From positions 174,314-238,313 of the forward strand of contig JBBHKE010002481.1 in the NCBI GenBank assembly GCA_037447655.1: a DNA stretch of 64,000 nt, read 5' to 3'. A model generated the notes under the pieces. It did no database searches and was not told the origin of the DNA. It saw only the letters and a list, made by a program, of their open reading frames with translations. The DNA is from Zygnema cylindricum (taxonomy: Eukaryota > Streptophyta > Zygnematophyceae > Zygnematales > Zygnemataceae). Positions 1-64,000 of the stretch are shown here, one piece after another. Position numbers and translations under genes: made by a program. How positions within the stretch are numbered: the first letter of the stretch is position 1; each line of letters opens with the position of its first letter.

Positions 1-266
1 TATACGAGTGTGGATTGGTGTGACACGTGCTACATCTCGGTTAGGCTGTTCGAAATATTCTCCTATTGTAGTCGGGGTTTTCCCGTTGGTTTATGCCCAC
101 GGATTGGGATAACCTTCCTTATCAATCTGGTTCCACCCGAGGTAGTACATTTTATTGTCATCTGAAGTTAGATTTTTCGGAATTTCCCAAATTGTTGACC
201 ACATCCAATCCAGTTGCGGATAGCAGATCGCCGTTAGTGCGGTTTGGTCTGACATCTATGTCATAA
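1..266 (+). other. Element G, 5' part without a clear frame
   Basis: This stretch precedes the readable gag of the gypsy-type element G, whose beginning lies outside the window. I see no LTR end and no primer site here. It is probably decayed 5' gag or leader of element G, judged only from its position. Confidence 0.35.
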
Positions 267-1384
267 TTGTCCTCGGTTTCATATAGGTCATACCTAGAGG
301 GGACCGAAGAAGACTTTCCGGAGGAGACCTTTCCAACTCCTCACACTTGTAGGTTCCCTACTAGCCCAACTTTGGCACAACCAGCGCATCCTCCCTTTTA
401 CGACATGGCTTCCTCTTCAGAGGAATCCATGGGTAAGATGCAATTCTGCTTTACCGGATTAAAGGACACCATGACCTTATTCCATTTTCGGATCTAATAC
501 GACACGCAAATGAGGGATCTAGCCTTTAGATATCACGATAGGTTTGACTTCGGTGTCGCCTTTTCCCAACTCGGTCGATACTTTCGTGGTTCCGCCCTCA
601 CTCTCTACAATCGCAAGTTCGAGGATGTTATTGCGATGATAGAGTACAAGGCTCCTTTTGCGAGGTTACCAAAAGTCTTCGGCCAGGTGGATATCCCATA
701 TAAGGATGCGAGACTTGCTGTATTAGATGCCAACGGGGACGAGTTGTATCCAGTTATCCCCGAGATTCCTCGTCAGTATACAGTGGCTGACCGAGCGGTG
801 GTCCTAGCTAGAGCGGGGGGAACCATTCCTCTACGTGACCCTTTCTCAGTCATGTTTGACATCCTCTAAGAGGAGTACTGGATGCAAAATCCGGATCAGA
901 TCAAAGAGTTGATGAACTTCGAGCGTAGGCTAAGTGAAACTACTCTTGCCTTGCGAGCTCGAATGGAAACTCTGCGAGATGCATTACCAGACCTCATGTC
1001 CGATGCGGAGGCTGTCCAAAAATTTGTGGGACAGTTTCTAGGTCCATCAAAGAGGTTTATCCAAAACCACCTTAGCCAGATGTATGGACTGAAATTCACC
1101 TTTGAGCAAGCGGCTCAATATGCGGTAGAGTATGAGATGCAACATCGTGGTGGGACGCCCACGAGTGGTCCAAACATCCTCACAGGGAACCGGCTAACCC
1201 ATCTCCTCCTCCACCTAAAATCTCATGGCCTCCCAATAGGCCCCAGAAGACGCTAGCCATGGGAACTCCACCCGTTAGTCTTTGAAACCTAATGTGTTTC
1301 CGATGTGGAAAACCGGGCATGACGCTCGCATGTGCCTTGACAATGCAGCCACTTGCACTCATTGCCACCAAAAGGGACATTATG
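267..1384 (+). pseudogene. Element G gag, first part (to second zinc knuckle)
   Basis: One frame runs from 267 to 1256 with stops at about 497 and 869. It reads as an unfamiliar N-terminal region, then a helical capsid-like part (882-1140), a Pro-rich linker and two CCHC zinc knuckles near 1285-1384. Gag binds and packages the element's RNA. The first knuckle (CFRC...) appears to have lost one base, which shifts the frame. The second knuckle is cut by El1 exactly at its GHY residues and resumes after 7844. Assignment to gypsy type rests on the collinear protease, RT and integrase downstream. The N-terminal fold is not recognised. Confidence 0.7.
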
Positions 1385-1613
1385 TGTAGAAATTAATGGT
1401 CTTTTTAAAGTATTTTCTAGGTCTGAATAGAAATATAGAAAGAAGGCGAGGCAGTCTACCTCTAACTTCTCTCTCCAAACTCTCAAACTTGTCGCAGTCA
1501 TTGAGAAATTGGAGAGGAAGCTAGAGCCATGGCTACCTAGGATATCCACAGGTTTACAAGATATAAATATTAGTAGGGGTTTATTTACTAAAATTATATG
1601 TGACAGCTCCAGG

Positions 1614-1690
1614 ATTTGATCCTAGAACCTGCCGGCCGGTAAATAGTTAATAGCCGGTAGCTTTAACTGTTAAATCTAGAGATTGTGTTA
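1614..1690 (-). other. tRNA-like module inside LTR (antisense to El1)
   Basis: Read on the minus strand this has a D-arm/A-box-like part (a decayed form of TTAACGGTTAAGGC) followed by a T-arm-like part with a seven-base loop, resembling a Pol III B box. Every family A LTR in the window has it at the same place and orientation. No full cloverleaf with an anticodon can be drawn here, so it is not called a tRNA gene. Confidence 0.5.
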
Positions 1691-2282
1691 CTTAGTGTAG
1701 GGTTTGATAATTAATTAAACATTAATACGTAGGATAGTTTATTTAACTGAAATTGTTTTACGGGAGACATAGATCCAGTAATGTAAAAGTACGGATTACG
1801 GTACGGATAAGAAACGAATACCGCGCATTTATTTCTTTAGCGAAACGAATACCGCGCATGTATTTATTACGGCTACGATTAAATGTGAATTTAATCGGCG
1901 ACCGAAATTAAACGCCGAGATTGCGGAAGAGAATTTCCGCGGTTTTTGATCATCGCCACATCGGATGACACGTGGTGGAATGACATTGGATCGCGGCATC
2001 TCCGAGGATTAAATGAGAGAATCCGGATATATCACGTGTCGTCATTTAAGGCATGTCGTACAATGTTCGTACAGAAAGTACACCGGCACCGGTAATTTTT
2101 TTTACGGAGGAGTAATCTGATTGGCTCCGTACATCAGTAGATAGAGTCTGTGAGAGAGATAGGACTTAGAAAAATTAGGAGATAGGACCCTCTCTCCCAG
2201 AGAGCTTCTGTACAAAAGGTCAACTTTGACCCCCCATAACTTACTGCTCAGGGAAGCAAATTCAAAGTTTCTTTTTGCTATC

Positions 2283-2316
2283 GACTCAGGGGAGTCTTGC
2301 CTTCACAGGGGTGAAG
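2283..2316 (+). promoter_or_regulatory. Two adjacent RNA stem-loops in U5 of the LTR
   Basis: GACTC...GAGTC (2283-2296) and CTTCAC...GTGAAG (2301-2316) can each fold into a short hairpin. The second one co-varies between subfamilies (see finding). The position just upstream of the primer site suggests a role in packaging, dimerisation or priming; that is inference. Confidence 0.55.
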
Positions 2317-2421
2317 TTGGTCAAAGTTTTTGTTTACCAGGGTGGCAGTTGTACTTGCTGAAACACAAAGGGGTCAGGGTTATCCTAGAGGCTTCTTAGA
2401 AGCTCTCCACTTTGAGGACTT

Positions 2422-3554
2422 ATGGAGGTCTTAGAGTTTCAGGTTATGGGCCCACCCTCTAGGGTACCAATCTTTAATGGAACTGACTTCATATATTGGG
2501 AAAGTATGGTGATACGAGCTCTATGCGAAAAAAGGTTTTGGGGGATAGTGAGTGGACGATTGGGGCGTCCATCAAGTGTTGGAATTCCTCTAGGGTTTGA
2601 AGGAAGCAGATTCACAAAGAAAGCAGGTCCATCTTCAACGGAGGAGACAAAGGAAGGAGAGGTGGTGGACAAAGGAGCGGAGAAGGAGACGACCACACCA
2701 TTAGCAAGTGGTTCAGCATTCATGTCACATATTCCGAGGAACGAAAAGGATGATACTCAAACATAGGATTTCAACAATATGGCGGTAGAGCACTTCATCC
2801 CACGCTTCCTTACTCAAGGACTTGCATGTCTTCATTTACAGGTTGAAAGGACATCTGATCTGCGGATGGCTCTCATAGAGATGTACCGAAGTGGTACGAT
2901 TCAGCAACAACAGTTGGCTGATCAGAAAGTTAACGAATATGTATACAAAGGGGTGAAAATGTTTGATTTTTGCAATGAGCTTGCTACACTCTTCATGGAG
3001 CTAGAGAGTACAAGAAAAGATCTTAGTGAAAAAAAAAAGGTTAACTGTTCACTGATGAAGTTACCTGATGAGTTCGAGAACAAAGTCAACCGTGTGCAAG
3101 ACTTGCCGAACTCAAGGTGGATATGGAACTCAGTCGTAGGGATAATTCTCGTTTGGGAGAATATGATTGAGATCCGAGGGGAGGAAAGAGTGGCCAATCC
3201 TTGGCAACTTCGACCGATTGGAGGAACAAGGATTCACGGAAACTAGTCGGAAACTATGGGGGAAGGGAGCAGAAAAATTAGGCCGACGAGTTCGGGCCAA
3301 GGGCTCCTAAAGGTTTATGTCATTTTTGCAAGAAACCGGGGCATTATATGGCAGAGTGCACTAAGCTAACCGAGCTTCGGTTAAAGGAGGGGCAGACAGG
3401 TGGTACCTCGAGAGGAAAGAAAAAGGCCCTTGTGACACAGGTACATGAGGCGGAATCCGAGGAAGAGGATGATGAGCTCCTTTTGGATGAGGAGTTGGAG
3501 GCGAAAAATAAGGTCGAAATACCACGAAGGCAAAAATGTGCTTACGGTGGATAG
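2422..3554 (+). pseudogene. El1 gag
   Basis: The start ATG at 2422 lies in the last 20 bases of the LTR, and the primer site is translated. The copia Gag begins MEVLEFQVMGPPSRVP and keeps the element-wide signature FNGTDFIYWE. Stops fall at about 2764 and 3244. A complete CCHC knuckle, CHFCKKPGHYMAEC, is at 3318-3359, followed by a Glu/Asp-rich tail to the stop at 3552. Gag would form the virus-like particle and bind element RNA. The same start context recurs in El3, El4 and El7, which supports the chosen start. Confidence 0.85.
2442..2456 (+). other. El1 primer binding site (half-tRNA initiator Met)
   Basis: GGTTATGGGCCCACC follows the LTR end with no gap. It is the reverse complement of the anticodon stem and loop of plant-type initiator tRNA-Met, as I recall that tRNA, not of its 3' end. 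Drosophila copia, yeast Ty5 and Volvox Osser are known to prime from an initiator-Met fragment in this way. The site is also coding, giving the QVMGPP part of Gag. Confidence 0.85.
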
Positions 3555-5100
3555 AAAGGTGAAGCAGGCTGGATTATAGATTCAGGTGCCTCCATGCACA
3601 TGGGTAAGGATATGCACCTATTCACTAAGATAAGAAAGATTCCCACCGTAGAGATAGAGTACGGGGATGGGAGGATAGTCACCACTACTCTTGTAGGATC
3701 GGTAGATCTGAAAGTGTTAGTAGAAGGAAAGACATCCATAGTAACTTTCTCCGATGTATTGTTTATTCCGGAGCTGAACAAAAACCTCATCTCTACATCT
3801 GTATTAGATGATAAGGGTTTTTTTACTAGCTCTAGGAAAGGAGTCTTTACTGCTAGTTTTGAGGAGGATGTCTATTTCATTGCTGAGAAAGGTAGCCATG
3901 GGATGTTTAGGCTTATTTTAAATAATGAAACGAAGAAACTTTATTATGCTGGTGTTGAAGGTATTATGATGTGGCATAAGAGGCTTGGGCATGTGAATCT
4001 AGATAAGTTAAGAGAGATGAAAAAGATGGGAGTGGTGGAAGGGATTCAGTTCAGTGAGAGTGAAAATATAAGTGATTGTAGTGGATGTGCTCAAGGTATA
4101 GCACACAGATTACCTTTCATGAAACAGCCACCTATAAGGGAGAAAAAATTCTAGATCTAGTACACACAGATATTTGGGGACCGGCTAAAGTGCCCTCACC
4201 GAGGGCGAAGAGATTTATGATGACTATCACAGATGATTGGTCTCGGTATTCCCGAGTGTATTTTTTGAAAAACAAGTTTGAAGCTCAGGATTGTTTTAGA
4301 CAATATAAAGCATGGAGCCAAAAACTCCATGAAACTCCAATCAAGAGAAGAAGGAGTGACAATGTTGGAGAGTATACTTCTAACTAGTTTGAGGATTTTC
4401 TGAGGGAAGATGGGGTCCTACACCAAAAGACAGTTCCAGAAAACCCGGAACAGAATGGGGTAGCTGAAAGGTTAAATAGAACACTAAGTGATAGTGCTAG
4501 AAGTATGTTGTCAGATAAGAAGATAGGAAAAAAGTTTTGGGAAGAAGCAATGAACTGTGCTAATTACCTCAAAAATAGAGTTCTTACTTCAGCTATAAAA
4601 GATCAAACACCTTATGAGAGATGGACAGGCCGGAAAAAAGACATATCTCACTTAAAGGTTTTCGGTAGTCAAGTATTCAGTCTAGATACAGATCGGTCTA
4701 ATTAGAAGCTAGATCCTAAAGGAAAACCGGGATACTTATTAGGATATGATGAGGATGTTAAAGGATATAGAGTTTATGATCTAAAAAGGGAAGATATAAT
4801 CTTAGTAAAGCATCTAGTAGTTATGGATGAAAGAAAGTCCGTGGATCCTTTCAAGTAAACAAACTCAGTAAAAATCAAATTTGAGTCAGAAATTCCGATG
4901 ACTTTGAACTTCCTAATTTTCCAAGTTTTAGACAAGATGACATTCTTGCAAGTATAAATCAGACGAAAAAGAACTCGGCGTCGGAAACTCTAATGACAGC
5001 TCTACCCGAAGCGGAAGACGTGGTGGAAACTGATTCGGAATCAAGGCACAGGTGAGAAGCCGAGATTGTTCGAAAGAACCCACGAGAACCATCTATTCCG
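3555..5100 (+). pseudogene. El1 protease and integrase
   Basis: The aspartic protease motif DSG is at 3579-3587. Next comes the integrase zinc-binding part (HKRLGH near 3972 and CSGC near 4078) and the catalytic core with HTDIWG, SDNVGEY and NGVAERLNRT. The second catalytic Asp sits in SDNVGEY where relatives have SDNGGEY. A frameshift lies near 4140, and stops lie at about 4388 and 4703. A variable linker follows to about 5100. The protease would process the polyprotein and the integrase insert the cDNA; neither can be made intact here. Confidence 0.85.
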
Positions 5101-6773
5101 GCCACAGATTTTGAGGGGGGGAGGAGAAGTAGCAAAAGATTGCAAGAAGAACAGGTTAATAACAAGGTAACAACACTATCTCATCAAGATGAACCTCAAG
5201 CTTATGGAGAGGCGATGACTTGCCCAGAAAGAAACCGGTGGAAGAAAGCCATAAATGAGGAGATGGCCTCAATTATGGCAGCCGATACTTGGGAGCTGGT
5301 GGACTGTCCACCTAACCGAAAACTAATCGGTTGTAAGTGAGTTTTTAAATTAAAACTGAATCCAGATAACACAATCGAGTGCTACTAGGCCAGATTAGTG
5401 GCAAAAGGATTTACACAAAAAGAGGGAATTGACTACGAGGAAACCTTTGCCCCGGTCGTCAAATTTCCCTCCGTCCGCATTCCTCAGTCTGGCACCAGCA
5501 GAAGACATGGAAGTGCACCTGATGGACATCAAAACAACCTTTTTGCATGGAGAATTTGAAGAGGAGATCTTCATGCGACAACCCGAAAGGTTTGTGGAAG
5601 AAGGAGAGGAGAGTAAGGTATGTCGGATTATTAAATCTCTTTATGGTTTGAAACAAGCGCCTCGACAGTGGAATAACAAGCTTGATGAGTTTCTTACCGC
5701 TCTAGGATATAATCGGATCAGCTCAGATCACTCAATCTATGATTTTGAAGATGAGGAAGGTTTTATATTTATTGCAATTTATATTGATGACTTGCTTGTT
5801 TTAAGTAAATCAATGGAAAAAATTAATAAACTGAAAACCGATCTTAATGGGAGATTTGAAATAAAGGATATGGGGTAAGCAAAATATATTTTGGGAATTC
5901 ATGTAGAGAGAGAACGAAAAAGAAAAATTATAAGATTGACTCAAAAGGAAGCAATAGGGAACATGTTTGAAAAATTTCAAATGGATAAAGCTAATAGTTG
6001 TAGAACTCCAATGGAGTTGAAGAAGAGAAGTGAGGGGAGTGAGGAAGAAGGAGTCATAGTCTTAGACGAGGAATTATCTCTTGAAGAACAGAAGTTTATG
6101 TAGACTATTCCTTATTGCAAGTAGTGGGAAGTCTAATCTATTTTATGACTTCTACCCGGCGAGATTACGTTGCAGCTGTAGGAGTGCTGAGTAGAAGTCT
6201 AAATGCTCCCACTAAGAGGGATGGGAGGCAGCTAAAAGAGTCCTTAGATATTTGATAGGAACTAGGGATCTATGGTTGCATTTGGGTGGGGAGAATACTG
6301 ACATCACTACTTGGAGTGATGCCAGTTATGGTGATGCTCCGATGAGGAAATGCACTTCTGGATATGTATTATATGTGGGTGATGGGGCTTGCTGTTGGAG
6401 TAGCAAACAACAAAAAGTTATTGCTCAGTCCACCATGGAGGCTGAGTATATGGCCTCTTGCTCTGCTGTAAAAGAATTGATGTGGGTCAAGTCTTTGCTT
6501 GGTGAGCTTGGTCACCTTAAGAGTGGTGTGCAGATTTTTTTTTGTGATAATCAAGCAGCAATTGCTATTTCTGCCAATCCTAAACATCATTTTAAAGCCA
6601 AACACATGGACATAAGACTCAGCTTTGTTAGAGAGAAAGTAGAAAACAAAATAATCAGTTTAGAGTACCGACCAGATAGTGAGATGGTAGCAGATATGAT
6701 GACCAAACCTGTGCCTTCCCCTAAGCTAATTTTCTGCAGGAAGAAGTGTGGTTTGAAATTAAAGATTGACTAG
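5101..6773 (+). pseudogene. El1 reverse transcriptase and RNase H
   Basis: The copia RT begins near the TWELVDCPP motif and has the catalytic YIDD at 5780-5791. RNase H follows with TWSDASYGD near 6315 and the terminal block KHMDIRLSFVREKVENK. Stops occur at about 5338, 5387, 5876 and 6101, and a frameshift lies near 6110. The domain ends at the stop at 6773, directly before the polypurine tract, the usual copia layout. Confidence 0.88.
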
Positions 6774-7843
6774 AAAATAAGATGAGTTTAGTAATTTATG
6801 GTCTTTTTAAAGTATTTTATTGGTCTGAATAGTTATATAGAAAGAAGGCGAGGCAATCTACCTGAAACTTCTCTCTCCAAACTCTCAAACTTGTCGCAGT
6901 CATTAAGAAATTGGAGAGGAAGCTAGAGCCATGGCTACCTAGGATATCCAGAGGTTTACGGGATATAAATATTAGTAGGGGTTTATTTACTAAAATTATA
7001 TGTGACAGCTCCACGATTTGATCCTAGAACCTGCCGGCCTGTAAACAGTCAATTGCCATAGCTTTAACCGTTAAGTCTAGAGATAGTGTTACGTAGTGTA
7101 GGGTTTGATAATTAATTAAACATTAATGTGTAGGATAGTTCATTTAACTGAAATAGTTTTACGAGAGACATAGATCTAGTAATGTAAAAGTACGGATTAC
7201 GGTACGGATAAGAAACAAATACCGGGCATTTATTTTTTTAGCGAAACGAATACCGCGCATGTATTTATTACGGCTACGATTAAATGTGAATTTAATCGGA
7301 TGAGCGAAATTAAACGCCGAGATTGCGGAAGAGAATTTCGGTGGTTTTTCATCATCGCCACATGGGATGACACGTGGCGGACTGACATTGGATCGCGGCA
7401 TCTCCGAGGATTAAAGAAGCATATCGGGATATACCACGTGTCGACATTTAGGGCATGTCGTACAATGTTCGTACAGAAAGTACATTAGCATCTGTACTTT
7501 TGTGTACGGAGGAGTAATGTGATTGGCTCCGTACATCAGTAGATAGAGTGTGTGAGAGAGATAGGACTTGGAAAAATTAGGAGATAGGACCCTCTCTCCC
7601 AAAGAGCTTCTGTACAAAAGGTCAACTTTGACCCTCCATAACTTACTCCTCAGGGGAGCAAATTCAGAGATTCTTTTTGCTATCGACTCAGGGGAGTCTT
7701 GCCTTCACAGGGGTGAAGTTGGTTAGAGTTTTTGTCTGCCAGGGTGGCAGTTTTTCTTGCTGAAACACAAAGGAGTCAGGGTTATCCTAGAGGCTTCTTG
7801 GAAGTTGTCCACTCTGAGGACTTATGGAGGTCTCAGAGTTTCA
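6774..7843 (+). repeat. El1 polypurine tract and 3' LTR
   Basis: The purine run AAAATAAGATGAG at 6774-6786 should prime plus-strand DNA. The LTR follows at 6787-7843. It starts TTTAGTAATT instead of the TGTAGAAATT of the 5' LTR, so the usual TG end is lost. The same altered start is found in El2. It ends GAGTTTCA, followed by the TTATG duplication. Confidence 0.88.
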
Positions 7844-8373
7844 TTATGTTTATCGGTGCCACATCAAAGAACCTAATTTCCCTTATCAAAATCAGAAAAA
7901 GAATGGCAAAATTCTGGCCGGTTTAGCGAAACCAGTCACTTCGCATAAAGAGACCGAGAAGGAGGAAGCTCCTCCTAAGATCTCTCGTAGAGATAGGGAG
8001 AAGGCCAAGCTTTAAGGCACAATGGTGGCCATGATGAAAGAGCAATTTGTAGCTTTCATGGCGGAAATCAAACCCCAATTTACAAGGATGGCTAAGACCG
8101 TTTTCCAAATGTCGTCGTTGGCGGGGCGAACCCTTTGGGATTCCACCGTCCAACAACGGGTAGCTACATTTGAAAAGGGCTCAGCAGGCCATAACCGAGT
8201 GGGCAAATTACAATATTTGCGTGTCCCACTCTCATTTGCAAAAGAGCCTCTGCCTCCCTTATCGAAAACGGCTTCTACCATCGCGCCGGAGGCACTAACC
8301 ATATTGGATGGTAGTATTCATGAGGCTCATTAGGTGAAGGAGCGATTAAGTATTCATTTAGCAATGATAGAGG
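7844..8373 (+). pseudogene. Element G gag, end part and linker
   Basis: This resumes inside the second CCHC knuckle, one residue block after the El1 insertion, and runs into a Lys/Glu-rich tail ending at 8013. A further frame, 8022-8333, belongs to the region between Gag and protease. It is interrupted by stops near 8014 and 8331. No known domain is seen in the linker. Confidence 0.65.
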
Positions 8374-9124
8374 ATGTACCAAAAGTCGTTCCCCCTCGTT
8401 GATGAGGTCGCAGCAGCAGTTGCTTTGAGGGCTCTGCAGTTAAACCGCAATCTCTTAGCGGTTCAACGAGTTACTACGAAAGAGCGTCGTAATCTCGATC
8501 CCCATATCAATTTCCTTGATAACTCTCAGGGATCATTCTCAGTGAACGGTATTGACCCCACTCTTCTTCTCATGGACACCGGGGCCAAACGCGTGATCCT
8601 CGGATCCGGATTTGGGATCAAGCTTGGTCTGACAGTAGACACGCTTCATGCGACAACTACCCGCCTTCTTATTTCGGGTGGGACCACGAAGCCGGTACTC
8701 AGAATCACAAAGGGCCCGCTCATCTTTCGGTTTCAGACCGGAACTGAAAATGAGTCTGTTGAAATTTCCATCAGAGCATTGGTCACTAAATGTAATGACT
8801 ATGAGTGTTTGGTGGGTCGATACGTTATATTTTGAATTGGTGGTGGCGTGGACATGCACAACCAAACATTCTCTTACTGACCGACACACTTTTAGGAGCG
8901 CAAATTTTGCCTCTCTCTCATTTCAGCCCGCCGACCTTTGCCCACTTTGGCTCACTCGCCTACGGCTCTCCCCGCATTTTTGGGGAACTTTGTTGTGGAG
9001 GAAATTTTCCACTCACTTTCCGCCGAATAAATCATACCAGATAGTTCTCCTTTACCCGAGCTCTTTATGGAAGCGGGTTTTTTTATCGATTCTCACACAT
9101 TGGACCACAACTATAAGTCTACAT
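8374..9124 (+). pseudogene. Element G retropepsin-type protease
   Basis: An open frame at 8374-8835 contains LLMDTGAKRVILG, the catalytic DTGA of an aspartic retroviral-type protease, with the following strands of the fold up to the YECLVG segment. After 8835 the frame breaks, but the sequence still resembles the region after the protease until LTR-B1 at 9125. The enzyme would cut the Gag-Pol polyprotein. It lies between Gag and the methyltransferase of the same element. Confidence 0.75.
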
Positions 9125-9187
9125 TGTTGTTTTGAAAAGCCAATTTCGTGAGTGCGTGTCGTTTCCTGCGTACACAATGTTTCGTGG

Positions 9188-10922
9188 TGAAACTTTGAGA
9201 CCTCCATAAGTCCTCAGAGTGGACAACTTCCAAAAAACCTCTAGGATAACCCTGACCCCTTTGTGTTTCAGCAAAAATAAATGCCACCCTAACAGACAAA
9301 AACTCTGACCAACTTCACCCCTATGAAGACAAGACTCCCTTGAGTCGATAGCAAAAAGAATCTCTGAATTTGCTCCCCTGAGCAGTAAGTTATGGAGGGT
9401 GAAAGTTGACCTTTTGTACAGAAGCTCTCTCGGAGAGAGGGTCCTATCTCCTAATTTTTCTAAGTCCTATCTCTCTCACAGACTCTATCCACTGATGTAC
9501 GGAGCCAATCGAATTGCACATTCGCACACAAAAGTGGAGCTGCCGGTGTACTTTCTGTACGGACACTGTACGACATGGCCTAAAAGTCGACATATGTCAT
9601 ATCTGGATTCGGTGTCGTAATCCCCGGAGATACCGCGATCGAACGCAATTTTGCCACATGTCATCCGATGTGGCGATGACCATAAACCGCCAAAATCCTA
9701 TTCTGCGATCTCGGTGTTCATTTTGGCCGTCGGATCAAATTCCCATTTAATCGTAGCGGTAATAAATACCTACGTGGTATTCGTTTCGCTAAAGAACCAA
9801 ATGCGCGGTATTCGTTTCTTATCCGTACCGCAAACCGTACTTTTACATTACTCTATATATGTATCCCGTAAATAGTTTCAGTTAAACGAATTATCCTAAG
9901 TGGTAAAGTTTAATTAAACATCAAACCCTATATTATGTATCGTAACATCTAGACTTAACGGTTAAGGCTACCGGCTACCGGCAACTTAACGTCCGATAGG
10001 TACCAGGATCAAATCCTGGTGGGAACATATATCCTTTTACTAAATAAACCCCTAACGGTAAATAAACTAATATATATTTCCCGTAAACCTCTGGATAGCC
10101 TAGGTAGCAATGGCTCTAGTTTCCTCTCCAATTTCTCAGTGACTGCGACTAGTTTGAGAGTTAGGAGAGAGAAGTTAGAGGTAGACTGCCTCCGCTTCTT
10201 TCATTATTTCTATTTAGACCTAGAAAATACTTTAAAAACAGACCATTAATTTCTACAAGTATTTGGCAGCACGAATTCTGGGAATTAAAAGAACGAGTCC
10301 TGATAAGACACGTGCTAGTTTTTGGCCTTGTCGTACGATGGCCGTACAAAAGGTACACCGTCACCTGTACCTTTATGTACTTTACAGTCTTGTCATTGGT
10401 TCGTACTTAAGTAGTAGGGGGCTTAGAGAGGGTTTTTAGGTTTTATAATAATTCTGGTAGGTAGCTGCCTCTTCAGAGAGCACCTTGTATAAATGGCAAA
10501 CTTTGGCAAGTCATAAACATCAATTCAGTTGACCATTTTCATTGAATCTTTTTGCCGCACACTCAAGGGAGTCCACGCTACACAGGGGTTTAGTCGGTCA
10601 GAGTTTTTGCATGCCTGGGTGGCTTTTTTTCTAAGGAAAAGTCAAAGTGGGTGAATGTGTCCAAATCTCATATTTTAACTTTGTATTCTGTGGTGGAACT
10701 GAGCACACAGAAAGTCTTATTTCACAAAGGTGAAGCTGTAATGGGTTTAATTTCCCGTAAACCTCAGGATAGCCTAGGTAGCCATGGCTCTAGCTTCCTC
10801 TCCAATTTCTCAGTGACTGCGACAAGTTTGAGAGTTTGGAGAGAGAAGTTAGAGGTAGACTGCCTCGGCTTCTTTGTTTCTATTCAGACCTAGAAAATAC
10901 TTTAAAACCATTAATTTCTACA
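9188..10922 (-). mobile_element. Rearranged family A1 insertion in LTR-B1
   Basis: It is flanked by the 5-bp duplication CGTGG (9183-9187 and 10923-10927). It consists of a full A1 LTR on the minus strand (9188-10257), a plus-strand fragment of another family A LTR (10258-10752) and the first 170 bp of a second minus-strand A1 LTR (10753-10922). There is no coding interior. The outer ends are true LTR ends, so the middle was probably replaced after or during insertion. Confidence 0.75.
9955..10030 (+). other. tRNA-like module inside A1 LTR (antisense to the LTR)
   Basis: This is the best-kept copy in this subfamily. TTAACGGTTAA can form a D-arm-like hairpin, and CCAGG-ATCAAAT-CCTGG forms a perfect five-base-pair T-arm with a seven-base loop. 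It resembles the internal A and B boxes of a Pol III promoter. Confidence 0.5.
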
Positions 10923-11127
10923 CGTGGGTACAGCACGAGATTCTTATGCTATTTTGATTTGTTGTGGAGGTTTGAATGGATCTGCGAATTGGGGGAGTAA
11001 TGGTAGTAATTGCTTGGGATGTACGCAATTATTTGAAGCAATGGAAATGTCAACGGAAGTGGTGGTGATGGTTGAACAAAAGGGGATAAGGGAGGAATGC
11101 GGATTTAGTGGCTGAGAGTGTCTAAAG

Positions 11128-12203
11128 GTTTGGGGGAGTGTTGGTTTTTTGAAACCTTTAGTCCTCTCTATATCATATTGCTATACTGCTATATTGCGTG
11201 GTTACACCGCAGCAATAGCAACGTGTGTGATAAAGATATTATGCTGCCATGCTGCGCTGGTCAGATCGCAACTATAGCAGATTGCGTACTAGGTACTAAG
11301 TTTATTCGCACGTACAGAATTGGACTTCAAGTGACGCGAAGACACATAGACAAAAGTACGATTTGTGAAAAGGGAAATGGACATCGGATCGCGAAAGGAT
11401 CTGACGTTAGATAATTGACTTGGTTCGAAATTTATGTTGCACGTATGAAACAAAATGCGACGGGAGACATTTGATCGGATGCCGCCGGTGTTACGGAAGT
11501 TGGCCCCGTCAGTTAGATCATTTTGATGAGGGACGCGAAATTGCGTCCATCACATGATATTTATTTTGGATGGTCCAGACTCGTTTGAAGGAATTCGTAA
11601 GACTTTTAAATATTTAACAATGTTTTTTCCCGTGTATTAATTATTTATGTAGATCTCGATACACTCACATTAATAGAGGTAGTTGATTGATTACGTACGG
11701 TTGGTATGCCTCCGTACATTTAGTAGGAAGCTGTAGTGTATATTAGTACTACTTAGTCTTTTCTAAACTTAGGAACTTTTTGGATAGAAACTGTTTATGC
11801 TTCTTTTTGGGAATTTCATTTGAGAATTGCTCTCAATTCTAAAGACAGAATTATCTGAAATTTAGCATGTGGGTTTCTGTTTGTATTAGGAATATTGTGG
11901 AAAATTTGCAAATCTATTGTGTGTCTCATTTGCTTGGGGCTTCATTGTGAATTTGGTCAGATTTATCAAAGATCTGGCAGCTGTTTTACTGCAACTTTGA
12001 CTGATTGTTGTGATTATTCGGTTTGGTATTGTTATATGAAAATTGTTGGGAATACAAAGTGGCCTAGGTACTATCTGGTTGAGTAGTTTCAACTTGGGTT
12101 GGTTATTATGTAGTATTCTGAGTGGAATCAAAGTAGGCTGTTTTGGGGTAGTCTATGGTGCTTTCGAGGGTACATTCATGGCTGAAAATGGCTATAAACA
12201 ACA
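11128..12203 (+). repeat. Possible separate LTR (type C) with upstream purine tract
   Basis: The purine run GTTTGGGGGAG at 11128-11138 is followed by TGTTGGTTTTTTGAAACC, and the first 30 bases resemble solo LTR-D (26577). The end is shared with family B. Either this is a distinct LTR inserted in LTR-B1, or family B has long and short forms. Confidence 0.4.
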
Positions 12204-12523
12204 AATATTACCTATACAATTAACACCTATCCCTCCCATTCCTCCAATAGCTACCGATCATTAAGGGTTCCTCCCTATTAATAGGAAGCCTGTACAGTTG
12301 AGTCCTCATACGGACGGGGTCGTTATATTTGACTTATTTGATTGGATCAGAACTTCTTTACTGTCATGTTTACGGAATGGGCTTCTCATTCGTCACTATT
12401 ATGCAGTGGAAATAGATGATATAGCTAGAAAAGCACAGTTGCATCATTGCAATCCCATACATTCCCAGTATCCACAGTTGCTTCCAAAGTCTGCTTTCTT
12501 CCATATGCACACGACCCTTCCAT
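12204..12523 (+). pseudogene. Element G C5 cytosine methyltransferase, N-terminal part
   Basis: The frame from about 12264 reads VVIFDLFDWIRTSLL and then HYYAVEIDD. These match motif I (DLFxGxGT, cofactor binding, near 12321-12360) and motif II of C5 DNA methyltransferases. Two conserved glycines of motif I are replaced by W and R, which would weaken S-adenosylmethionine binding. The domain is cut by El3 at 12523. Taking out El3 with one copy of its target duplication leaves the frame open into 25149, which supports one original gene. It lies between protease and RT of element G. Confidence 0.75.
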
Positions 12524-13706
12524 TGGTGAAATTTAAGTATTTTCTAGGTCTAGAGATTGTAAAATAAAAAGCAAAGAAGAGACTCTAAGAGCCTGCCTTA
12601 AACTCTTCACTCTAGTCTCCACACTTGTCGCAATCACTGAAGACTTGAGGAGGAGTTAGATCTATGGCTGCATAGGCTGTCCAAAGAGGACAAGGAGCAT
12701 TTCTTGATAAAGTTACCTAAAATATTTAGACGGACCCAGGATTTGATCCGGGTACTTGCCGTCTGTCAAACTACAGGTTAACTTTATCCGTTAAGTCTAA
12801 GACTAGTGTTACATAACATAGAGTTTAATAATTATATAAAGACTTACACGTAGACTAATTCATTCAACTGAAACTCTATTTGGGATGCATTAATTCACTT
12901 ATGTAGAGTACGGCGTACGGTAGGGAGAAGAAAAAGATACCGCGCATTTTTTTTCGATAGCGAAACACATACCGCGCAAGTATTTATGACGTCTACGATT
13001 GAAATCTAGTTTCGATCGGACAACTGCGAAGGGTGCCGAGATCGCGGAAGAGAATCTCGGCGGTTTGCAGTCATCGCCACATAGGATGAGACGTGGCAGA
13101 ATGACATTGGATCGCGGCATCTCCGGAGATTACGAGAACAAATCCGGATATGACATGTGTTGACATTTTGGCCATGTCGTACGATGGTCGTACAAAAAGT
13201 ACATCGACACTTGTACTTTTCTGTACCACAAAATAGTTTGATTGGTGCCGTAGATCAGTAGATAGAGTTTTAGATAGAGATAGGACTTAGAAAATTTAGT
13301 AGGTTGCAACCTCTCTTTGATAGAGCTCCAGTACAAATGGTCATCTTTGACCATTCATTACTATTAATTTACTTGACCATTTTCAGTGATTCTTTCTGTT
13401 GCGGACTCAGGGGAGTCCAGGCTACATAGGGTTGTAGTTGGCCAGAGTTTTTGCCTGCGAGGGTGGCTTCATTTATAAGGGAAAGTCAAAGTGGGTGAAT
13501 GTGTCCAAAACTCATATTCTAACTTTGCATTATGTGGTGGAAGTGAGCACATAGAAAGTCTTATTTCACATGAGTGAAGCTATAATGGGTTTTTGATTGT
13601 CAAAGGGTCAGTCATTTGGGTTTATATCAACTTGGAGTGGGCACTATCTAGATTAACTTCTTTTGGATCTGCGATTTCTGAAGGCAATGAAGCACACAGA
13701 GTTTCA
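12524..13706 (+). repeat. El3 5' LTR and adjoining primer site
   Basis: Starts TGGTGAAATTTAAG (consensus TGTTGAAATTTAAG) and ends GAGTTTCA. It holds the antisense tRNA-like module (about 12740-12810), TAGGACTTAG at 13281-13290 and the U5 stem-loops. The primer site at 13707-13721 is GGTTTTGGGCTCACC, two changes from the family form. Confidence 0.85.
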
Positions 13707-14895
13707 GGTTTTGGGCTCACCATCTAGGGGGCCTATGTTTAATAGAACAAACTTCACTTATTGGGAGTTTACCATGGAGGGATTGCTTTTCGAAAAGCAC
13801 TTATGGGCAATTGTTCTGGGACAAGTGAGGTGTCCACCACCAGACTTTGGAATAACTCACTATAGAGATTCATCTAGGGTTACCCAGAAAACCAACCGTA
13901 TTTGAGATGCAACGGAAGTTGAAGGGAAACATATTGCCATGGAAGGGGAAAAGGATAAAGGGACACCTATGGTGAGGGGAACTAGGCTCTCCGCCACAGC
14001 TCCACTTAGAGGGGTTATAAGTAAAACTGAAGAAAATTATAGTAAAATTTGGGAGTATAAAAACACTATAGCAAAACATCTCATACTTACAAATGTGTCT
14101 AAGTCTATAGCTATAACTCTTTTGAATCTCACCCAGTCTTCCAAAATTTGTGAAATACTAAGTCAGATTTATAAGAGTGAGACTATTCAGAGGCAGCAGT
14201 TAGTAAAACATGAAATAGAGGCTTATGTTTATAAAGGCGGTAACATAATAGAGTTTTGCAATGATATTGTTGCGTTATATATGGAGCTTGCTAGTGCGCG
14301 ATATGTAGTATTTTAGGAGAGAAAGATTAATACACTACTCATGACTCTCCCAGATGAGTACAAAAACATCATTTTTCGCATTCAAGCAATGGATGGCTCA
14401 TCATGGAATTGGTGCTTTACCATTAGGATAATTCTTGTGAGGGAAAGCACTTTGGAGCTTCATTGGAAAAGTGACAAGGTGAATCCATTTACAATTGGTG
14501 GTGATTGGCGGAAGCGCGATAAGAGGAACGGTGGTGACAAGCGGAAACGTGATGAGAGGAAGAAAGACAAAGGTAAATCTTATCGGAACTTTGTTGGAAA
14601 GAGAGGGAGAGGAAAAGAAAGGGGAGCTTTGAAAAAAAGGGTATGCTTCTTTTGTAGGGAACCGCGTCATTATATAGAGGAATGCCCTTGTTTAGAAGAA
14701 CTTAGAAGTTGGAATGTGGATGAGGAGGAAGAAGGGGAAGAGGAGAAAGAGGATGACGATTTTTTGGAGCTTCTCCGTATCGGTAGAATGGAGAAGAGAG
14801 AAAAGCATAGAGAAATTCCACGAAAGCAACAGTGTGCCTTTGGAGGTATAAGAGAAGTAAAGGGAAGGTAGGTACTTGATGGAGTTAGACATGAC
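13687..14895 (+). pseudogene. El3 Gag of non-autonomous element
   Basis: The start ATG at 13687 lies in the LTR end, as in El1. The protein is broken at about 13903, 14314 and 14869 but can be followed: the N-terminal signature MKHTEFQVLGSPSRGP, a helical part with KSETIQRQQLV, a Lys/Arg-rich repeat, a CCHC knuckle CFFCREPRHYIEEC at 14644-14685, then an acidic Glu/Asp tail. The Gag is related to, but clearly distinct from, that of El1 and El7. It continues after El2 at 18624. Confidence 0.8.
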
Positions 14896-15943
14896 TGTAG
14901 AAATTAATGGTTTTTAAGTATTTTCTAGGTCTGAAAAGAAATAAAGAAGCCGAGGCAGTCTACCTCTAACTTCTCTCTCCAACTCTCAAACTTGTCGCAG
15001 TCACTAAGAAATTGGAGAGGAAGCTAGAGCCATGGCTACCTAGGCTATCCTGAGGTTTACGGGAAATTTATATTAGTCAAGGGATTAATTACTAAAAGGT
15101 ATGTGCCGGCGACAGGATTTGATCCTGGTACCTGCCGGCCGTCAGAGAGTAGATAGCCGGTAGCCTTAGCCATTAAGTCTAGAAGTAGTCTTACATAGTA
15201 TATAGTACGATAATGATTTAAAAATGTACACGTAGGATAAATCATTTAACTATAACTGTTAACGGGATACATAGATATGGTAGTGTAAAAGTACCAATTG
15301 CAGAACGGATAAGAAATCAATACCGCGCATTGATTTCGTAAGCGAAACAAATACCGCGCATGTATTTATTACGGCTATGATCAAATGCGAGTTTAATCGG
15401 ACGGCCCGAATTAGCACTAAGATCGCGGAAGAAGAATTCGGCGGTTTGTGGGCATCGCCACATCGGATGACACGTGGCGATGTTACATTGGAGCGCGGCA
15501 TCTCCGAGGATTAAAGGAGCGAATCCGGATAGTCCACGTGTGGACATTTAGGCCATGTCGTACAATGTTCGTACATAAAGTACACCAGAAGCTGTACTTT
15601 TGCGTACGGAACCGTATTATGATTGGTTCCGTACATCAGTAGATAGAGTCTGTGAGAGAGATAGGACTTAGAAAAATTAGAAGAAAGGACCCTCTCTCCC
15701 ATAGAGCTTCTTTACAAAAGGTCAACTTTGACCCTCCATAACTTACTGCTCAAGGGAGCAAATTCAGAGATTCTTTTTGCTATCAACTCAGTGGAGTCTT
15801 GCTTTCACAGGGGTGAAGGTGGTCAGAGTATTTGTCTAGCAGGGTGGCAATTATTTTTGCTTAAACACAAAGGGGTCAGGATTATCCTAGAGGCTTCTTG
15901 GAAGCTGTCCACTCTGAGGACTTATGGAGGTCTCAGAGTTTCA
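14896..15943 (+). repeat. El2 5' LTR
   Basis: Family A1 LTR from TGTAGAAATT to GAGTTTCA. The antisense tRNA-like module is near 15105-15185. Six GTAC tetramers lie within about 90 bp near 15557-15645. The U5 stem-loops are present near 15787-15820. Confidence 0.88.
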
Positions 15944-16428
15944 AGATCAACTAAGGTTGTAGCAGCAACAGTAGAGATCAATCATACCTCACGCAAGACG
16001 AGCACCAACGGCTCAAAGATGAGCATTTATAGAAATAGAGACTCCAAAATGTAGGAACTTTCCTGTCAGAAGGAAACAACCGAGAGATCTCACCAGGAGA
16101 GTCTTTCTACTCAAAAAGACACAAGTGGGAGAGCTTACCGAAAGAGAGTCGAACAGGTCACAGAAAAAGACACCACGCTTCAGGTGTCACCGGATGGAAT
16201 CACATCGAGTAGTTTCACCTCAGAACGGCTAGAAACCACAAAAAAGAAAATTTGCTAAAAGATCGCAGAGAGCACTCCAAATCAAATGAGCACTCCATTA
16301 TCAGCAATCCGCAAAGAAAAGACGACACTCGTCTTACAAGAAAACGCCATAGAGATTGTCAGTCTAGCAAAGCAAAGGGAGACAGATTGCACACTAACCA
16401 TACATGTTGATACAGGAAATCAAGAAAC
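15944..16428. other. Unrecognised 485-bp segment inside El2
   Basis: The sequence starts immediately after the LTR, where a primer site should be, and ends where copia RT begins (APRQWNKKLDEFL). It matches no retroelement domain I know and nothing else in the window. The longest frame from the left is about 35 codons after the LTR. It may be a captured piece of host DNA or of another element. Confidence 0.6.
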
Positions 16429-17554
16429 AAAGGACGCCTCGACAGTGGAATAAGAAGCTTGATGAGTTTCTTACCGGTCTGGGATATATCCGGATCAGCT
16501 CAAATCACTCAATCTATGTTTTAGAAGATGATGAAGGTTTTATATTTATTGCAATTTATGTTGATGATTTGCTTGTTTTAAGTTAATCAATGGAAAAAAT
16601 AAATAAACTGAAAACCGATCTTAAAGGGAGATTTGAAATGAAGGATATGGGGGAAGCGAAATATATTTTGGGAATTCAAGTAGAGAGAGACCGAAAAAGA
16701 AAAATTATAAGATTGACTCAAAAGAAAGCAATAGGGAACATGCTTGAAAAATTTCAAATGGATAAAACTAATAGTTGTAGAACTCCAATGGAGTTTAAGA
16801 AGAGAAGTGAGGGGAGTGAGGAAGAAGGAGTCATAGTCTTAGACGAGGAATTATCTGTTGAAGAACAGAAGTTCATGCGGACTATTCCTTACAGGCAAGT
16901 AGGGGGAAGTCTAATCTATTTTATGAATTGTACCCGGCCGGATTTAGCTGCAGCTGTAGGAGTGTTGAGTAGAAGTCTAAATGCTCCCACTAAGAGGGAT
17001 TGGGAGGGAGCTAAGAGAGTCCTTAGATATTTGATAGGAACTAGGGATCTATGGTTGCATTTGGGTGGGGAGAATACTGACATCACTACTTGGAGTGATG
17101 CCAGTTATGGTGATTCTCCGATGAGGAGATGTACTTCTGGATATGTATTATATGTGGGTGATGGGGCTTGCTGTTGGAGTAGCAAACAACAAAAGGTTAT
17201 TGCTCAGTCCACCATGGAGGCTAAGTATATGGCCTCTTGCTCTGCTGTAAAAGAATTGATGTGGGTCAAGTCTTTACTTGGTGAACTTGGTCATCTTAAG
17301 AGTGGTGTGCAGAAAAAATATTTTGTGATAATCAGGCAGCAATTGCTATTTCTGCCAATCCTAAACATCATTTTAAAGCCAAACATATGGACATTAGACT
17401 CAGCTTTGTCAGAGAGAAAGTAGAAAATAAAATAATCAGTTTAGAGTACCGACCAGATAGTGAGATGGTAGCAGATATGATGACCAAACCTGTGCCTTCC
17501 CCTAAGCTAATTTTCTGCAGGGAGAAGTGTGGTCTGAAATTAAAAATTGAATAG
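16429..17554 (+). pseudogene. El2 RT C-terminal part and RNase H
   Basis: Contains the RT catalytic YVDD near 16558 and then a stop at 16585, followed by RT thumb and RNase H blocks (KYILGIQVERDRKR, TWSDASYGDSPM). A frameshift at about 17315 is followed by the terminal block to the stop at 17552-17554. It is very close to the same part of El1. It is followed by the polypurine tract AAAATAAGATGAG. Confidence 0.85.
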
Positions 17555-17567
17555 AAAATAAGATGAG

Positions 17568-18623
17568 TTTAGTAATTTATGGTCTTTTTAAAGTATTTTA
17601 TTGGTCTGAATAGTTATATAGAAAGAAGGCGAGGCAGTCTACCTCTAACTTCTCTCTCGAACTCTCAAACTTGTCGCAGTCACTGAGAAATTGGAGAGGA
17701 AGCTAGAGCCATGGCTACCTAGGCTATCTTGAGGTTTACGGGAAATTTATATTAGTCAAGGGATTAATTACTAAAAGGTATGTGCCGGCGACAGGATTTG
17801 ATCCTGGTACCTGCTGGCCGTCAGAGAGTAGATAGCCGGTAGCCTTAGCCGTTAAGTCTAGAAGTAGTCTTACATAGTATATAGTACGATAATGATTTAA
17901 ACATGTACACGTAGGATAAATCATTTAACTATAATTGTTAACGAAATACATAGATATGGTAGTGTAAAAGTACGAATTGCGGTACGGATAAGAAATCAAT
18001 ACCGCGCATTGATTTCGTAAGCGAAACAAATACCGCGCATGTATTTATTACGGCTACGATCAAATGCGAGTTTAATCGGACGGCCGAAATTAGCCCCGAG
18101 ATCGCGGAAGAAGAATTCAGCGGTGTGTGGGCATCGCCACATCGGATGACACGTGGCAATGTTACATTGGATCGCGGCATCTCCGAGGATTAAAGGAGCG
18201 AATCCGGATATTCCACGTGTGGACATTTAGGCCATGTCGTACAATGTCCGTACATAAAGTACACCGGCAGCTGTACTTTTGCGTACGGAACTGTATTCTG
18301 ATTGGTTCCGTGCATCAGTAGATAGAGTCTGTGAGAGAGATAGGACTTAGAAAAATTAGAAGATAGGACCCTCTCTCCCAGAGAGCTTGTGTACAAAAAG
18401 TCAACTTTGACCCTCCATAGCTTACTGCTCAGGGGAGCAAATTCAGAGATTCTTTTTGCTATCGACTCAGGGGAGTCTTGCCTTCACATGGGTGAAGGTG
18501 GTCAGAGTTTTTTGTCTGCCTGGGTGGCAGTTATTTTTGCTTAAACATAAAGGGATCAGGATTATCCTCGAGGCTTCTTGGAAGCTGTCCACTCTGAGGA
18601 CTTATGGAGGTCTCAAAGTTTCA
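17568..18623 (+). repeat. El2 3' LTR
   Basis: Begins TTTAGTAATT, exactly as the 3' LTR of El1, for roughly the first 75 bases. After that it follows the El2 5' LTR. It ends AAAGTTTCA and is followed by ATGAC. The antisense tRNA-like module is near 17780-17865. Confidence 0.85.
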
Positions 18624-19350
18624 ATGACGATGATGTCAAGGAGTGTAGAAAATATGACTTAGAAGTGAGAAAGTCAGATCTAGGATCCATAATCGAAAAG
18701 GGAAAAAATAAAAATAATGAGGATAATTTTATAGATATTTTGGAAACCGAAAACTGGTCGAAAAAAGAGACTTCAACAGATTCTAAGGAAAAGGGAGAAG
18801 TAAATCAAGAGGGGGCTTCAAAGGATAAGGGAGAAGAGAAATATTCGTTTATAGGTTTAGGGGAGGAGAAATATTTTTTGGGAGTAAAAATAGAAAGTGA
18901 TAGTGGAAAAAATTTCATGGGAGAGAGTGAGGTAAATTTGGAAAAAGAAATAATTATCATGGCTAAAAATATGAGTTCGGAAGATGTAGATTTTATGAAG
19001 AACTTAGTGAGGACTAGTTATTTTTGGGAATATTTGACGGGGGGTGGATTTGACATCACTACTTGGTGTGATGTCGCTTGTGGAGATGTGCATGTAAAAG
19101 GGTTATCATCCGGGTATATGTTGCAGATTGGGGATGGGGCTGACTGTTGGAAATGCAAAAGGGAAAGTGGATTTTGGTTAGATGAAAAGGGGTGTGGGTG
19201 GATAAATCTTTGCTCGGGTTTATGAAAAGCGACATGCAAAATAAAATGTATGATCGACAAGATGAAACTATTTTTGGTGATCTAATACATTTTCCTAAAT
19301 ATAAAGGTATTCGCTTGAAGCTTCATGAAGGAAAAAGGAAAAAAACAAGG

Positions 19351-19412
<62 letters not shown>

Positions 19413-19461
19413 TTGTTTTTCAAGGGAGTTGAAAGTAAAGTAGACTAGAAAATAAGGGGAG
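18624..19461 (+). pseudogene. El3 chimeric tail: RT and RNase H relics
   Basis: An open frame at 18578-19225 continues the Gag of El3 after the acidic part. It holds the RT relic GLGEEKYFLGVKIESDSGK and the RNase H relic GGFDITTWCDVACGDV, then RNase H C-terminal remains. Catalytic RT and integrase are missing. El4 and El6 have the same order and similar joints. The frame ends in a TA microsatellite (19354-19410). The purine tract AAAATAAGGGGAG precedes the 3' LTR at 19462. Confidence 0.75.
19354..19410. repeat. (TA)n microsatellite
   Basis: About 28 TA units within the 3' end of the El3 tail. Neither El4 nor El6 has it, so it grew after El3 inserted. Confidence 0.95.
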
Positions 19462-20141
19462 TGTTGAAATTTAAGTATTTTCTACGTCTAGAGATTGTTT
19501 AATAAAAAGCAACGAGGAGACAATGACAGCCTGCCTCTAACTCTTCACTAAAAACCCCACACTTGTCGCAGTCGCCGAAGACTTGAGGAGGAGTTAGATC
19601 CATGGCTGCCTAGGCTATCCAAAGAGGAGAAGGAGCATTTCTTGATAGAGTTACCTAAAATATTTAGACGGACCCAGGATTTGATCCGGGTACTTGCCGT
19701 CTGTCAAACTACAGGTTAACTTTATCCGTTAAGTCTAAGACTAGTGTTACATAACATAGAGTTTAATAATTATATAAAGACTTACACGTAGACTAATTCA
19801 TTCAACTGAAATTTTATTTGGGATGCATGGATTCAGTTATGTAGAGTACGGCGTACGGTAGGGAGAAGAAAAAGATACCGCACATTTGGTTTTGATAGCG
19901 AAACACATACCACGCAAGTATTTATGAAGACTACGATTGAAATCTAGTTTCGATCCGACGGCCGCGAAAGATGCTAAGATCGCGGAAGAGAATCTCGGCG
20001 GTTTGTGGTCATCGCCACATAGGATGACTCGTGGCACAATGACATTGGATCACGCCAACTTCGGAGATTACGAGAACAAATCCGGATATGACAACTGTCG
20101 ACATTTCGGCCATGTCATACGATGGCCGTACAGAAAGTACA
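19462..20141 (+). repeat. El3 3' LTR, first part
   Basis: Starts TGTTGAAATTTAAG after the purine tract. It is interrupted at 20141 by El4; the rest is at 24644-25148. The antisense tRNA-like module is near 19670-19745. Confidence 0.88.
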
Positions 20142-21437
20142 TGAAACTCTGAGACCTCCATTGGCCCTCAGAGTATGCAGATCCAAAAGAAGCTAATCTA
20201 GATAGTGCCGACTCCAAGTTAATATAAACCCATATGACTGACCCCTTGACAGTCAGAATCCCAATATAGATTCACCCCTGTGAAATAACACTTTCTGTGT
20301 GCTCAATTCCACCACAAAATGCAAATTTAGAATATGAGATTTGGACACATTCACCCACTTTGACTTTCCCTTAAAAATGCAGCCACCCTGGCAAACAAAA
20401 ACTCTGACCGACTACACCCTTGTGTAGCCTGGACTCCCCTGAGTCTGCAGCAAAAAGAATCACTGAAAATGGTCAAGTAAATTGATAGTTATGGCTGGCC
20501 AAAGTTTGCCATTTATACAGAGTGCTCTCTGGGAGAGGCAGCTGCCTACCCAAAATTTTCTAAGTCCTATTCCCTCTCTAAAACTCTATCTACTGAAGTT
20601 CGGCACCAATCAAATTACTGTGTCGTACAGAAAAGTACAGGTGCCGGTGTACTTTATGTACGGCCATTGTACGACATGGCCAAAATGTCGACACGTGTCA
20701 AATCAGAATTAGTTCCTGTAATCTCTGAAATTCGCGTAGTCCAATGTTATCATGCCACGTGTCATCTGAAGTGGCAAAGACCGTAAAACGCCAAAAATGC
20801 CTTTTCCGTGATCGCGGCGCCTATCGTGGCCGTCCGATCAAAACCGGCTATAATCCTAGCCGCTGAAATTTGACGCGCGGTATTTGTTTCGCTATCGAAA
20901 CAAATGCGCGGTATTTGTTTTGATAGCGAAACAAATGCGCGGTATACGTTCTGTCCACATACCGTACTTCGTACTAAATCAAACTGTATCTATGTACTAA
21001 GTTTTTATTAGCCGTTAAACGGATTAATCTACATATGACGATTTATATATTTATCAAACTCTATATATCGTAATATCTGTCCTAGACTTAACGGCTAGAG
21101 CTAACGGCTAATGCGGATTGACGGACGGCAGGTACCAGGATCAATTCCTGGGTCCGTCAACTAACTTTTGGTAAGTCTACCTATTTCACCCCCTGTGTTC
21201 TCTAGAGAGCCTAGGCACCCATGGCTCTAGCTCCCTATCCAGCCTTCAGTGACTACAACAAGTGTGGGGGCTTGGACCTGTGTTCTCTAGAGAGCCTAGG
21301 CACCCATGGCTCTAGCTCCCTATCCAGCCTTCAGTGACTACAACAAGTGTGGGGGCTTGGATAGGGGAGTTAGAGGCAGACCGCCTCAGCTCTTTTTCTA
21401 TCCTAATACAGACCTAGAAAATACTCAAATATCAACA
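20142..21437 (-). repeat. El4 3' LTR with internal duplication
   Basis: It runs from CAACA at 21437 to TGAAAC at 20142 on the plus strand. A TATAAAT element lies near 20510 (minus strand). An 85-bp segment is present twice in tandem (21192-21276 and 21277-21361), which explains its 1296 bp against 1212 bp for the partner LTR. Confidence 0.9.
21192..21361. repeat. 85-bp tandem duplication in El4 3' LTR
   Basis: Two head-to-tail copies beginning CCTGTGTTCTCTAGAGAG. The 5' LTR of the same element has one copy, so the duplication occurred after insertion. Confidence 0.93.
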
Positions 21438-22170
21438 CTCCCCTTATTTTTTAGTCTATTTTCTTTCAACTTCCACAAACAAGTAAACAAACACCCCCTC
21501 CCTTTTTTTTTCTTTTCTTTTTCCTTTTTCCTTTTCCTTTCATAAAACTTAAGTATTTAACACAGTGCATTAAATGAACTGAAATGATAATTGCATCACA
21601 CATTTTATTTAACATCCCATTTTTCATAAATCCGAGCAAAGATTTTATCCACTTCATCACTCTTTCATCCACACACAAACCGATTTCCCTCTTGCGATCC
21701 AAACAGCCAGCCCCATTTCCAATCTGCAACATACACCCAGATGCTAACCCTTTTACAAGCACATCTTCACAAGTCACGTCACACCAAGTAGTGATGTCAA
21801 ATCCATCCACCCCCAAATATTCCTAAAAAACACTAGTCCCCACTAAGTTCCTCATAAGATCTACATCTTTGTACTCATATTTTTATCCATGATAATTACC
21901 CATTTTCTGAACTTCCCTCACTCTCTCCCATGGAATTCTTTCCACTGTTACTTTCTAATTTAATTCCCAATAAATATTTCTTCCCCCCTAAACCTTTAAT
22001 CAAATATTTCTCTTCTCCCCTATCCTTTGAAACCTCTTCGAGTTTCACTTCTCCCCTTTCCTCGGAATTCGTTGAAGTCTCCCTTTCCGACCAGTTTTCT
22101 GGTTCCCTATTATCTATAAAATTATCCCGATTAATTTTATCTTTCCCGTTTTCACTTATGGATCATAGAA
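21438..22170 (-). pseudogene. El4 chimeric RT/RNase H tail
   Basis: Read on the minus strand: an RT relic resembling GGKKYLLGIKLESNSGK near 21930-22000, then after stops the RNase H relic GFDITTWCDVTCEDV (frame 21466-21816) and a very basic Lys-rich C-terminus. The order matches El3 and El6. The purine tract is at 21438-21452. Confidence 0.75.
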
Positions 22171-22171
22171 C

Positions 22172-23411
22172 TCACCTTCTCATTTCTAAGTCATACACTC
22201 TACACTCCTCGACATCCTCAAGTACCTCCTCTCTCTTTACTTCCCTTATACCTCCAAAAGCACACTGTTGCCTTCGTGCAATTACTGTGTGCTTTTCTTT
22301 CTTCCCCATACTACTAATCCGGAGAAGCTCTAAAATATCTTCATCCTCTTTCTCCTCTTCCCCTTCTTCCTCCTCATCCACATTCCAACTTCTAAGTTTT
22401 TCCAAACAAGGGCATTCCTCCATATAATGACCCGGTTCCCTACAAAAGAAGCAAGCCCCCTTTTTCAAAGCTCCCCTTTCTTTTCCTCTCCCTCTCTTTC
22501 CACCAAAGTTCCGATAAGGTTTACCTTTGTCTTTCTTTCTCTCATCATGCTTCCGCTCGTCACCACCGTTCCTCTCATCACGCTTCCGCTCGTCACCGCC
22601 GTTCCTCTCATCACGCTTCCGCCAAATCACCACCTGCTGAAAATGCATTGACCCTGTCTTTTCCCCTACGAAGCTCCAAAGTGCTTTCCTTCACAAGAAT
22701 TTTCCCCATGGTAAAGCTCCAAGTCCATGAGGAGCCATCCTTTGCCTGCATACGACAAATGATGTTTTCGTACTCATCTGGGAGTTTCATAAGTAGTGTA
22801 TTAATTTTACTCTCCTCAGATTCTACATATCCCGCACTAGTAAGCTCAACGTATAACGCAGCAATATCATTGCAAAACTCTATCATGCTACCGCCTTTAT
22901 AAACGTAGGCATCTGTTTCCTGTTTTACTAATTGCTGCCTCTGAATAGTCTCACTCTTATAAATCTGAATTAATGCTTCCCATATCTTTGAAGCTTTGGT
23001 TAGACTTAAAAGAGTGATAGCTATCGACTTAGATACGTATCTAAGTATGAGATGATTTGCTATAGTGTTTTTGTATTCCCATATTTTTGTGTCATTTTCT
23101 TCAGTTTTAATCCCTACATGTGGTACCATAGCTAAGAGCCTAGCTCCCCTCACCATAGGTGTCCTTTTTTCCTTCTCCCCTATTTCCCTATCCACGGAAA
23201 TATTTTTCCCTTCACCTTCCGTTGCATCTGAGCTCCGGTTGATATTCTGACAGCCTCAAATGAATCTCCATAGTAAGCTCCTCAAAAGCTAGGTGGCGAA
23301 CATCTCACTTGTCCCGAAACAACTCCCCGTAAGTGTTTCTCAAAAAGCAATCCCGCCATTGTAAACTCCCAATAGGTGAAGTCTGTTCCATCGAACATAG
23401 GCACCTTAGAT
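22172..23411 (-). pseudogene. El4 Gag
   Basis: The start lies in the LTR end near 23445; a stop falls in the sixth or seventh codon. The frame 22611-23195 carries the capsid-like part with KSETIQRQQLVKQE. The frame 22172-22648 carries three copies of a ten-residue basic repeat (RKRDERNGGDE type), a complete CCHC knuckle CFFCREPGHYMEEC at 22412-22453 and the acidic tail. This is the best-preserved Gag of the non-autonomous group. Confidence 0.82.
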
Positions 23412-23426
23412 GGTGGGCCCATAACC
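23412..23426 (-). other. El4 primer binding site
   Basis: Reverse complement is GGTTATGGGCCCACC, identical to that of El1, and directly adjoins the 5' LTR. Confidence 0.88.
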
Positions 23427-24638
23427 TAAAACTCAGAGACCTCCATTGGCCCTCAGAGTATGCAGATCCAAAAGAAGCTAATCTAGATAGTGCCGACTCC
23501 AAGTTAATATAAACCCATATGACTGACCCCTTGACAGTCAGAATCCCAATATAGATTCACCCCTGTGAAATAACACTTTCTGTGTGCTCAGTTCCACCAC
23601 AAAATGCAAATTTAGAATATGAGATTTGGACACATTCACCCACTTTGACTTTCCCTTAAAAATGCAGCCACCCTGGCAGACAAAAACTCTGACCGACTAC
23701 ACCCTTGTGTAGCCTGGACTCCCCTGAGTCCGCAGCAAAAAGAATCACTGAAAATGGTCAAGTAAATTGATAGTTATGGCTGGCCAAAGTTTGCCATTTA
23801 TACAGAGTGCTCTCTGGGAGAGGCAGCTGCCTACCCAAAATTTTCTAAGTCCTGTTCCCTCTCTAAAACTCTATCTACTGAAGTTCGGCACCAATCAAAT
23901 TACTGTGTCGTACAGAAAAGTACAGGTGCCGGTGTACTTTATGTACGGCCATTGTACGACATGGCCAAAATGTCGACACGTGTCAAATCAGGATAAGTTC
24001 TTGTAATCTCCGGAATTCGCGTAGTCCAATGTTATCACGCCACGTGTCATCTGACGTGGCAAAGACCGTAAAACGCCAAAAATGCCTTTTTCCATGATCG
24101 CGGCGCCTATCGTGGACGTCCGATCAAAACCGGCTATAATCCTAGCCGCTGAAATTCGACGCGCGGTATTTGTTTCGCTATCGAAACAAATGCGCGGTAT
24201 TTGTTTTGATAACGAAACAAATGCGCGGTATCCGTTCTGTCCACATACCGTACTTCGTACTAAATCAAACTGTATCTATGTACTAAGTATTTATTAGCCG
24301 TTAAACGGATTAATCTACATATGACGATTTATATATTTATCAAACTCTATATATCGTAATATCTGTCCTAGACTTAACGGCTAGAGATAACGGCTAATGC
24401 GGATTGACGGACGGCAGGTACCAGGATCACTTCCTACGTCCGTCAACTAACTTTTGATAAGTCTACCTATTTCACCCCCCGTCTTCTCTAGAGTGCGTAG
24501 GCACCCATGGCTCTAGCTCCCTATCCAGCCTTCAGTGACTGCAACAAGTGTGGGGGCTTGGATAGGGGAGTTAGAGGCTGACCGCCTCAGCTCTTTTTCT
24601 ATCCTAATACAGACCTAGAAAATACTCAAATATCAATA
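23427..24638 (-). repeat. El4 5' LTR
   Basis: 1212 bp. The outer end reads TATTGATATTTG, so the terminal TG is mutated to TA. It contains the tRNA-like module (about 24372-24450, plus strand), two G-box cores, GTAC clusters and the stem-loop CTACAC/GTGTAG at 23697-23712. Confidence 0.88.
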
Positions 24639-24643
24639 GTACA

Positions 24644-25148
24644 CCGGCACCTGTACTTTATCTGTACCACACAGAAGTTTGATTGGTGCTGTACTTCAGT
24701 TGATAGAGTTTTAGAGAGAGATAAGACTTAGAAAATTTAGAAGGTTGTAGCCTCTCTCCGAGAGAGCTCCTATACAAAAGGTCATCTTTGACCATTGATA
24801 ACTATTAATTTACTTCACCATTTTCAGTGATTCTTTTTGCTGCAGACTCAGTGGAGTCCACGCTACACAAAGGTGTACTCAGTCAGAGTTTTTGCCTGCT
24901 AGGGTGGCTGAATTTATAAAGGAAATTCATAGTGGGTGAATATGTCCAAAACTTATATTTTAACTTTGCATTCTGTGGTGGAACTGAGCACACAGAAAGT
25001 CTTATTTCACAGGGGTGAAGCTATAATGGGTTTTTAGATTGTCAAGGTGTTTGTCATTTGGGTTTATATCAACTTGGAGTCGGCACTATCTAAATTAGCT
25101 TCTTTTGGATCTGCGATTTTTGTGGGCAATGGAGCACATATAGTTTCT
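24644..25148 (+). repeat. El3 3' LTR, second part
   Basis: This continues the LTR after El4, with the U5 stem-loops near 24845-24880, and ends near TAGTTTCT where the family end is GAGTTTCA. It is followed by TCCAC, matching the 5' flank of El3 in four of five bases. Confidence 0.82.
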
Positions 25149-25968
25149 TCCACAAGTCATCCGCATCCTTAGTAACCACCACCTATTGGATGTTGACCCA
25201 ATAAACCTTGTTTTTGAGGGGTGGGAGTGTCAAGGCATGTATCGGGCCGAGAAAGGTCTTGGTTTTGCGGATCCTTGTACAAAATTATTTTTTGATTTTC
25301 TCATGATCCTTTATTTTCTCCAAACCAAGGACCGGCCTGTCAGATATATTTTAGAAAACGTGTCCACTTATAATGACCCACGACCCTTGGTTTTGGCTGA
25401 TTATAAGCGTATTGAACACCTAATTGGACCTCCTCTAATATTTGATGCCGCTCGGCATGGGTCCTTAGCTCATCGAGTTCGCTCCAAATGGACGAACCTA
25501 ATCGATGTCGGTCGTCTTCGTGAGGCTAATCTGTGCAAAAGACTTCCCACTGTTGACATTAAGACCGCCTTACTTCCCTTTCACCAAGTCCTAACATGCG
25601 TCTGCTCAGACTATCCTCCTAACTACCACAACAATGTAGTCGGTCAACCATTAATGGTCCTTCCTACCTTGGTGTCTTATCCTAATTCACACGCATACTG
25701 GCATACAAGTCCATGCATGCTTTGAAACATTGTCATAAGGGAGTTGGAGGAGCCTACCGCCACAAAGAGGGAGCATCTAATGCATTTCATTCTGGCACTA
25801 CTCCGGCCATTGGCCTTACACAACGACAAGGGTGCACACTGCTGGGTAAAGTCATGGACCCTCAGTCCTTGTCATTTGTTTTAGGTCTGGGTCTGGCAAC
25901 TGATCGCTGCACACAGACTCATTCATCGCAATCAGCTTGGGGGGGGGATCACACACCATCATCACAAC
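25149..25968 (+). pseudogene. Element G C5 cytosine methyltransferase, catalytic part
   Basis: Frame 25150-25725 reads through motif IV (GWECQG, with the catalytic Cys at 25228-25230; the usual Pro before Cys is Glu), GLGFADP...LFFDF, motif VI ENV at 25354-25362, and a block resembling DNMT3/DRM motif VIII (DAARHGSLAHRVRSKWTNL, near 25455-25510). After a frameshift near 25720 the C-terminal motifs IX-X follow, with GTTPAIGLT and LGKVMDPQSL. The enzyme would methylate cytosine in DNA using S-adenosylmethionine. The Glu and the frameshift argue that this copy is inactive. The RT of the same element follows after El6. Confidence 0.82.
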
Positions 25969-25973
25969 ATAGT

Positions 25974-26218
25974 TGAAATTCTATGGGCTCCATTGCCACA
26001 CAGAATTCCCATGTCCAAAGGAAGCTAATCTAGATAGTGCCAACTTTAAGTTTATATAAACCCAAATGATTGACCCCTTGACTGTCAAAACCCTATAACA
26101 GCTTCACCCCTGTGAAATAAGACTTTCTGTGTGCTCAGATCCACCACAGAATGCAAAGTTAGAATATAAGATTTGGACACATTCTCCCACTTTGACATTC
26201 AACTAGAAATGAAGCCAC
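25974..26218 (-). repeat. El6 3' LTR end, first copy
   Basis: The last 245 bp of the El6 LTR, starting TGAAATTCTATGGG on the plus strand. The same segment is present again at 33065. It is followed directly by El7. Confidence 0.85.
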
Positions 26219-26576
26219 TGCAATTCTGTGTCCTCCATTTGGACCAAGAATGAGAAAGCCTCTAGGTAGTTTTTGACTAACCCACTTTCAACGAAAGCAA
26301 CTGCTATCCTAGCAGATAAAAAAATAACTTGACTGCACCCCTGTGCAGTCTGGACTCCCTTGAGTCCACAGCAAAAAGAATCACTGAAAACGCCTTACCA
26401 GGCGATTAATTATCAAGTGGCAAAAATGCCAATATATATACAAGCTTGTTGGGAGAGAGGCGGCTACCTCTTAAATTCTCTAAGTTCTAAACCCCTCTCA
26501 CAACCCCTATCTACTGATGTAGGAACCAATCACAAGACTGTTCAGTACAGAGAAGTACTATGCCGGATGTACTTTC

Positions 26577-27314
26577 TGTTGTTTTTAGAAAGCTTTAGTC
26601 CTCTTTATGCCTCAGCTGTGAGAGAGAGCTGTTCAGGACTTAAGCTATTTTTGGTTGAGTTCGGTTCAGTACTTACCGAAATTCGTGTGACAGTGAGGTT
26701 GGGAGTTCACGGTTCATTCACACTTGGGACACGTGTCGTCACTTGGGAGAATGCGTGAGTATGTCCTCCGTGGACGTACGGAAATTCGGCAGGACCACTG
26801 GATTTCGTGAAGTCAATTCTACGGTGCCAAATCCTCTAATCGGACCGCTGACAGCTGCCGCCAACAAATAGTGACGAGGCGTGACTAGATCATTATCACT
26901 TTACATTGTCTGAACTTCGGTGTAAATATTTGTGATAGAATGTTAGATGTACGGCTGGAATGCCTCCGTACAGCTTAGTGTAGTTTCGGTGTATAAAAGT
27001 AGGACTTAGTGAATTTGATTTTTAGGAACAAATGATATGAAAACTGTACACTCAGTTTTATGTAATTTCATTTCTACATATCTCACAGATTTGTGAGCGG
27101 AATTGATTGAAATTTTGTGTGTGTGTTCCTTTGTATGTTATCTACAGTGTGGCAAAATATCAGGACGTTTGGAGCGTTTTTCTGAAAGTTATAGTCTGTC
27201 AAAGTTGCTGTTCAGCCATCGGTATTTGTGGAAGCTTCCTCTCTTGATTTGTTCTACGATGACTACTGCTGCATCTTCTTCATCTTCAGTACCAACACTT
27301 GTCTCAGAACAGCA
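26577..27314 (+). mobile_element. Solo LTR-D
   Basis: A 738-bp LTR from TGTTGTTTTTAG to CAGAACAGCA with target duplication CTTTC (26572-26576 and 27315-27319). It has a TATAAAAG box near 26991-26998 followed by TAGGACTTAG at 27000-27009. No interior is present, so LTR-LTR recombination removed it. Confidence 0.88.
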
Positions 27315-27682
27315 CTTTCTGTACGGCTGGTGTACGACAAAGCCATGGAGGGGACGTCTGTCTCCTTTGGACTTGCCGTTATGCTCCCCGGGATTCCCGC
27401 TTCCCAATGATATCTTGCCACGTGTTGACAAGTCATGTTACATCCGCAAACCGCCAAGACGACCATACCGAGATCCCGGCAATGGTGCGGGCCGTTGGAT
27501 CCTAAACCGGCTTTTAATGTTCGCCGTCCAAAATAGCAAATGTCCGGTACATTTGTTTCGTGCGTACTAAAACCAAACTAGTCTCTATGTCTTTAATTTG
27601 GTATTCCGTTAATCGGATTAATGCTATAGCTAATGTTTAAATAGCTATCGAACCCTATGTATCCTAACGGACTTCTACGACA

Positions 27683-27752
27683 GACTGGTAAGGTTTGACG
27701 GCTACGCCTCGCCTTACCGGTCGGAGGTTCGAGTCCTGCCGGACTTAACCTT
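27683..27752 (+). other. tRNA-like module in El7 3' LTR
   Basis: It contains GGTTCGAGTCC, a perfect Pol III B box, and an upstream ten-base-pair stem (ACTGGTAAGG with CCTTACCGGT, one G-U pair). It is antisense to El7. The parallel position in the 5' LTR is near 32998-33055, with a decayed stem. Confidence 0.55.
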
Positions 27753-27971
27753 TTTAGTTGAGAGTGACTTGGGTCACTCTTAAGCCCTGCTTATGGAGCT
27801 AAGGCAGCCATGGCTCCACCGCCCTTCTCTTTCCTTTAGTGACTACAACAAGTATGGGGGTCAGAGAGAGAAGGTGGAGGCAAGTTGCCTCTGCTTTTCT
27901 TTTCTTTCTTAGTTTAATTAAGACCTAGAAAATACCTCCCCTAAATCTAGTGATTTCAACACTCCCCTTAT

Positions 27972-29528
27972 TTTCTAGTCTAATTTAAATTTCTCTTTTA
28001 ATCCACATTTTTCTCTACAATACTTTAGCTTGGGAGACGGTACAGGCTTTGTCATCATAGCACCCACCATTTCCCCATCACTTCTATATACCAAATTCAC
28101 AATTTTATTTTCCACTTTTTCCCTCACAAAGCTCAATCTTATATCCATATGTTTAGCTTTGAAATGGTGTTTTGGATTGGCTGCAATTGCAATTGCAGCC
28201 TGATTGTCACAAAACACTTCATGTACTCCCTTCTTCATGTACCCCAATTCTTGCAACAAGGACTTCACCCACATCAGCTCTTTCACAACAGAACAACATG
28301 CCATGTACTCAGCCTCGATAGTGGACTGAGCAACAACCTTTTGTTGCTTGCTGCTCCAACAAGAAGCACCTTCCCCCACATACAATACATACCCAGAAGT
28401 ACATCTTCTCATAGGTGCATCACCATAACTGGCATCACTCCAAGTAGTGATGTCAGTGTGCTCCCCTCCCAAATGCAACCATAGATCCTTAGTTCCCACC
28501 ATGTATCTCATTACTCTCTTGGCTCTCTCCCAGTCTCTCTTTCTAGGATCATTAAGACTCCTACTGAGGACTCCAACTGCTGCAGCTATGTCACGTCTAG
28601 TAGAACTCATAAAGTAAATCAAACTTCCTACAACCTGTCTATAGGGAATAGACTTCATAAACTGCCTCTCTTCAGGACTCATATGATCATCTAACATTAT
28701 CACTCCTCCTTCTACACTTCCATCACTTACTTTCTTCAAGCCATGGGAGTGGTACAACTGTTTGCATTCTCCATCTGGAATTTCTCCAGCATATTTCCTA
28801 TAGCCTCTTTCTGTGTAAGTTTGATGATCCTCTTCTTCCTATTTCTTTCCATTTGAATTCCTAGAATATATTTAGCCTCTCCTAAATCCTTCAGGTCAAA
28901 TCTACTTCCCAGATCTTTCTTTAGCCTATTTATCTTCTCCATAGACTTAATCATCCACATAAATTGCAATAAAAATCACACCATTCTCATCCTCAATTAT
29001 ATAAATAGAATGTTCAGAATTGATCCGAATATACCTCTGATTGGTAAGAAACTCATCTAGTTTCTTATTCCATTGTCTAGGGGCCTGCTTTAGTCCATAT
29101 AAGGACTTTATAAGTCTACAGACTTTGCTTTCCTCTCCTTCTTCTACAAAACCCTCTGGTTGTCGCATGAAGATTTCTTCCTCTAGTTCACCTTTGAGGA
29201 AGGCAGTTTTGATATCCATCTGGTGAATGTCCATGTCTTCCGCTGCTGCTAGACTAAGGAGAATCCTTACAGATGGGAATCGAACTACCGGAGCAAAGGT
29301 CTCCTCATAATCTATCCCTTCTTTTTGAGTGAACCCTTTCGCCACCAGCCGAGCCTTAAATCTCTCAATGGTGTTATCAGGATTCAGTTTCAGTTTAAAT
29401 ACCCATTTACACCCAATGGGTTTTCTATCTGGTAGACAGTCCACCAGCTCCCAAGTATTTGCCTCCATGATTGAAGCCATCTCATCATTTATGGCTCTGA
29501 CCCACATTTCTTTCTCTGGACTCTCCAT
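27972..29528 (-). pseudogene. El7 reverse transcriptase and RNase H
   Basis: The RT frame 28947-29528 starts near the WVRAINDEMASIM block and reaches the catalytic YVDD at 28950-28961. A short deletion directly after YVDD causes a frameshift. RT and RNase H continue in 28736-28969 and 27975-28757 with TWSDASYGDAPM, DNQAAIAIAANPKHHFKAKH and the terminal MMTKPVPSPK block. Length and order fit copia elements. RNase H removes RNA from the RNA-DNA hybrid. Confidence 0.9.
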
Positions 29529-29543
29529 TACCTACGAGTATGA

Positions 29544-31375
29544 CTAAGGCTCATCTGGATGAGAAAGCTTTGTTACCTTGCAAACAACCAGTTTTTCTTG
29601 AAGCCTTGTGCTTCTCCTCCGTCCTCCCTCAAAGTCCGAAGCAAGAATGGAGGGAAGTCTTGGATTCCTCCGAACTGTCTCATCAGCTCCCTTATCCATG
29701 GGAACTGGTTCTGACTCCTCTTCCTCAAAGGGTGTAGGAATATGAGGAGATTCTGGTATATCTCCCCCATCTTTTATCCCCCCTGAATCTGCAATCATGA
29801 TTTCACTAGTGTCCCTTTTGGGAAGATCTAAGTCCTCCTCACTCTCGGACTCAAAGGTGATTTTGATTTTGTTAGTGTATTTGAAGGGATCAAAAAACTT
29901 CCATTCATCCATGACAACTTGATGCTTTACGAGAATGATATCTTGTTTAGCTAAGTCATAGACTCTATAACCCTTGACATCCTCATCATATCCCACAAAA
30001 TATCTCGGTTTCCCTTTAGCATCTAGTTTCTAGTTTTTCTTATCTGTGTCAAGACTGTAAACTTGACTACTGAATACTTTCAAGTGGAAAACATTCGGTT
30101 TTTTTCCAACCCACCTCTCATTAGGGGTCATTCCTTTAACAGCTGTGGTGAGGACTCTATTTTTAATGTAGTTAGCACAGTTCATGGCCTCTGCCCAAAA
30201 TCTCCTTCCTATTTTCTTATCTGCCAACATGCAGCACACACTATCTCCCAAAGTCCGGTTTAACCTCTCAGCTACCCCATTTTGTTCTGGATTATTCGGT
30301 ACAGTTTTCTGATGCTGAACTCCCTCATCTCTCAAATAATCCTCAAACTGGTTAGAGGTGTACTCTCCCCCATTATCACTCCTTATTCTCTTAATGGTGG
30401 TTTTCGTGCAACTTCTCACTCCAAGTTTGTATTCTTTAAAGTATTTTGGTGTTTCAGACTTTGTTTTCAGGAAGTAGACTGTGGAATATCTGGACCAATC
30501 ATCGGTAATTGTCAACATATACCTCTTTCCTCCAACCGAAGGCACCCTTGCTGTTCCCCAGATATCTGTGTGGACCAGATCTAGTACTTTCTCACCTCTA
30601 TATGTGGCAGTTTTGGGAAAGGGAAGTCTGCGAGCCTTACCTTGGGCACAGCCACTACAATCATGCATCATCTCATTATCCCCAAACTGAATGCCCTCTA
30701 CTACACACAGCTTCTTCATTTCCCTCAGTCTATCAAAATGTACATGTCCCAAACGCTTATGCCAGATCATCAAGCTCAAAACACCACCATAGTAAGCACT
30801 CTTCTTTTCATTACTCAGGTTAAGCGTAAACATTCTTTGGCTACCCTTATCAGCTGTGAAGTAGAATTCATCTCTATACTAAGCTGTAAAGACTCCCTTT
30901 CTAGTGAAGGTATCAAAATCCTTGTCATCTAATACAGAAGTAGACACAAGATTCTTACTCATTTGAGGAATGTAAAGCTCATCTGAGAAGGTGAGAATAG
31001 AGGTCTTACCCTCCACTAAGTCTTTCAGATCTACAGATCCCACTAGATCTGTGGTAACTACTCTCCCATCCCCATACTCTATTTCCACAGTAGGGATCTT
31101 TCTTAGCTTAGTGAAGAGTGCTTGTCACGACAAATATGCATGGATGCACCTGAGTCCATGATCCATCCCTTCTTTGGAGCTTCCCGAATGGCTCCAAGGG
31201 CACACTTCTGTTTTCGAGGGATCTCCTTCTCCTCTAGATTCTCGTCAAGAAGGAGCTCCCCGTCCTCCTCCTCGGAGGACCCGTCATCCTCGGTCTCTCC
31301 TTTCACTCGTGTGACCACAAGTGCTTTCCATCTCCACGATTTTCTTGGAGCCTCAACTCCGATACCTTGATGCAA
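29544..31375 (-). pseudogene. El7 protease and integrase
   Basis: The protease has MDSGAS near 31140-31165. After stops near 31100 and 30880 the integrase frame 30030-30833 follows, with HKRLGH and CSGC (zinc binding), HTDIWG, SDNGGEY and NGVAERLNRT (all three acidic catalytic residues present) and the ERWVGKKPN block. The linker 29544-29996 resembles other copia integrase tails and is acidic. The integrase core is intact apart from flanking stops. Confidence 0.88.
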
Positions 31376-32295
31376 TCAGCTATAAATTACCCCGGCTTTT
31401 TTCAGAAATGACAAAGGCCTTTTGGAGTCCTCGGTTCTCCAGATTGTTCTTTTTCCCCTTTGAAGCTGTGGTACGGCTTCTTCGAATCCTTCCTCCACCG
31501 GTCAGTTCCGGCAGCCAGAGCTTGAACGCTCTTTCCTCCTCTTCGGATCTCAATAGTGTTTTCCTGTAAAAGTATCATAAAAACCACGGTGCTCCACTTC
31601 GAAGCACTATCATCCATTTGTTGCACTCGGTACACTATATTTTCATACTCCTCCGGCAACTTCATGATGAGTGTGTTAACTTTCATCTTCATAGTGCCTG
31701 TCCATCCGGCACTCTCCATCTCCATGTATAGACAAGAGAGATCAGTGCAATAGTCCAACATCTTTCCCCCTTTGAAAGTGTAACTGATCAGCCTTTGCTC
31801 AGCCAGCTGAAGCTCCTGAATAGTGCCAGCTGTATAGAACTCCACTAAGGTCATCCACAACTCCTCAGCCTTGAAGATTTGAAGATGAGAAGTTGCCAAC
31901 GCTTGGGTGAGGTTCCTTAGAATGAAGTGCCTTGCATTCATATTGGTGTACTCCCACATCTGAATGTCGTTTTCCTCGGTGTTCACGGCCACCGCTCCGG
32001 ATGCCATGGCAATAAGGGTGAGAGGTGTCTCCTTTTCTTTCACTTTTTCGGACACACTGCTGTCCCCATCATCTGTTTCCTCTGTTGGAGCAGATCCTGC
32101 TGCAGAACACCTCACTCCTCCAAACCCTGATGGAGTTCCTAGAGATGGACGTTTCACTTGTCCACTAACAATACCCCAGTATCGTTTCTCACATAATGCC
32201 CTTGTCATCATAGCTTCCCAGTAAATGAATCCAGATCCGTTGAATATGGGTACCCTAGAGGGTGGGCCCATAACCTGCAATTCTGTGTCCTCCAT
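31376..32295 (-). pseudogene. El7 Gag
   Basis: ATG at 32295 lies in the LTR end, 17-20 bases before the primer site, and the frame 31402-32295 is open across LTR end, primer site and capsid part. It ends at GLCHF followed by a stop exactly at the second Cys codon of the CCHC knuckle; the rest of the knuckle is also degraded. A longer in-frame start further upstream inside the LTR exists but has no counterpart in El1 or El3. Confidence 0.88.
32261..32275 (-). other. El7 primer binding site
   Basis: Reverse complement GGTTATGGGCCCACC, the same 15 bases as in El1, El4 and El6. It is coding within Gag. Confidence 0.9.
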
Positions 32296-33063
32296 TTGGA
32301 CCAAGAATGAGGAAGCCTCTAGGTAGTTTTTAACTAACCCACTTTCAACGAAAACAATTGCTATCCTAGCAGATAAATAGATAACTTGACTGCACCCTGT
32401 GTAGTCTGGACTCCCTTGAGACCACAGCAAAAAGAATCACTGAAAACGCCTTAACAGGCGATTAGTTATCAAGTGGCAAAAATGCCAATATATATACAAG
32501 CTTGTTTGGAGAGAGGCGGCTACCTCTTAAATTCTCTAAGTTCTAAACCCCTCTCACAACCCCTATCTACTGATGTACGAACCAATGAGAAGATTGTTCA
32601 GTACAGAGAAGTACTATGCTCGATGTACTTTCTGTACGGCTGGTGTACGACAAGGCCATAGAGGGGACGTCTGTCTCCTTTGGACTTGCCCATATGCTCC
32701 CCGGGATTCTCGCTTCCCAATGATATCTTGCCACGTGTCAAGAGGTCATGTTACATCCGCAAACCGCAAAGACAGCCATACCAAGAACCCGGCGATGGTG
32801 CGAGCCGTTGGATCCTAAACTAGCTTTTAATGTTCGCCGTGGAAAATAGCAAATGTCAAATACATTTGTTTCGTGCGTACTAAAACCAAACTAGTCTTTA
32901 TGTCTTTAATTTGGTATTCCACTAATCGGATTAATGCTATAACTAATGTTTAAATAGCTATCGAACCCTATGTATCCTAACAGACTACTACGACAAACTG
33001 GTAAGGTTTTACGGCTACGCCTCGCCCTACCGCTCGGAGGTTCGAGTCCTGCCGGACTCAACC
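32276..33063 (-). repeat. El7 5' LTR, truncated
   Basis: It runs from the primer site to just past the tRNA-like module (about 32998-33060) and then breaks off. The missing part corresponds to the first roughly 230 bp of the LTR. A TATATATA element lies near 32491 on the minus strand. Confidence 0.85.
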
Positions 33064-34368
33064 TTTCTATGGGCTCCATTGCCACACAAAATTCGCAGGT
33101 CCAAAGGAAGCTAATCTAGATAGTGTCGACTCCAAGTTTATATAAACCCAAATGATTCACCACTTGACAATCAGAAACCCATTATAGCTTCATCCTTGTG
33201 AAACAAGATTTTCTGTGTGCTCAGTTCCACCATAGAATGCAAAGTTAGAATATGAGATTTGGACACATTCACCCACTTTGACTTTCCATTAGAAATAAAG
33301 CCACCCAGGCAAGCAAAGACTCTGACCGACTACACCCTTGTGTAGCTTGAGCTTCCCTGAGTCTGCAGCAACAAGAATAACTAAAATTGGTCAACTGAGT
33401 TCATTGTTATTGCTCGCCAAAGTTTTCCTTTTATAGAGATGCTCTTTGGGAGAGAGGTGGCTACCTACCCGAAATATTCTAAGTCCTAAACACCTCTGTA
33501 AACCCTCTAGTACTGAGGTAGGTACTAATCACATCACTATATAGTATATAAAGGTACAGGTGTCGGTGTAACTTTTGTACGGCCATCGTACGACATGGCT
33601 AAAATGTCAACACATGTTTTTTCCAGATTCGCTCTTATAATCTCAGGAATTCATGCCTCCAAATCTTATCTCTCCACGAGGCGCCATGTCATGCCACGTT
33701 AGGAAAATGGTACCAGACAAGAAAGTAAAGGTGCCAGAGTACTTTCTGTACGGACATTGTACGATATTGCCATATTGCGACATTTGTCACATCCGGATTT
33801 GTTGTGTTCTGTTCCGAAGATTTCGCAACCCGTATGATGTCACCACGTGTCACTTGGAGTGGTGACGTTCGCAAACGGCCAAATTATCCTTTCCGCACAC
33901 CGGCGCTAACCATGGCCGTCCGATTTATATCGTCATTTATTACAGACCGTCGAAACAAATGTCCGTACTATTTGTTTCGTCCGGTACTAAAAGAACAATT
34001 GTTTCTTTGTCCTATATAGCGTAATCCAGTTAAATTAAAAACCCTACATGTAGCTATTTAAATACCTTTCAAACCCTATATGTCCCAGCACTAGTCATAG
34101 ACTAAATGGATAAGGCTAATGGCTGTGGGTGACTTGACGGACGGTAGGTTCCTGGATCAAGTCCTGGGTCCGTCAATTACTATTCGGTAAGTCTACCCAC
34201 TTTTCCCCCTGTCTTCTCTAGAGAGCTTAGGTAGCTATGGCTCTAGCTCCCTCTCCAGCCTTTAGTGACTACAACAAGTGTGGGGGCTTAAAGAAGGGAT
34301 TTAGAGGCAGACTGCCCTGCTCTTTTCCTATCCTAAATAAAGACCTAGAAAATAGTCAAATATCAACA
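33064..34368 (-). repeat. El6 3' LTR
   Basis: About 1305 bp ending TATCAACA. It lacks only the last five or so bases of the LTR at its junction with El7. It carries a TATA-type box near 33432 (minus strand) and the tRNA-like module near 34100-34175. Confidence 0.85.
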
Positions 34369-36131
34369 CTCCCCTTATTTTCTAGTCTATTTCCCTTTGC
34401 CTCTTACAAGCAAATAAACAAACATTCCCTTCCCTTTTTCCTTTTCCTCTTTATTTTTCTTTTCTTTTCATAAAACTTTAAGACAACACCATCATATTTA
34501 GTAAGGTTCATTAAATGACATGAAGTAAACATTCCATCAAGTTGATCATATGTTTTATTTAGCATCTCACTTTTCATAAATCCGAGCAAAGATATTATCC
34601 ACCTCATCTCTTTTCCATCAACACAAAAACCGATTTCCCTCTTGTAATTCAACCAGTTAGCCCCATCTCCATTCTGCAAAACACACCCAGATGCTATCCC
34701 TTTTACAGGCACACCTTTATAAATGACATCACTCCCATTAGTGATGTCAAAGCCATTACCCCCAAAAATTGAACTTTCCTCACTCTTTCCCATCAATTTC
34801 TTTCCACTATCACTTTCTATTTTTATTCCCAAAAAATATTTCTTCTCCCCTAAACCTTTCATTAAATATTTCCCTTCTTCCCTATCCTTTAAAACCCCTT
34901 CTAGTTTTACTTCTCCCCTTTCCTTAGAATCTAATGAAGTCTCCCTATTCGACCAGTTTTATGTTTTCAACATATCTATAAAATTATCCTCATTATTTCT
35001 AACTCCCTCAAGTACCTCCTTTTTACTTCCCTTATACCTCCGAAAGCACACTGTTGCCTCCGTGGAATTTTTGTGTGCTTTTCTCTCTTCTCCATTCTAC
35101 CAATGTGAACAAGCTCCAAAATTTCTTCATCCTCTTTCTCCTCTTCCCCTTCTTCCTCCTCATTCACATACCAACTTATAAGTTCTTCTAAACAAAGACA
35201 CTCCTCCATATAGTGACCCGATTTCCTACAAGTGAAGCAATCCCTTTTTTTTTAAAGCTCCCCTTTCTTTTCCTCTCCCTCTCTATCCACCGAAGTTCCG
35301 ATAAGGTTTACCTTTGTCCTTCTTACTCTCATTATGCTTTCGCAAGTCACCACATGCTGTAAATGCACTCACCCTTTCACTTCCCCTACGAAGCTCCAAA
35401 GTGCTTTCCCTCACAAGAATTATCCCCATGGTAATGCTCTAAATCCATGAGGAGACATCCAATCCCTGCATACGGTAAATGATGTCTTCGTACTCATCTG
35501 GGAATTTCATGATTAGTGTATTAATCTTTCTTTCCTCAGATTCTACATATCCCTCACTAGCAAGCTCAATATGTAATGCAGCAATATCATTGCAAAACTC
35601 TATCATGCTACCGCCTTTATACACATAGGCCTCTATTTTTTGTTCTACTAACTGCTGCCTCTGTATAGTCTCACTCTTATAAATCTGAATTAGTTTTTCC
35701 CATATCTCTGAAGACTTCGTTAAGTTTATAAGAGCGATAGCTATGGACTTAGACACATTTCTAAGTATGAGATGCTTTGCTATAGTGTTTTTGTATTCCC
35801 ATGTTTTTTTGTCATTTTTTCACTTTTAATCCCTACAAGTGGTACCGTAGCCGAGAGCCTAGCTCCCCTCACCATAGGTGTCCCTTTATCCTTCTCCCCT
35901 ATTTCCCCTTCCATGGTAAAGATTTTCCCTTCACCTTCCGTCGCATCTGAACCCCGATTGGTTTTTTGGGCAGCCCTAGATTATTCTCTATAGTGAGCTC
36001 CTCCAGAGCTCGGTGGGGGACACCTCACTTAACCCAAAACAATTCACCAAAAGTGCTTTTCGAAAAACAATCCCTCTATTGTAAACTCCCAATAAGTGAA
36101 GTCTGTTCCATCGAACATAGGCACCCTAGAT
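34369..36131 (-). pseudogene. El6 Gag and chimeric RT/RNase H tail
   Basis: Gag: capsid-like frame 35439-35756 (KSETIQRQQLVEQK), CCHC knuckle CFTCRKSGHYMEEC at 35198-35239, acidic part 34976-35190. Tail: frame 34404-34862 with GLGEKKYFLGIKIESDSGK (RT relic) and GFDITNGSDV (RNase H relic, Trp lost), then a Lys-rich end. It is the third copy of the same deleted architecture. Confidence 0.8.
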
Positions 36132-37457
36132 GGTGGGCCCATAACCTGAAATTCTAAAGGCTCCATTGCCACACAGAATTCGCAGGTCCAAAGGAAGCTA
36201 ATCTAGATAGTGTCGACTCCAGGTTTATATAAACCCAAATGATTTACCACTTGACAATGAGAAACCCATTATAGCTTCATCCTTGTGAAACAAGATTTTC
36301 TGTGTGCTCAGTTCCACCATAGAATGCAAAGTAAGAATATGAGTTTTGGACACATTCACCCACTTTGACTTTCCATTAGAAATAAAGCAACCCATGCAAG
36401 CAAAGACTCTGACTGACTACACCTTTGTGTAGCTTGAGCTCCCCTGAGTCTGCAGCAACAAGAATCACTAAAATTGGTCAACTGAGTTCATTGTTATGGC
36501 TCGCCAAAGTTTTCCTTTTATAGAGATGCTCTTTGGGAGAGAGGTGGCTACCTACCCGAAATATTCTAAGTCCTAAACACCTCTCTAAACCCTCTAGTAC
36601 TGAGGTAGGTACTAATCACATCACTGTATAGTACATATAGGTACAGGTGGCGGTGTAACTTTTGTACGGCCATCGTACGACATGGCTAAAATGTCAACAC
36701 ATGTTTTTTCCAGATTCGCTCTTATAATCTCAAGAATTCCTGCCTCCAAATCTTATCTCTCCACGAGGCGCCATGTCATGCCACGTTAGGAAAATGGTAC
36801 CAGACAAGAAAGTACAGGTGCCGTTGTACTTTCTGTACGGACATTATACGATATTGCCATAATGCGACATTTGTCACATCCGAATTTGTTGTGTTCCGTT
36901 CCGGAGATTCCGCAACCCGTATGATTTTACCACGTGTCATCCGGAGTGGTGACGTCTGCAAACCGCCAAATTATCCTTTCCGCGAAATCAGCGCTAACCA
37001 TGGCCATCCGATTTATATCGTCATTTAATACGAACCGTCGAAACAAATGTCCGTACTATTTGTTTCGTCCAGTACTAAAAGTACAATAGTTTCTATGTGC
37101 TATATAGCGTAATCTAGTTAAATAAAGAATCCTACATGTAACTATTTCAATACTTATCAAACCCTATATGTCACAACACCAGTCATAGACTAAATGGATA
37201 AGGCTAACGGCTACGGGTGACTTGACGGATGGTAGGTTCCAGTATCAATTCCTGGGTCCATTAAGTACCTTTTGGTAAGTCTACCCACTTTTCCCCCTGT
37301 TTTCTGTAGAGAACTTAGGAAGCCATGGCTCTAACTCCCTCTCCAACCTTCAATGACTACAACAAGTGTGGGGGCTTAAAGAAAAGAGTTAGAGGCAGAC
37401 TGCCTCTTCTCTATTCATATCCTAAATAAAGACCTAGAAAATACTCAAATATCAACA
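36132..37457 (-). repeat. El6 primer site and 5' LTR
   Basis: The primer site (reverse complement GGTTATGGGCCCACC) is at 36132-36146 and the LTR at 36147-37457, 1311 bp. A TATAAAAGG box lies near 36522 on the minus strand. The tRNA-like module is near 37193-37265. ATAGT follows. Confidence 0.88.
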
Positions 37458-39274
37458 ATAGTCTTTCCCGTGCTCCCCTAGGCCTTTGAGGTAATCCAGA
37501 TCAGTTTTTTCTCTTTCCTTCTCGGACTCTGCCTCCTTTGCATATCACAATCTACGATTTCCTTGACCCTAGTCACAGGTCATGGGAGGTTCCAGCCTAT
37601 ACGGCTGCTCAGTCCACTCTATTCCCTTCTACCTCGCCGGTTCCACATTGGAGGACTGCATATCCCACTCGCAGCTGGCACCAGTGAGTGAACTTTGTGC
37701 AGCAAACACCGGTAAAATACGAGTTAGGCCACTCCCTCATCGTCGATGACAAAATCGCATTTGCTCACGCCATAGAAGCTTTCACTTTCAAGTGTCTTGA
37801 GACGTCGAATTGGAAGTTCGGTTCCAGTCTCACAAAGGCAGAACATGCACTACTAAGTGTTAAGTCACACGTCATATAGACGCGTTTGCTTTCTCCATAA
37901 ATGACCTTGGACGTCATTCTACTTACAAAATGTTAATTGACCTTGAAGACGATCGACCTATCTTTAAGCCGAAACACCGTCTCTTTGAAATGGAATGGGA
38001 GATGGTGGACAAACGATGCGCAGAATTGGAAGAAGCTGGTCTAATCTATCAGTCGGATTCCACCTTTGCCGCCCCCACAGTCATGCCTAGGAAAAAAAAT
38101 TCTGATAGAAATTTTACTGAGCGAAGAATGTGTGGGGACTACCGAGAGCTCTATGCCTGACTTTTCAAGACCGCCACCCTATGCCTCTAGCGGAGGAAAT
38201 ATTTGACCATGTAGGTGGTGCGAAGTATTTTAGCATTCTTGACTTACTTCAAGGGTTTAACCAGATTTAAATCGAGGAAAGAGATCGGCATAAAATTTCA
38301 TTTTGGGGTAGTGATGGTCAGTGGGAATGGGCAGTCATGCCCTTAGGTCTTAAAAACGCACCCGCCGTGTTTCAAAAAGTCATGGATTCGGTGCTGGGTG
38401 GATGTAAATTCGCTCGGTGCTACATCGATGACTTGATAATTGCTTCCGCCACGGTGGAGGAGCACGCCCGTCATATTGAGTGGGTTCTCACCGAGTTAAA
38501 AAAAATCTGGCTGAAGTGTCACCCAACCAAGTGTACTTTCGGTGCAGAGGGAGTGCCCTATCTCAGCCATTTTATTTCGGCTTAGGGCATCACTCCCTTG
38601 GAAGCTAAAGTAGAGGCGATCACCAAACTGTCGGCCCCCACAGATCTCACTAGTCTGAGGGCTTTTCTTGGGCTAGCCAATTAACACCGTCGATTTGTAA
38701 CGAATTTTAGTACGATTGCTTTTCCCCTTAATAACCTTCTCAAAAAAGAAGTGACTTTTGTTTTGGGACTCGCCCAAGTAGAAGCGTTTCAAAAACTGAA
38801 AACCGCCTTTTCCAGCGTTCCCATTTTTCGACCTCTTAACCACAAGCTTCCCTTTTGCCTACAGACTGATTTCGGGAAGCTTGACATTGCGGCCATTTTA
38901 ACGCAAATAGAGTTGAATGGAGAGGAATACATAGGGGCATACGCGAGTCGGAGCAATAATCGAGCTGAATCTAACTACAGTAGTTACGAGGGTGAATATC
39001 TCGCCGTGGTATAGGGAATTGTTCATTTTCGACATTATCTTTACGTCAAGCCATTCACTCTCCTAACTGACCATCAACCCCTTCATTTTTTGATGACCAA
39101 CAATAAGCTTTCAAGGACGCTTGCCCGGTGTGCTTTAATTTTACAAGAGTACGACGTTGAGATCATCCATCGGCCTGGGTTGTTAAGCTTGAAAGTCGAC
39201 AAGATTTCCCGGAATCCACTACCTCAGACCACCGATAACGGGGTCCGGCAAGAATTCGACGAGGACCAAGTACT
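37458..39274 (+). pseudogene. Element G reverse transcriptase and RNase H
   Basis: After a spacer, frame 37930-38160 gives the RT N-terminal part (MEWEMVDKRCAELEEAGLI, RRMCGDYREL). Frame 38337-38585 gives MPLGLKNAPAVFQKVMD and the catalytic YIDD at 38421-38432. RNase H follows in 38751-39014 and 39090-39270 with TDFGKLDIAA, YEGEYLAV and TDHQPL. Stops lie at about 38158, 38267, 38583 and 39012. The motif style is Ty3/gypsy and quite unlike the copia RTs around it. It is cut by LTR-B2. Confidence 0.85.
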
Positions 39275-40431
39275 TGTTGTTTTTGAAATGTTAGTTTCGT
39301 ACTTACGCCACATTTTGTGCGCACGTGACGGTTCGTGCGTAGATTATTACCGAAAATAATGTGGTAGTACAAATGGAGGTTTGAATGGATTTGTGGATTA
39401 AAGGGAGTAATTGAGTGGCTCGGAATACGTTTGCAAATGGACGGCGGATCGCGAAGCGATCCGATGTGAAATGTACGAAATGTTGAATATGTACGCCGCC
39501 GGTACGGAGCGTCTTATTTGGACAAGTGTACTTTATTTGCGAGAGGCGTATTTATTGCAAAGGACGCTGGTTCGGTACAGAAAAGATTTTAATGGTACGG
39601 TTTAATTTCGGCAAGTGGTCCGTGGTACATTTGGAGGGCGGACGGCGTCCGCCGATATTTCCAAAGGATTGCGTTTTTGATGATGTGGTATCAAGTGGAC
39701 CGTACGTATGTGATGTCGGTTCATGACGTGGTTTCATCCTCAAGTGACTAATCAAGTTGATGCCTAGTACGCGGATTTTACGAAAGCGTCGATGTAAATA
39801 TTTGGTTGAACATTGATTTGTCTTTTTGTGAATTAATTATTAGTGTAGATTTACTCACTTTGACATACCTTGAAGTATTCGGGTATACCAACATTAATAG
39901 AGGTAGCTGGTAGATAGCGTACGGCTGATATGCATCCGTACATTCAGCAGTAAGCTCTTGTATATATATTTGTAGGACTTAGTCATTTTAGGACATAGGA
40001 ACTTTTTGGACCAAAACTGTTTATGGTTATTTTTGGTAATTTTATCCGAAGATTACTCTCAAATCTCTTGGCAGAATTGTTTGAAATTCAGCATGTGTGT
40101 TCCTATATATACTCGTAAAATTGTCACATATTTGCAGGCCTATTGTGTGCCTGGTCTGTGTTTTACTTCATTGTGAAGTTAGTCTATTTTATCAAATTTC
40201 TGGCAGACTGTTTTTGTGCAACTTTGAATAGATGATGTGATCTCTATGTTTATTATTTTTGTCTGAAACTTTGTGAGGTTATTCCATAGCCTAGATAATA
40301 TTTTTTAATGTAGTTTCAGCCTGTTTTGTTTATTCTGTTGAATTCTGTGTGAATCCAGAGTTGGCTGTTTTTGGGGTAGTCTGTGGTGCTTCCGAGGGTG
40401 AATCCATGGCTAGAAATGGCTATGGACAACA
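39275..40431 (+). mobile_element. Solo LTR-B2
   Basis: 1157 bp from TGTTGTTTTTGAAATG to TATGGACAACA, flanked by GTACT and GTACC. A TATATATAT box at about 39959-39969 precedes TAGGACTTAG (39973-39982). It inserted between RNase H and integrase of element G. Confidence 0.87.
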
Positions 40432-41790
40432 GTACCTGCCATGTCGGCTCTTTTCTATATCACTTACTGTCTCTCTTCTATTCCTCACCCTCGGCCAGCC
40501 ACAGATCCGTGGCGCGACGGCCCATTAATCCTCTTCCTCTCCTCTCAAACCTTTAGGCCCGATATTACCCCCGAGGAGGAAGACCGAGTAAAGAAACGAG
40601 CCAAAAATTATATGTGGCTCGGCGGATCTTTAGTTCGATTGCTGGCGGAAAGTAGTCATCGGCATTTCCCCCGGCCAACTGAACGCTTGTCCTAAATTGA
40701 GCATAAACATACCGAGCTCGGACACTACATGACCAAGCGCACTCTGAGCCTTGTACACGCACGTTATTGGTGGTCCAGAATGCAAGCAGATGTGGCGGCC
40801 ATTCTCCACAAATGCGCCACATGCGACCGGTTACGCATCTCTTTCTCTAATTGGCAGGTGTATCTACAGCCATTGCCTATAAGAGGATTGTTTTATCGCT
40901 GGTCCGTGGATCTCGATGGATCGTTTCCCTTATTCCGAAAGGGGGAACAATACATCATGATAATGATAGAAAATTTTAGCAAGTGGGTAGAGGTGGTCGC
41001 TCTTCCCCACAAGACCGCTATATTGACCACCGCTGCTTTTTAAGAGCACATTCTCATGCGTTATAAAGCTCCTGCGGAGGTTCATACGGACCAGGGTACA
41101 GAGTTATGAGGGGAATTTCAAGAGATGTTGGATGAAGATTTAATTGATCATCGCCGGAAGAGTCATGATCACCCAGAAGCTGATGGCTTGACGGAACGAG
41201 CTGTCTAGACTTTCAAGCAGGCTCTGCGAAAGCATTAATTCGAGAAACACATCTCCGTCTGGGACGAATCCTTGGGCTATATCGCCATAGGATATCGGAT
41301 GTCCGTGCAAGCTAGCTTGGCTAATTTCAGCCCGTACTATATTCTCTTCGGTCGATCACCCTTGCTCAGTCAGAATATTTAGAAAGGGACAAGCTTACCT
41401 TTGCCTCTAATGTCTGACGCAATATTTTTGGAAAAACTTACCCGACGTGCTTTACTTTTCGCCAAAGAGATACCTATGGCTTTTGACAGTTTGCAAATAG
41501 CCCTGCATAAAGAAACTTTAAGGTTCGCCACCATGCGGAGTGGCAATTACAAGCCACAACACGAATCTTACTTGGTGGGTGATTACGTGTACCTCCGACG
41601 ACAATCGTTCGATACTTTGGACACAAATGTTTCACTACACATTCTTCGTGTGGGGAAAATGGATGCTAATGGGATGTTTGGTTTGCAGGGTGCGAATACA
41701 AGGACAATTCGAGAGCATACGAAGAATTGTGCACCTTATTACTTATTGGATATGTCACAGGTTATGGATCCGATGAGGATTGCTATCACA
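40432..41790 (+). pseudogene. Element G integrase
   Basis: The zinc-binding HHCC region lies near 40705-40830 (GHYMTKRT ... CATCD). The catalytic core has SVDLDGSFP near 40903, HTDQGTE (Asp at 41089) and GLTERAV (Glu at 41194), giving a D,D-about-35-E spacing. The C-terminal part runs to about 41720 with NYKPQHESYLVGDYVYLRR, a typical gypsy integrase end. Stops at 40693, 41041, 41107 and others make it dead. A PHD finger follows. Confidence 0.87.
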
Positions 41791-41802
41791 GAGGCGACGG
41801 AA

Positions 41803-41937
41803 TGTACCATCTGCAGGCGAGCAGACGGCGAGACTTAAATGCACTTGTGTGACCATTGCAACCAAGGGTTCCACATGGAGTGCTTAGTTCCTCCATTGGA
41901 GGCTATGCCAGCTGGCCGATGGTTCTGCCATGGTTGT
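41803..41937 (+). pseudogene. Element G PHD finger at integrase C-terminus
   Basis: A Cys4-His-Cys3 zinc finger with all eight metal ligands: CTIC, CDHC, GFHMEC and WFCHGC. One stop (TAA, 41836-41838) lies between the first and second Cys pairs. PHD fingers read the histone H3 tail. At the end of an integrase it takes the place of the chromodomain of chromoviruses and could direct insertion to certain chromatin; that role is inference. Confidence 0.85.
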
Positions 41938-41977
41938 CGTGAGCTGCCGACGGTTTTGACCGGTTCCTCCGCATGCT

Positions 41978-42033
41978 TAAAAGTTAGGGGGGTGAATTAT
42001 GGGGTGTATCTCAGTCTAGGGGAGTATTCTTCT
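41978..42033 (+). other. Element G polypurine tract and possible 3' LTR start
   Basis: The purine run AAAAGTTAGGGGGG is followed by TGAATTATGGGG. This may be the 3' LTR start, cut after about 42 bp by El8. The 5' LTR is outside the window, so it cannot be checked here. Confidence 0.4.
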
Positions 42034-42936
42034 TGTTGAAAAGAGGTAATTAATAGTTCACTTCTATATTCTAGTTAGAATGTTAAGAGAGAGAAAGAGA
42101 GAACTAAAGGCACGCCATGGCTGCCGCGTCATTTAGAAAGAGGCAGAATGAAATATAGGGTATTTTACTATATGTAGTAAAATACTGCCTCTGGCCGGAT
42201 TTGAACTGGGGTCTACACTCTACTACTTTGACCTAAGCCTTATCCATTAAGGCACTAGTGAAACGATATATGTGCTACGTTTTACGCATATTGATCTATT
42301 TATTAAACGGACTAATTAACAGCAGACTAACGAAAACACGCATTAATCAATTCATGCATGAAAGCGAATCGAAGCCGCATAAATACAAATGATCGGACGG
42401 CCATAATTGCAGCCGCCATCCGCAATAAACTTTTGGCGGCCTTTGGGGATAACGTCACGCAACGCCACGTGGCACCATATTATTGGATATCGGAGAAGAT
42501 GGGAGGAGGAACTATGGCTCCCATTTTGACAGACATCACTTTGAAAGCCATGTCGTACAATGGCCGTACAATAATTACATCGCCTAGTGTACCTTCTTGT
42601 ACTATATAGTGTTTCTATTGGACTAGGGTTTAGTAGTAGGCAGTCCTAAGTAGGCAGACCACGAATTAGTGAAATTTAGGTACCTCTCTCTAAAAGAGCT
42701 TGTAACTATAAAGGTCATCTATGACCATCCATAACTTACTCCTCAAGGGAGCAAATTTAGTGATTCTTTTTGCGTTTGACTCAGGGGAGTCTTGTCCTCA
42801 CAATGGTGAGAATGGTCTGAATATTTGTGTGCCTGGAAGGCGCTTATTCAGCGGGAAAGTAGAAGGGGAAAATATTATCCTAGAGGCTTTACATAGGCTG
42901 CTCATTCTCTGGGTCAATCGAGACCACAAAATTGCA
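42034..42936 (+). repeat. El8 5' LTR (family A5)
   Basis: Starts TGTTGAAAAGAGG and ends AAATTGCA. It is shorter (903 bp) and divergent, but has the antisense tRNA-like module (42184-42255), a G-box near 42465, and the U5 stem-loop CTCAC/GTGAG (42797-42810). The primer site at 42937-42951 is decayed (ATAGGCCCACC end kept). Confidence 0.8.
42184..42255 (-). other. tRNA-like module in El8 LTR, most tRNA-like copy
   Basis: On the minus strand it reads GCCTTAATGGATAAGGC, very close to the D-arm/A box of plant tRNA-Arg, then GTTCAAATCC, a B box. The T-stem pairs poorly and no clear anticodon arm is seen, so a working tRNA is unlikely. Confidence 0.55.
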
Positions 42937-42951
42937 TGATATAGGCCCACC

Positions 42952-43990
42952 CTCTAGAGTGCCCGTATTTGATGGATCAGACTTTCTTTAATGGGAAATG
43001 ATGATGGAGGGAGAACTATTTGAGAAACACGTATGGGGCATAGTGTCCGGAGAAGTTCTATGCCCACCTCCACTTGGGTTTGGAGGAACGCGATTTTTTA
43101 GCACCTCCGCCTCTACAGTAGGTAGAACAGCTGCCACCATCACTGAGGATGAAGACGAGGAAGGAGAGGAGATTGTCATGGAAGGAGATATGGGAGGAGT
43201 TGCAACTTAAGTGACACCATTGCCGTAGGCGATACGGGCAGTAGCACCACCACCAACGGCGACAAGGTTTCAGATAGAAAGATCAAAGTATGAAAAGTGG
43301 AACTACAAAGACAAGGTTGCTAAGCTCTTAATTCTTAAAAATGTAGCAAAGGGCATTGCCATTTCCCTTATGCATGTTAAATCTTCATCTCAGATTTGGA
43401 TATCACTAGTTAACAAATATAAGAGTGGATCATTGCAGTAGCAACAGTTGGTAGACAGCAATATTGCAGCTTATACTTATAAGGGAGGAAGCATGAAAAA
43501 TTATTGCAATGATTTAGGAGCATTATTTGGAGAGCTAGAGAGTGCAGGTGACTCATGGTCCGAGAGACAAAGAGTGAACACATTAATGATGAAACTACCT
43601 GAAGAGTATGATAATATCATTTATCAATTATTGGACATAGGAGATAAGAATTGGAATTGGGATGACACAGTGGGAATGATTTAAGTGAAAGAAAGCACCA
43701 TAGAGCTTAGGAGAGGGAGTCCAAGTGTTTAAGCATTATATGCAAGAGCTGATTGGCGGAAGCGTGATGAGGAGAGAGAGAAAGATCCCTATCGAAACTT
43801 TGGAGGAAGAGGATAAGGAGGGGGCGGATTTGAAAGACAGGGGAGAGGAACTTTTTGAGGAGGATTATGTCACTTGTGGAAGAAATCGGGACACTACATG
43901 GCAGATTGTGGCAAACTTGCAGATCTTAGACTAAAAGAGGGGCAAGGGACCTCATGAAATGGAGGAAAGAAAAAGGCTTTCCTAATTGAA
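42952..43990 (+). pseudogene. El8 Gag
   Basis: It carries the family signature (GPPSRVP, then FDGSDF and WEMMMEGELFEKHVWGIVSG) and a capsid part at 43448-43684. The CCHC knuckle near 43866-43910 has its second Cys changed to Trp. Stops lie at about 43208, 43439 and 43682. Gag of the autonomous type, closer to El1/El7 than to the gag-plus-tail group. Confidence 0.78.
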
Positions 43991-45215
43991 GTTCATGATG
44001 AGCAAGAGAATGAAGAAACCGAACAGCAAGAGGAGCTTGAGGAGCTTGAGGAGCTTCTTCTTAATCCGAAAAACATTGAAAAGCATGTTGACATTTCACG
44101 GAGACAAAAGTGTGCTTTCAGAGGTAAGAGGGATCCACCTAAAGATGGGTGGATCATAGACTCAAGGGCCTCAATGCATATGTGCAAAGATAAAAGGTGG
44201 TTCACTAAACTGAGAAAAATCCCAACAGTTCAGAAAGAGTACGGAGATGGTAGAGTAGAAACCACAAGTCTTGTTGGAACTATTGACTTGAAGGTTCTAG
44301 TTGATGGAAAGGCCTCAATTGTAACACTCTCATACGTTATTTACATTCCACAGCTTAGTAAGAAATTGGTCTCAACAACTGTCCTAGATGAAAAGGAATT
44401 TGAAACAGGAACTAGGAAAGGAATCTTCACAACAAGCTTTGATAATGAGGTTTATTTCATAGCTGAGAAGAGCACTCAGGGAATTTTCAGAATTGTTCTT
44501 TGCAATGAAAAGAGTGTTATCTACTTGTGTGCAAGTGTGATGATGCTTTGGCACAAAAGGTTGGGGCATGTGCATCTAGATAGATTAAAGAAAATGAAGA
44601 AAAAGGGAATAGTGGAGGGTATTACTTTTGAGGATGATGATACCTTTGATGATTGCAGTGGATATGCCCAAGGGACGATTCATAGACTTCCATTTCCAAA
44701 GGCAACCACATTTAGGAGAGAGAAAGTATTGGATCTAATTCACACCGATGTTTGGGGACCTGCTAGATATGCTTCACATGGGGGGAAGAGGTGGATGTTA
44801 ACTATCATAGATGATTGGTCTAGATACACCAAGGAATACTTTCTCAGACATAAGTCAAAGGTATTGAGATGTTTCAAAGAGTAAAAAGTATGGAGTGAAA
44901 ATCTACACGAAACCTCAATAAAAAAGATAAAAAGTGATAATAGAAAAAAATACACCTCAACGGAATTTGAAGAATATCTTAAAGAAGAAGGAATTCATCA
45001 TGAGAAAATTGTTCCCTATAATCCAGAACAAAATGAAGTAGCAGACTGAGTGAATAGAACCTTAGGAGATATATACAGAAGTATGTTAACCGATAAGAGG
45101 ATAGAGTTGCAGTTTTGAGCGGAGTCTATGAACTATGCCAATTCATCAAAAATTGAGTCCTAACTTCAGCAAATAAGGAGGAAACTCCGTATGAAAGGTG
45201 GACACGAAGAAAGCC
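43991..45215 (+). pseudogene. El8 protease and integrase
   Basis: The protease motif is DSRAS near 44158, where the essential Gly of DSG has become Arg. Frame 44174-44884 continues through HKRLGH, DDCSGYAQG (one zinc Cys lost) and HTDVWG. The integrase then decays with stops at 44882 and near 45050 and 45118. Confidence 0.8.
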
Positions 45216-46450
45216 TTGTTTGTCTAGTTTCAGAGTGTTCGGAAGTCCAGTCTACAATTTGGATTCCGATAAGACTAAATGGAAGTTAGAGGGGAGAGGA
45301 AAGCCAGGATATCTTATAGGATATGATGAGAGCACAAAAGGATACCGAGTGTATGACTTGAAAAAGAGAGATATAATTTTGGTAAAACACATAGTGGTGA
45401 TGAATGAAGAGAAGTCCATTGATCCATTCAAATATAATAAGGAAGTCAAAATCAGATTTGAAACGGATCAGTTTTCTGACTTTGACTTTGAAAATGAAGA
45501 GAAGGAAGAGGGAGAAAAAGAAAAATCTGCAAATCTACCAAAGGAGAAGGAGGAAAGGACAACATCCGAGGCAACGCCACAATACGAAGTTGAAACGGAT
45601 GATGACCTTGATGGGACACCGGAATTGGAAGATAGGGGAGCTGAAAATCTCCCTAAACGAAACCCAAGGATGCCTTCCATACCAGCGTCCGATTTTGAAG
45701 GGGGAAGAAGAAGTAGTAAAAGACTTCAAGAAAGACATGTAAATAACCGACACACAAAGATGTCTCACACAGATGAACCTCACACATACTTAGAGGCCAT
45801 AAACACTCTAGAATGTAGCTGGTGGATCACAACTATAAATGAAGAAATGGCCTCTATCATGAAAGCCAATACCTGGGAGTTAGTAGATTGTCCACCGGAC
45901 AGAAAACCGATCAGATCTAAATGGGTTTTTAATCTTTAATTAAACCTAGATAATACCATTGAAAGGTACAAAGCTTGGTTAGTTGCAAAAGGTTATACTC
46001 AGAAAGAGGGTATATACTACGAAGAAACCTTTGCACCTGTAGTTAGATTTCATTCTGTTACAATCCTTTTAAGTATAGCCGCAGCGGAGGATATGGAAAT
46101 ATACAAGATGGATATTAACACAACCTTTTTGCACGGAGAGTTGAAAGAAAAAATTTACATGAGGTAACCGGAAGGATTCGTGGAAAGTGGGGAAGAAAAC
46201 AAAGTTTGCAAACTGGTAAAATCACTCTATGGGCTTAAGCAAGCCACGCGATAGTGGAATATAAAGCTCGACGAATTTCTGACCGGTTTGGGGTATATCA
46301 GAAATAGTTTAGATCACTCCATATATTTATTTGAGGATGAGGATGGAGTGATCATTATTGCTATTTATGTGGATGATTTGTAGGTCTTAAGGAAGTCCTT
46401 AGATAAAATTAACAATCTAAAATGGGATCTTAGAAGCCGCTTTGACATGC
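45216..46450 (+). pseudogene. El8 linker and reverse transcriptase
   Basis: An open acidic linker and RT start lie at 45220-45939 (NTWELVDCPPDRKP). The RT then continues with stops at about 45937, 46165 and 46250 up to AIYVDDL near 46360-46385 and RSRFDMQDL, where it joins ElE in frame. Confidence 0.8.
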
Positions 46451-49442
46451 AAGATCTCGACAAAGATGACTACTCGAGGTACTGTAAAGTCTACTACATG
46501 CAACATAAGAGTGAAGTGTTCACTCACTTCAAACTCTACAAAGCGTGGGCGGAAAAGCTCATGGAGTTCCAATCTTGGCATTGAGATTGGACAATGGGGG
46601 AGAATACACATCAAAGGAATTCGAAGAATTTCTCATTCAAGAAGGTATTAGTCACAATCTTACTGTTCCATATACACCAGAACAAAATGGTGTTTCTGAA
46701 AGTTTAAATAGGACAGTGACAAAGAGTGCTCGGTCCATGCTTGCAGATACAGGGATAAATTTGAAATTCTGGGCTGAAGCACTAAACTGTACTGTTTATA
46801 TTATGAATAGAATTGCTTCTAGATCTATTAGCACCACACCTTATGAGTTTTGGACAGGAGAGAAACCTGATGTTTGCCACTTTAAAATCTTTGGCAGCAA
46901 GGGTTTTATTCTATATACTTTATAGGATAGATGGAAAATGGAGGCTAAGGGCTTACCTGGAATTTTTATGGGGTATGATGATAATGCAAAAGGATATACA
47001 GTTTTTGTATTTGAGAAATAGAAAGTGATTATTTCTAGGTATATCTTGATTAAAGATAAACGAGATTCGGTTGACCATTTTAAAGTGCCAAATATAACGG
47101 CAAAGAAAAAGCAAGAATATGTCATTTTTCACCATACGCATCGAGTCTACTTTCCACAGGCAAGTGGGACACCTCTTCGTTCAATTCCTCTGGTGTCTTT
47201 ATAAGATGCTCCACCACAAGCTACGCCTCAGGTGGAAAGAACTACTACAGACTCTGTGCCTGATTAATTTTCGGTTCAAACTAAACAGAAAAATCAGAGG
47301 TTGTCAAAGATCTCAGCCTCGGAATTTTCGGGGGGAAAGAGATCTAGCAACCGTCTGCAAGCAAGCCCTCACTTCGCTTTTTCTGTAGCTACGGAGAAGC
47401 CTACAACAATCCAGGAGGACTTCTCATCATTTTAGAGAAATCAGTGGATCGAGGCGGCAAACGATGAAATGAAGTGTATTATGGAGGCACAGACATGGGA
47501 GTTGGTGGATCTTCCTTCGGGCAGAAAAGCCATCGGGAGCAAATGGGTATTCAAGGTGAAGCTGAACCCGGACAACACCATCGAAAGGTATAAGGCCAGA
47601 CTAGTGGCCAAGGGGTATAATCAAAAAGAAGGTATTGACTTTGAGGAAACCTTCTCTCTTGTTGTCAGATTTCCCACTGTCAGAATTATGCTAAGTCTAG
47701 CGGCTATAGAGAATATAGAAATACAACAAATGGATGTTAAAACTGCTTTTCTTGCATGGAGAATTAGAAAAAACCATTTATATAAAACAATTTGAAATGT
47801 ACGTTGATAAGGGAAAGGAAGAATTAGTGTGTAAATTGATAAAATCTTTGTATGGGCTAAAACAAGCCCCGCGTCAGTGGAATTTGAAGTTAGAAGAGTT
47901 TTTGGTTGGGCTGGGATTTAAGAAAATTAGCTCAATTCATTTTGAATATGTCTTACAAGTGGAGGATGGGATACTATACATTAATGTATATATGGATAAC
48001 TTATTATTTATATGTAAGTCAATGGATGAAGTTGAACCCGGACAACACCATTGAAAGATATAAGGCCAGACTAGTGGCCAATGGGTATAATAAAAAAAGG
48101 TATTGTTTTTGAATAAACCTTCTCTCCAGTTGTTAGATTTCCTACTGCTAGAATTCTGTTAAGTCTAGCGGCTACAAAGAATATGTAAATACAACAAATG
48201 GATGTTAAAACTGCTTTTTTGCATGGAGAGTGAGAAGAGACTATCTACATGAAACAACCTGATATGTATGTAAAAAAACGAAAGGAGGAATTGGTGTGTA
48301 AACCGATGAAATCTTTGAATGGGCTAAAATAAGCCCCCATGCAATAGAATTTGAAGTTAGATGAGTTTTTGACTGGGCTAGGTTTTACGAGTATTAGCTC
48401 AGATCATTCAGTATATATCCTACAAGGAGAGGATAGGATAATTTACATTGCTGTATATGTGGATGATCTATTATATATTAGTTAGTCAATGGATGAGATA
48501 AACCACATTAAAACGGCTTTAAGGTCTAGGTTCGAGTTGAAGGACCTCGGTGAGGCCAAGTATATTTTAGGAATACAAGTAGAAAGAGATAGAAACAAAA
48601 GGTTGATTATGTTAACTCAGAAAGAAGCAATAATTAACATGTTGGAAAGATTTGAAATGAAAGATGTAAAGGGATCTATAAATCTCATGGAATTCAGACA
48701 AAAATTGGAAGGAAAGGATTTAGAGTCAGGCATTATGGGGTGTGAGAGTCTAGAGTTAGGGGAGGAGGAGTTTATGGCTTCAAAGCCATATGGAATGGTA
48801 GTTGGAAGTCTTATATATTTTATGAATTGTACGAGACCTGATATTGCAGCAGTTGTGGGGGCCTTGAGTAGAAGTTTGCAGAATCCTAAAAAGGCAGACT
48901 GGAAAGCAGCAAAAAGGGTGTTGAGATATCTTGCGGGTACTCGAAATCTTAAGCTTGTACTCGGAGGGGGAGAGGTGAAAATACAGACGTGAAGCGATGC
49001 TAGCTATGGAGACATGCCAAGCCGGAAATCTACGACCGGCTTTGTTTTGAAGATTTGAGACATAACTTGTTGTTGGGGTTGTAAAATACAAAAGATTACA
49101 GCTCAATCCACAACGAAGTCAGATTATATGGCAGGAGCTTCCGCCCTCAAGGAGCTCCTATAGGTCAAGTCCGTTTTACAGTAACTTGGGTATATGCAAA
49201 TTGGTCCTCAAGCTATCTGGTGTGACTACCAAGCAGCCATTGCAATTGCCTCTAACCCCAGCCATCACTTAAAGAGCAAACACACGGATGTTAGACTTCA
49301 CTTTGTTAAAGAAAAAGTACTTGCAAAATTCGTTAAGTTATGTTGTTTACCAGACGAGAAGATGGTAGCTGACATGTTAACAAAAGCCCTTCCTGCTCCT
49401 AAGTTACAATTTTGCAGAGATGCTATTGGACTAAGTGAGTAA
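46451..49442 (+). pseudogene. ElE: copia integrase, RT and RNase H of another lineage
   Basis: It starts inside the integrase core (DDYSRYCKVYYM) with no LTR, gag or protease. It has RLDNGGEY and NGVSESLNRT (catalytic Asp and Glu) at 46575-46720. RT starts near 47470 and part of it is present twice (47558-48027 and 48028-48497). The first copy has YMDN instead of YVDD; the second keeps YVDD near 48457. RNase H ends with ADMLTKALPAPKLQFCRD and the stop at 49440. Several stops break the frame. Confidence 0.85.
47558..48497 (+). repeat. 470-bp tandem duplication in ElE RT
   Basis: Both copies begin at the [16 protein letters not shown] codons and end after the YVDD region and SMDE. They differ at many positions, so the duplication is old or involved two different templates. 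Confidence 0.85.
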
Positions 49443-49454
49443 CTGAGTCTTAAG

Positions 49455-50462
49455 ATTTAGGGGAGTGTTGTAATTTAAAAATCTTTATTTCACTAAATAG
49501 GAGTTAAAATAACTTAGAATATTTTTCTAAGTAGTCTATTGTAATACTTACCTTAATTAGCGTTAGAGTAGCAAAAATTACAGTAGAGTGTATTGTACTT
49601 TTACAGGGACACGTGGCAGCAAAAGAACGTATGTTGGTTTTTCGGAGTGGCGCCTATAGTCAGCCACACGCGTCACGCAATTGACAATTCGATTCACAGA
49701 ATCGGACGAACGATATCTGAACCGAGTATTCTGAAAATAAATGGTACAGTTCGACGGTACCATCGTCAATAGAATTTGTTCCAACGGACGCCATTCACGT
49801 GGGACCACAAGCGTTATTCGCATGGGACCACAAGTGACAAAGCACTCAGGTGCTTCGTACTACACGACCACATTTGGCTGGACTTTAGCGACTATCGTTG
49901 ATTAAGCATTTGGAACGTTTTTTGCACGGTTGGAACGTTTTGAGTTGGTTCAATATCTGAATAGCATTGTTTTTTAGTTTAGAGTAATAAAAATTAGTGT
50001 TCCATTAATCAAGTTTTTAGAAAGTAATAATTAGGGTTTTGAGGTACAGTGACGTACAGGTAGGATACTTTGTCATTAGTCAGGATAACAACCGTAGTAA
50101 TGGTTAACCAAATTAGTGTAGATCAGTAGATACACACTGTGAGTATATAACGTAGGACTTAGCCAATTTTGGAGTATCCAGTATTGGGAATATGATTTTC
50201 TTTTGGCAGTTTTTTGGGAAACTTCCAGACATCATACCTTATGATTTACGAGGTCATTTGAACTGCAATTTTAGGAATTGTCAGTTTATTGTATTGTTTA
50301 TCACTATGGATAATTTGAGGCAAATTTGGTATCTGAGTCATATTTTGTGTCAGTTCAAAGGTGGCTGTTGAGTAGGTTATTTGATAGTTTCTGTTGTTTT
50401 TTCATGTCTACTTCCACTACTACTGCTGGTCCTCCTCTTGCAACGGTGGTTGTAGAAAAACA
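49455..50462 (+). repeat. ElE polypurine tract and 3' LTR
   Basis: ATTTAGGGGAG at 49455-49465, then an LTR from TGTTGTAATTTAAAAATC (49466) to about GTAGAAAAACA (50462), about 997 bp. A TATATAA box near 50143 precedes TAGGACTTAG at 50153-50162. It shows no similarity to family A apart from short motifs. Confidence 0.78.
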
Positions 50463-50673
50463 GACAGGTCGTAGGAAGTTTGATCTATTTCATGAACTAT
50501 ACCAGTCCGGACATATCGGCAGCAGTTGGAGTACTCTGTAGGAGTCTAAATGATCTTAGGAAGAGAGACAAGGAGGTAGCCAAGAGAGTCATGAGATATC
50601 TAGAGGGAACCACAGAGTTATGGTTGTGTTTGGGAGACAAGTACACTGACATCACTACTTTGAGTGATGCAAG
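50463..50673 (+). pseudogene. Family A RNase H fragment
   Basis: Codes for the block VVGSLIYFMNYTSPDISAAVGVL through DITTLSDAS, about 70 residues, open throughout. It is the continuation of a family A element after ElE. It is cut by the inverted LTR unit at 50674. Confidence 0.82.
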
Positions 50674-51403
50674 TGTTGATATTTGAGTATTTTCTAGGTG
50701 TGTATTAGGATAGAAAAAGAGCAGAGGCAGTCTGCCTCTGACTCCCTTATCCAAGCCCCCATACTTATTCTAGTCACTGAAGGTTTGATAGGGAGACAAA
50801 GTCATGGCTGCCTGAGTTCTCCAAGAGAGACAGGTAAATTAAGAAGGTTCATAAAAAGAATTGACTGGCGCAAGGTTTGATCCTGGTAGTTGCCGCCAGT
50901 CAAAGTAACCGTAAGCCTTAGCCGTTAAGTCTAGATTAATGCTGATATGTATGGTTTGACAAATATTCAAATAGTAACATGTAGACTAGTGTGTTTAACG
51001 GGAAATAGATATGTAGTACATGGAAACAGTTTTAGGTAGTACGGAGTACGGTTTTGATGTTTTATGAAACGGATATCACACCTCATAAATATCACACCTC
51101 ATGTACTGTAACATACTTTTACAACAGACCGATTAAAGCTGACGGCTACGCCTCGCTCTGCCCATCGGAGAATCGAGTCATGCCGGACTCAACCTTTTGT
51201 TAAGAGTGACTTATGTCACTCTTTAGTCGTGCCTCTGGAGCTAAGACAACCACGGCCCAACCACCCTCTTTATCCTTCAGTGACCACAACAAGTATGGTG
51301 GGTAAAGATAGGAGGTGGGGGCAGGTTGTCCACCCTTTTCTTTTTCTATTTTTCTAATCTATTTAGACCTCGAAAATACCCTATAAATCTAGAAATTTCA
51401 ACA
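50674..51403. repeat. Two inverted LTR halves (composite)
   Basis: It begins TGTTGATATTTGAG as the first roughly 400 bp of an A2 LTR on the plus strand and ends ATTTCAACA as the first roughly 280 bp of an A3 LTR on the minus strand. Each half has its tRNA-like module (near 50860-50935 and 51130-51195). Both ends are LTR starts, giving a unit with terminal inverted repeats. No target duplication is visible. Confidence 0.75.
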
Positions 51404-52815
51404 CCTTCCTCTATGGTGAGCTAGAGGAAGAAATCTTCATGCGGCAACCAGAGGGGTTTGTCAAGGAAGGAGAGGAGAGCAAAGTTTGTAGACTCATAAA
51501 GTCCTTATATGGACTGAAGCAAGCTCCTAGACAATGGAATAACAAACTAGATGAGTTTCTCCCCGGTCTATGATATATCCGGATAAGTTCTGACCATTCT
51601 ATTTATATATTTGAGAATGATAATCGTGTTATTTTCATTGCAATTTATGTGGATGATTTGCAGGTGTTAAGCAAGTCTATGGGAAATATCAATAAGTTAA
51701 AGAAAGATCTTAGAAGCAAATTAGACATGAAGGATTTAGGGGAGGCAAAATACATTTTGGGAATTCAAATGAAAAGAGTTAGGGGGAGAAAGATTATCAG
51801 ACTTACTCAGAAAGAGGTTATAGGGAATATACTTAAAAAAATCGAAATGGAAAAGGCAAACAGATGTACCACTCCCATGGACTTGAAGAAAGTAAATGAT
51901 GGGAGTGTAGAAGGATGAGTGATAATCTTAGATGATCAAATGAGTCTAGAAGAGAGACAGTTTATGAAGTCTATTCCTTACAGCCAAATAGTAGAAAGCT
52001 TAATCTACACTATGACCTGTACTAGGTGGAAAATAGCGGCAGCACTAAGAGTCCTCAGAAGGAGTCTTAATGATCCTAGGAAGAGAGATGATTCTAGGAA
52101 GAGAGATATGGAGGCAGATCCTTACAGGCAAATAGTAGGAAGCTTAATCTACTTTATGACCTGTACTAGGTGGAAAATAACGGCAGCACTTGGAGTCCTC
52201 AGAAGGAGTCTTAATGATCCTACGAAGAGAGATAGGGAGGCAGATGGGAATTCAAATGAAAAGAGTTAGGGGGGAAAAGATTATCAGCCTTACTCAGAAA
52301 GAGGTTATAGGGAATATACTTAAAAAAATCGAAATAGAAAAGGCAAACAGATGTACAACTCCCATGGACTTGAAGAAAGTAAATGATGGGAGTGTAGAAG
52401 GATGAGTGATAATCTTAGATGATCAAATGAGTCTAGAAGAGAGACAGTTTATGAAGTCTATTCCTTACAGGCAAATAGTAGGAAGCTTAATCTACTTTAT
52501 GACCTGTACTAGGTGGAAAATAGCGGCAGCACTTGGAGTCCTCAAAAGGAGTCTTAATGATCCTAGGAAGAGAGATAGGGAGGCAGCCAATAGAGTCATG
52601 AGATATCTGCTGGGAACAAGGGATTTATGGTGGCATTTGGGAGGGGAACACATTGACATCACTACTTGGAGTGATGCATGTTATGGGGACGCACCTATGA
52701 GAAGATGCACAACTGGGTATGTGTTCTATGTGGGGGAAGGTGCTTGCTGTTGGAGTAGCAATAAACAAAAGGTGGTGGCTCAGTCCACTATGGAGGGTGA
52801 GTACATGGCCTATTG
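51404..52815 (+). pseudogene. El9 RT and RNase H with internal duplications
   Basis: RT resumes at FLYGELEEEIFMRQ with YVDD near 51647. The region from KYILGIQ to the RNase H start is partly repeated: a GIQMKRVRG block occurs at 51759 and 52246 (487 bp apart), and an SLIYFMTCTRWKI block occurs three times. RNase H continues (TWSDACYGDAPM) to 52815, where LTR-B3 interrupts it. Confidence 0.82.
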
Positions 52816-53997
52816 TGTTGTCCATAGCCATTTCTAGCCATGGATTCACCCTCGGAAGCACCACAGACTACCCCAAAAACAGCCTACTTTGGATACACAC
52901 AGAATTCAACAGAATAAACAAAACGGGCTGAAACTACATTAAAAAATATTATCTAGGCTATGGAATAACCTCACAAAGTTTCAGACAAAAATAATAAACA
53001 TAGAGATCACATCATCTATTCAAAGCTGCACAAAAACAGTCTGCCAGAAATTTGATAAAATAGACTAACTTCACAATGAAGTAAAACAGAGACCAGGCAC
53101 ACAATAGGCCTGCAAATCTGTGACAATTTTAAGAGTATATATAGGAACACACATGCAGAATTTCAGACAATTATGCCAAGAGATTTGAGAGTAATCCTCA
53201 GATAAAATTACCAAAAATAACCATAAACAGTTTTGGTCCAAAAAGTTCCTATGTCCTAAAATGACTAAGTCCTACAAATATATATACAAGAGCTTACTGC
53301 TGAATGTACGGAGGCATATCAGCCGTACGCTATCTACCAGCTACCTCTATTAATGTTGGTATACCCGAATACTTCAAGGTATGTCAAAGTGAGTAAATCT
53401 ACACTAATAATTAATTCACAAAAAGACAAATCAATGTTCAACCAAATATTTACATCGACGCTTTCGTAAAATCCGCGTACTGAGTATCAACTAAATTATT
53501 CACTTGAGGACGAAACCACGTCATGAACCGACATCACATACGTACGGTCCACTGATACCACATCATAAAAAATGCAATCCTTTGGAAATATCGGCGGACG
53601 CCGTCCGCCCTCCAAATGTACCACGGACCACTTGCCGAAATTAAACCGTACCTTCAAAATATTTTCCGTACCGAACCGGCGTCCTTTGCAATAAATACAC
53701 CCCTCGCAAATAAAGTACACTTGTCCAAATAAGACGCTCCGTACCGGCGGCTTACATATTCAACATTTCGTACATTTCACATCGGATCGTTTCGCGATCC
53801 GCCGTCCATTTGCAAACGTATTCCGAGCCACTCAATTACTCCCTTTAATTTCAATCGTACAATTACTCCCCCAATCCACAAATCCATTCGAACCTCCATT
53901 TGTACCACCACATTATTTCCGGTAATAATCTACGCACAAACCGTCGCGTGCGCACAAAATGTGGCGTAAGTACGAAACTAGCATTTCAAAAACAACA
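52816..53997 (-). repeat. LTR-B3
   Basis: A family B LTR, plus-strand TGTTGTCCATAGCC to AAAAACAACA. Left flank TATTG but right flank AAAGT. Its first 641 bp are identical to LTR-B4; the rest differs clearly. It is therefore a recombinant of two LTRs. Confidence 0.85.
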
Positions 53998-54940
53998 AAA
54001 GTCTCCTCATAGTCAATCCCCTGTTTTTGGGTGAACCCCTTAGCTACCAATTGAGCTTTATATCTCTCATTGGTTTTATCTGGGTTCAGTTTTAGATTAA
54101 ACACACATTTACAACTTATCAGTTTTTTGTTAGGACAGTCTGCTAGTTCCCAAGCATTTGCTTCCATGATGGAGGCAATCTCATCATTTATTTATGTAAT
54201 CCATCTGTCTTTCTCCGGACTGTTTACTGCCTCTGAGTATGACTAAGTATCAACTGGGTGAGATAGCTTAGATACCTTGTGAGCAACCTGTTTTTCTTGA
54301 ATCTTTTTGCTTCTCCTTCTCCCTCCCTCAAACTCTGAAGCTGGGATGGAGGGAAGTCATGAATTTCTCATTACCGTCTCATCGGCTCCCCTATCCATGC
54401 AAGCTGGTTCCGGTTCCTCCTCTTCTGTCTCCTCGAAGTCCATAGGAATATGTGAGGTTGCCGATGGATCTCTTGTATCTTCGATCTCCCCTGAATTTGG
54501 AATCCTGTTTCACTCATGTCCTTTTCGGGAAAGATGGAGTCCTCCGCACCTTCGGACTCAAATCTGATTCTTATCTTCTTGGTATATTTAAAGGGGTCAA
54601 ATGACTTTCCTTTATCCATGAAAACTAGGTGTTTGAACAAAATGATATCTTTCTTTGCTAAATCATAGACTCTATATCCCTTAACATCCTCATCATATCC
54701 TACAAAGTATCCAGGTTTTCCCATAGCATCTAGTTTCTAGTTTTTTTCTATCCGTGTCAAGATTGTAAACTTAGCTAGTGAATACTTTAAGGTGAGAGAT
54801 ATCTAGTTTCCTTCCGACCCATCTCTCATAAGGTGTCACTCCCTTTACAGCTGAGGTAAGGACTCTATTCTTAATGTAGAAGGCACAGTTCATGCCTTCT
54901 AACCAAAATCTCTTTGTTATTTTCTTGTCGGCCAACATAC
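53998..54940 (-). pseudogene. El10: family A copia fragment, integrase tail to RT start
   Basis: Minus-strand frames 54371-54724 (GYDEDVKGYRVYDL linker) and 53998-54167 (NAWELADCP, ERYKAQLVAKGF, RT start), with the end of the integrase up to 54940. It breaks into LTR-B3 on one side and an LTR-D piece on the other. Confidence 0.8.
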
Positions 54941-55070
54941 TGTTGTTTTTAATAAAGCTTTAGTCCTCTCTATGCCTCAGCTGTGAGGGAGAGAGAGCTG
55001 TTCAGGACTTAAGTTATTTTTGGTTGAGTTCGGTTCAGTACTTACCAAAATTAGTGTGACAGTGAAGTTG
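54941..55070 (+). repeat. LTR-D fragment
   Basis: The first 130 bp of an LTR-D (TGTTGTTTTTAATAAAGC), matching 26577 onward. It stops at the start of the duplicated block. Confidence 0.82.
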
Positions 55071-58009
55071 GGCAGCAGTTGGAGTACTCTGTAGGAGTCT
55101 AAATGATCTTAGGAAGAGAGACAAGGAGGTAGCCAAGAGAGTCATGAGATATCTAGAGGGAACCACAGAGTTATGGTTGTGTTTGGGAGACAAGTACACT
55201 GACATCACTACTTTGAGTGATGCAAGTGTTGATATTTGAGTATTTTCTAGGTGTGTATTAGGATAGAAAAAGAGCAGAGGCAGTCTGCCTCTGACTCCCT
55301 TATCCAAGCCCCCATACTTATTCTAGTCACTGAAGGTTTGATAGGGAGACAAAGTCATGGCTGCCTGAGTTCTCCAAGAGAGACAGGTAAATTAAGAAGG
55401 TTCATAAAAAGAATTGACTGGCGCAAGGTTTGATCCTGGTAGTTGCCGCCAGTCAAAGTAACCGTAAGCCTTAGCCGTTAAGTCTAGATTAATGCTGATA
55501 TGTATGGTTTGACAAATATTCAAATAGTAACATGTAGACTAGTGTGTTTAACGGGAAATAGATATGTAGTACATGGAAACAGTTTTAGGTAGTACGGAGT
55601 ACGGTTTTGATGTTTTATGAAACGGATATCACACCTCATAAATATCACACCTCATGTACTGTAACATACTTTTACAACAGACCGATTAAAGCTGACGGCT
55701 ACGCCTCGCTCTGCCCATCGGAGAATCGAGTCATGCCGGACTCAACCTTTTGTTAAGAGTGACTTATGTCACTCTTTAGTCGTGCCTCTGGAGCTAAGAC
55801 AACCACGGCCCAACCACCCTCTTTATCCTTCAGTGACCACAACAAGTATGGTGGGTAAAGATAGGAGGTGGGGGCAGGTTGTCCACCCTTTTCTTTTTCT
55901 ATTTTTCTAATCTATTTAGACCTCGAAAATACCCTATAAATCTAGAAATTTCAACACCTTCCTCTATGGTGAGCTAGAGGAAGAAATCTTCATGCGGCAA
56001 CCAGAGGGGTTTGTCAAGGAAGGAGAGGAGAGCAAAGTTTGTAGACTCATAAAGTCCTTATATGGACTGAAGCAAGCTCCTAGACAATGGAATAACAAAC
56101 TAGATGAGTTTCTCCCCGGTCTATGATATATCCGGATAAGTTCTGACCATTCTATTTATATATTTGAGAATGATAATCGTGTTATTTTCATTGCAATTTA
56201 TGTGGATGATTTGCAGGTGTTAAGCAAGTCTATGGGAAATATCAATAAGTTAAAGAAAGATCTTAGAAGCAAATTAGACATGAAGGATTTAGGGGAGGCA
56301 AAATACATTTTGGGAATTCAAATGAAAAGAGTTAGGGGGAGAAAGATTATCAGACTTACTCAGAAAGAGGTTATAGGGAATATACTTAAAAAAATCGAAA
56401 TGGAAAAGGCAAACAGATGTACCACTCCCATGGACTTGAAGAAAGTAAATGATGGGAGTGTAGAAGGATGAGTGATAATCTTAGATGATCAAATGAGTCT
56501 AGAAGAGAGACAGTTTATGAAGTCTATTCCTTACAGCCAAATAGTAGAAAGCTTAATCTACACTATGACCTGTACTAGGTGGAAAATAGCGGCAGCACTA
56601 AGAGTCCTCAGAAGGAGTCTTAATGATCCTAGGAAGAGAGATGATTCTAGGAAGAGAGATATGGAGGCAGATCCTTACAGGCAAATAGTAGGAAGCTTAA
56701 TCTACTTTATGACCTGTACTAGGTGGAAAATAACGGCAGCACTTGGAGTCCTCAGAAGGAGTCTTAATGATCCTACGAAGAGAGATAGGGAGGCAGATGG
56801 GAATTCAAATGAAAAGAGTTAGGGGGGAAAAGATTATCAGCCTTACTCAGAAAGAGGTTATAGGGAATATACTTAAAAAAATCGAAATAGAAAAGGCAAA
56901 CAGATGTACAACTCCCATGGACTTGAAGAAAGTAAATGATGGGAGTGTAGAAGGATGAGTGATAATCTTAGATGATCAAATGAGTCTAGAAGAGAGACAG
57001 TTTATGAAGTCTATTCCTTACAGGCAAATAGTAGGAAGCTTAATCTACTTTATGACCTGTACTAGGTGGAAAATAGCGGCAGCACTTGGAGTCCTCAAAA
57101 GGAGTCTTAATGATCCTAGGAAGAGAGATAGGGAGGCAGCCAATAGAGTCATGAGATATCTGCTGGGAACAAGGGATTTATGGTGGCATTTGGGAGGGGA
57201 ACACATTGACATCACTACTTGGAGTGATGCATGTTATGGGGACGCACCTATGAGAAGATGCACAACTGGGTATGTGTTCTATGTGGGGGAAGGTGCTTGC
57301 TGTTGGAGTAGCAATAAACAAAAGGTGGTGGCTCAGTCCACTATGGAGGGTGAGTACATGGCCTATTGTGTTGTCCATAGCCATTTCTAGCCATGGATTC
57401 ACCCTCGGAAGCACCACAGACTACCCCAAAAACAGCCTACTTTGGATACACACAGAATTCAACAGAATAAACAAAACGGGCTGAAACTACATTAAAAAAT
57501 ATTATCTAGGCTATGGAATAACCTCACAAAGTTTCAGACAAAAATAATAAACATAGAGATCACATCATCTATTCAAAGCTGCACAAAAACAGTCTGCCAG
57601 AAATTTGATAAAATAGACTAACTTCACAATGAAGTAAAACAGAGACCAGGCACACAATAGGCCTGCAAATCTGTGACAATTTTAAGAGTATATATAGGAA
57701 CACACATGCAGAATTTCAGACAATTATGCCAAGAGATTTGAGAGTAATCCTCAGATAAAATTACCAAAAATAACCATAAACAGTTTTGGTCCAAAAAGTT
57801 CCTATGTCCTAAAATGACTAAGTCCTACAAATATATATACAAGAGCTTACTGCTGAATGTACGGAGGCATATCAGCCGTACGCTATCTACCAGCTACCTC
57901 TATTAATGTTGGTATACCCGAATACTTCAAGGTATGTCAAAGTGAGTAAATCTACACTAATAATTAATTCACAAAAAGACAAATCAATGTTCAACCAAAT
58001 ATTTACATC
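55071..58009 (+). repeat. Second copy of a 2.94-kb block
   Basis: It repeats 50518-53456 at an offset of 4553 bp. It includes the RNase H fragment (55071-55226), the inverted LTR unit (55227-55956), El9 RT and RNase H (55957-57368) and part of the B LTR. I saw no base difference in the parts compared, including every stop and ORF end. Confidence 0.92.
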
Positions 58010-58551
58010 GATGCTTTCGTAAAATCCGCGTACTAGGTATCAACTTGATTAGTCACTTCAAGACGAAACCACGTCATGAACCGACATCACATACGTACAG
58101 TCCACTTGATACCACATCATCAAAAATGCAATCCTTTGGAAATATCGGCGGACGCCGTCCGCCCTCCAAATGTACCACGGACCACTTGCCGAAATTAAAC
58201 CGTACCTTCAAAATATTTTCTGTACCGAACCAGCGTCCTTTGCAATAAATACGCCTCTCGCAAATAAAGTACACTTGTTCAAATAAGACGCTCCGTACCG
58301 GCGGCGTACATATTCAACATTTCGTACATTTCACATCGGATCGCTTCGCGATCCGCCGTCCATTTGCAAACGTATTCCGAGCCACTCAATTACTCCCTTT
58401 AATTTCAATCGTACAATTACTCCCCCAATCCACAAATCCATTCAAACCTCCATTTGTACTACCACATTATTTTCGGAAATAATCTACGCACGAACCGTCA
58501 CGTGCGCACAAAATGTGGCGTAAGTACGAAACTAAAATTTCAAAAACAACA
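57369..58551 (-). mobile_element. Solo LTR-B4
   Basis: 1183 bp, flanked by the perfect target duplication TATTG (57364-57368 and 58552-58556), inserted in the RNase H codons of El9. This is the original insertion from which LTR-B3 was copied in part. Confidence 0.9.
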
Positions 58552-58888
58552 TATTGTTCTGCTGTGAAAGAGTTAATGTGGGTCAAGTCTTTATTACAAG
58601 GACTGGGATATATGAAGAAGGGAGTGCATGAAGTTTTCTGTGATAATCAAGCTGCCATTGCAATTGGAGCCAATCCAACGCATAATTTCAAAGCTAAACA
58701 TATGGACATAAGATTGAGTTTTGTAAGGGAAAAAGTTGAAAACAAAATTGTGAATCTTGTGTATAAGTTTGATTGAGAAATGGTGGCTGATATGATGACC
58801 AAGCCTGTGCCCTCTCCTAAGTTAAAATATTGTAGAGTAAAGTGTGGACTAAAAGAAAAATCAAAATTGGACTAGAAAATAAGAAGAG
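58552..58888 (+). pseudogene. El9 RNase H end and polypurine tract
   Basis: The frame continues RNase H directly after LTR-B4 (CSAVKELMWVKSLLQ, DNQAAIAIGANP, KHMDIRLSFVREKVENK). A stop at about 58774 breaks it before the MMTKPVPSPK end and the true stop near 58872. AAAATAAGAAGAG is the purine tract. Confidence 0.87.
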
Positions 58889-59894
58889 TAAAGAAATCAC
58901 TAAATTTAGGGGGTATTTTTTAGGTCAAAATAGATTAAAAGCAAAAGGAAAAGCATAGACAGCCTACCTCCACCTCCTCCCTTTAGCCCCCATACTTCTT
59001 GTAGTCATTGATGGAAAGAGAGGGTGGTGGAGCCATGGTTGCCTCTGCTCTATAGGCAGGACTGAACAGTGACATAAGTCACTCTCAACTAAAAAGAGAG
59101 TCCAGCAGGACTCGAACCTCCAAGCGGTAGAGAGAGGCGTAGCCGTCAGCTCTAAACCGGTATGTCGTAGGAGTTCGTTAGACTACATAGGGTTTGATAT
59201 GATTTTAAACAGTGTTTTGGTACTTAAATCCAATTAACGGAATTAGAGATAATGAGCATGGAGACGAGTTACAATATAGTGCGAACATCAACCCTCACCA
59301 AACAAATGTATCAGACATTTGTTTCCAACGGCTAGTATTAAAAGCGGATTTTGATCCGACGGCACATATCATCACCGCGATCCCAAAATGGCTGCTTTGG
59401 CGGTTTTCGGGCGTGGCATGACCTGGCGCCACGTGGCAAGATAGCATTCGGAAGTAGGAATCTCGAGGAGCATGAGGACGAGTCCGAATGAGACAAAAGT
59501 CCACTCCATGGCCTTGTCGTACACAAGTCGTACAGAAAAGACATCGGCCATGGTACCTTTCTGTACTGTACAGTCTTTGGATTGGAGCGTACTTTAGTAA
59601 ATAAGGGTTGTGAGAGGGGTTTAAATCTTAGAGGATTTGGGAGGTAGCCGCCTCTCTCCCAGTGAGCTTGTGTAAATATTGGAATCTTTGCCATTTCATA
59701 TCTTATCGCCTGGTTGGGCGTTTTTCTGTGATTTTTTTTGCTGTGGACTCAAAGGAGTCTAGAGTGCATAGGGGTTCATTAAGATTGTCTATTTGTCTGC
59801 TTGGGTAGCAATGGTCTTAGTTGACAGTGGGTCAACCAAAAACTGCGTAGAGGCTTCCTAAATTCTGTAGTCCAATGGGGGATACAGAATTGCA
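58889..59894 (+). repeat. El9 3' LTR (family A3)
   Basis: 1006 bp. The start is decayed (TAAAGAAATC for TGTTGAAATC); the end is GAATTGCA. It has the antisense tRNA-like module near 59098-59170, G-box near 59433 and U5 stem-loops. It marks the end of the retrotransposon cluster. Confidence 0.85.
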
Positions 59895-60676
59895 CTGTGA
59901 ATCGCTATTACTCTATTAGTGCTTATGTTTTTTGCTTTACGGCCGACACTATTAAACTTCGCGACTGTTAAATTTCAATCCGACGGCATAAATAAGTCAT
60001 TTTATACAATTTATTTCAATTAAAATAAATTAAATGTATGATAAATGAAAACCATATGGGGGCACGATCGTCCAATGAAACGACACGAATAAATGAAACA
60101 ACAGAATAAATCGTATCATGTGACAAAAATTAAAATCGAATAAATATATTTCATGAAAAAGACAAAATTTTACGCTAAATACTCGTATGTTACGGGTTTC
60201 TTAAGTATTTGCTATCAAAATCCATGGCGGAAAGGTTCCTGTTTGTAGAAGAAGATGGCAAAGCCAAGTGGGTGGTTTAATTCGCGTTTCGTTCATGCGG
60301 GGAGATTTATTAAGCGTAAAAGTTTCACATTAATTTGAGTGTTCGGTCTCAATCTAATGAACAATATGAATGAATGGACTGAATATATCATGTAGTATTA
60401 AATACTTTAATGTTAAATCTAGAATACACATTAAACCATTTGTATTATTCAACCATTATTCATTTAAACAGGATACTAATGGTTTTTGTTTATTTTATAT
60501 TAAGGCATTGCATGTATATTTTTTATATTTCTTTTATCAAATACATAATACTACAAAAGAAGAAAACAAAAATTAAGACAAGCAAAATATATAACCACAA
60601 TACAACCTTGATCACATAACAAAACAAAAGAAACAAATGAAAATAATAAGAAAAAAAGGCAGACTTAACTAGGATT
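59895..60676. other. AT-rich DNA with no recognised feature
   Basis: No coding frame of note and no retroelement domain. Frames at 60370-60619 are Tyr/Asn/Phe-rich and look like chance frames in AT-rich DNA. The base composition differs sharply from the preceding cluster. Confidence 0.6.
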
Positions 60677-61290
60677 CAACCAACTTAGTCCAAAGACCCA
60701 AAAGGTTGTAACAACATGATTACCAGCTCGATGGCTGACTAACACTACAAACACGTATTTTCTTTTATATTTTTTGATAGTTAGGATATGTTGATTACTT
60801 TAGTACTTTTTTTGTTTTTTATCAAGCACCTTAGTCGAAGACCCAGATGGTTGCATAAACATCATTATCAGCTCAAAGGTTGGCTAACATTACAATCACT
60901 TATTATTTATTAACTTCCGTTGTTTATTATAGTATATTGATTACTTTGAGTACTTTGTTTTTTTTTTCTTTTTTTGTGATCAACCAACTTATTTTTGAGA
61001 CTTAGAAGGTTGCATAAACATCACTATCAGCTCGGAGGCTGACCAACATTACAAACACTTGTTTTCATTCATAATATTTGTTTGTTAGATTACATTATTA
61101 CTTTGATTATTTTGTTTTTTTTGTTTTTTCCATCAACCAACCTAGTCTAAAGACCAAGAAAGTTGTTAAACATCATTATCAGCTCAAAGGCTGACCAACA
61201 TTACAAACATTGGTGTATATATATATATATATATTTTTTTAAATATAACACAAATACTTTGACTATTTTGTTTCGGTGATACTTGATTAC
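60677..61290. repeat. Tandem repeat, about 150-bp unit
   Basis: Four units begin at 60677, 60823, 60981 and 61134 (spacings 146, 158 and 153). Each contains CAACCAACTTAGTC, CATCATTATCAGCTC and CTGACCAACATTACAAAC type blocks. A partial fifth follows near 61305. Units vary in their T-rich spacer. Confidence 0.88.
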
Positions 61291-62036
61291 TTTGTTTTTT
61301 TTTATGTGACAAACATTACAGTCATTGGTGTTTTTTTTTTTTTTTTTTTAATACAATACAAAGACTTTGAATACTTTGTTTTGGTGATACTTTGATCACT
61401 TTGTTTTTTTTATGATGTTACATGCATGTAAGGAAGTATAACTGATGTTTTTGTTTATGTGGAAAAACATGACAAATACTTTGTTTGTTATAGCCTAAAA
61501 AGTTTTAGTGACTAAAAAAAAAAAAAAAAGCCTAAATTGGGTATTAATCAAACCCGTATAAACCTTTAATCATGTAATGATAATGTGCTAATCAAGCCCC
61601 TAAAAGCCGTACACACATATCTTTGAGAAAAATAATATATATATTTATATATGTAAATAAATAGTATATATATATAATATATATATATATATAATTATAT
61701 ATATAAAAAAAACAGAAAAAAAAAATTGTCGTTTTAATTCTAGAGACAAAACACTTTAATAATATCGACGCTCGTTAAAATTGGACTCTTTTAAGTCCTT
61801 TGTTTTTTGTCATATTACGTTGAGTCGTTGCTTCAATCAATATAAAAAGAAAAACCAAAGTTAAGATTTTGTATATGTTGCTCAAAAAACTAAAGCTAGT
61901 CGCCTGTATACAAAGTTGTTCTAACAATATGAGTTTTACAAGACATATACATAGCTATCATCCTTTTGAAAAAAATGAAACACAAGTTTATTAATTTTTG
62001 ATTTTTTGAAAGTGTAATTGTTCAAAAAAATAGAAT
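61291..62036. other. AT-rich DNA with TA and T runs
   Basis: Contains poly-T and poly-A runs, short TA microsatellites (about 61207-61230 just before, and 61635-61705) and remains of the tandem repeat. No gene seen. Confidence 0.6.
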
Positions 62037-62456
62037 TTAATTGTTAATTTTGATAAGAAGAGATTCTTCATCATAATGAACACCGTTGAAATATAAAGAA
62101 AGACCATCATCAGCCCATCTTTCACTTAGAGCAGACAATGCTCTGGAAAAATTAGCATTCCAAATATGAAAAACAGTATCAAAAATTATTGCTGCAACAC
62201 GAACTTCACCACAACTGTCCCAAACTGTATCAACATACATATACGTTTGATAATGATTAAAGTATATAAATTGAACTCCATGTCCACAACTAATAAAAGT
62301 AGCATGCTCATCCCAATGACAAAATAAATAACTAATAATTACCTTTTTTACATAAGAATATTTAGACTCACAGCCAAACAATAATAGGGAAAGAGCACAA
62401 AACAAACAATTCCCATCCCCTGTAACATGTAATCGAAAAAGAGGAATCTGTAACAA
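62037..62456 (-). CDS. OTU-type cysteine protease domain protein
   Basis: A 139-residue frame. It contains GDGNCLF near residue 13-19, with the catalytic Asp and Cys of OTU deubiquitinases, a middle block SCGEVRVAAIIFDTVFHIW, and GVHYDE near the end with the catalytic His. OTU proteins cut ubiquitin chains and also occur as domains in many eukaryotic mobile elements. The chosen ATG is uncertain: two TTACAG sites just upstream of the GDGN codons, within a short direct repeat, could be splice acceptors, so the true gene may be longer and spliced. It may be a host gene, a fragment, or part of an unidentified transposon. Confidence 0.62.
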   Translation of the reverse strand: MLQIPLFRLHVTGDGNCLFCALSLLLFGCESKYSYVKKVIISYLFCHWDEHATFISCGHGVQFIYFNHYQTYMYVDTVWDSCGEVRVAAIIFDTVFHIWNANFSRALSALSERWADDGLSLYFNGVHYDEESLLIKINN

Positions 62457-62911
62457 GTAATCGAAAAAGATGAATATGTGCCATAATAAGCTTATCTAAA
62501 ATATGATTCCCAAAAGTCGAAAAAAAAAACACTTACACTTGACTAACATAAATTAAATAAACATTAATAAACAAATGAAAAAATAAAACAATATGATTTT
62601 AATACAAACTTTCCCAAACATGTAAAAATAAGGAAATAGACGAACAAAATAGGATTAATTTGAAAAGTAAAACAAAAAACATACATTAAACAAAAAAAAA
62701 CATAAGATAAACTTCACACTTACCACTATAAATCATTTAATATGTAAAAAACCACTTACTAAATATTTCAAGCCTTCGCAAATGAATGGAAAAAGTGATA
62801 ATTCGTATAGTATAAAGAAAATTAAAAATAGACAAGGAACATGATCAAATTAAAGAGAAAACATAAAAAAGATGGCAGGTAATGGTAATCTTTATACAAA
62901 AATTATAGACC
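62457..62911. other. AT-rich DNA upstream of the OTU frame
   Basis: No frame or motif supported. It may contain a further exon or promoter of the OTU gene, but nothing allows a call. Confidence 0.5.
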
Positions 62912-63145
62912 TAGATTCTTTGTACGCTTGACAGGACGGTTCGAACCGCTACACTAGAGTACAACGACGACGACAAAGTGATCGCGACAGTGGACCTGCG
63001 GCTGACGACGTCAAGGTGGCCACGACAGGTACCAGGATGCCGTCAATGCGAGTTAACCGAACGAAGTAAGTGAAACGATATCGCAAAGACGGCGACGATA
63101 GATTCTTTGTACGCTTGACAGGACGGTTCAAAACTACTACACTAC
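62912..63145. repeat. Pair of about 46-bp direct repeats
   Basis: TAGATTCTTTGTACGCTTGA and the following bases occur at 62912-62957 and 63099-63145, 187 bp apart, with a few differences at the right end. The spacer is GC-rich compared with its left side. Confidence 0.8.
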
Positions 63146-63219
63146 ACCGCGAATCGTAATTAGAGTGATATACGCTAATTCCGTCACCCCAAATTTTGAC
63201 TCTATCACGCGATTTGGTC

Positions 63220-63340
63220 ACTGCTAAGGAGGTTGAATTTTTGTACGTTTCGACGTTGGAGGAAGCCGCGGATATGCTGACGAAAGCCGCGTGTCATGAT
63301 GTACTTTTGAGGGGAAGACCTAAATTGGGGTTGATGTAAT
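63220..63340 (+). pseudogene. ElF: copia RNase H C-terminus
   Basis: One frame reads EVEFLYVSTLEEAADMLTKA and ends with the stop at about 63337, as the end of copia RNase H (ADMLTK block). It is unrelated in detail to family A. The purine tract GAGAGGGGGG follows just before the LTR. Confidence 0.75.
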
Positions 63341-63363
63341 GATTACAACTTTGAGAGGGGGGT

Positions 63364-63905
63364 TGTTAGAATCAATGTTGTAATCGGCCGTCGCGGTCTG
63401 TCGCGCGGCCAGCTAGGTTGGCGTTACGTGAAGATAGTGGTCCAGGTTGGTTTGGAGTCATTAAGTCGAGTCGTACGATTATGTTGTACTTTGGTCTCGC
63501 GAAGATGTAGTTTGACGACGACCAAGTATTTTGTTTCGTTTGGAGTGTACGGTTAGTGGTTTCGTTCTGTCTTTATTTGTTTTGTTTGTACGTGTGTCGT
63601 GTACCATGTATTATGTCGTTTCGCGTATAAGACGCGATTTGTTTTGTAGGCGCTCAGTGCGCACTTTATAGTTTGGTTTGTTTTTAGTTTGATTGTGTGA
63701 CGCTTCACTTGCAGTACTATATACTGCAGCTTAGAGGGAGGGAAAAAAAAATAATCTTTTATAGGAGAAAATGTCCGTGAAATATATTGGCTTTCGTGGA
63801 CAGTTTTCTCTTGTTTGAATGTTTTATTTTTTCTCTTGTTTGAATGTTTTATTTTATGCTTCCGCTGTAATCTTGCACTCTGCATTTTTGTGTGAGATCC
63901 TTTCA
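63364..63905 (+). repeat. ElF LTR
   Basis: 542 bp from TGTTAGAATC to CCTTTCA, with the purine tract at its left and the primer site two bases to its right. Near its 3' end are an imperfect inverted repeat (63765-63776 with 63798-63810) and two 24-bp direct repeats (63807-63830, 63832-63855). Confidence 0.82.
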
Positions 63906-63907
63906 AG

Positions 63908-63919
63908 TGGTATCGGAGC
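63908..63919 (+). other. ElF primer binding site (3' end of initiator tRNA-Met)
   Basis: TGGTATCGGAGC differs at one base from TGGTATCAGAGC, the common plant copia site complementary to the 3' end of initiator tRNA-Met. This contrasts with the half-tRNA site of family A. Confidence 0.85.
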
Positions 63920-63964
63920 TTGTGTGCTCCCTTGAGGTGTAGAAGTGTGGCTAGTTTGGTCGCT

Positions 63965-64000
63965 ATGGGGAGAAAGAAGAAAAATACCCCTACTCAAATG
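63965..64000 (+). CDS. ElF Gag start, partial
   Basis: An ATG 45 bases after the primer site opens a Lys-rich frame (MGRKKKNTPTQM) that runs off the window. Its position fits the Gag start of a copia element. Too short to judge further. Confidence 0.5.
   Translation, partial: MGRKKKNTPTQM

What the first reader, a model, noticed from the sequence alone, without database searches (positions are those of the whole stretch)
1..42033. A gypsy-type retrotransposon carrying both a DNA methyltransferase and a PHD finger, hidden under nested insertions
Seen: gag knuckles, DTGA protease, C5 methyltransferase motifs, RT YIDD, RNase H, integrase and a Cys4-His-Cys3 PHD finger all lie on the + strand in one order. 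The interruptions are separate insertions, most with their own target duplications (TTATG, TCCAT/C, ATAGT, GTAC). Known: C5 methyltransferases in LTR elements have been reported from charophyte algae and dinoflagellates, and PHD fingers occur at some gypsy integrase ends. Inference: one element with a writer of DNA methylation and a reader of histone tails could set its own chromatin state and choose targets. The methyltransferase sits between protease and RT.
Basis: partly seen in the sequence, partly recalled or inferred. Interest (0 to 1): 0.88.

Follow-up and report, generated by a model that had tools for sequence, protein, structure and literature searches.

The report
Jumping gene carrying DNA-methylating enzyme
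Under layers of later insertions lies a decayed copy of a mobile element whose younger relatives in the same genome encode, in one long protein, the usual copying machinery plus an enzyme related to those that methylate DNA and a finger of the kind that binds histone tails; an element with such an enzyme was already known from one green alga, and the finger is the new addition.

Summary
Six pieces of one Gypsy-type retrotransposon lie in order on the + strand, split by five insertions; four sites show clear target duplications. The same genome (352.8 Mb) holds a large family of relatives. In 15 of 20 copies read, gag, protease, methylase, RT, RNase H, integrase and PHD finger follow one another; one copy has them in a single 2395-codon frame. 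The methylase, split in the window, is contiguous there, so it is no host-gene fragment. It is DNMT3-like, with Glu-Cys in place of Pro-Cys in motif IV. A second family (methylase about 41% identical) has the same order from protease on, ordinary motif IV and a PHD-like end. dN/dS of methylase and PHD finger is low, from few pairs. All four copies whose ends were read have A-coding-B-A-B repeats, as published for KnitGypsy-Dnmt3 of Klebsormidium nitens; three have exact 4-bp duplications. So: a new variant of a known kind, the PHD finger beside the methylase, the copy number and the second family being new in what I could read. Self-set chromatin is untested, and CpG content does not support strong CG self-methylation. 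Methylase-free relatives are not excluded: 67 of 149 RT places could not be judged.

The parts
10..1385 (+). Gypsy element: 5' internal region and gag (named by position and zinc knuckle)
   Evidence: 85-87% to L022, L024, L030, L036; gag and knuckle matches among copies; no Pfam gag family
1385..7848 (+). Copia insertion 1 (LTRs 1384-2448 and 6786-7848, 92% alike); duplication CATTATG
   Evidence: its 5658-7843 is 90% alike to 16435-18623, whose ORF matches RVT_2
7842..9125 (+). Gypsy element: protease region (ORF 8371-8832)
   Evidence: Asp_protease_2 2.1e-4, below cut-off
9126..12206 (.). insertion 2, composite of LTR-like pieces; duplication unresolved (CTATAA near both ends)
12207..12522 (+). 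methylase, N-terminal part (motif I region)
   Evidence: 79-80% to four relatives; translation; joins the C part directly in relatives
12523..25147 (.). insertion 3, cluster of nested Copia elements; duplication CTTCCA
25148..25973 (+). methylase, C-terminal part (motifs IV, VI, VIII and frame-shifted remains of IX-X)
   Evidence: DNMT3A 4.9e-5; 79% to four relatives
25974..37457 (.). insertion 4, nested Copia elements, a large one on the - strand; duplication ATAGT
   Evidence: RVT_2 1.3e-62 at 28947-29531
37458..39273 (+). Gypsy element: linker, reverse transcriptase, RNase H
39274..40431 (.). insertion 5 (1.2 kb, 94-95% to 52803-53998 and 57356-58551); duplication AGTAC
40432..42032 (+). 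Gypsy element: integrase and C-terminal tail
   Evidence: Integrase_H2C2 5.8e-11; 86-87% to four relatives
41803..41937 (+). PHD finger, Cys4-His-Cys3, with a stop codon at 41836-41838 in this copy

Best explanation
The window holds an old, broken, repeatedly invaded copy of a large family of Gypsy-type retrotransposons. The best-kept member read encodes one Gag-Pol protein in the order gag, protease, DNMT3-like C5 methylase, reverse transcriptase, RNase H, DDE integrase, PHD finger. Shown: anatomy, contiguity, family, repeats, recent insertions, low dN/dS. Inferred: the methylase is carried with the reverse transcriptase and methylates new cDNA or chromatin at the landing site, so that the copy is not treated as bare foreign DNA; the PHD finger sits where chromoviruses carry a chromodomain (recalled) and ties the integrase to histone H3 tails, probably ones unmethylated at lysine 4, since several of its nearest solved relatives are such readers (recalled, except KDM5B) and it lacks the tryptophan typical of H3K4me3 readers (recalled).
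For: Full order in 15 of 20 fetched copies; one 2395-codon frame with all domains. Pfam on pieces of that copy: DNA_methylase 1.4e-12, rve 1.3e-12, PHD 1.3e-11, zf-CCHC 3.9e-4. A second family: DNA_methylase 8.5e-14, rve 5.2e-13, PHD-like 2e-4 below cut-off. DNMT3A is the best PDB match, 1.5e-10 and 4.3e-14. PHD nearest PHF12, KDM5/Lid, BAZ2B, WSTF, PHF21A, ORC1B; KDM5B PHD1, also listed there, binds H3K4me0 (PMC4225485, abstract start in the listing). Terminal repeats 99-100% alike in four copies; 4-bp duplications TTGG, CCCT, TAGA in 3 of 4. Median dN/dS: methylase 0.20, PHD 0.27, RT 0.10.
Against: Motif IV reads E-C in the first family, so catalysis is uncertain. The KnitGypsy methylase tested in yeast gave no activity, called inconclusive by its authors. 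CpG is not depleted: 0.88-0.96 in the family against 0.31 and 0.54 in two Copia stretches, though 0.65 in L049 and 1.14 at 60-64 kb. Phage C5 methylases are as close as or closer than DNMT3A, so a host DNMT3 origin is not shown. Close solved PHD relatives also include KAT6A/B, DPF3 and KMT2D, whose ligands differ (recalled). Copies were chosen by methylase hits and mostly by long frames. dN/dS rests on few pairs (14 methylase, 21 PHD, 12 RT) without a significance test; 19% of the PHD pairs are not below 0.5.
Confidence: 0.75

Rival explanations
1. Methylase and PHD pieces are remains of host genes caught between insertions, and the apparent order is chance.
For: Methylase piece below Pfam's cut-off in the window; the window is densely nested.
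Against: Uninterrupted copies carry the domains in order, one in a single frame; 151 methylase matches, 150 scored of 1340 first-look candidates.
Confidence: 0.02
2. The methylase is conserved but no longer methylates DNA: it acts on RNA, or as a nucleic-acid-binding part of the polymerase complex.
For: E-C instead of P-C in 34 of 35 distinct copies with letters at that site; no CpG depletion and low dN/dS.
Against: Catalytic Cys, E-N of motif VI and motif VIII A-H-R-V-R are invariant in the five aligned domains; the second family has P-C-Q.
Confidence: 0.25
3. The methylase marks other DNA (rival elements or host) rather than the element's own cDNA.
For: CpG low in two Copia stretches, higher in the Gypsy pieces.
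Against: The window's Gypsy copy itself shows more C-to-T change at CG (102 of 769) and CHG (94 of 575) than at CHH (152 of 2027), so it was probably methylated after landing, as plant-like host enzymes would do.
Confidence: 0.1

Closest known systems
KnitGypsy-Dnmt3 of Klebsormidium nitens (PMC5890265; passages and sections 9-11 seen)
   Same: Gypsy pol with a Dnmt3-related methylase inside the Pol frame, A-coding-B-A-B repeats, purifying selection on the methylase.
   Different: 'phd' does not occur in its main text (figures and supplements not seen); here a PHD finger is present, first-look candidates exceed a thousand, a second diverged family occurs, and motif IV is E-C in one family. Direct sequence comparison was not possible.
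SymbioDIRS-Dnmt3 (PMC5890265)
   Same: Dnmt3-like methylase in the frame with RT; A-coding-B-A-B repeats.
   Different: Tyrosine recombinase there; DDE integrase and 4-bp duplications here.
Methylase-bearing Gypsy and DIRS elements in general (PMC6338049, passages)
   Same: That text says DAM- and DCM-encoding Gypsy and DIRS elements were found in many eukaryotes, green algae and charophytes included.
   Different: No PHD finger is mentioned there ('phd' 0 occurrences).
Chromoviruses (recalled)
   Same: Histone-reading module at the integrase C-terminus.
   Different: PHD finger instead of a chromodomain; methylase present.
Ginger1-9_HM (PMC2836005, passages)
   Same: PHD listed among the C-terminal domains after a Gypsy-like integrase.
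   Different: DNA transposon of Hydra, with Ulp1; no RT or methylase listed.

Membership tests
Ty3/Gypsy LTR retrotransposons | gag-protease-RT-RNase H-integrase order | tested here: met
   15 of 20 copies with full order; gag rests on position and zinc knuckle
Ty3/Gypsy LTR retrotransposons | direct terminal repeats and short target duplication | tested here: met
   4 of 4 copies with direct repeats, 3 of 4 with exact 4-bp duplications and TG...CA ends; repeats are of the split A-B-A-B kind, not plain LTRs
KnitGypsy-Dnmt3 kind | Dnmt3-related methylase within the Pol frame | tested here: met
   2395-codon frame; DNMT3A best in PDB, with the origin open
KnitGypsy-Dnmt3 kind | A-coding-B-A-B repeats | tested here: met
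   B of 192-243 bases before and after the 3' A in 4 of 4 copies
KnitGypsy-Dnmt3 kind | sequence kinship with the K. nitens copies | not testable with these tools
   protein database off; no K. nitens sequence at hand
DNMT3 methylases | catalytic Cys, E-N of motif VI, motif VIII arginines | tested here: met
   invariant in five aligned domains
DNMT3 methylases | Pro-Cys of motif IV | tested here: inconclusive
   E-C in 34 of 35 distinct copies, P-C in L049
DNMT3 methylases | branching with DNMT3 apart from bacterial and phage enzymes | tested here: inconclusive
   unrooted tree of 11 rows: elements one group (100/99), DNMT3A on a long branch between them and six phage rows
DIRS elements | tyrosine recombinase in place of a DDE integrase | tested here: not met
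   rve 1.3e-12 and Integrase_H2C2 7.2e-16; no recombinase in the pieces scanned
Chromoviruses | chromodomain at the integrase end | tested here: not met
   PHD but no chromodomain match in the C-terminal pieces
PHD fingers | Cys4-His-Cys3 | tested here: met
   intact signature in 12 of 20 fetched copies; in 4 more the finger is there but the signature is broken; not found in 4

The most novel reading that the evidence does not exclude
A retrotransposon rebuilt, within one polyprotein, the logic of a host de novo methyltransferase: a finger that reads H3 tails lacking K4 methylation fixed to the integrase and a DNMT3-like writer fixed to the polymerase, so that each new copy lands in chosen chromatin and is marked on arrival. 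Two families whose methylases are about 41% identical keep the arrangement.
Probability: 0.3. Interest if true: 0.85.

Novelty: new variant of a known kind. Interest (0 to 1): 0.62.

Why it matters
Elements are normally targets of DNA methylation; here an abundant family with recently inserted copies keeps its own methylase and a likely histone reader. It extends the KnitGypsy-Dnmt3 case to another genome (a streptophyte, probably of the Zygnematophyceae, by inference), shows the design in two diverged families, and makes it testable whether such elements choose and mark their landing sites.

Tried and rejected
Rejected: methylase as a host fragment. Viral-contig scans with the window's methylase piece and with L049's methylase found no relative, genome contigs with L049's likewise. 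Phage DNA search with 24500-26500: no match. Phage protein search: 175 records, 20 listed, C5 methylases at 23-29% identity. The search for methylase-free relatives stayed incomplete. Host identity is inference: GRAS genes present (27 matches; [quoted passage not shown] cylindricum SAG 698-1a_XF (PMC11096116, passages and section 6). Other Zygnematophyceae are not excluded. The SBP-family search did not complete.

Literature: searches. Their listings showed no report of a methylase plus PHD finger in one Gypsy element; only five papers were opened: PMC5890265 (outline, passages, sections 9, 10, 11), PMC11096116 (passages, section 6), PMC2836005, PMC6338049 and PMC5408684 (passages). PMC4225485 was seen in a listing only.
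Full report
What is in the window. Six stretches of one Gypsy-type element follow each other on the + strand: 10-1385, 7842-9125, 12207-12522, 25146-25949, 37490-39273 and 40432-42032. In L022, L024, L030 and L036 these are neighbours with overlaps or gaps of a few bases, apart from about 50 bases before the RT piece; L021, of another subfamily, matches parts at 65-73%. The interruptions are mainly nested Copia elements with their own LTRs (RVT_2 at 28947-29531, 1.3e-62, and at 16587-17423, 2.7e-10). Four of five insertion sites carry exact duplications: CATTATG, CTTCCA, ATAGT and AGTAC; at the one near 9125/12206 a 6-base match (CTATAA) is offset by nine bases and unresolved. Pfam finds RT, RNase H, integrase zinc domain and PHD finger over cut-off; protease, rve and methylase are below it in this decayed copy, and the gag piece matches no gag family. 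The methylase piece matches DNMT3A in the PDB at 4.9e-5. The methylase is cut in two by insertion 3, which the finding did not state. The PHD finger has a stop codon inside.

Relatives. The window lies at C1869:174314-238313 of a 352.8 Mb assembly. A search with the methylase piece gives 151 matches, the window's own included; 150 of 1340 first-look candidates were scored, so this is a lower bound; the others are 60-80% identical. Twenty copies were fetched, 18 chosen for long open frames and two by rank. Fifteen show gag to PHD in full order (L038 with a poor first RT stretch, L032 with an internal duplication). The other five: L025 ends at the integrase against another element, L033 has extra sequence between RT and RNase H and runs out in the integrase, L034 lacks one integrase piece, L035 lacks RT and RNase H, L040 lacks the protease. 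All 18 with both protease and RT have the methylase between them, but all 20 had been picked by a methylase hit. One copy (L021) carries everything in one frame of 2395 codons; scanned in pieces it gives DNA_methylase 1.4e-12, rve 1.3e-12, PHD 1.3e-11, zf-CCHC 3.9e-4 and a protease match below cut-off. That open copies exist is stated as an observation only.

Second family. L049, found by a Pfam search of the genome (123 of 782 candidates scored), has a protease frame (below cut-off) and, after one stop, a 1520-codon frame with methylase, integrase and a PHD-like end by Pfam; RT and RNase H were read from the translation, not scanned. Its gag was not looked for. Its methylase is about 41% identical to that of the first family and has P-C-Q. 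Its PHD-like match (2e-4) is below cut-off, and the simple Cys4-His-Cys3 pattern did not match it.

Ends. In four of four copies with flanks the 5' and 3' A repeats are 99-100% identical over 931-1475 bases, and a B stretch of 192-243 bases stands both before and after the 3' A. In three copies the A-coding-B-A-B unit starts TGTC, ends GACA and is flanked by TTGG, CCCT or TAGA; the fourth (C2573) shows no duplication. One copy sits inside a Copia element. This is the repeat order that PMC5890265 gives for KnitGypsy-Dnmt3. Insertion of such a unit by an integrase means that the terminal B must be remade from the inner B during reverse transcription; this is inference.

Methylase. Motif I residues, the catalytic Cys, the E-N of motif VI and A-H-R-V-R of motif VIII are invariant in five aligned domains, one of them cut short. 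Motif IV is E-C in 34 of 35 distinct copies with letters there (40 rows, five copies present twice, four rows with a stop after the Cys; the one P-C row is L049; two more loci had no letters at the site). DNMT3A is the best PDB match: 1.5e-10 for L021, and 4.3e-14 for L049 against 3.1e-3 for DRM and 8.5e-5 for M.HhaI. Phage enzymes are as close or closer: BLAST bits 82 against 79 for L049 and 77 against 63 for L021, PHROG profiles 8.9e-23 and 2.5e-17, the bacterial dcm model below its cut-off. The small unrooted tree puts DNMT3A on a long branch between elements and phage rows, so the origin is open.

Selection and decay. Median dN/dS: methylase 0.196 (14 pairs, 12 copies), PHD 0.265 (21 pairs, 16 copies), RT 0.097 (12 pairs, 14 copies), RNase H 0.073 (21), protease 0.303 (40); gag and integrase had three pairs each. 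Pairs outside dS 0.05-1.2 were dropped, which is most of them, as were rows with stops or under 80% coverage; no significance test was made; 19% of PHD and 7% of protease pairs are not below 0.5. CpG observed/expected is 0.89-0.96 in seven first-family copies and 0.88 in two window Gypsy pieces, 0.65 in L049, 0.54 and 0.31 in two Copia stretches and 1.14 at 60-64 kb. Against three agreeing relatives, five of the six window pieces show C-to-T change at CG 102/769, CHG 94/575 and CHH 152/2027, with A/T transitions 191/3356. In four Copia LTR pairs CG sites differ in 7/49, 9/53, 11/44 and 6/54, other C sites in 14/137, 6/142, 7/88 and 1/226. So the old copy was probably methylated at CG and CHG, as in plants, but the family is not CpG-poor; this speaks neither for strong self-methylation at CG nor for protection from the host.

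PHD finger. Found in 16 of 20 fetched copies, with intact Cys4-His-Cys3 in 12. The best solved relatives are PHF12, KDM5/Lid, BAZ2B, WSTF, PHF21A and ORC1B, followed by KAT6A/B, DPF3, KMT2D and others; 90 sequences matched, 60 shown. That several of these read H3 unmethylated at K4 is recalled, apart from KDM5B (PMC4225485, listing). The ligand is a prediction.

Refutation test. The RT search scored 150 of 2363 candidates. Of 149 RT places other than the window's, 82 have a listed methylase 1.4-3.6 kb upstream, using one search's list and nine places; the remaining places, compared by eye, add none. The other 67 could not be judged because both lists are capped. Three of the 67 were read: L051 and L053 have methylase C-terminal remains, L052 has nothing recognisable. 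Methylase-free relatives are therefore not excluded.

Verdict. The sequence observation is right. The kind is known from KnitGypsy-Dnmt3, and methylase-bearing Gypsy and DIRS elements are reported more widely (PMC6338049, passages); the PHD finger, the copy number, the second family and the E-C motif are the new part in what I could read. The epigenetic function is plausible and untested.

Noticed in passing
50518-53997 and 55071-58551: A 3.48 kb direct repeat at 99.3% identity: a recent duplication or an assembly artefact.
   Followed up: no
39274-40444, 52803-53998, 57356-58551: The same 1.2 kb LTR-like insertion three times at 94-95% identity.
   Followed up: no
62037-62495 (-): ORF with an OTU-like cysteine protease match, E 1.4e-5.
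   Followed up: partly
60676-61457: AT-rich tandem repeats, periods 159 and 108.
   Followed up: no
L049 1477-6879: Second methylase-bearing Gypsy family with P-C-Q motif and PHD-like end.
   Followed up: partly
L051, L052, L053: RT places whose upstream methylase is truncated or replaced by unrelated sequence.
   Followed up: partly
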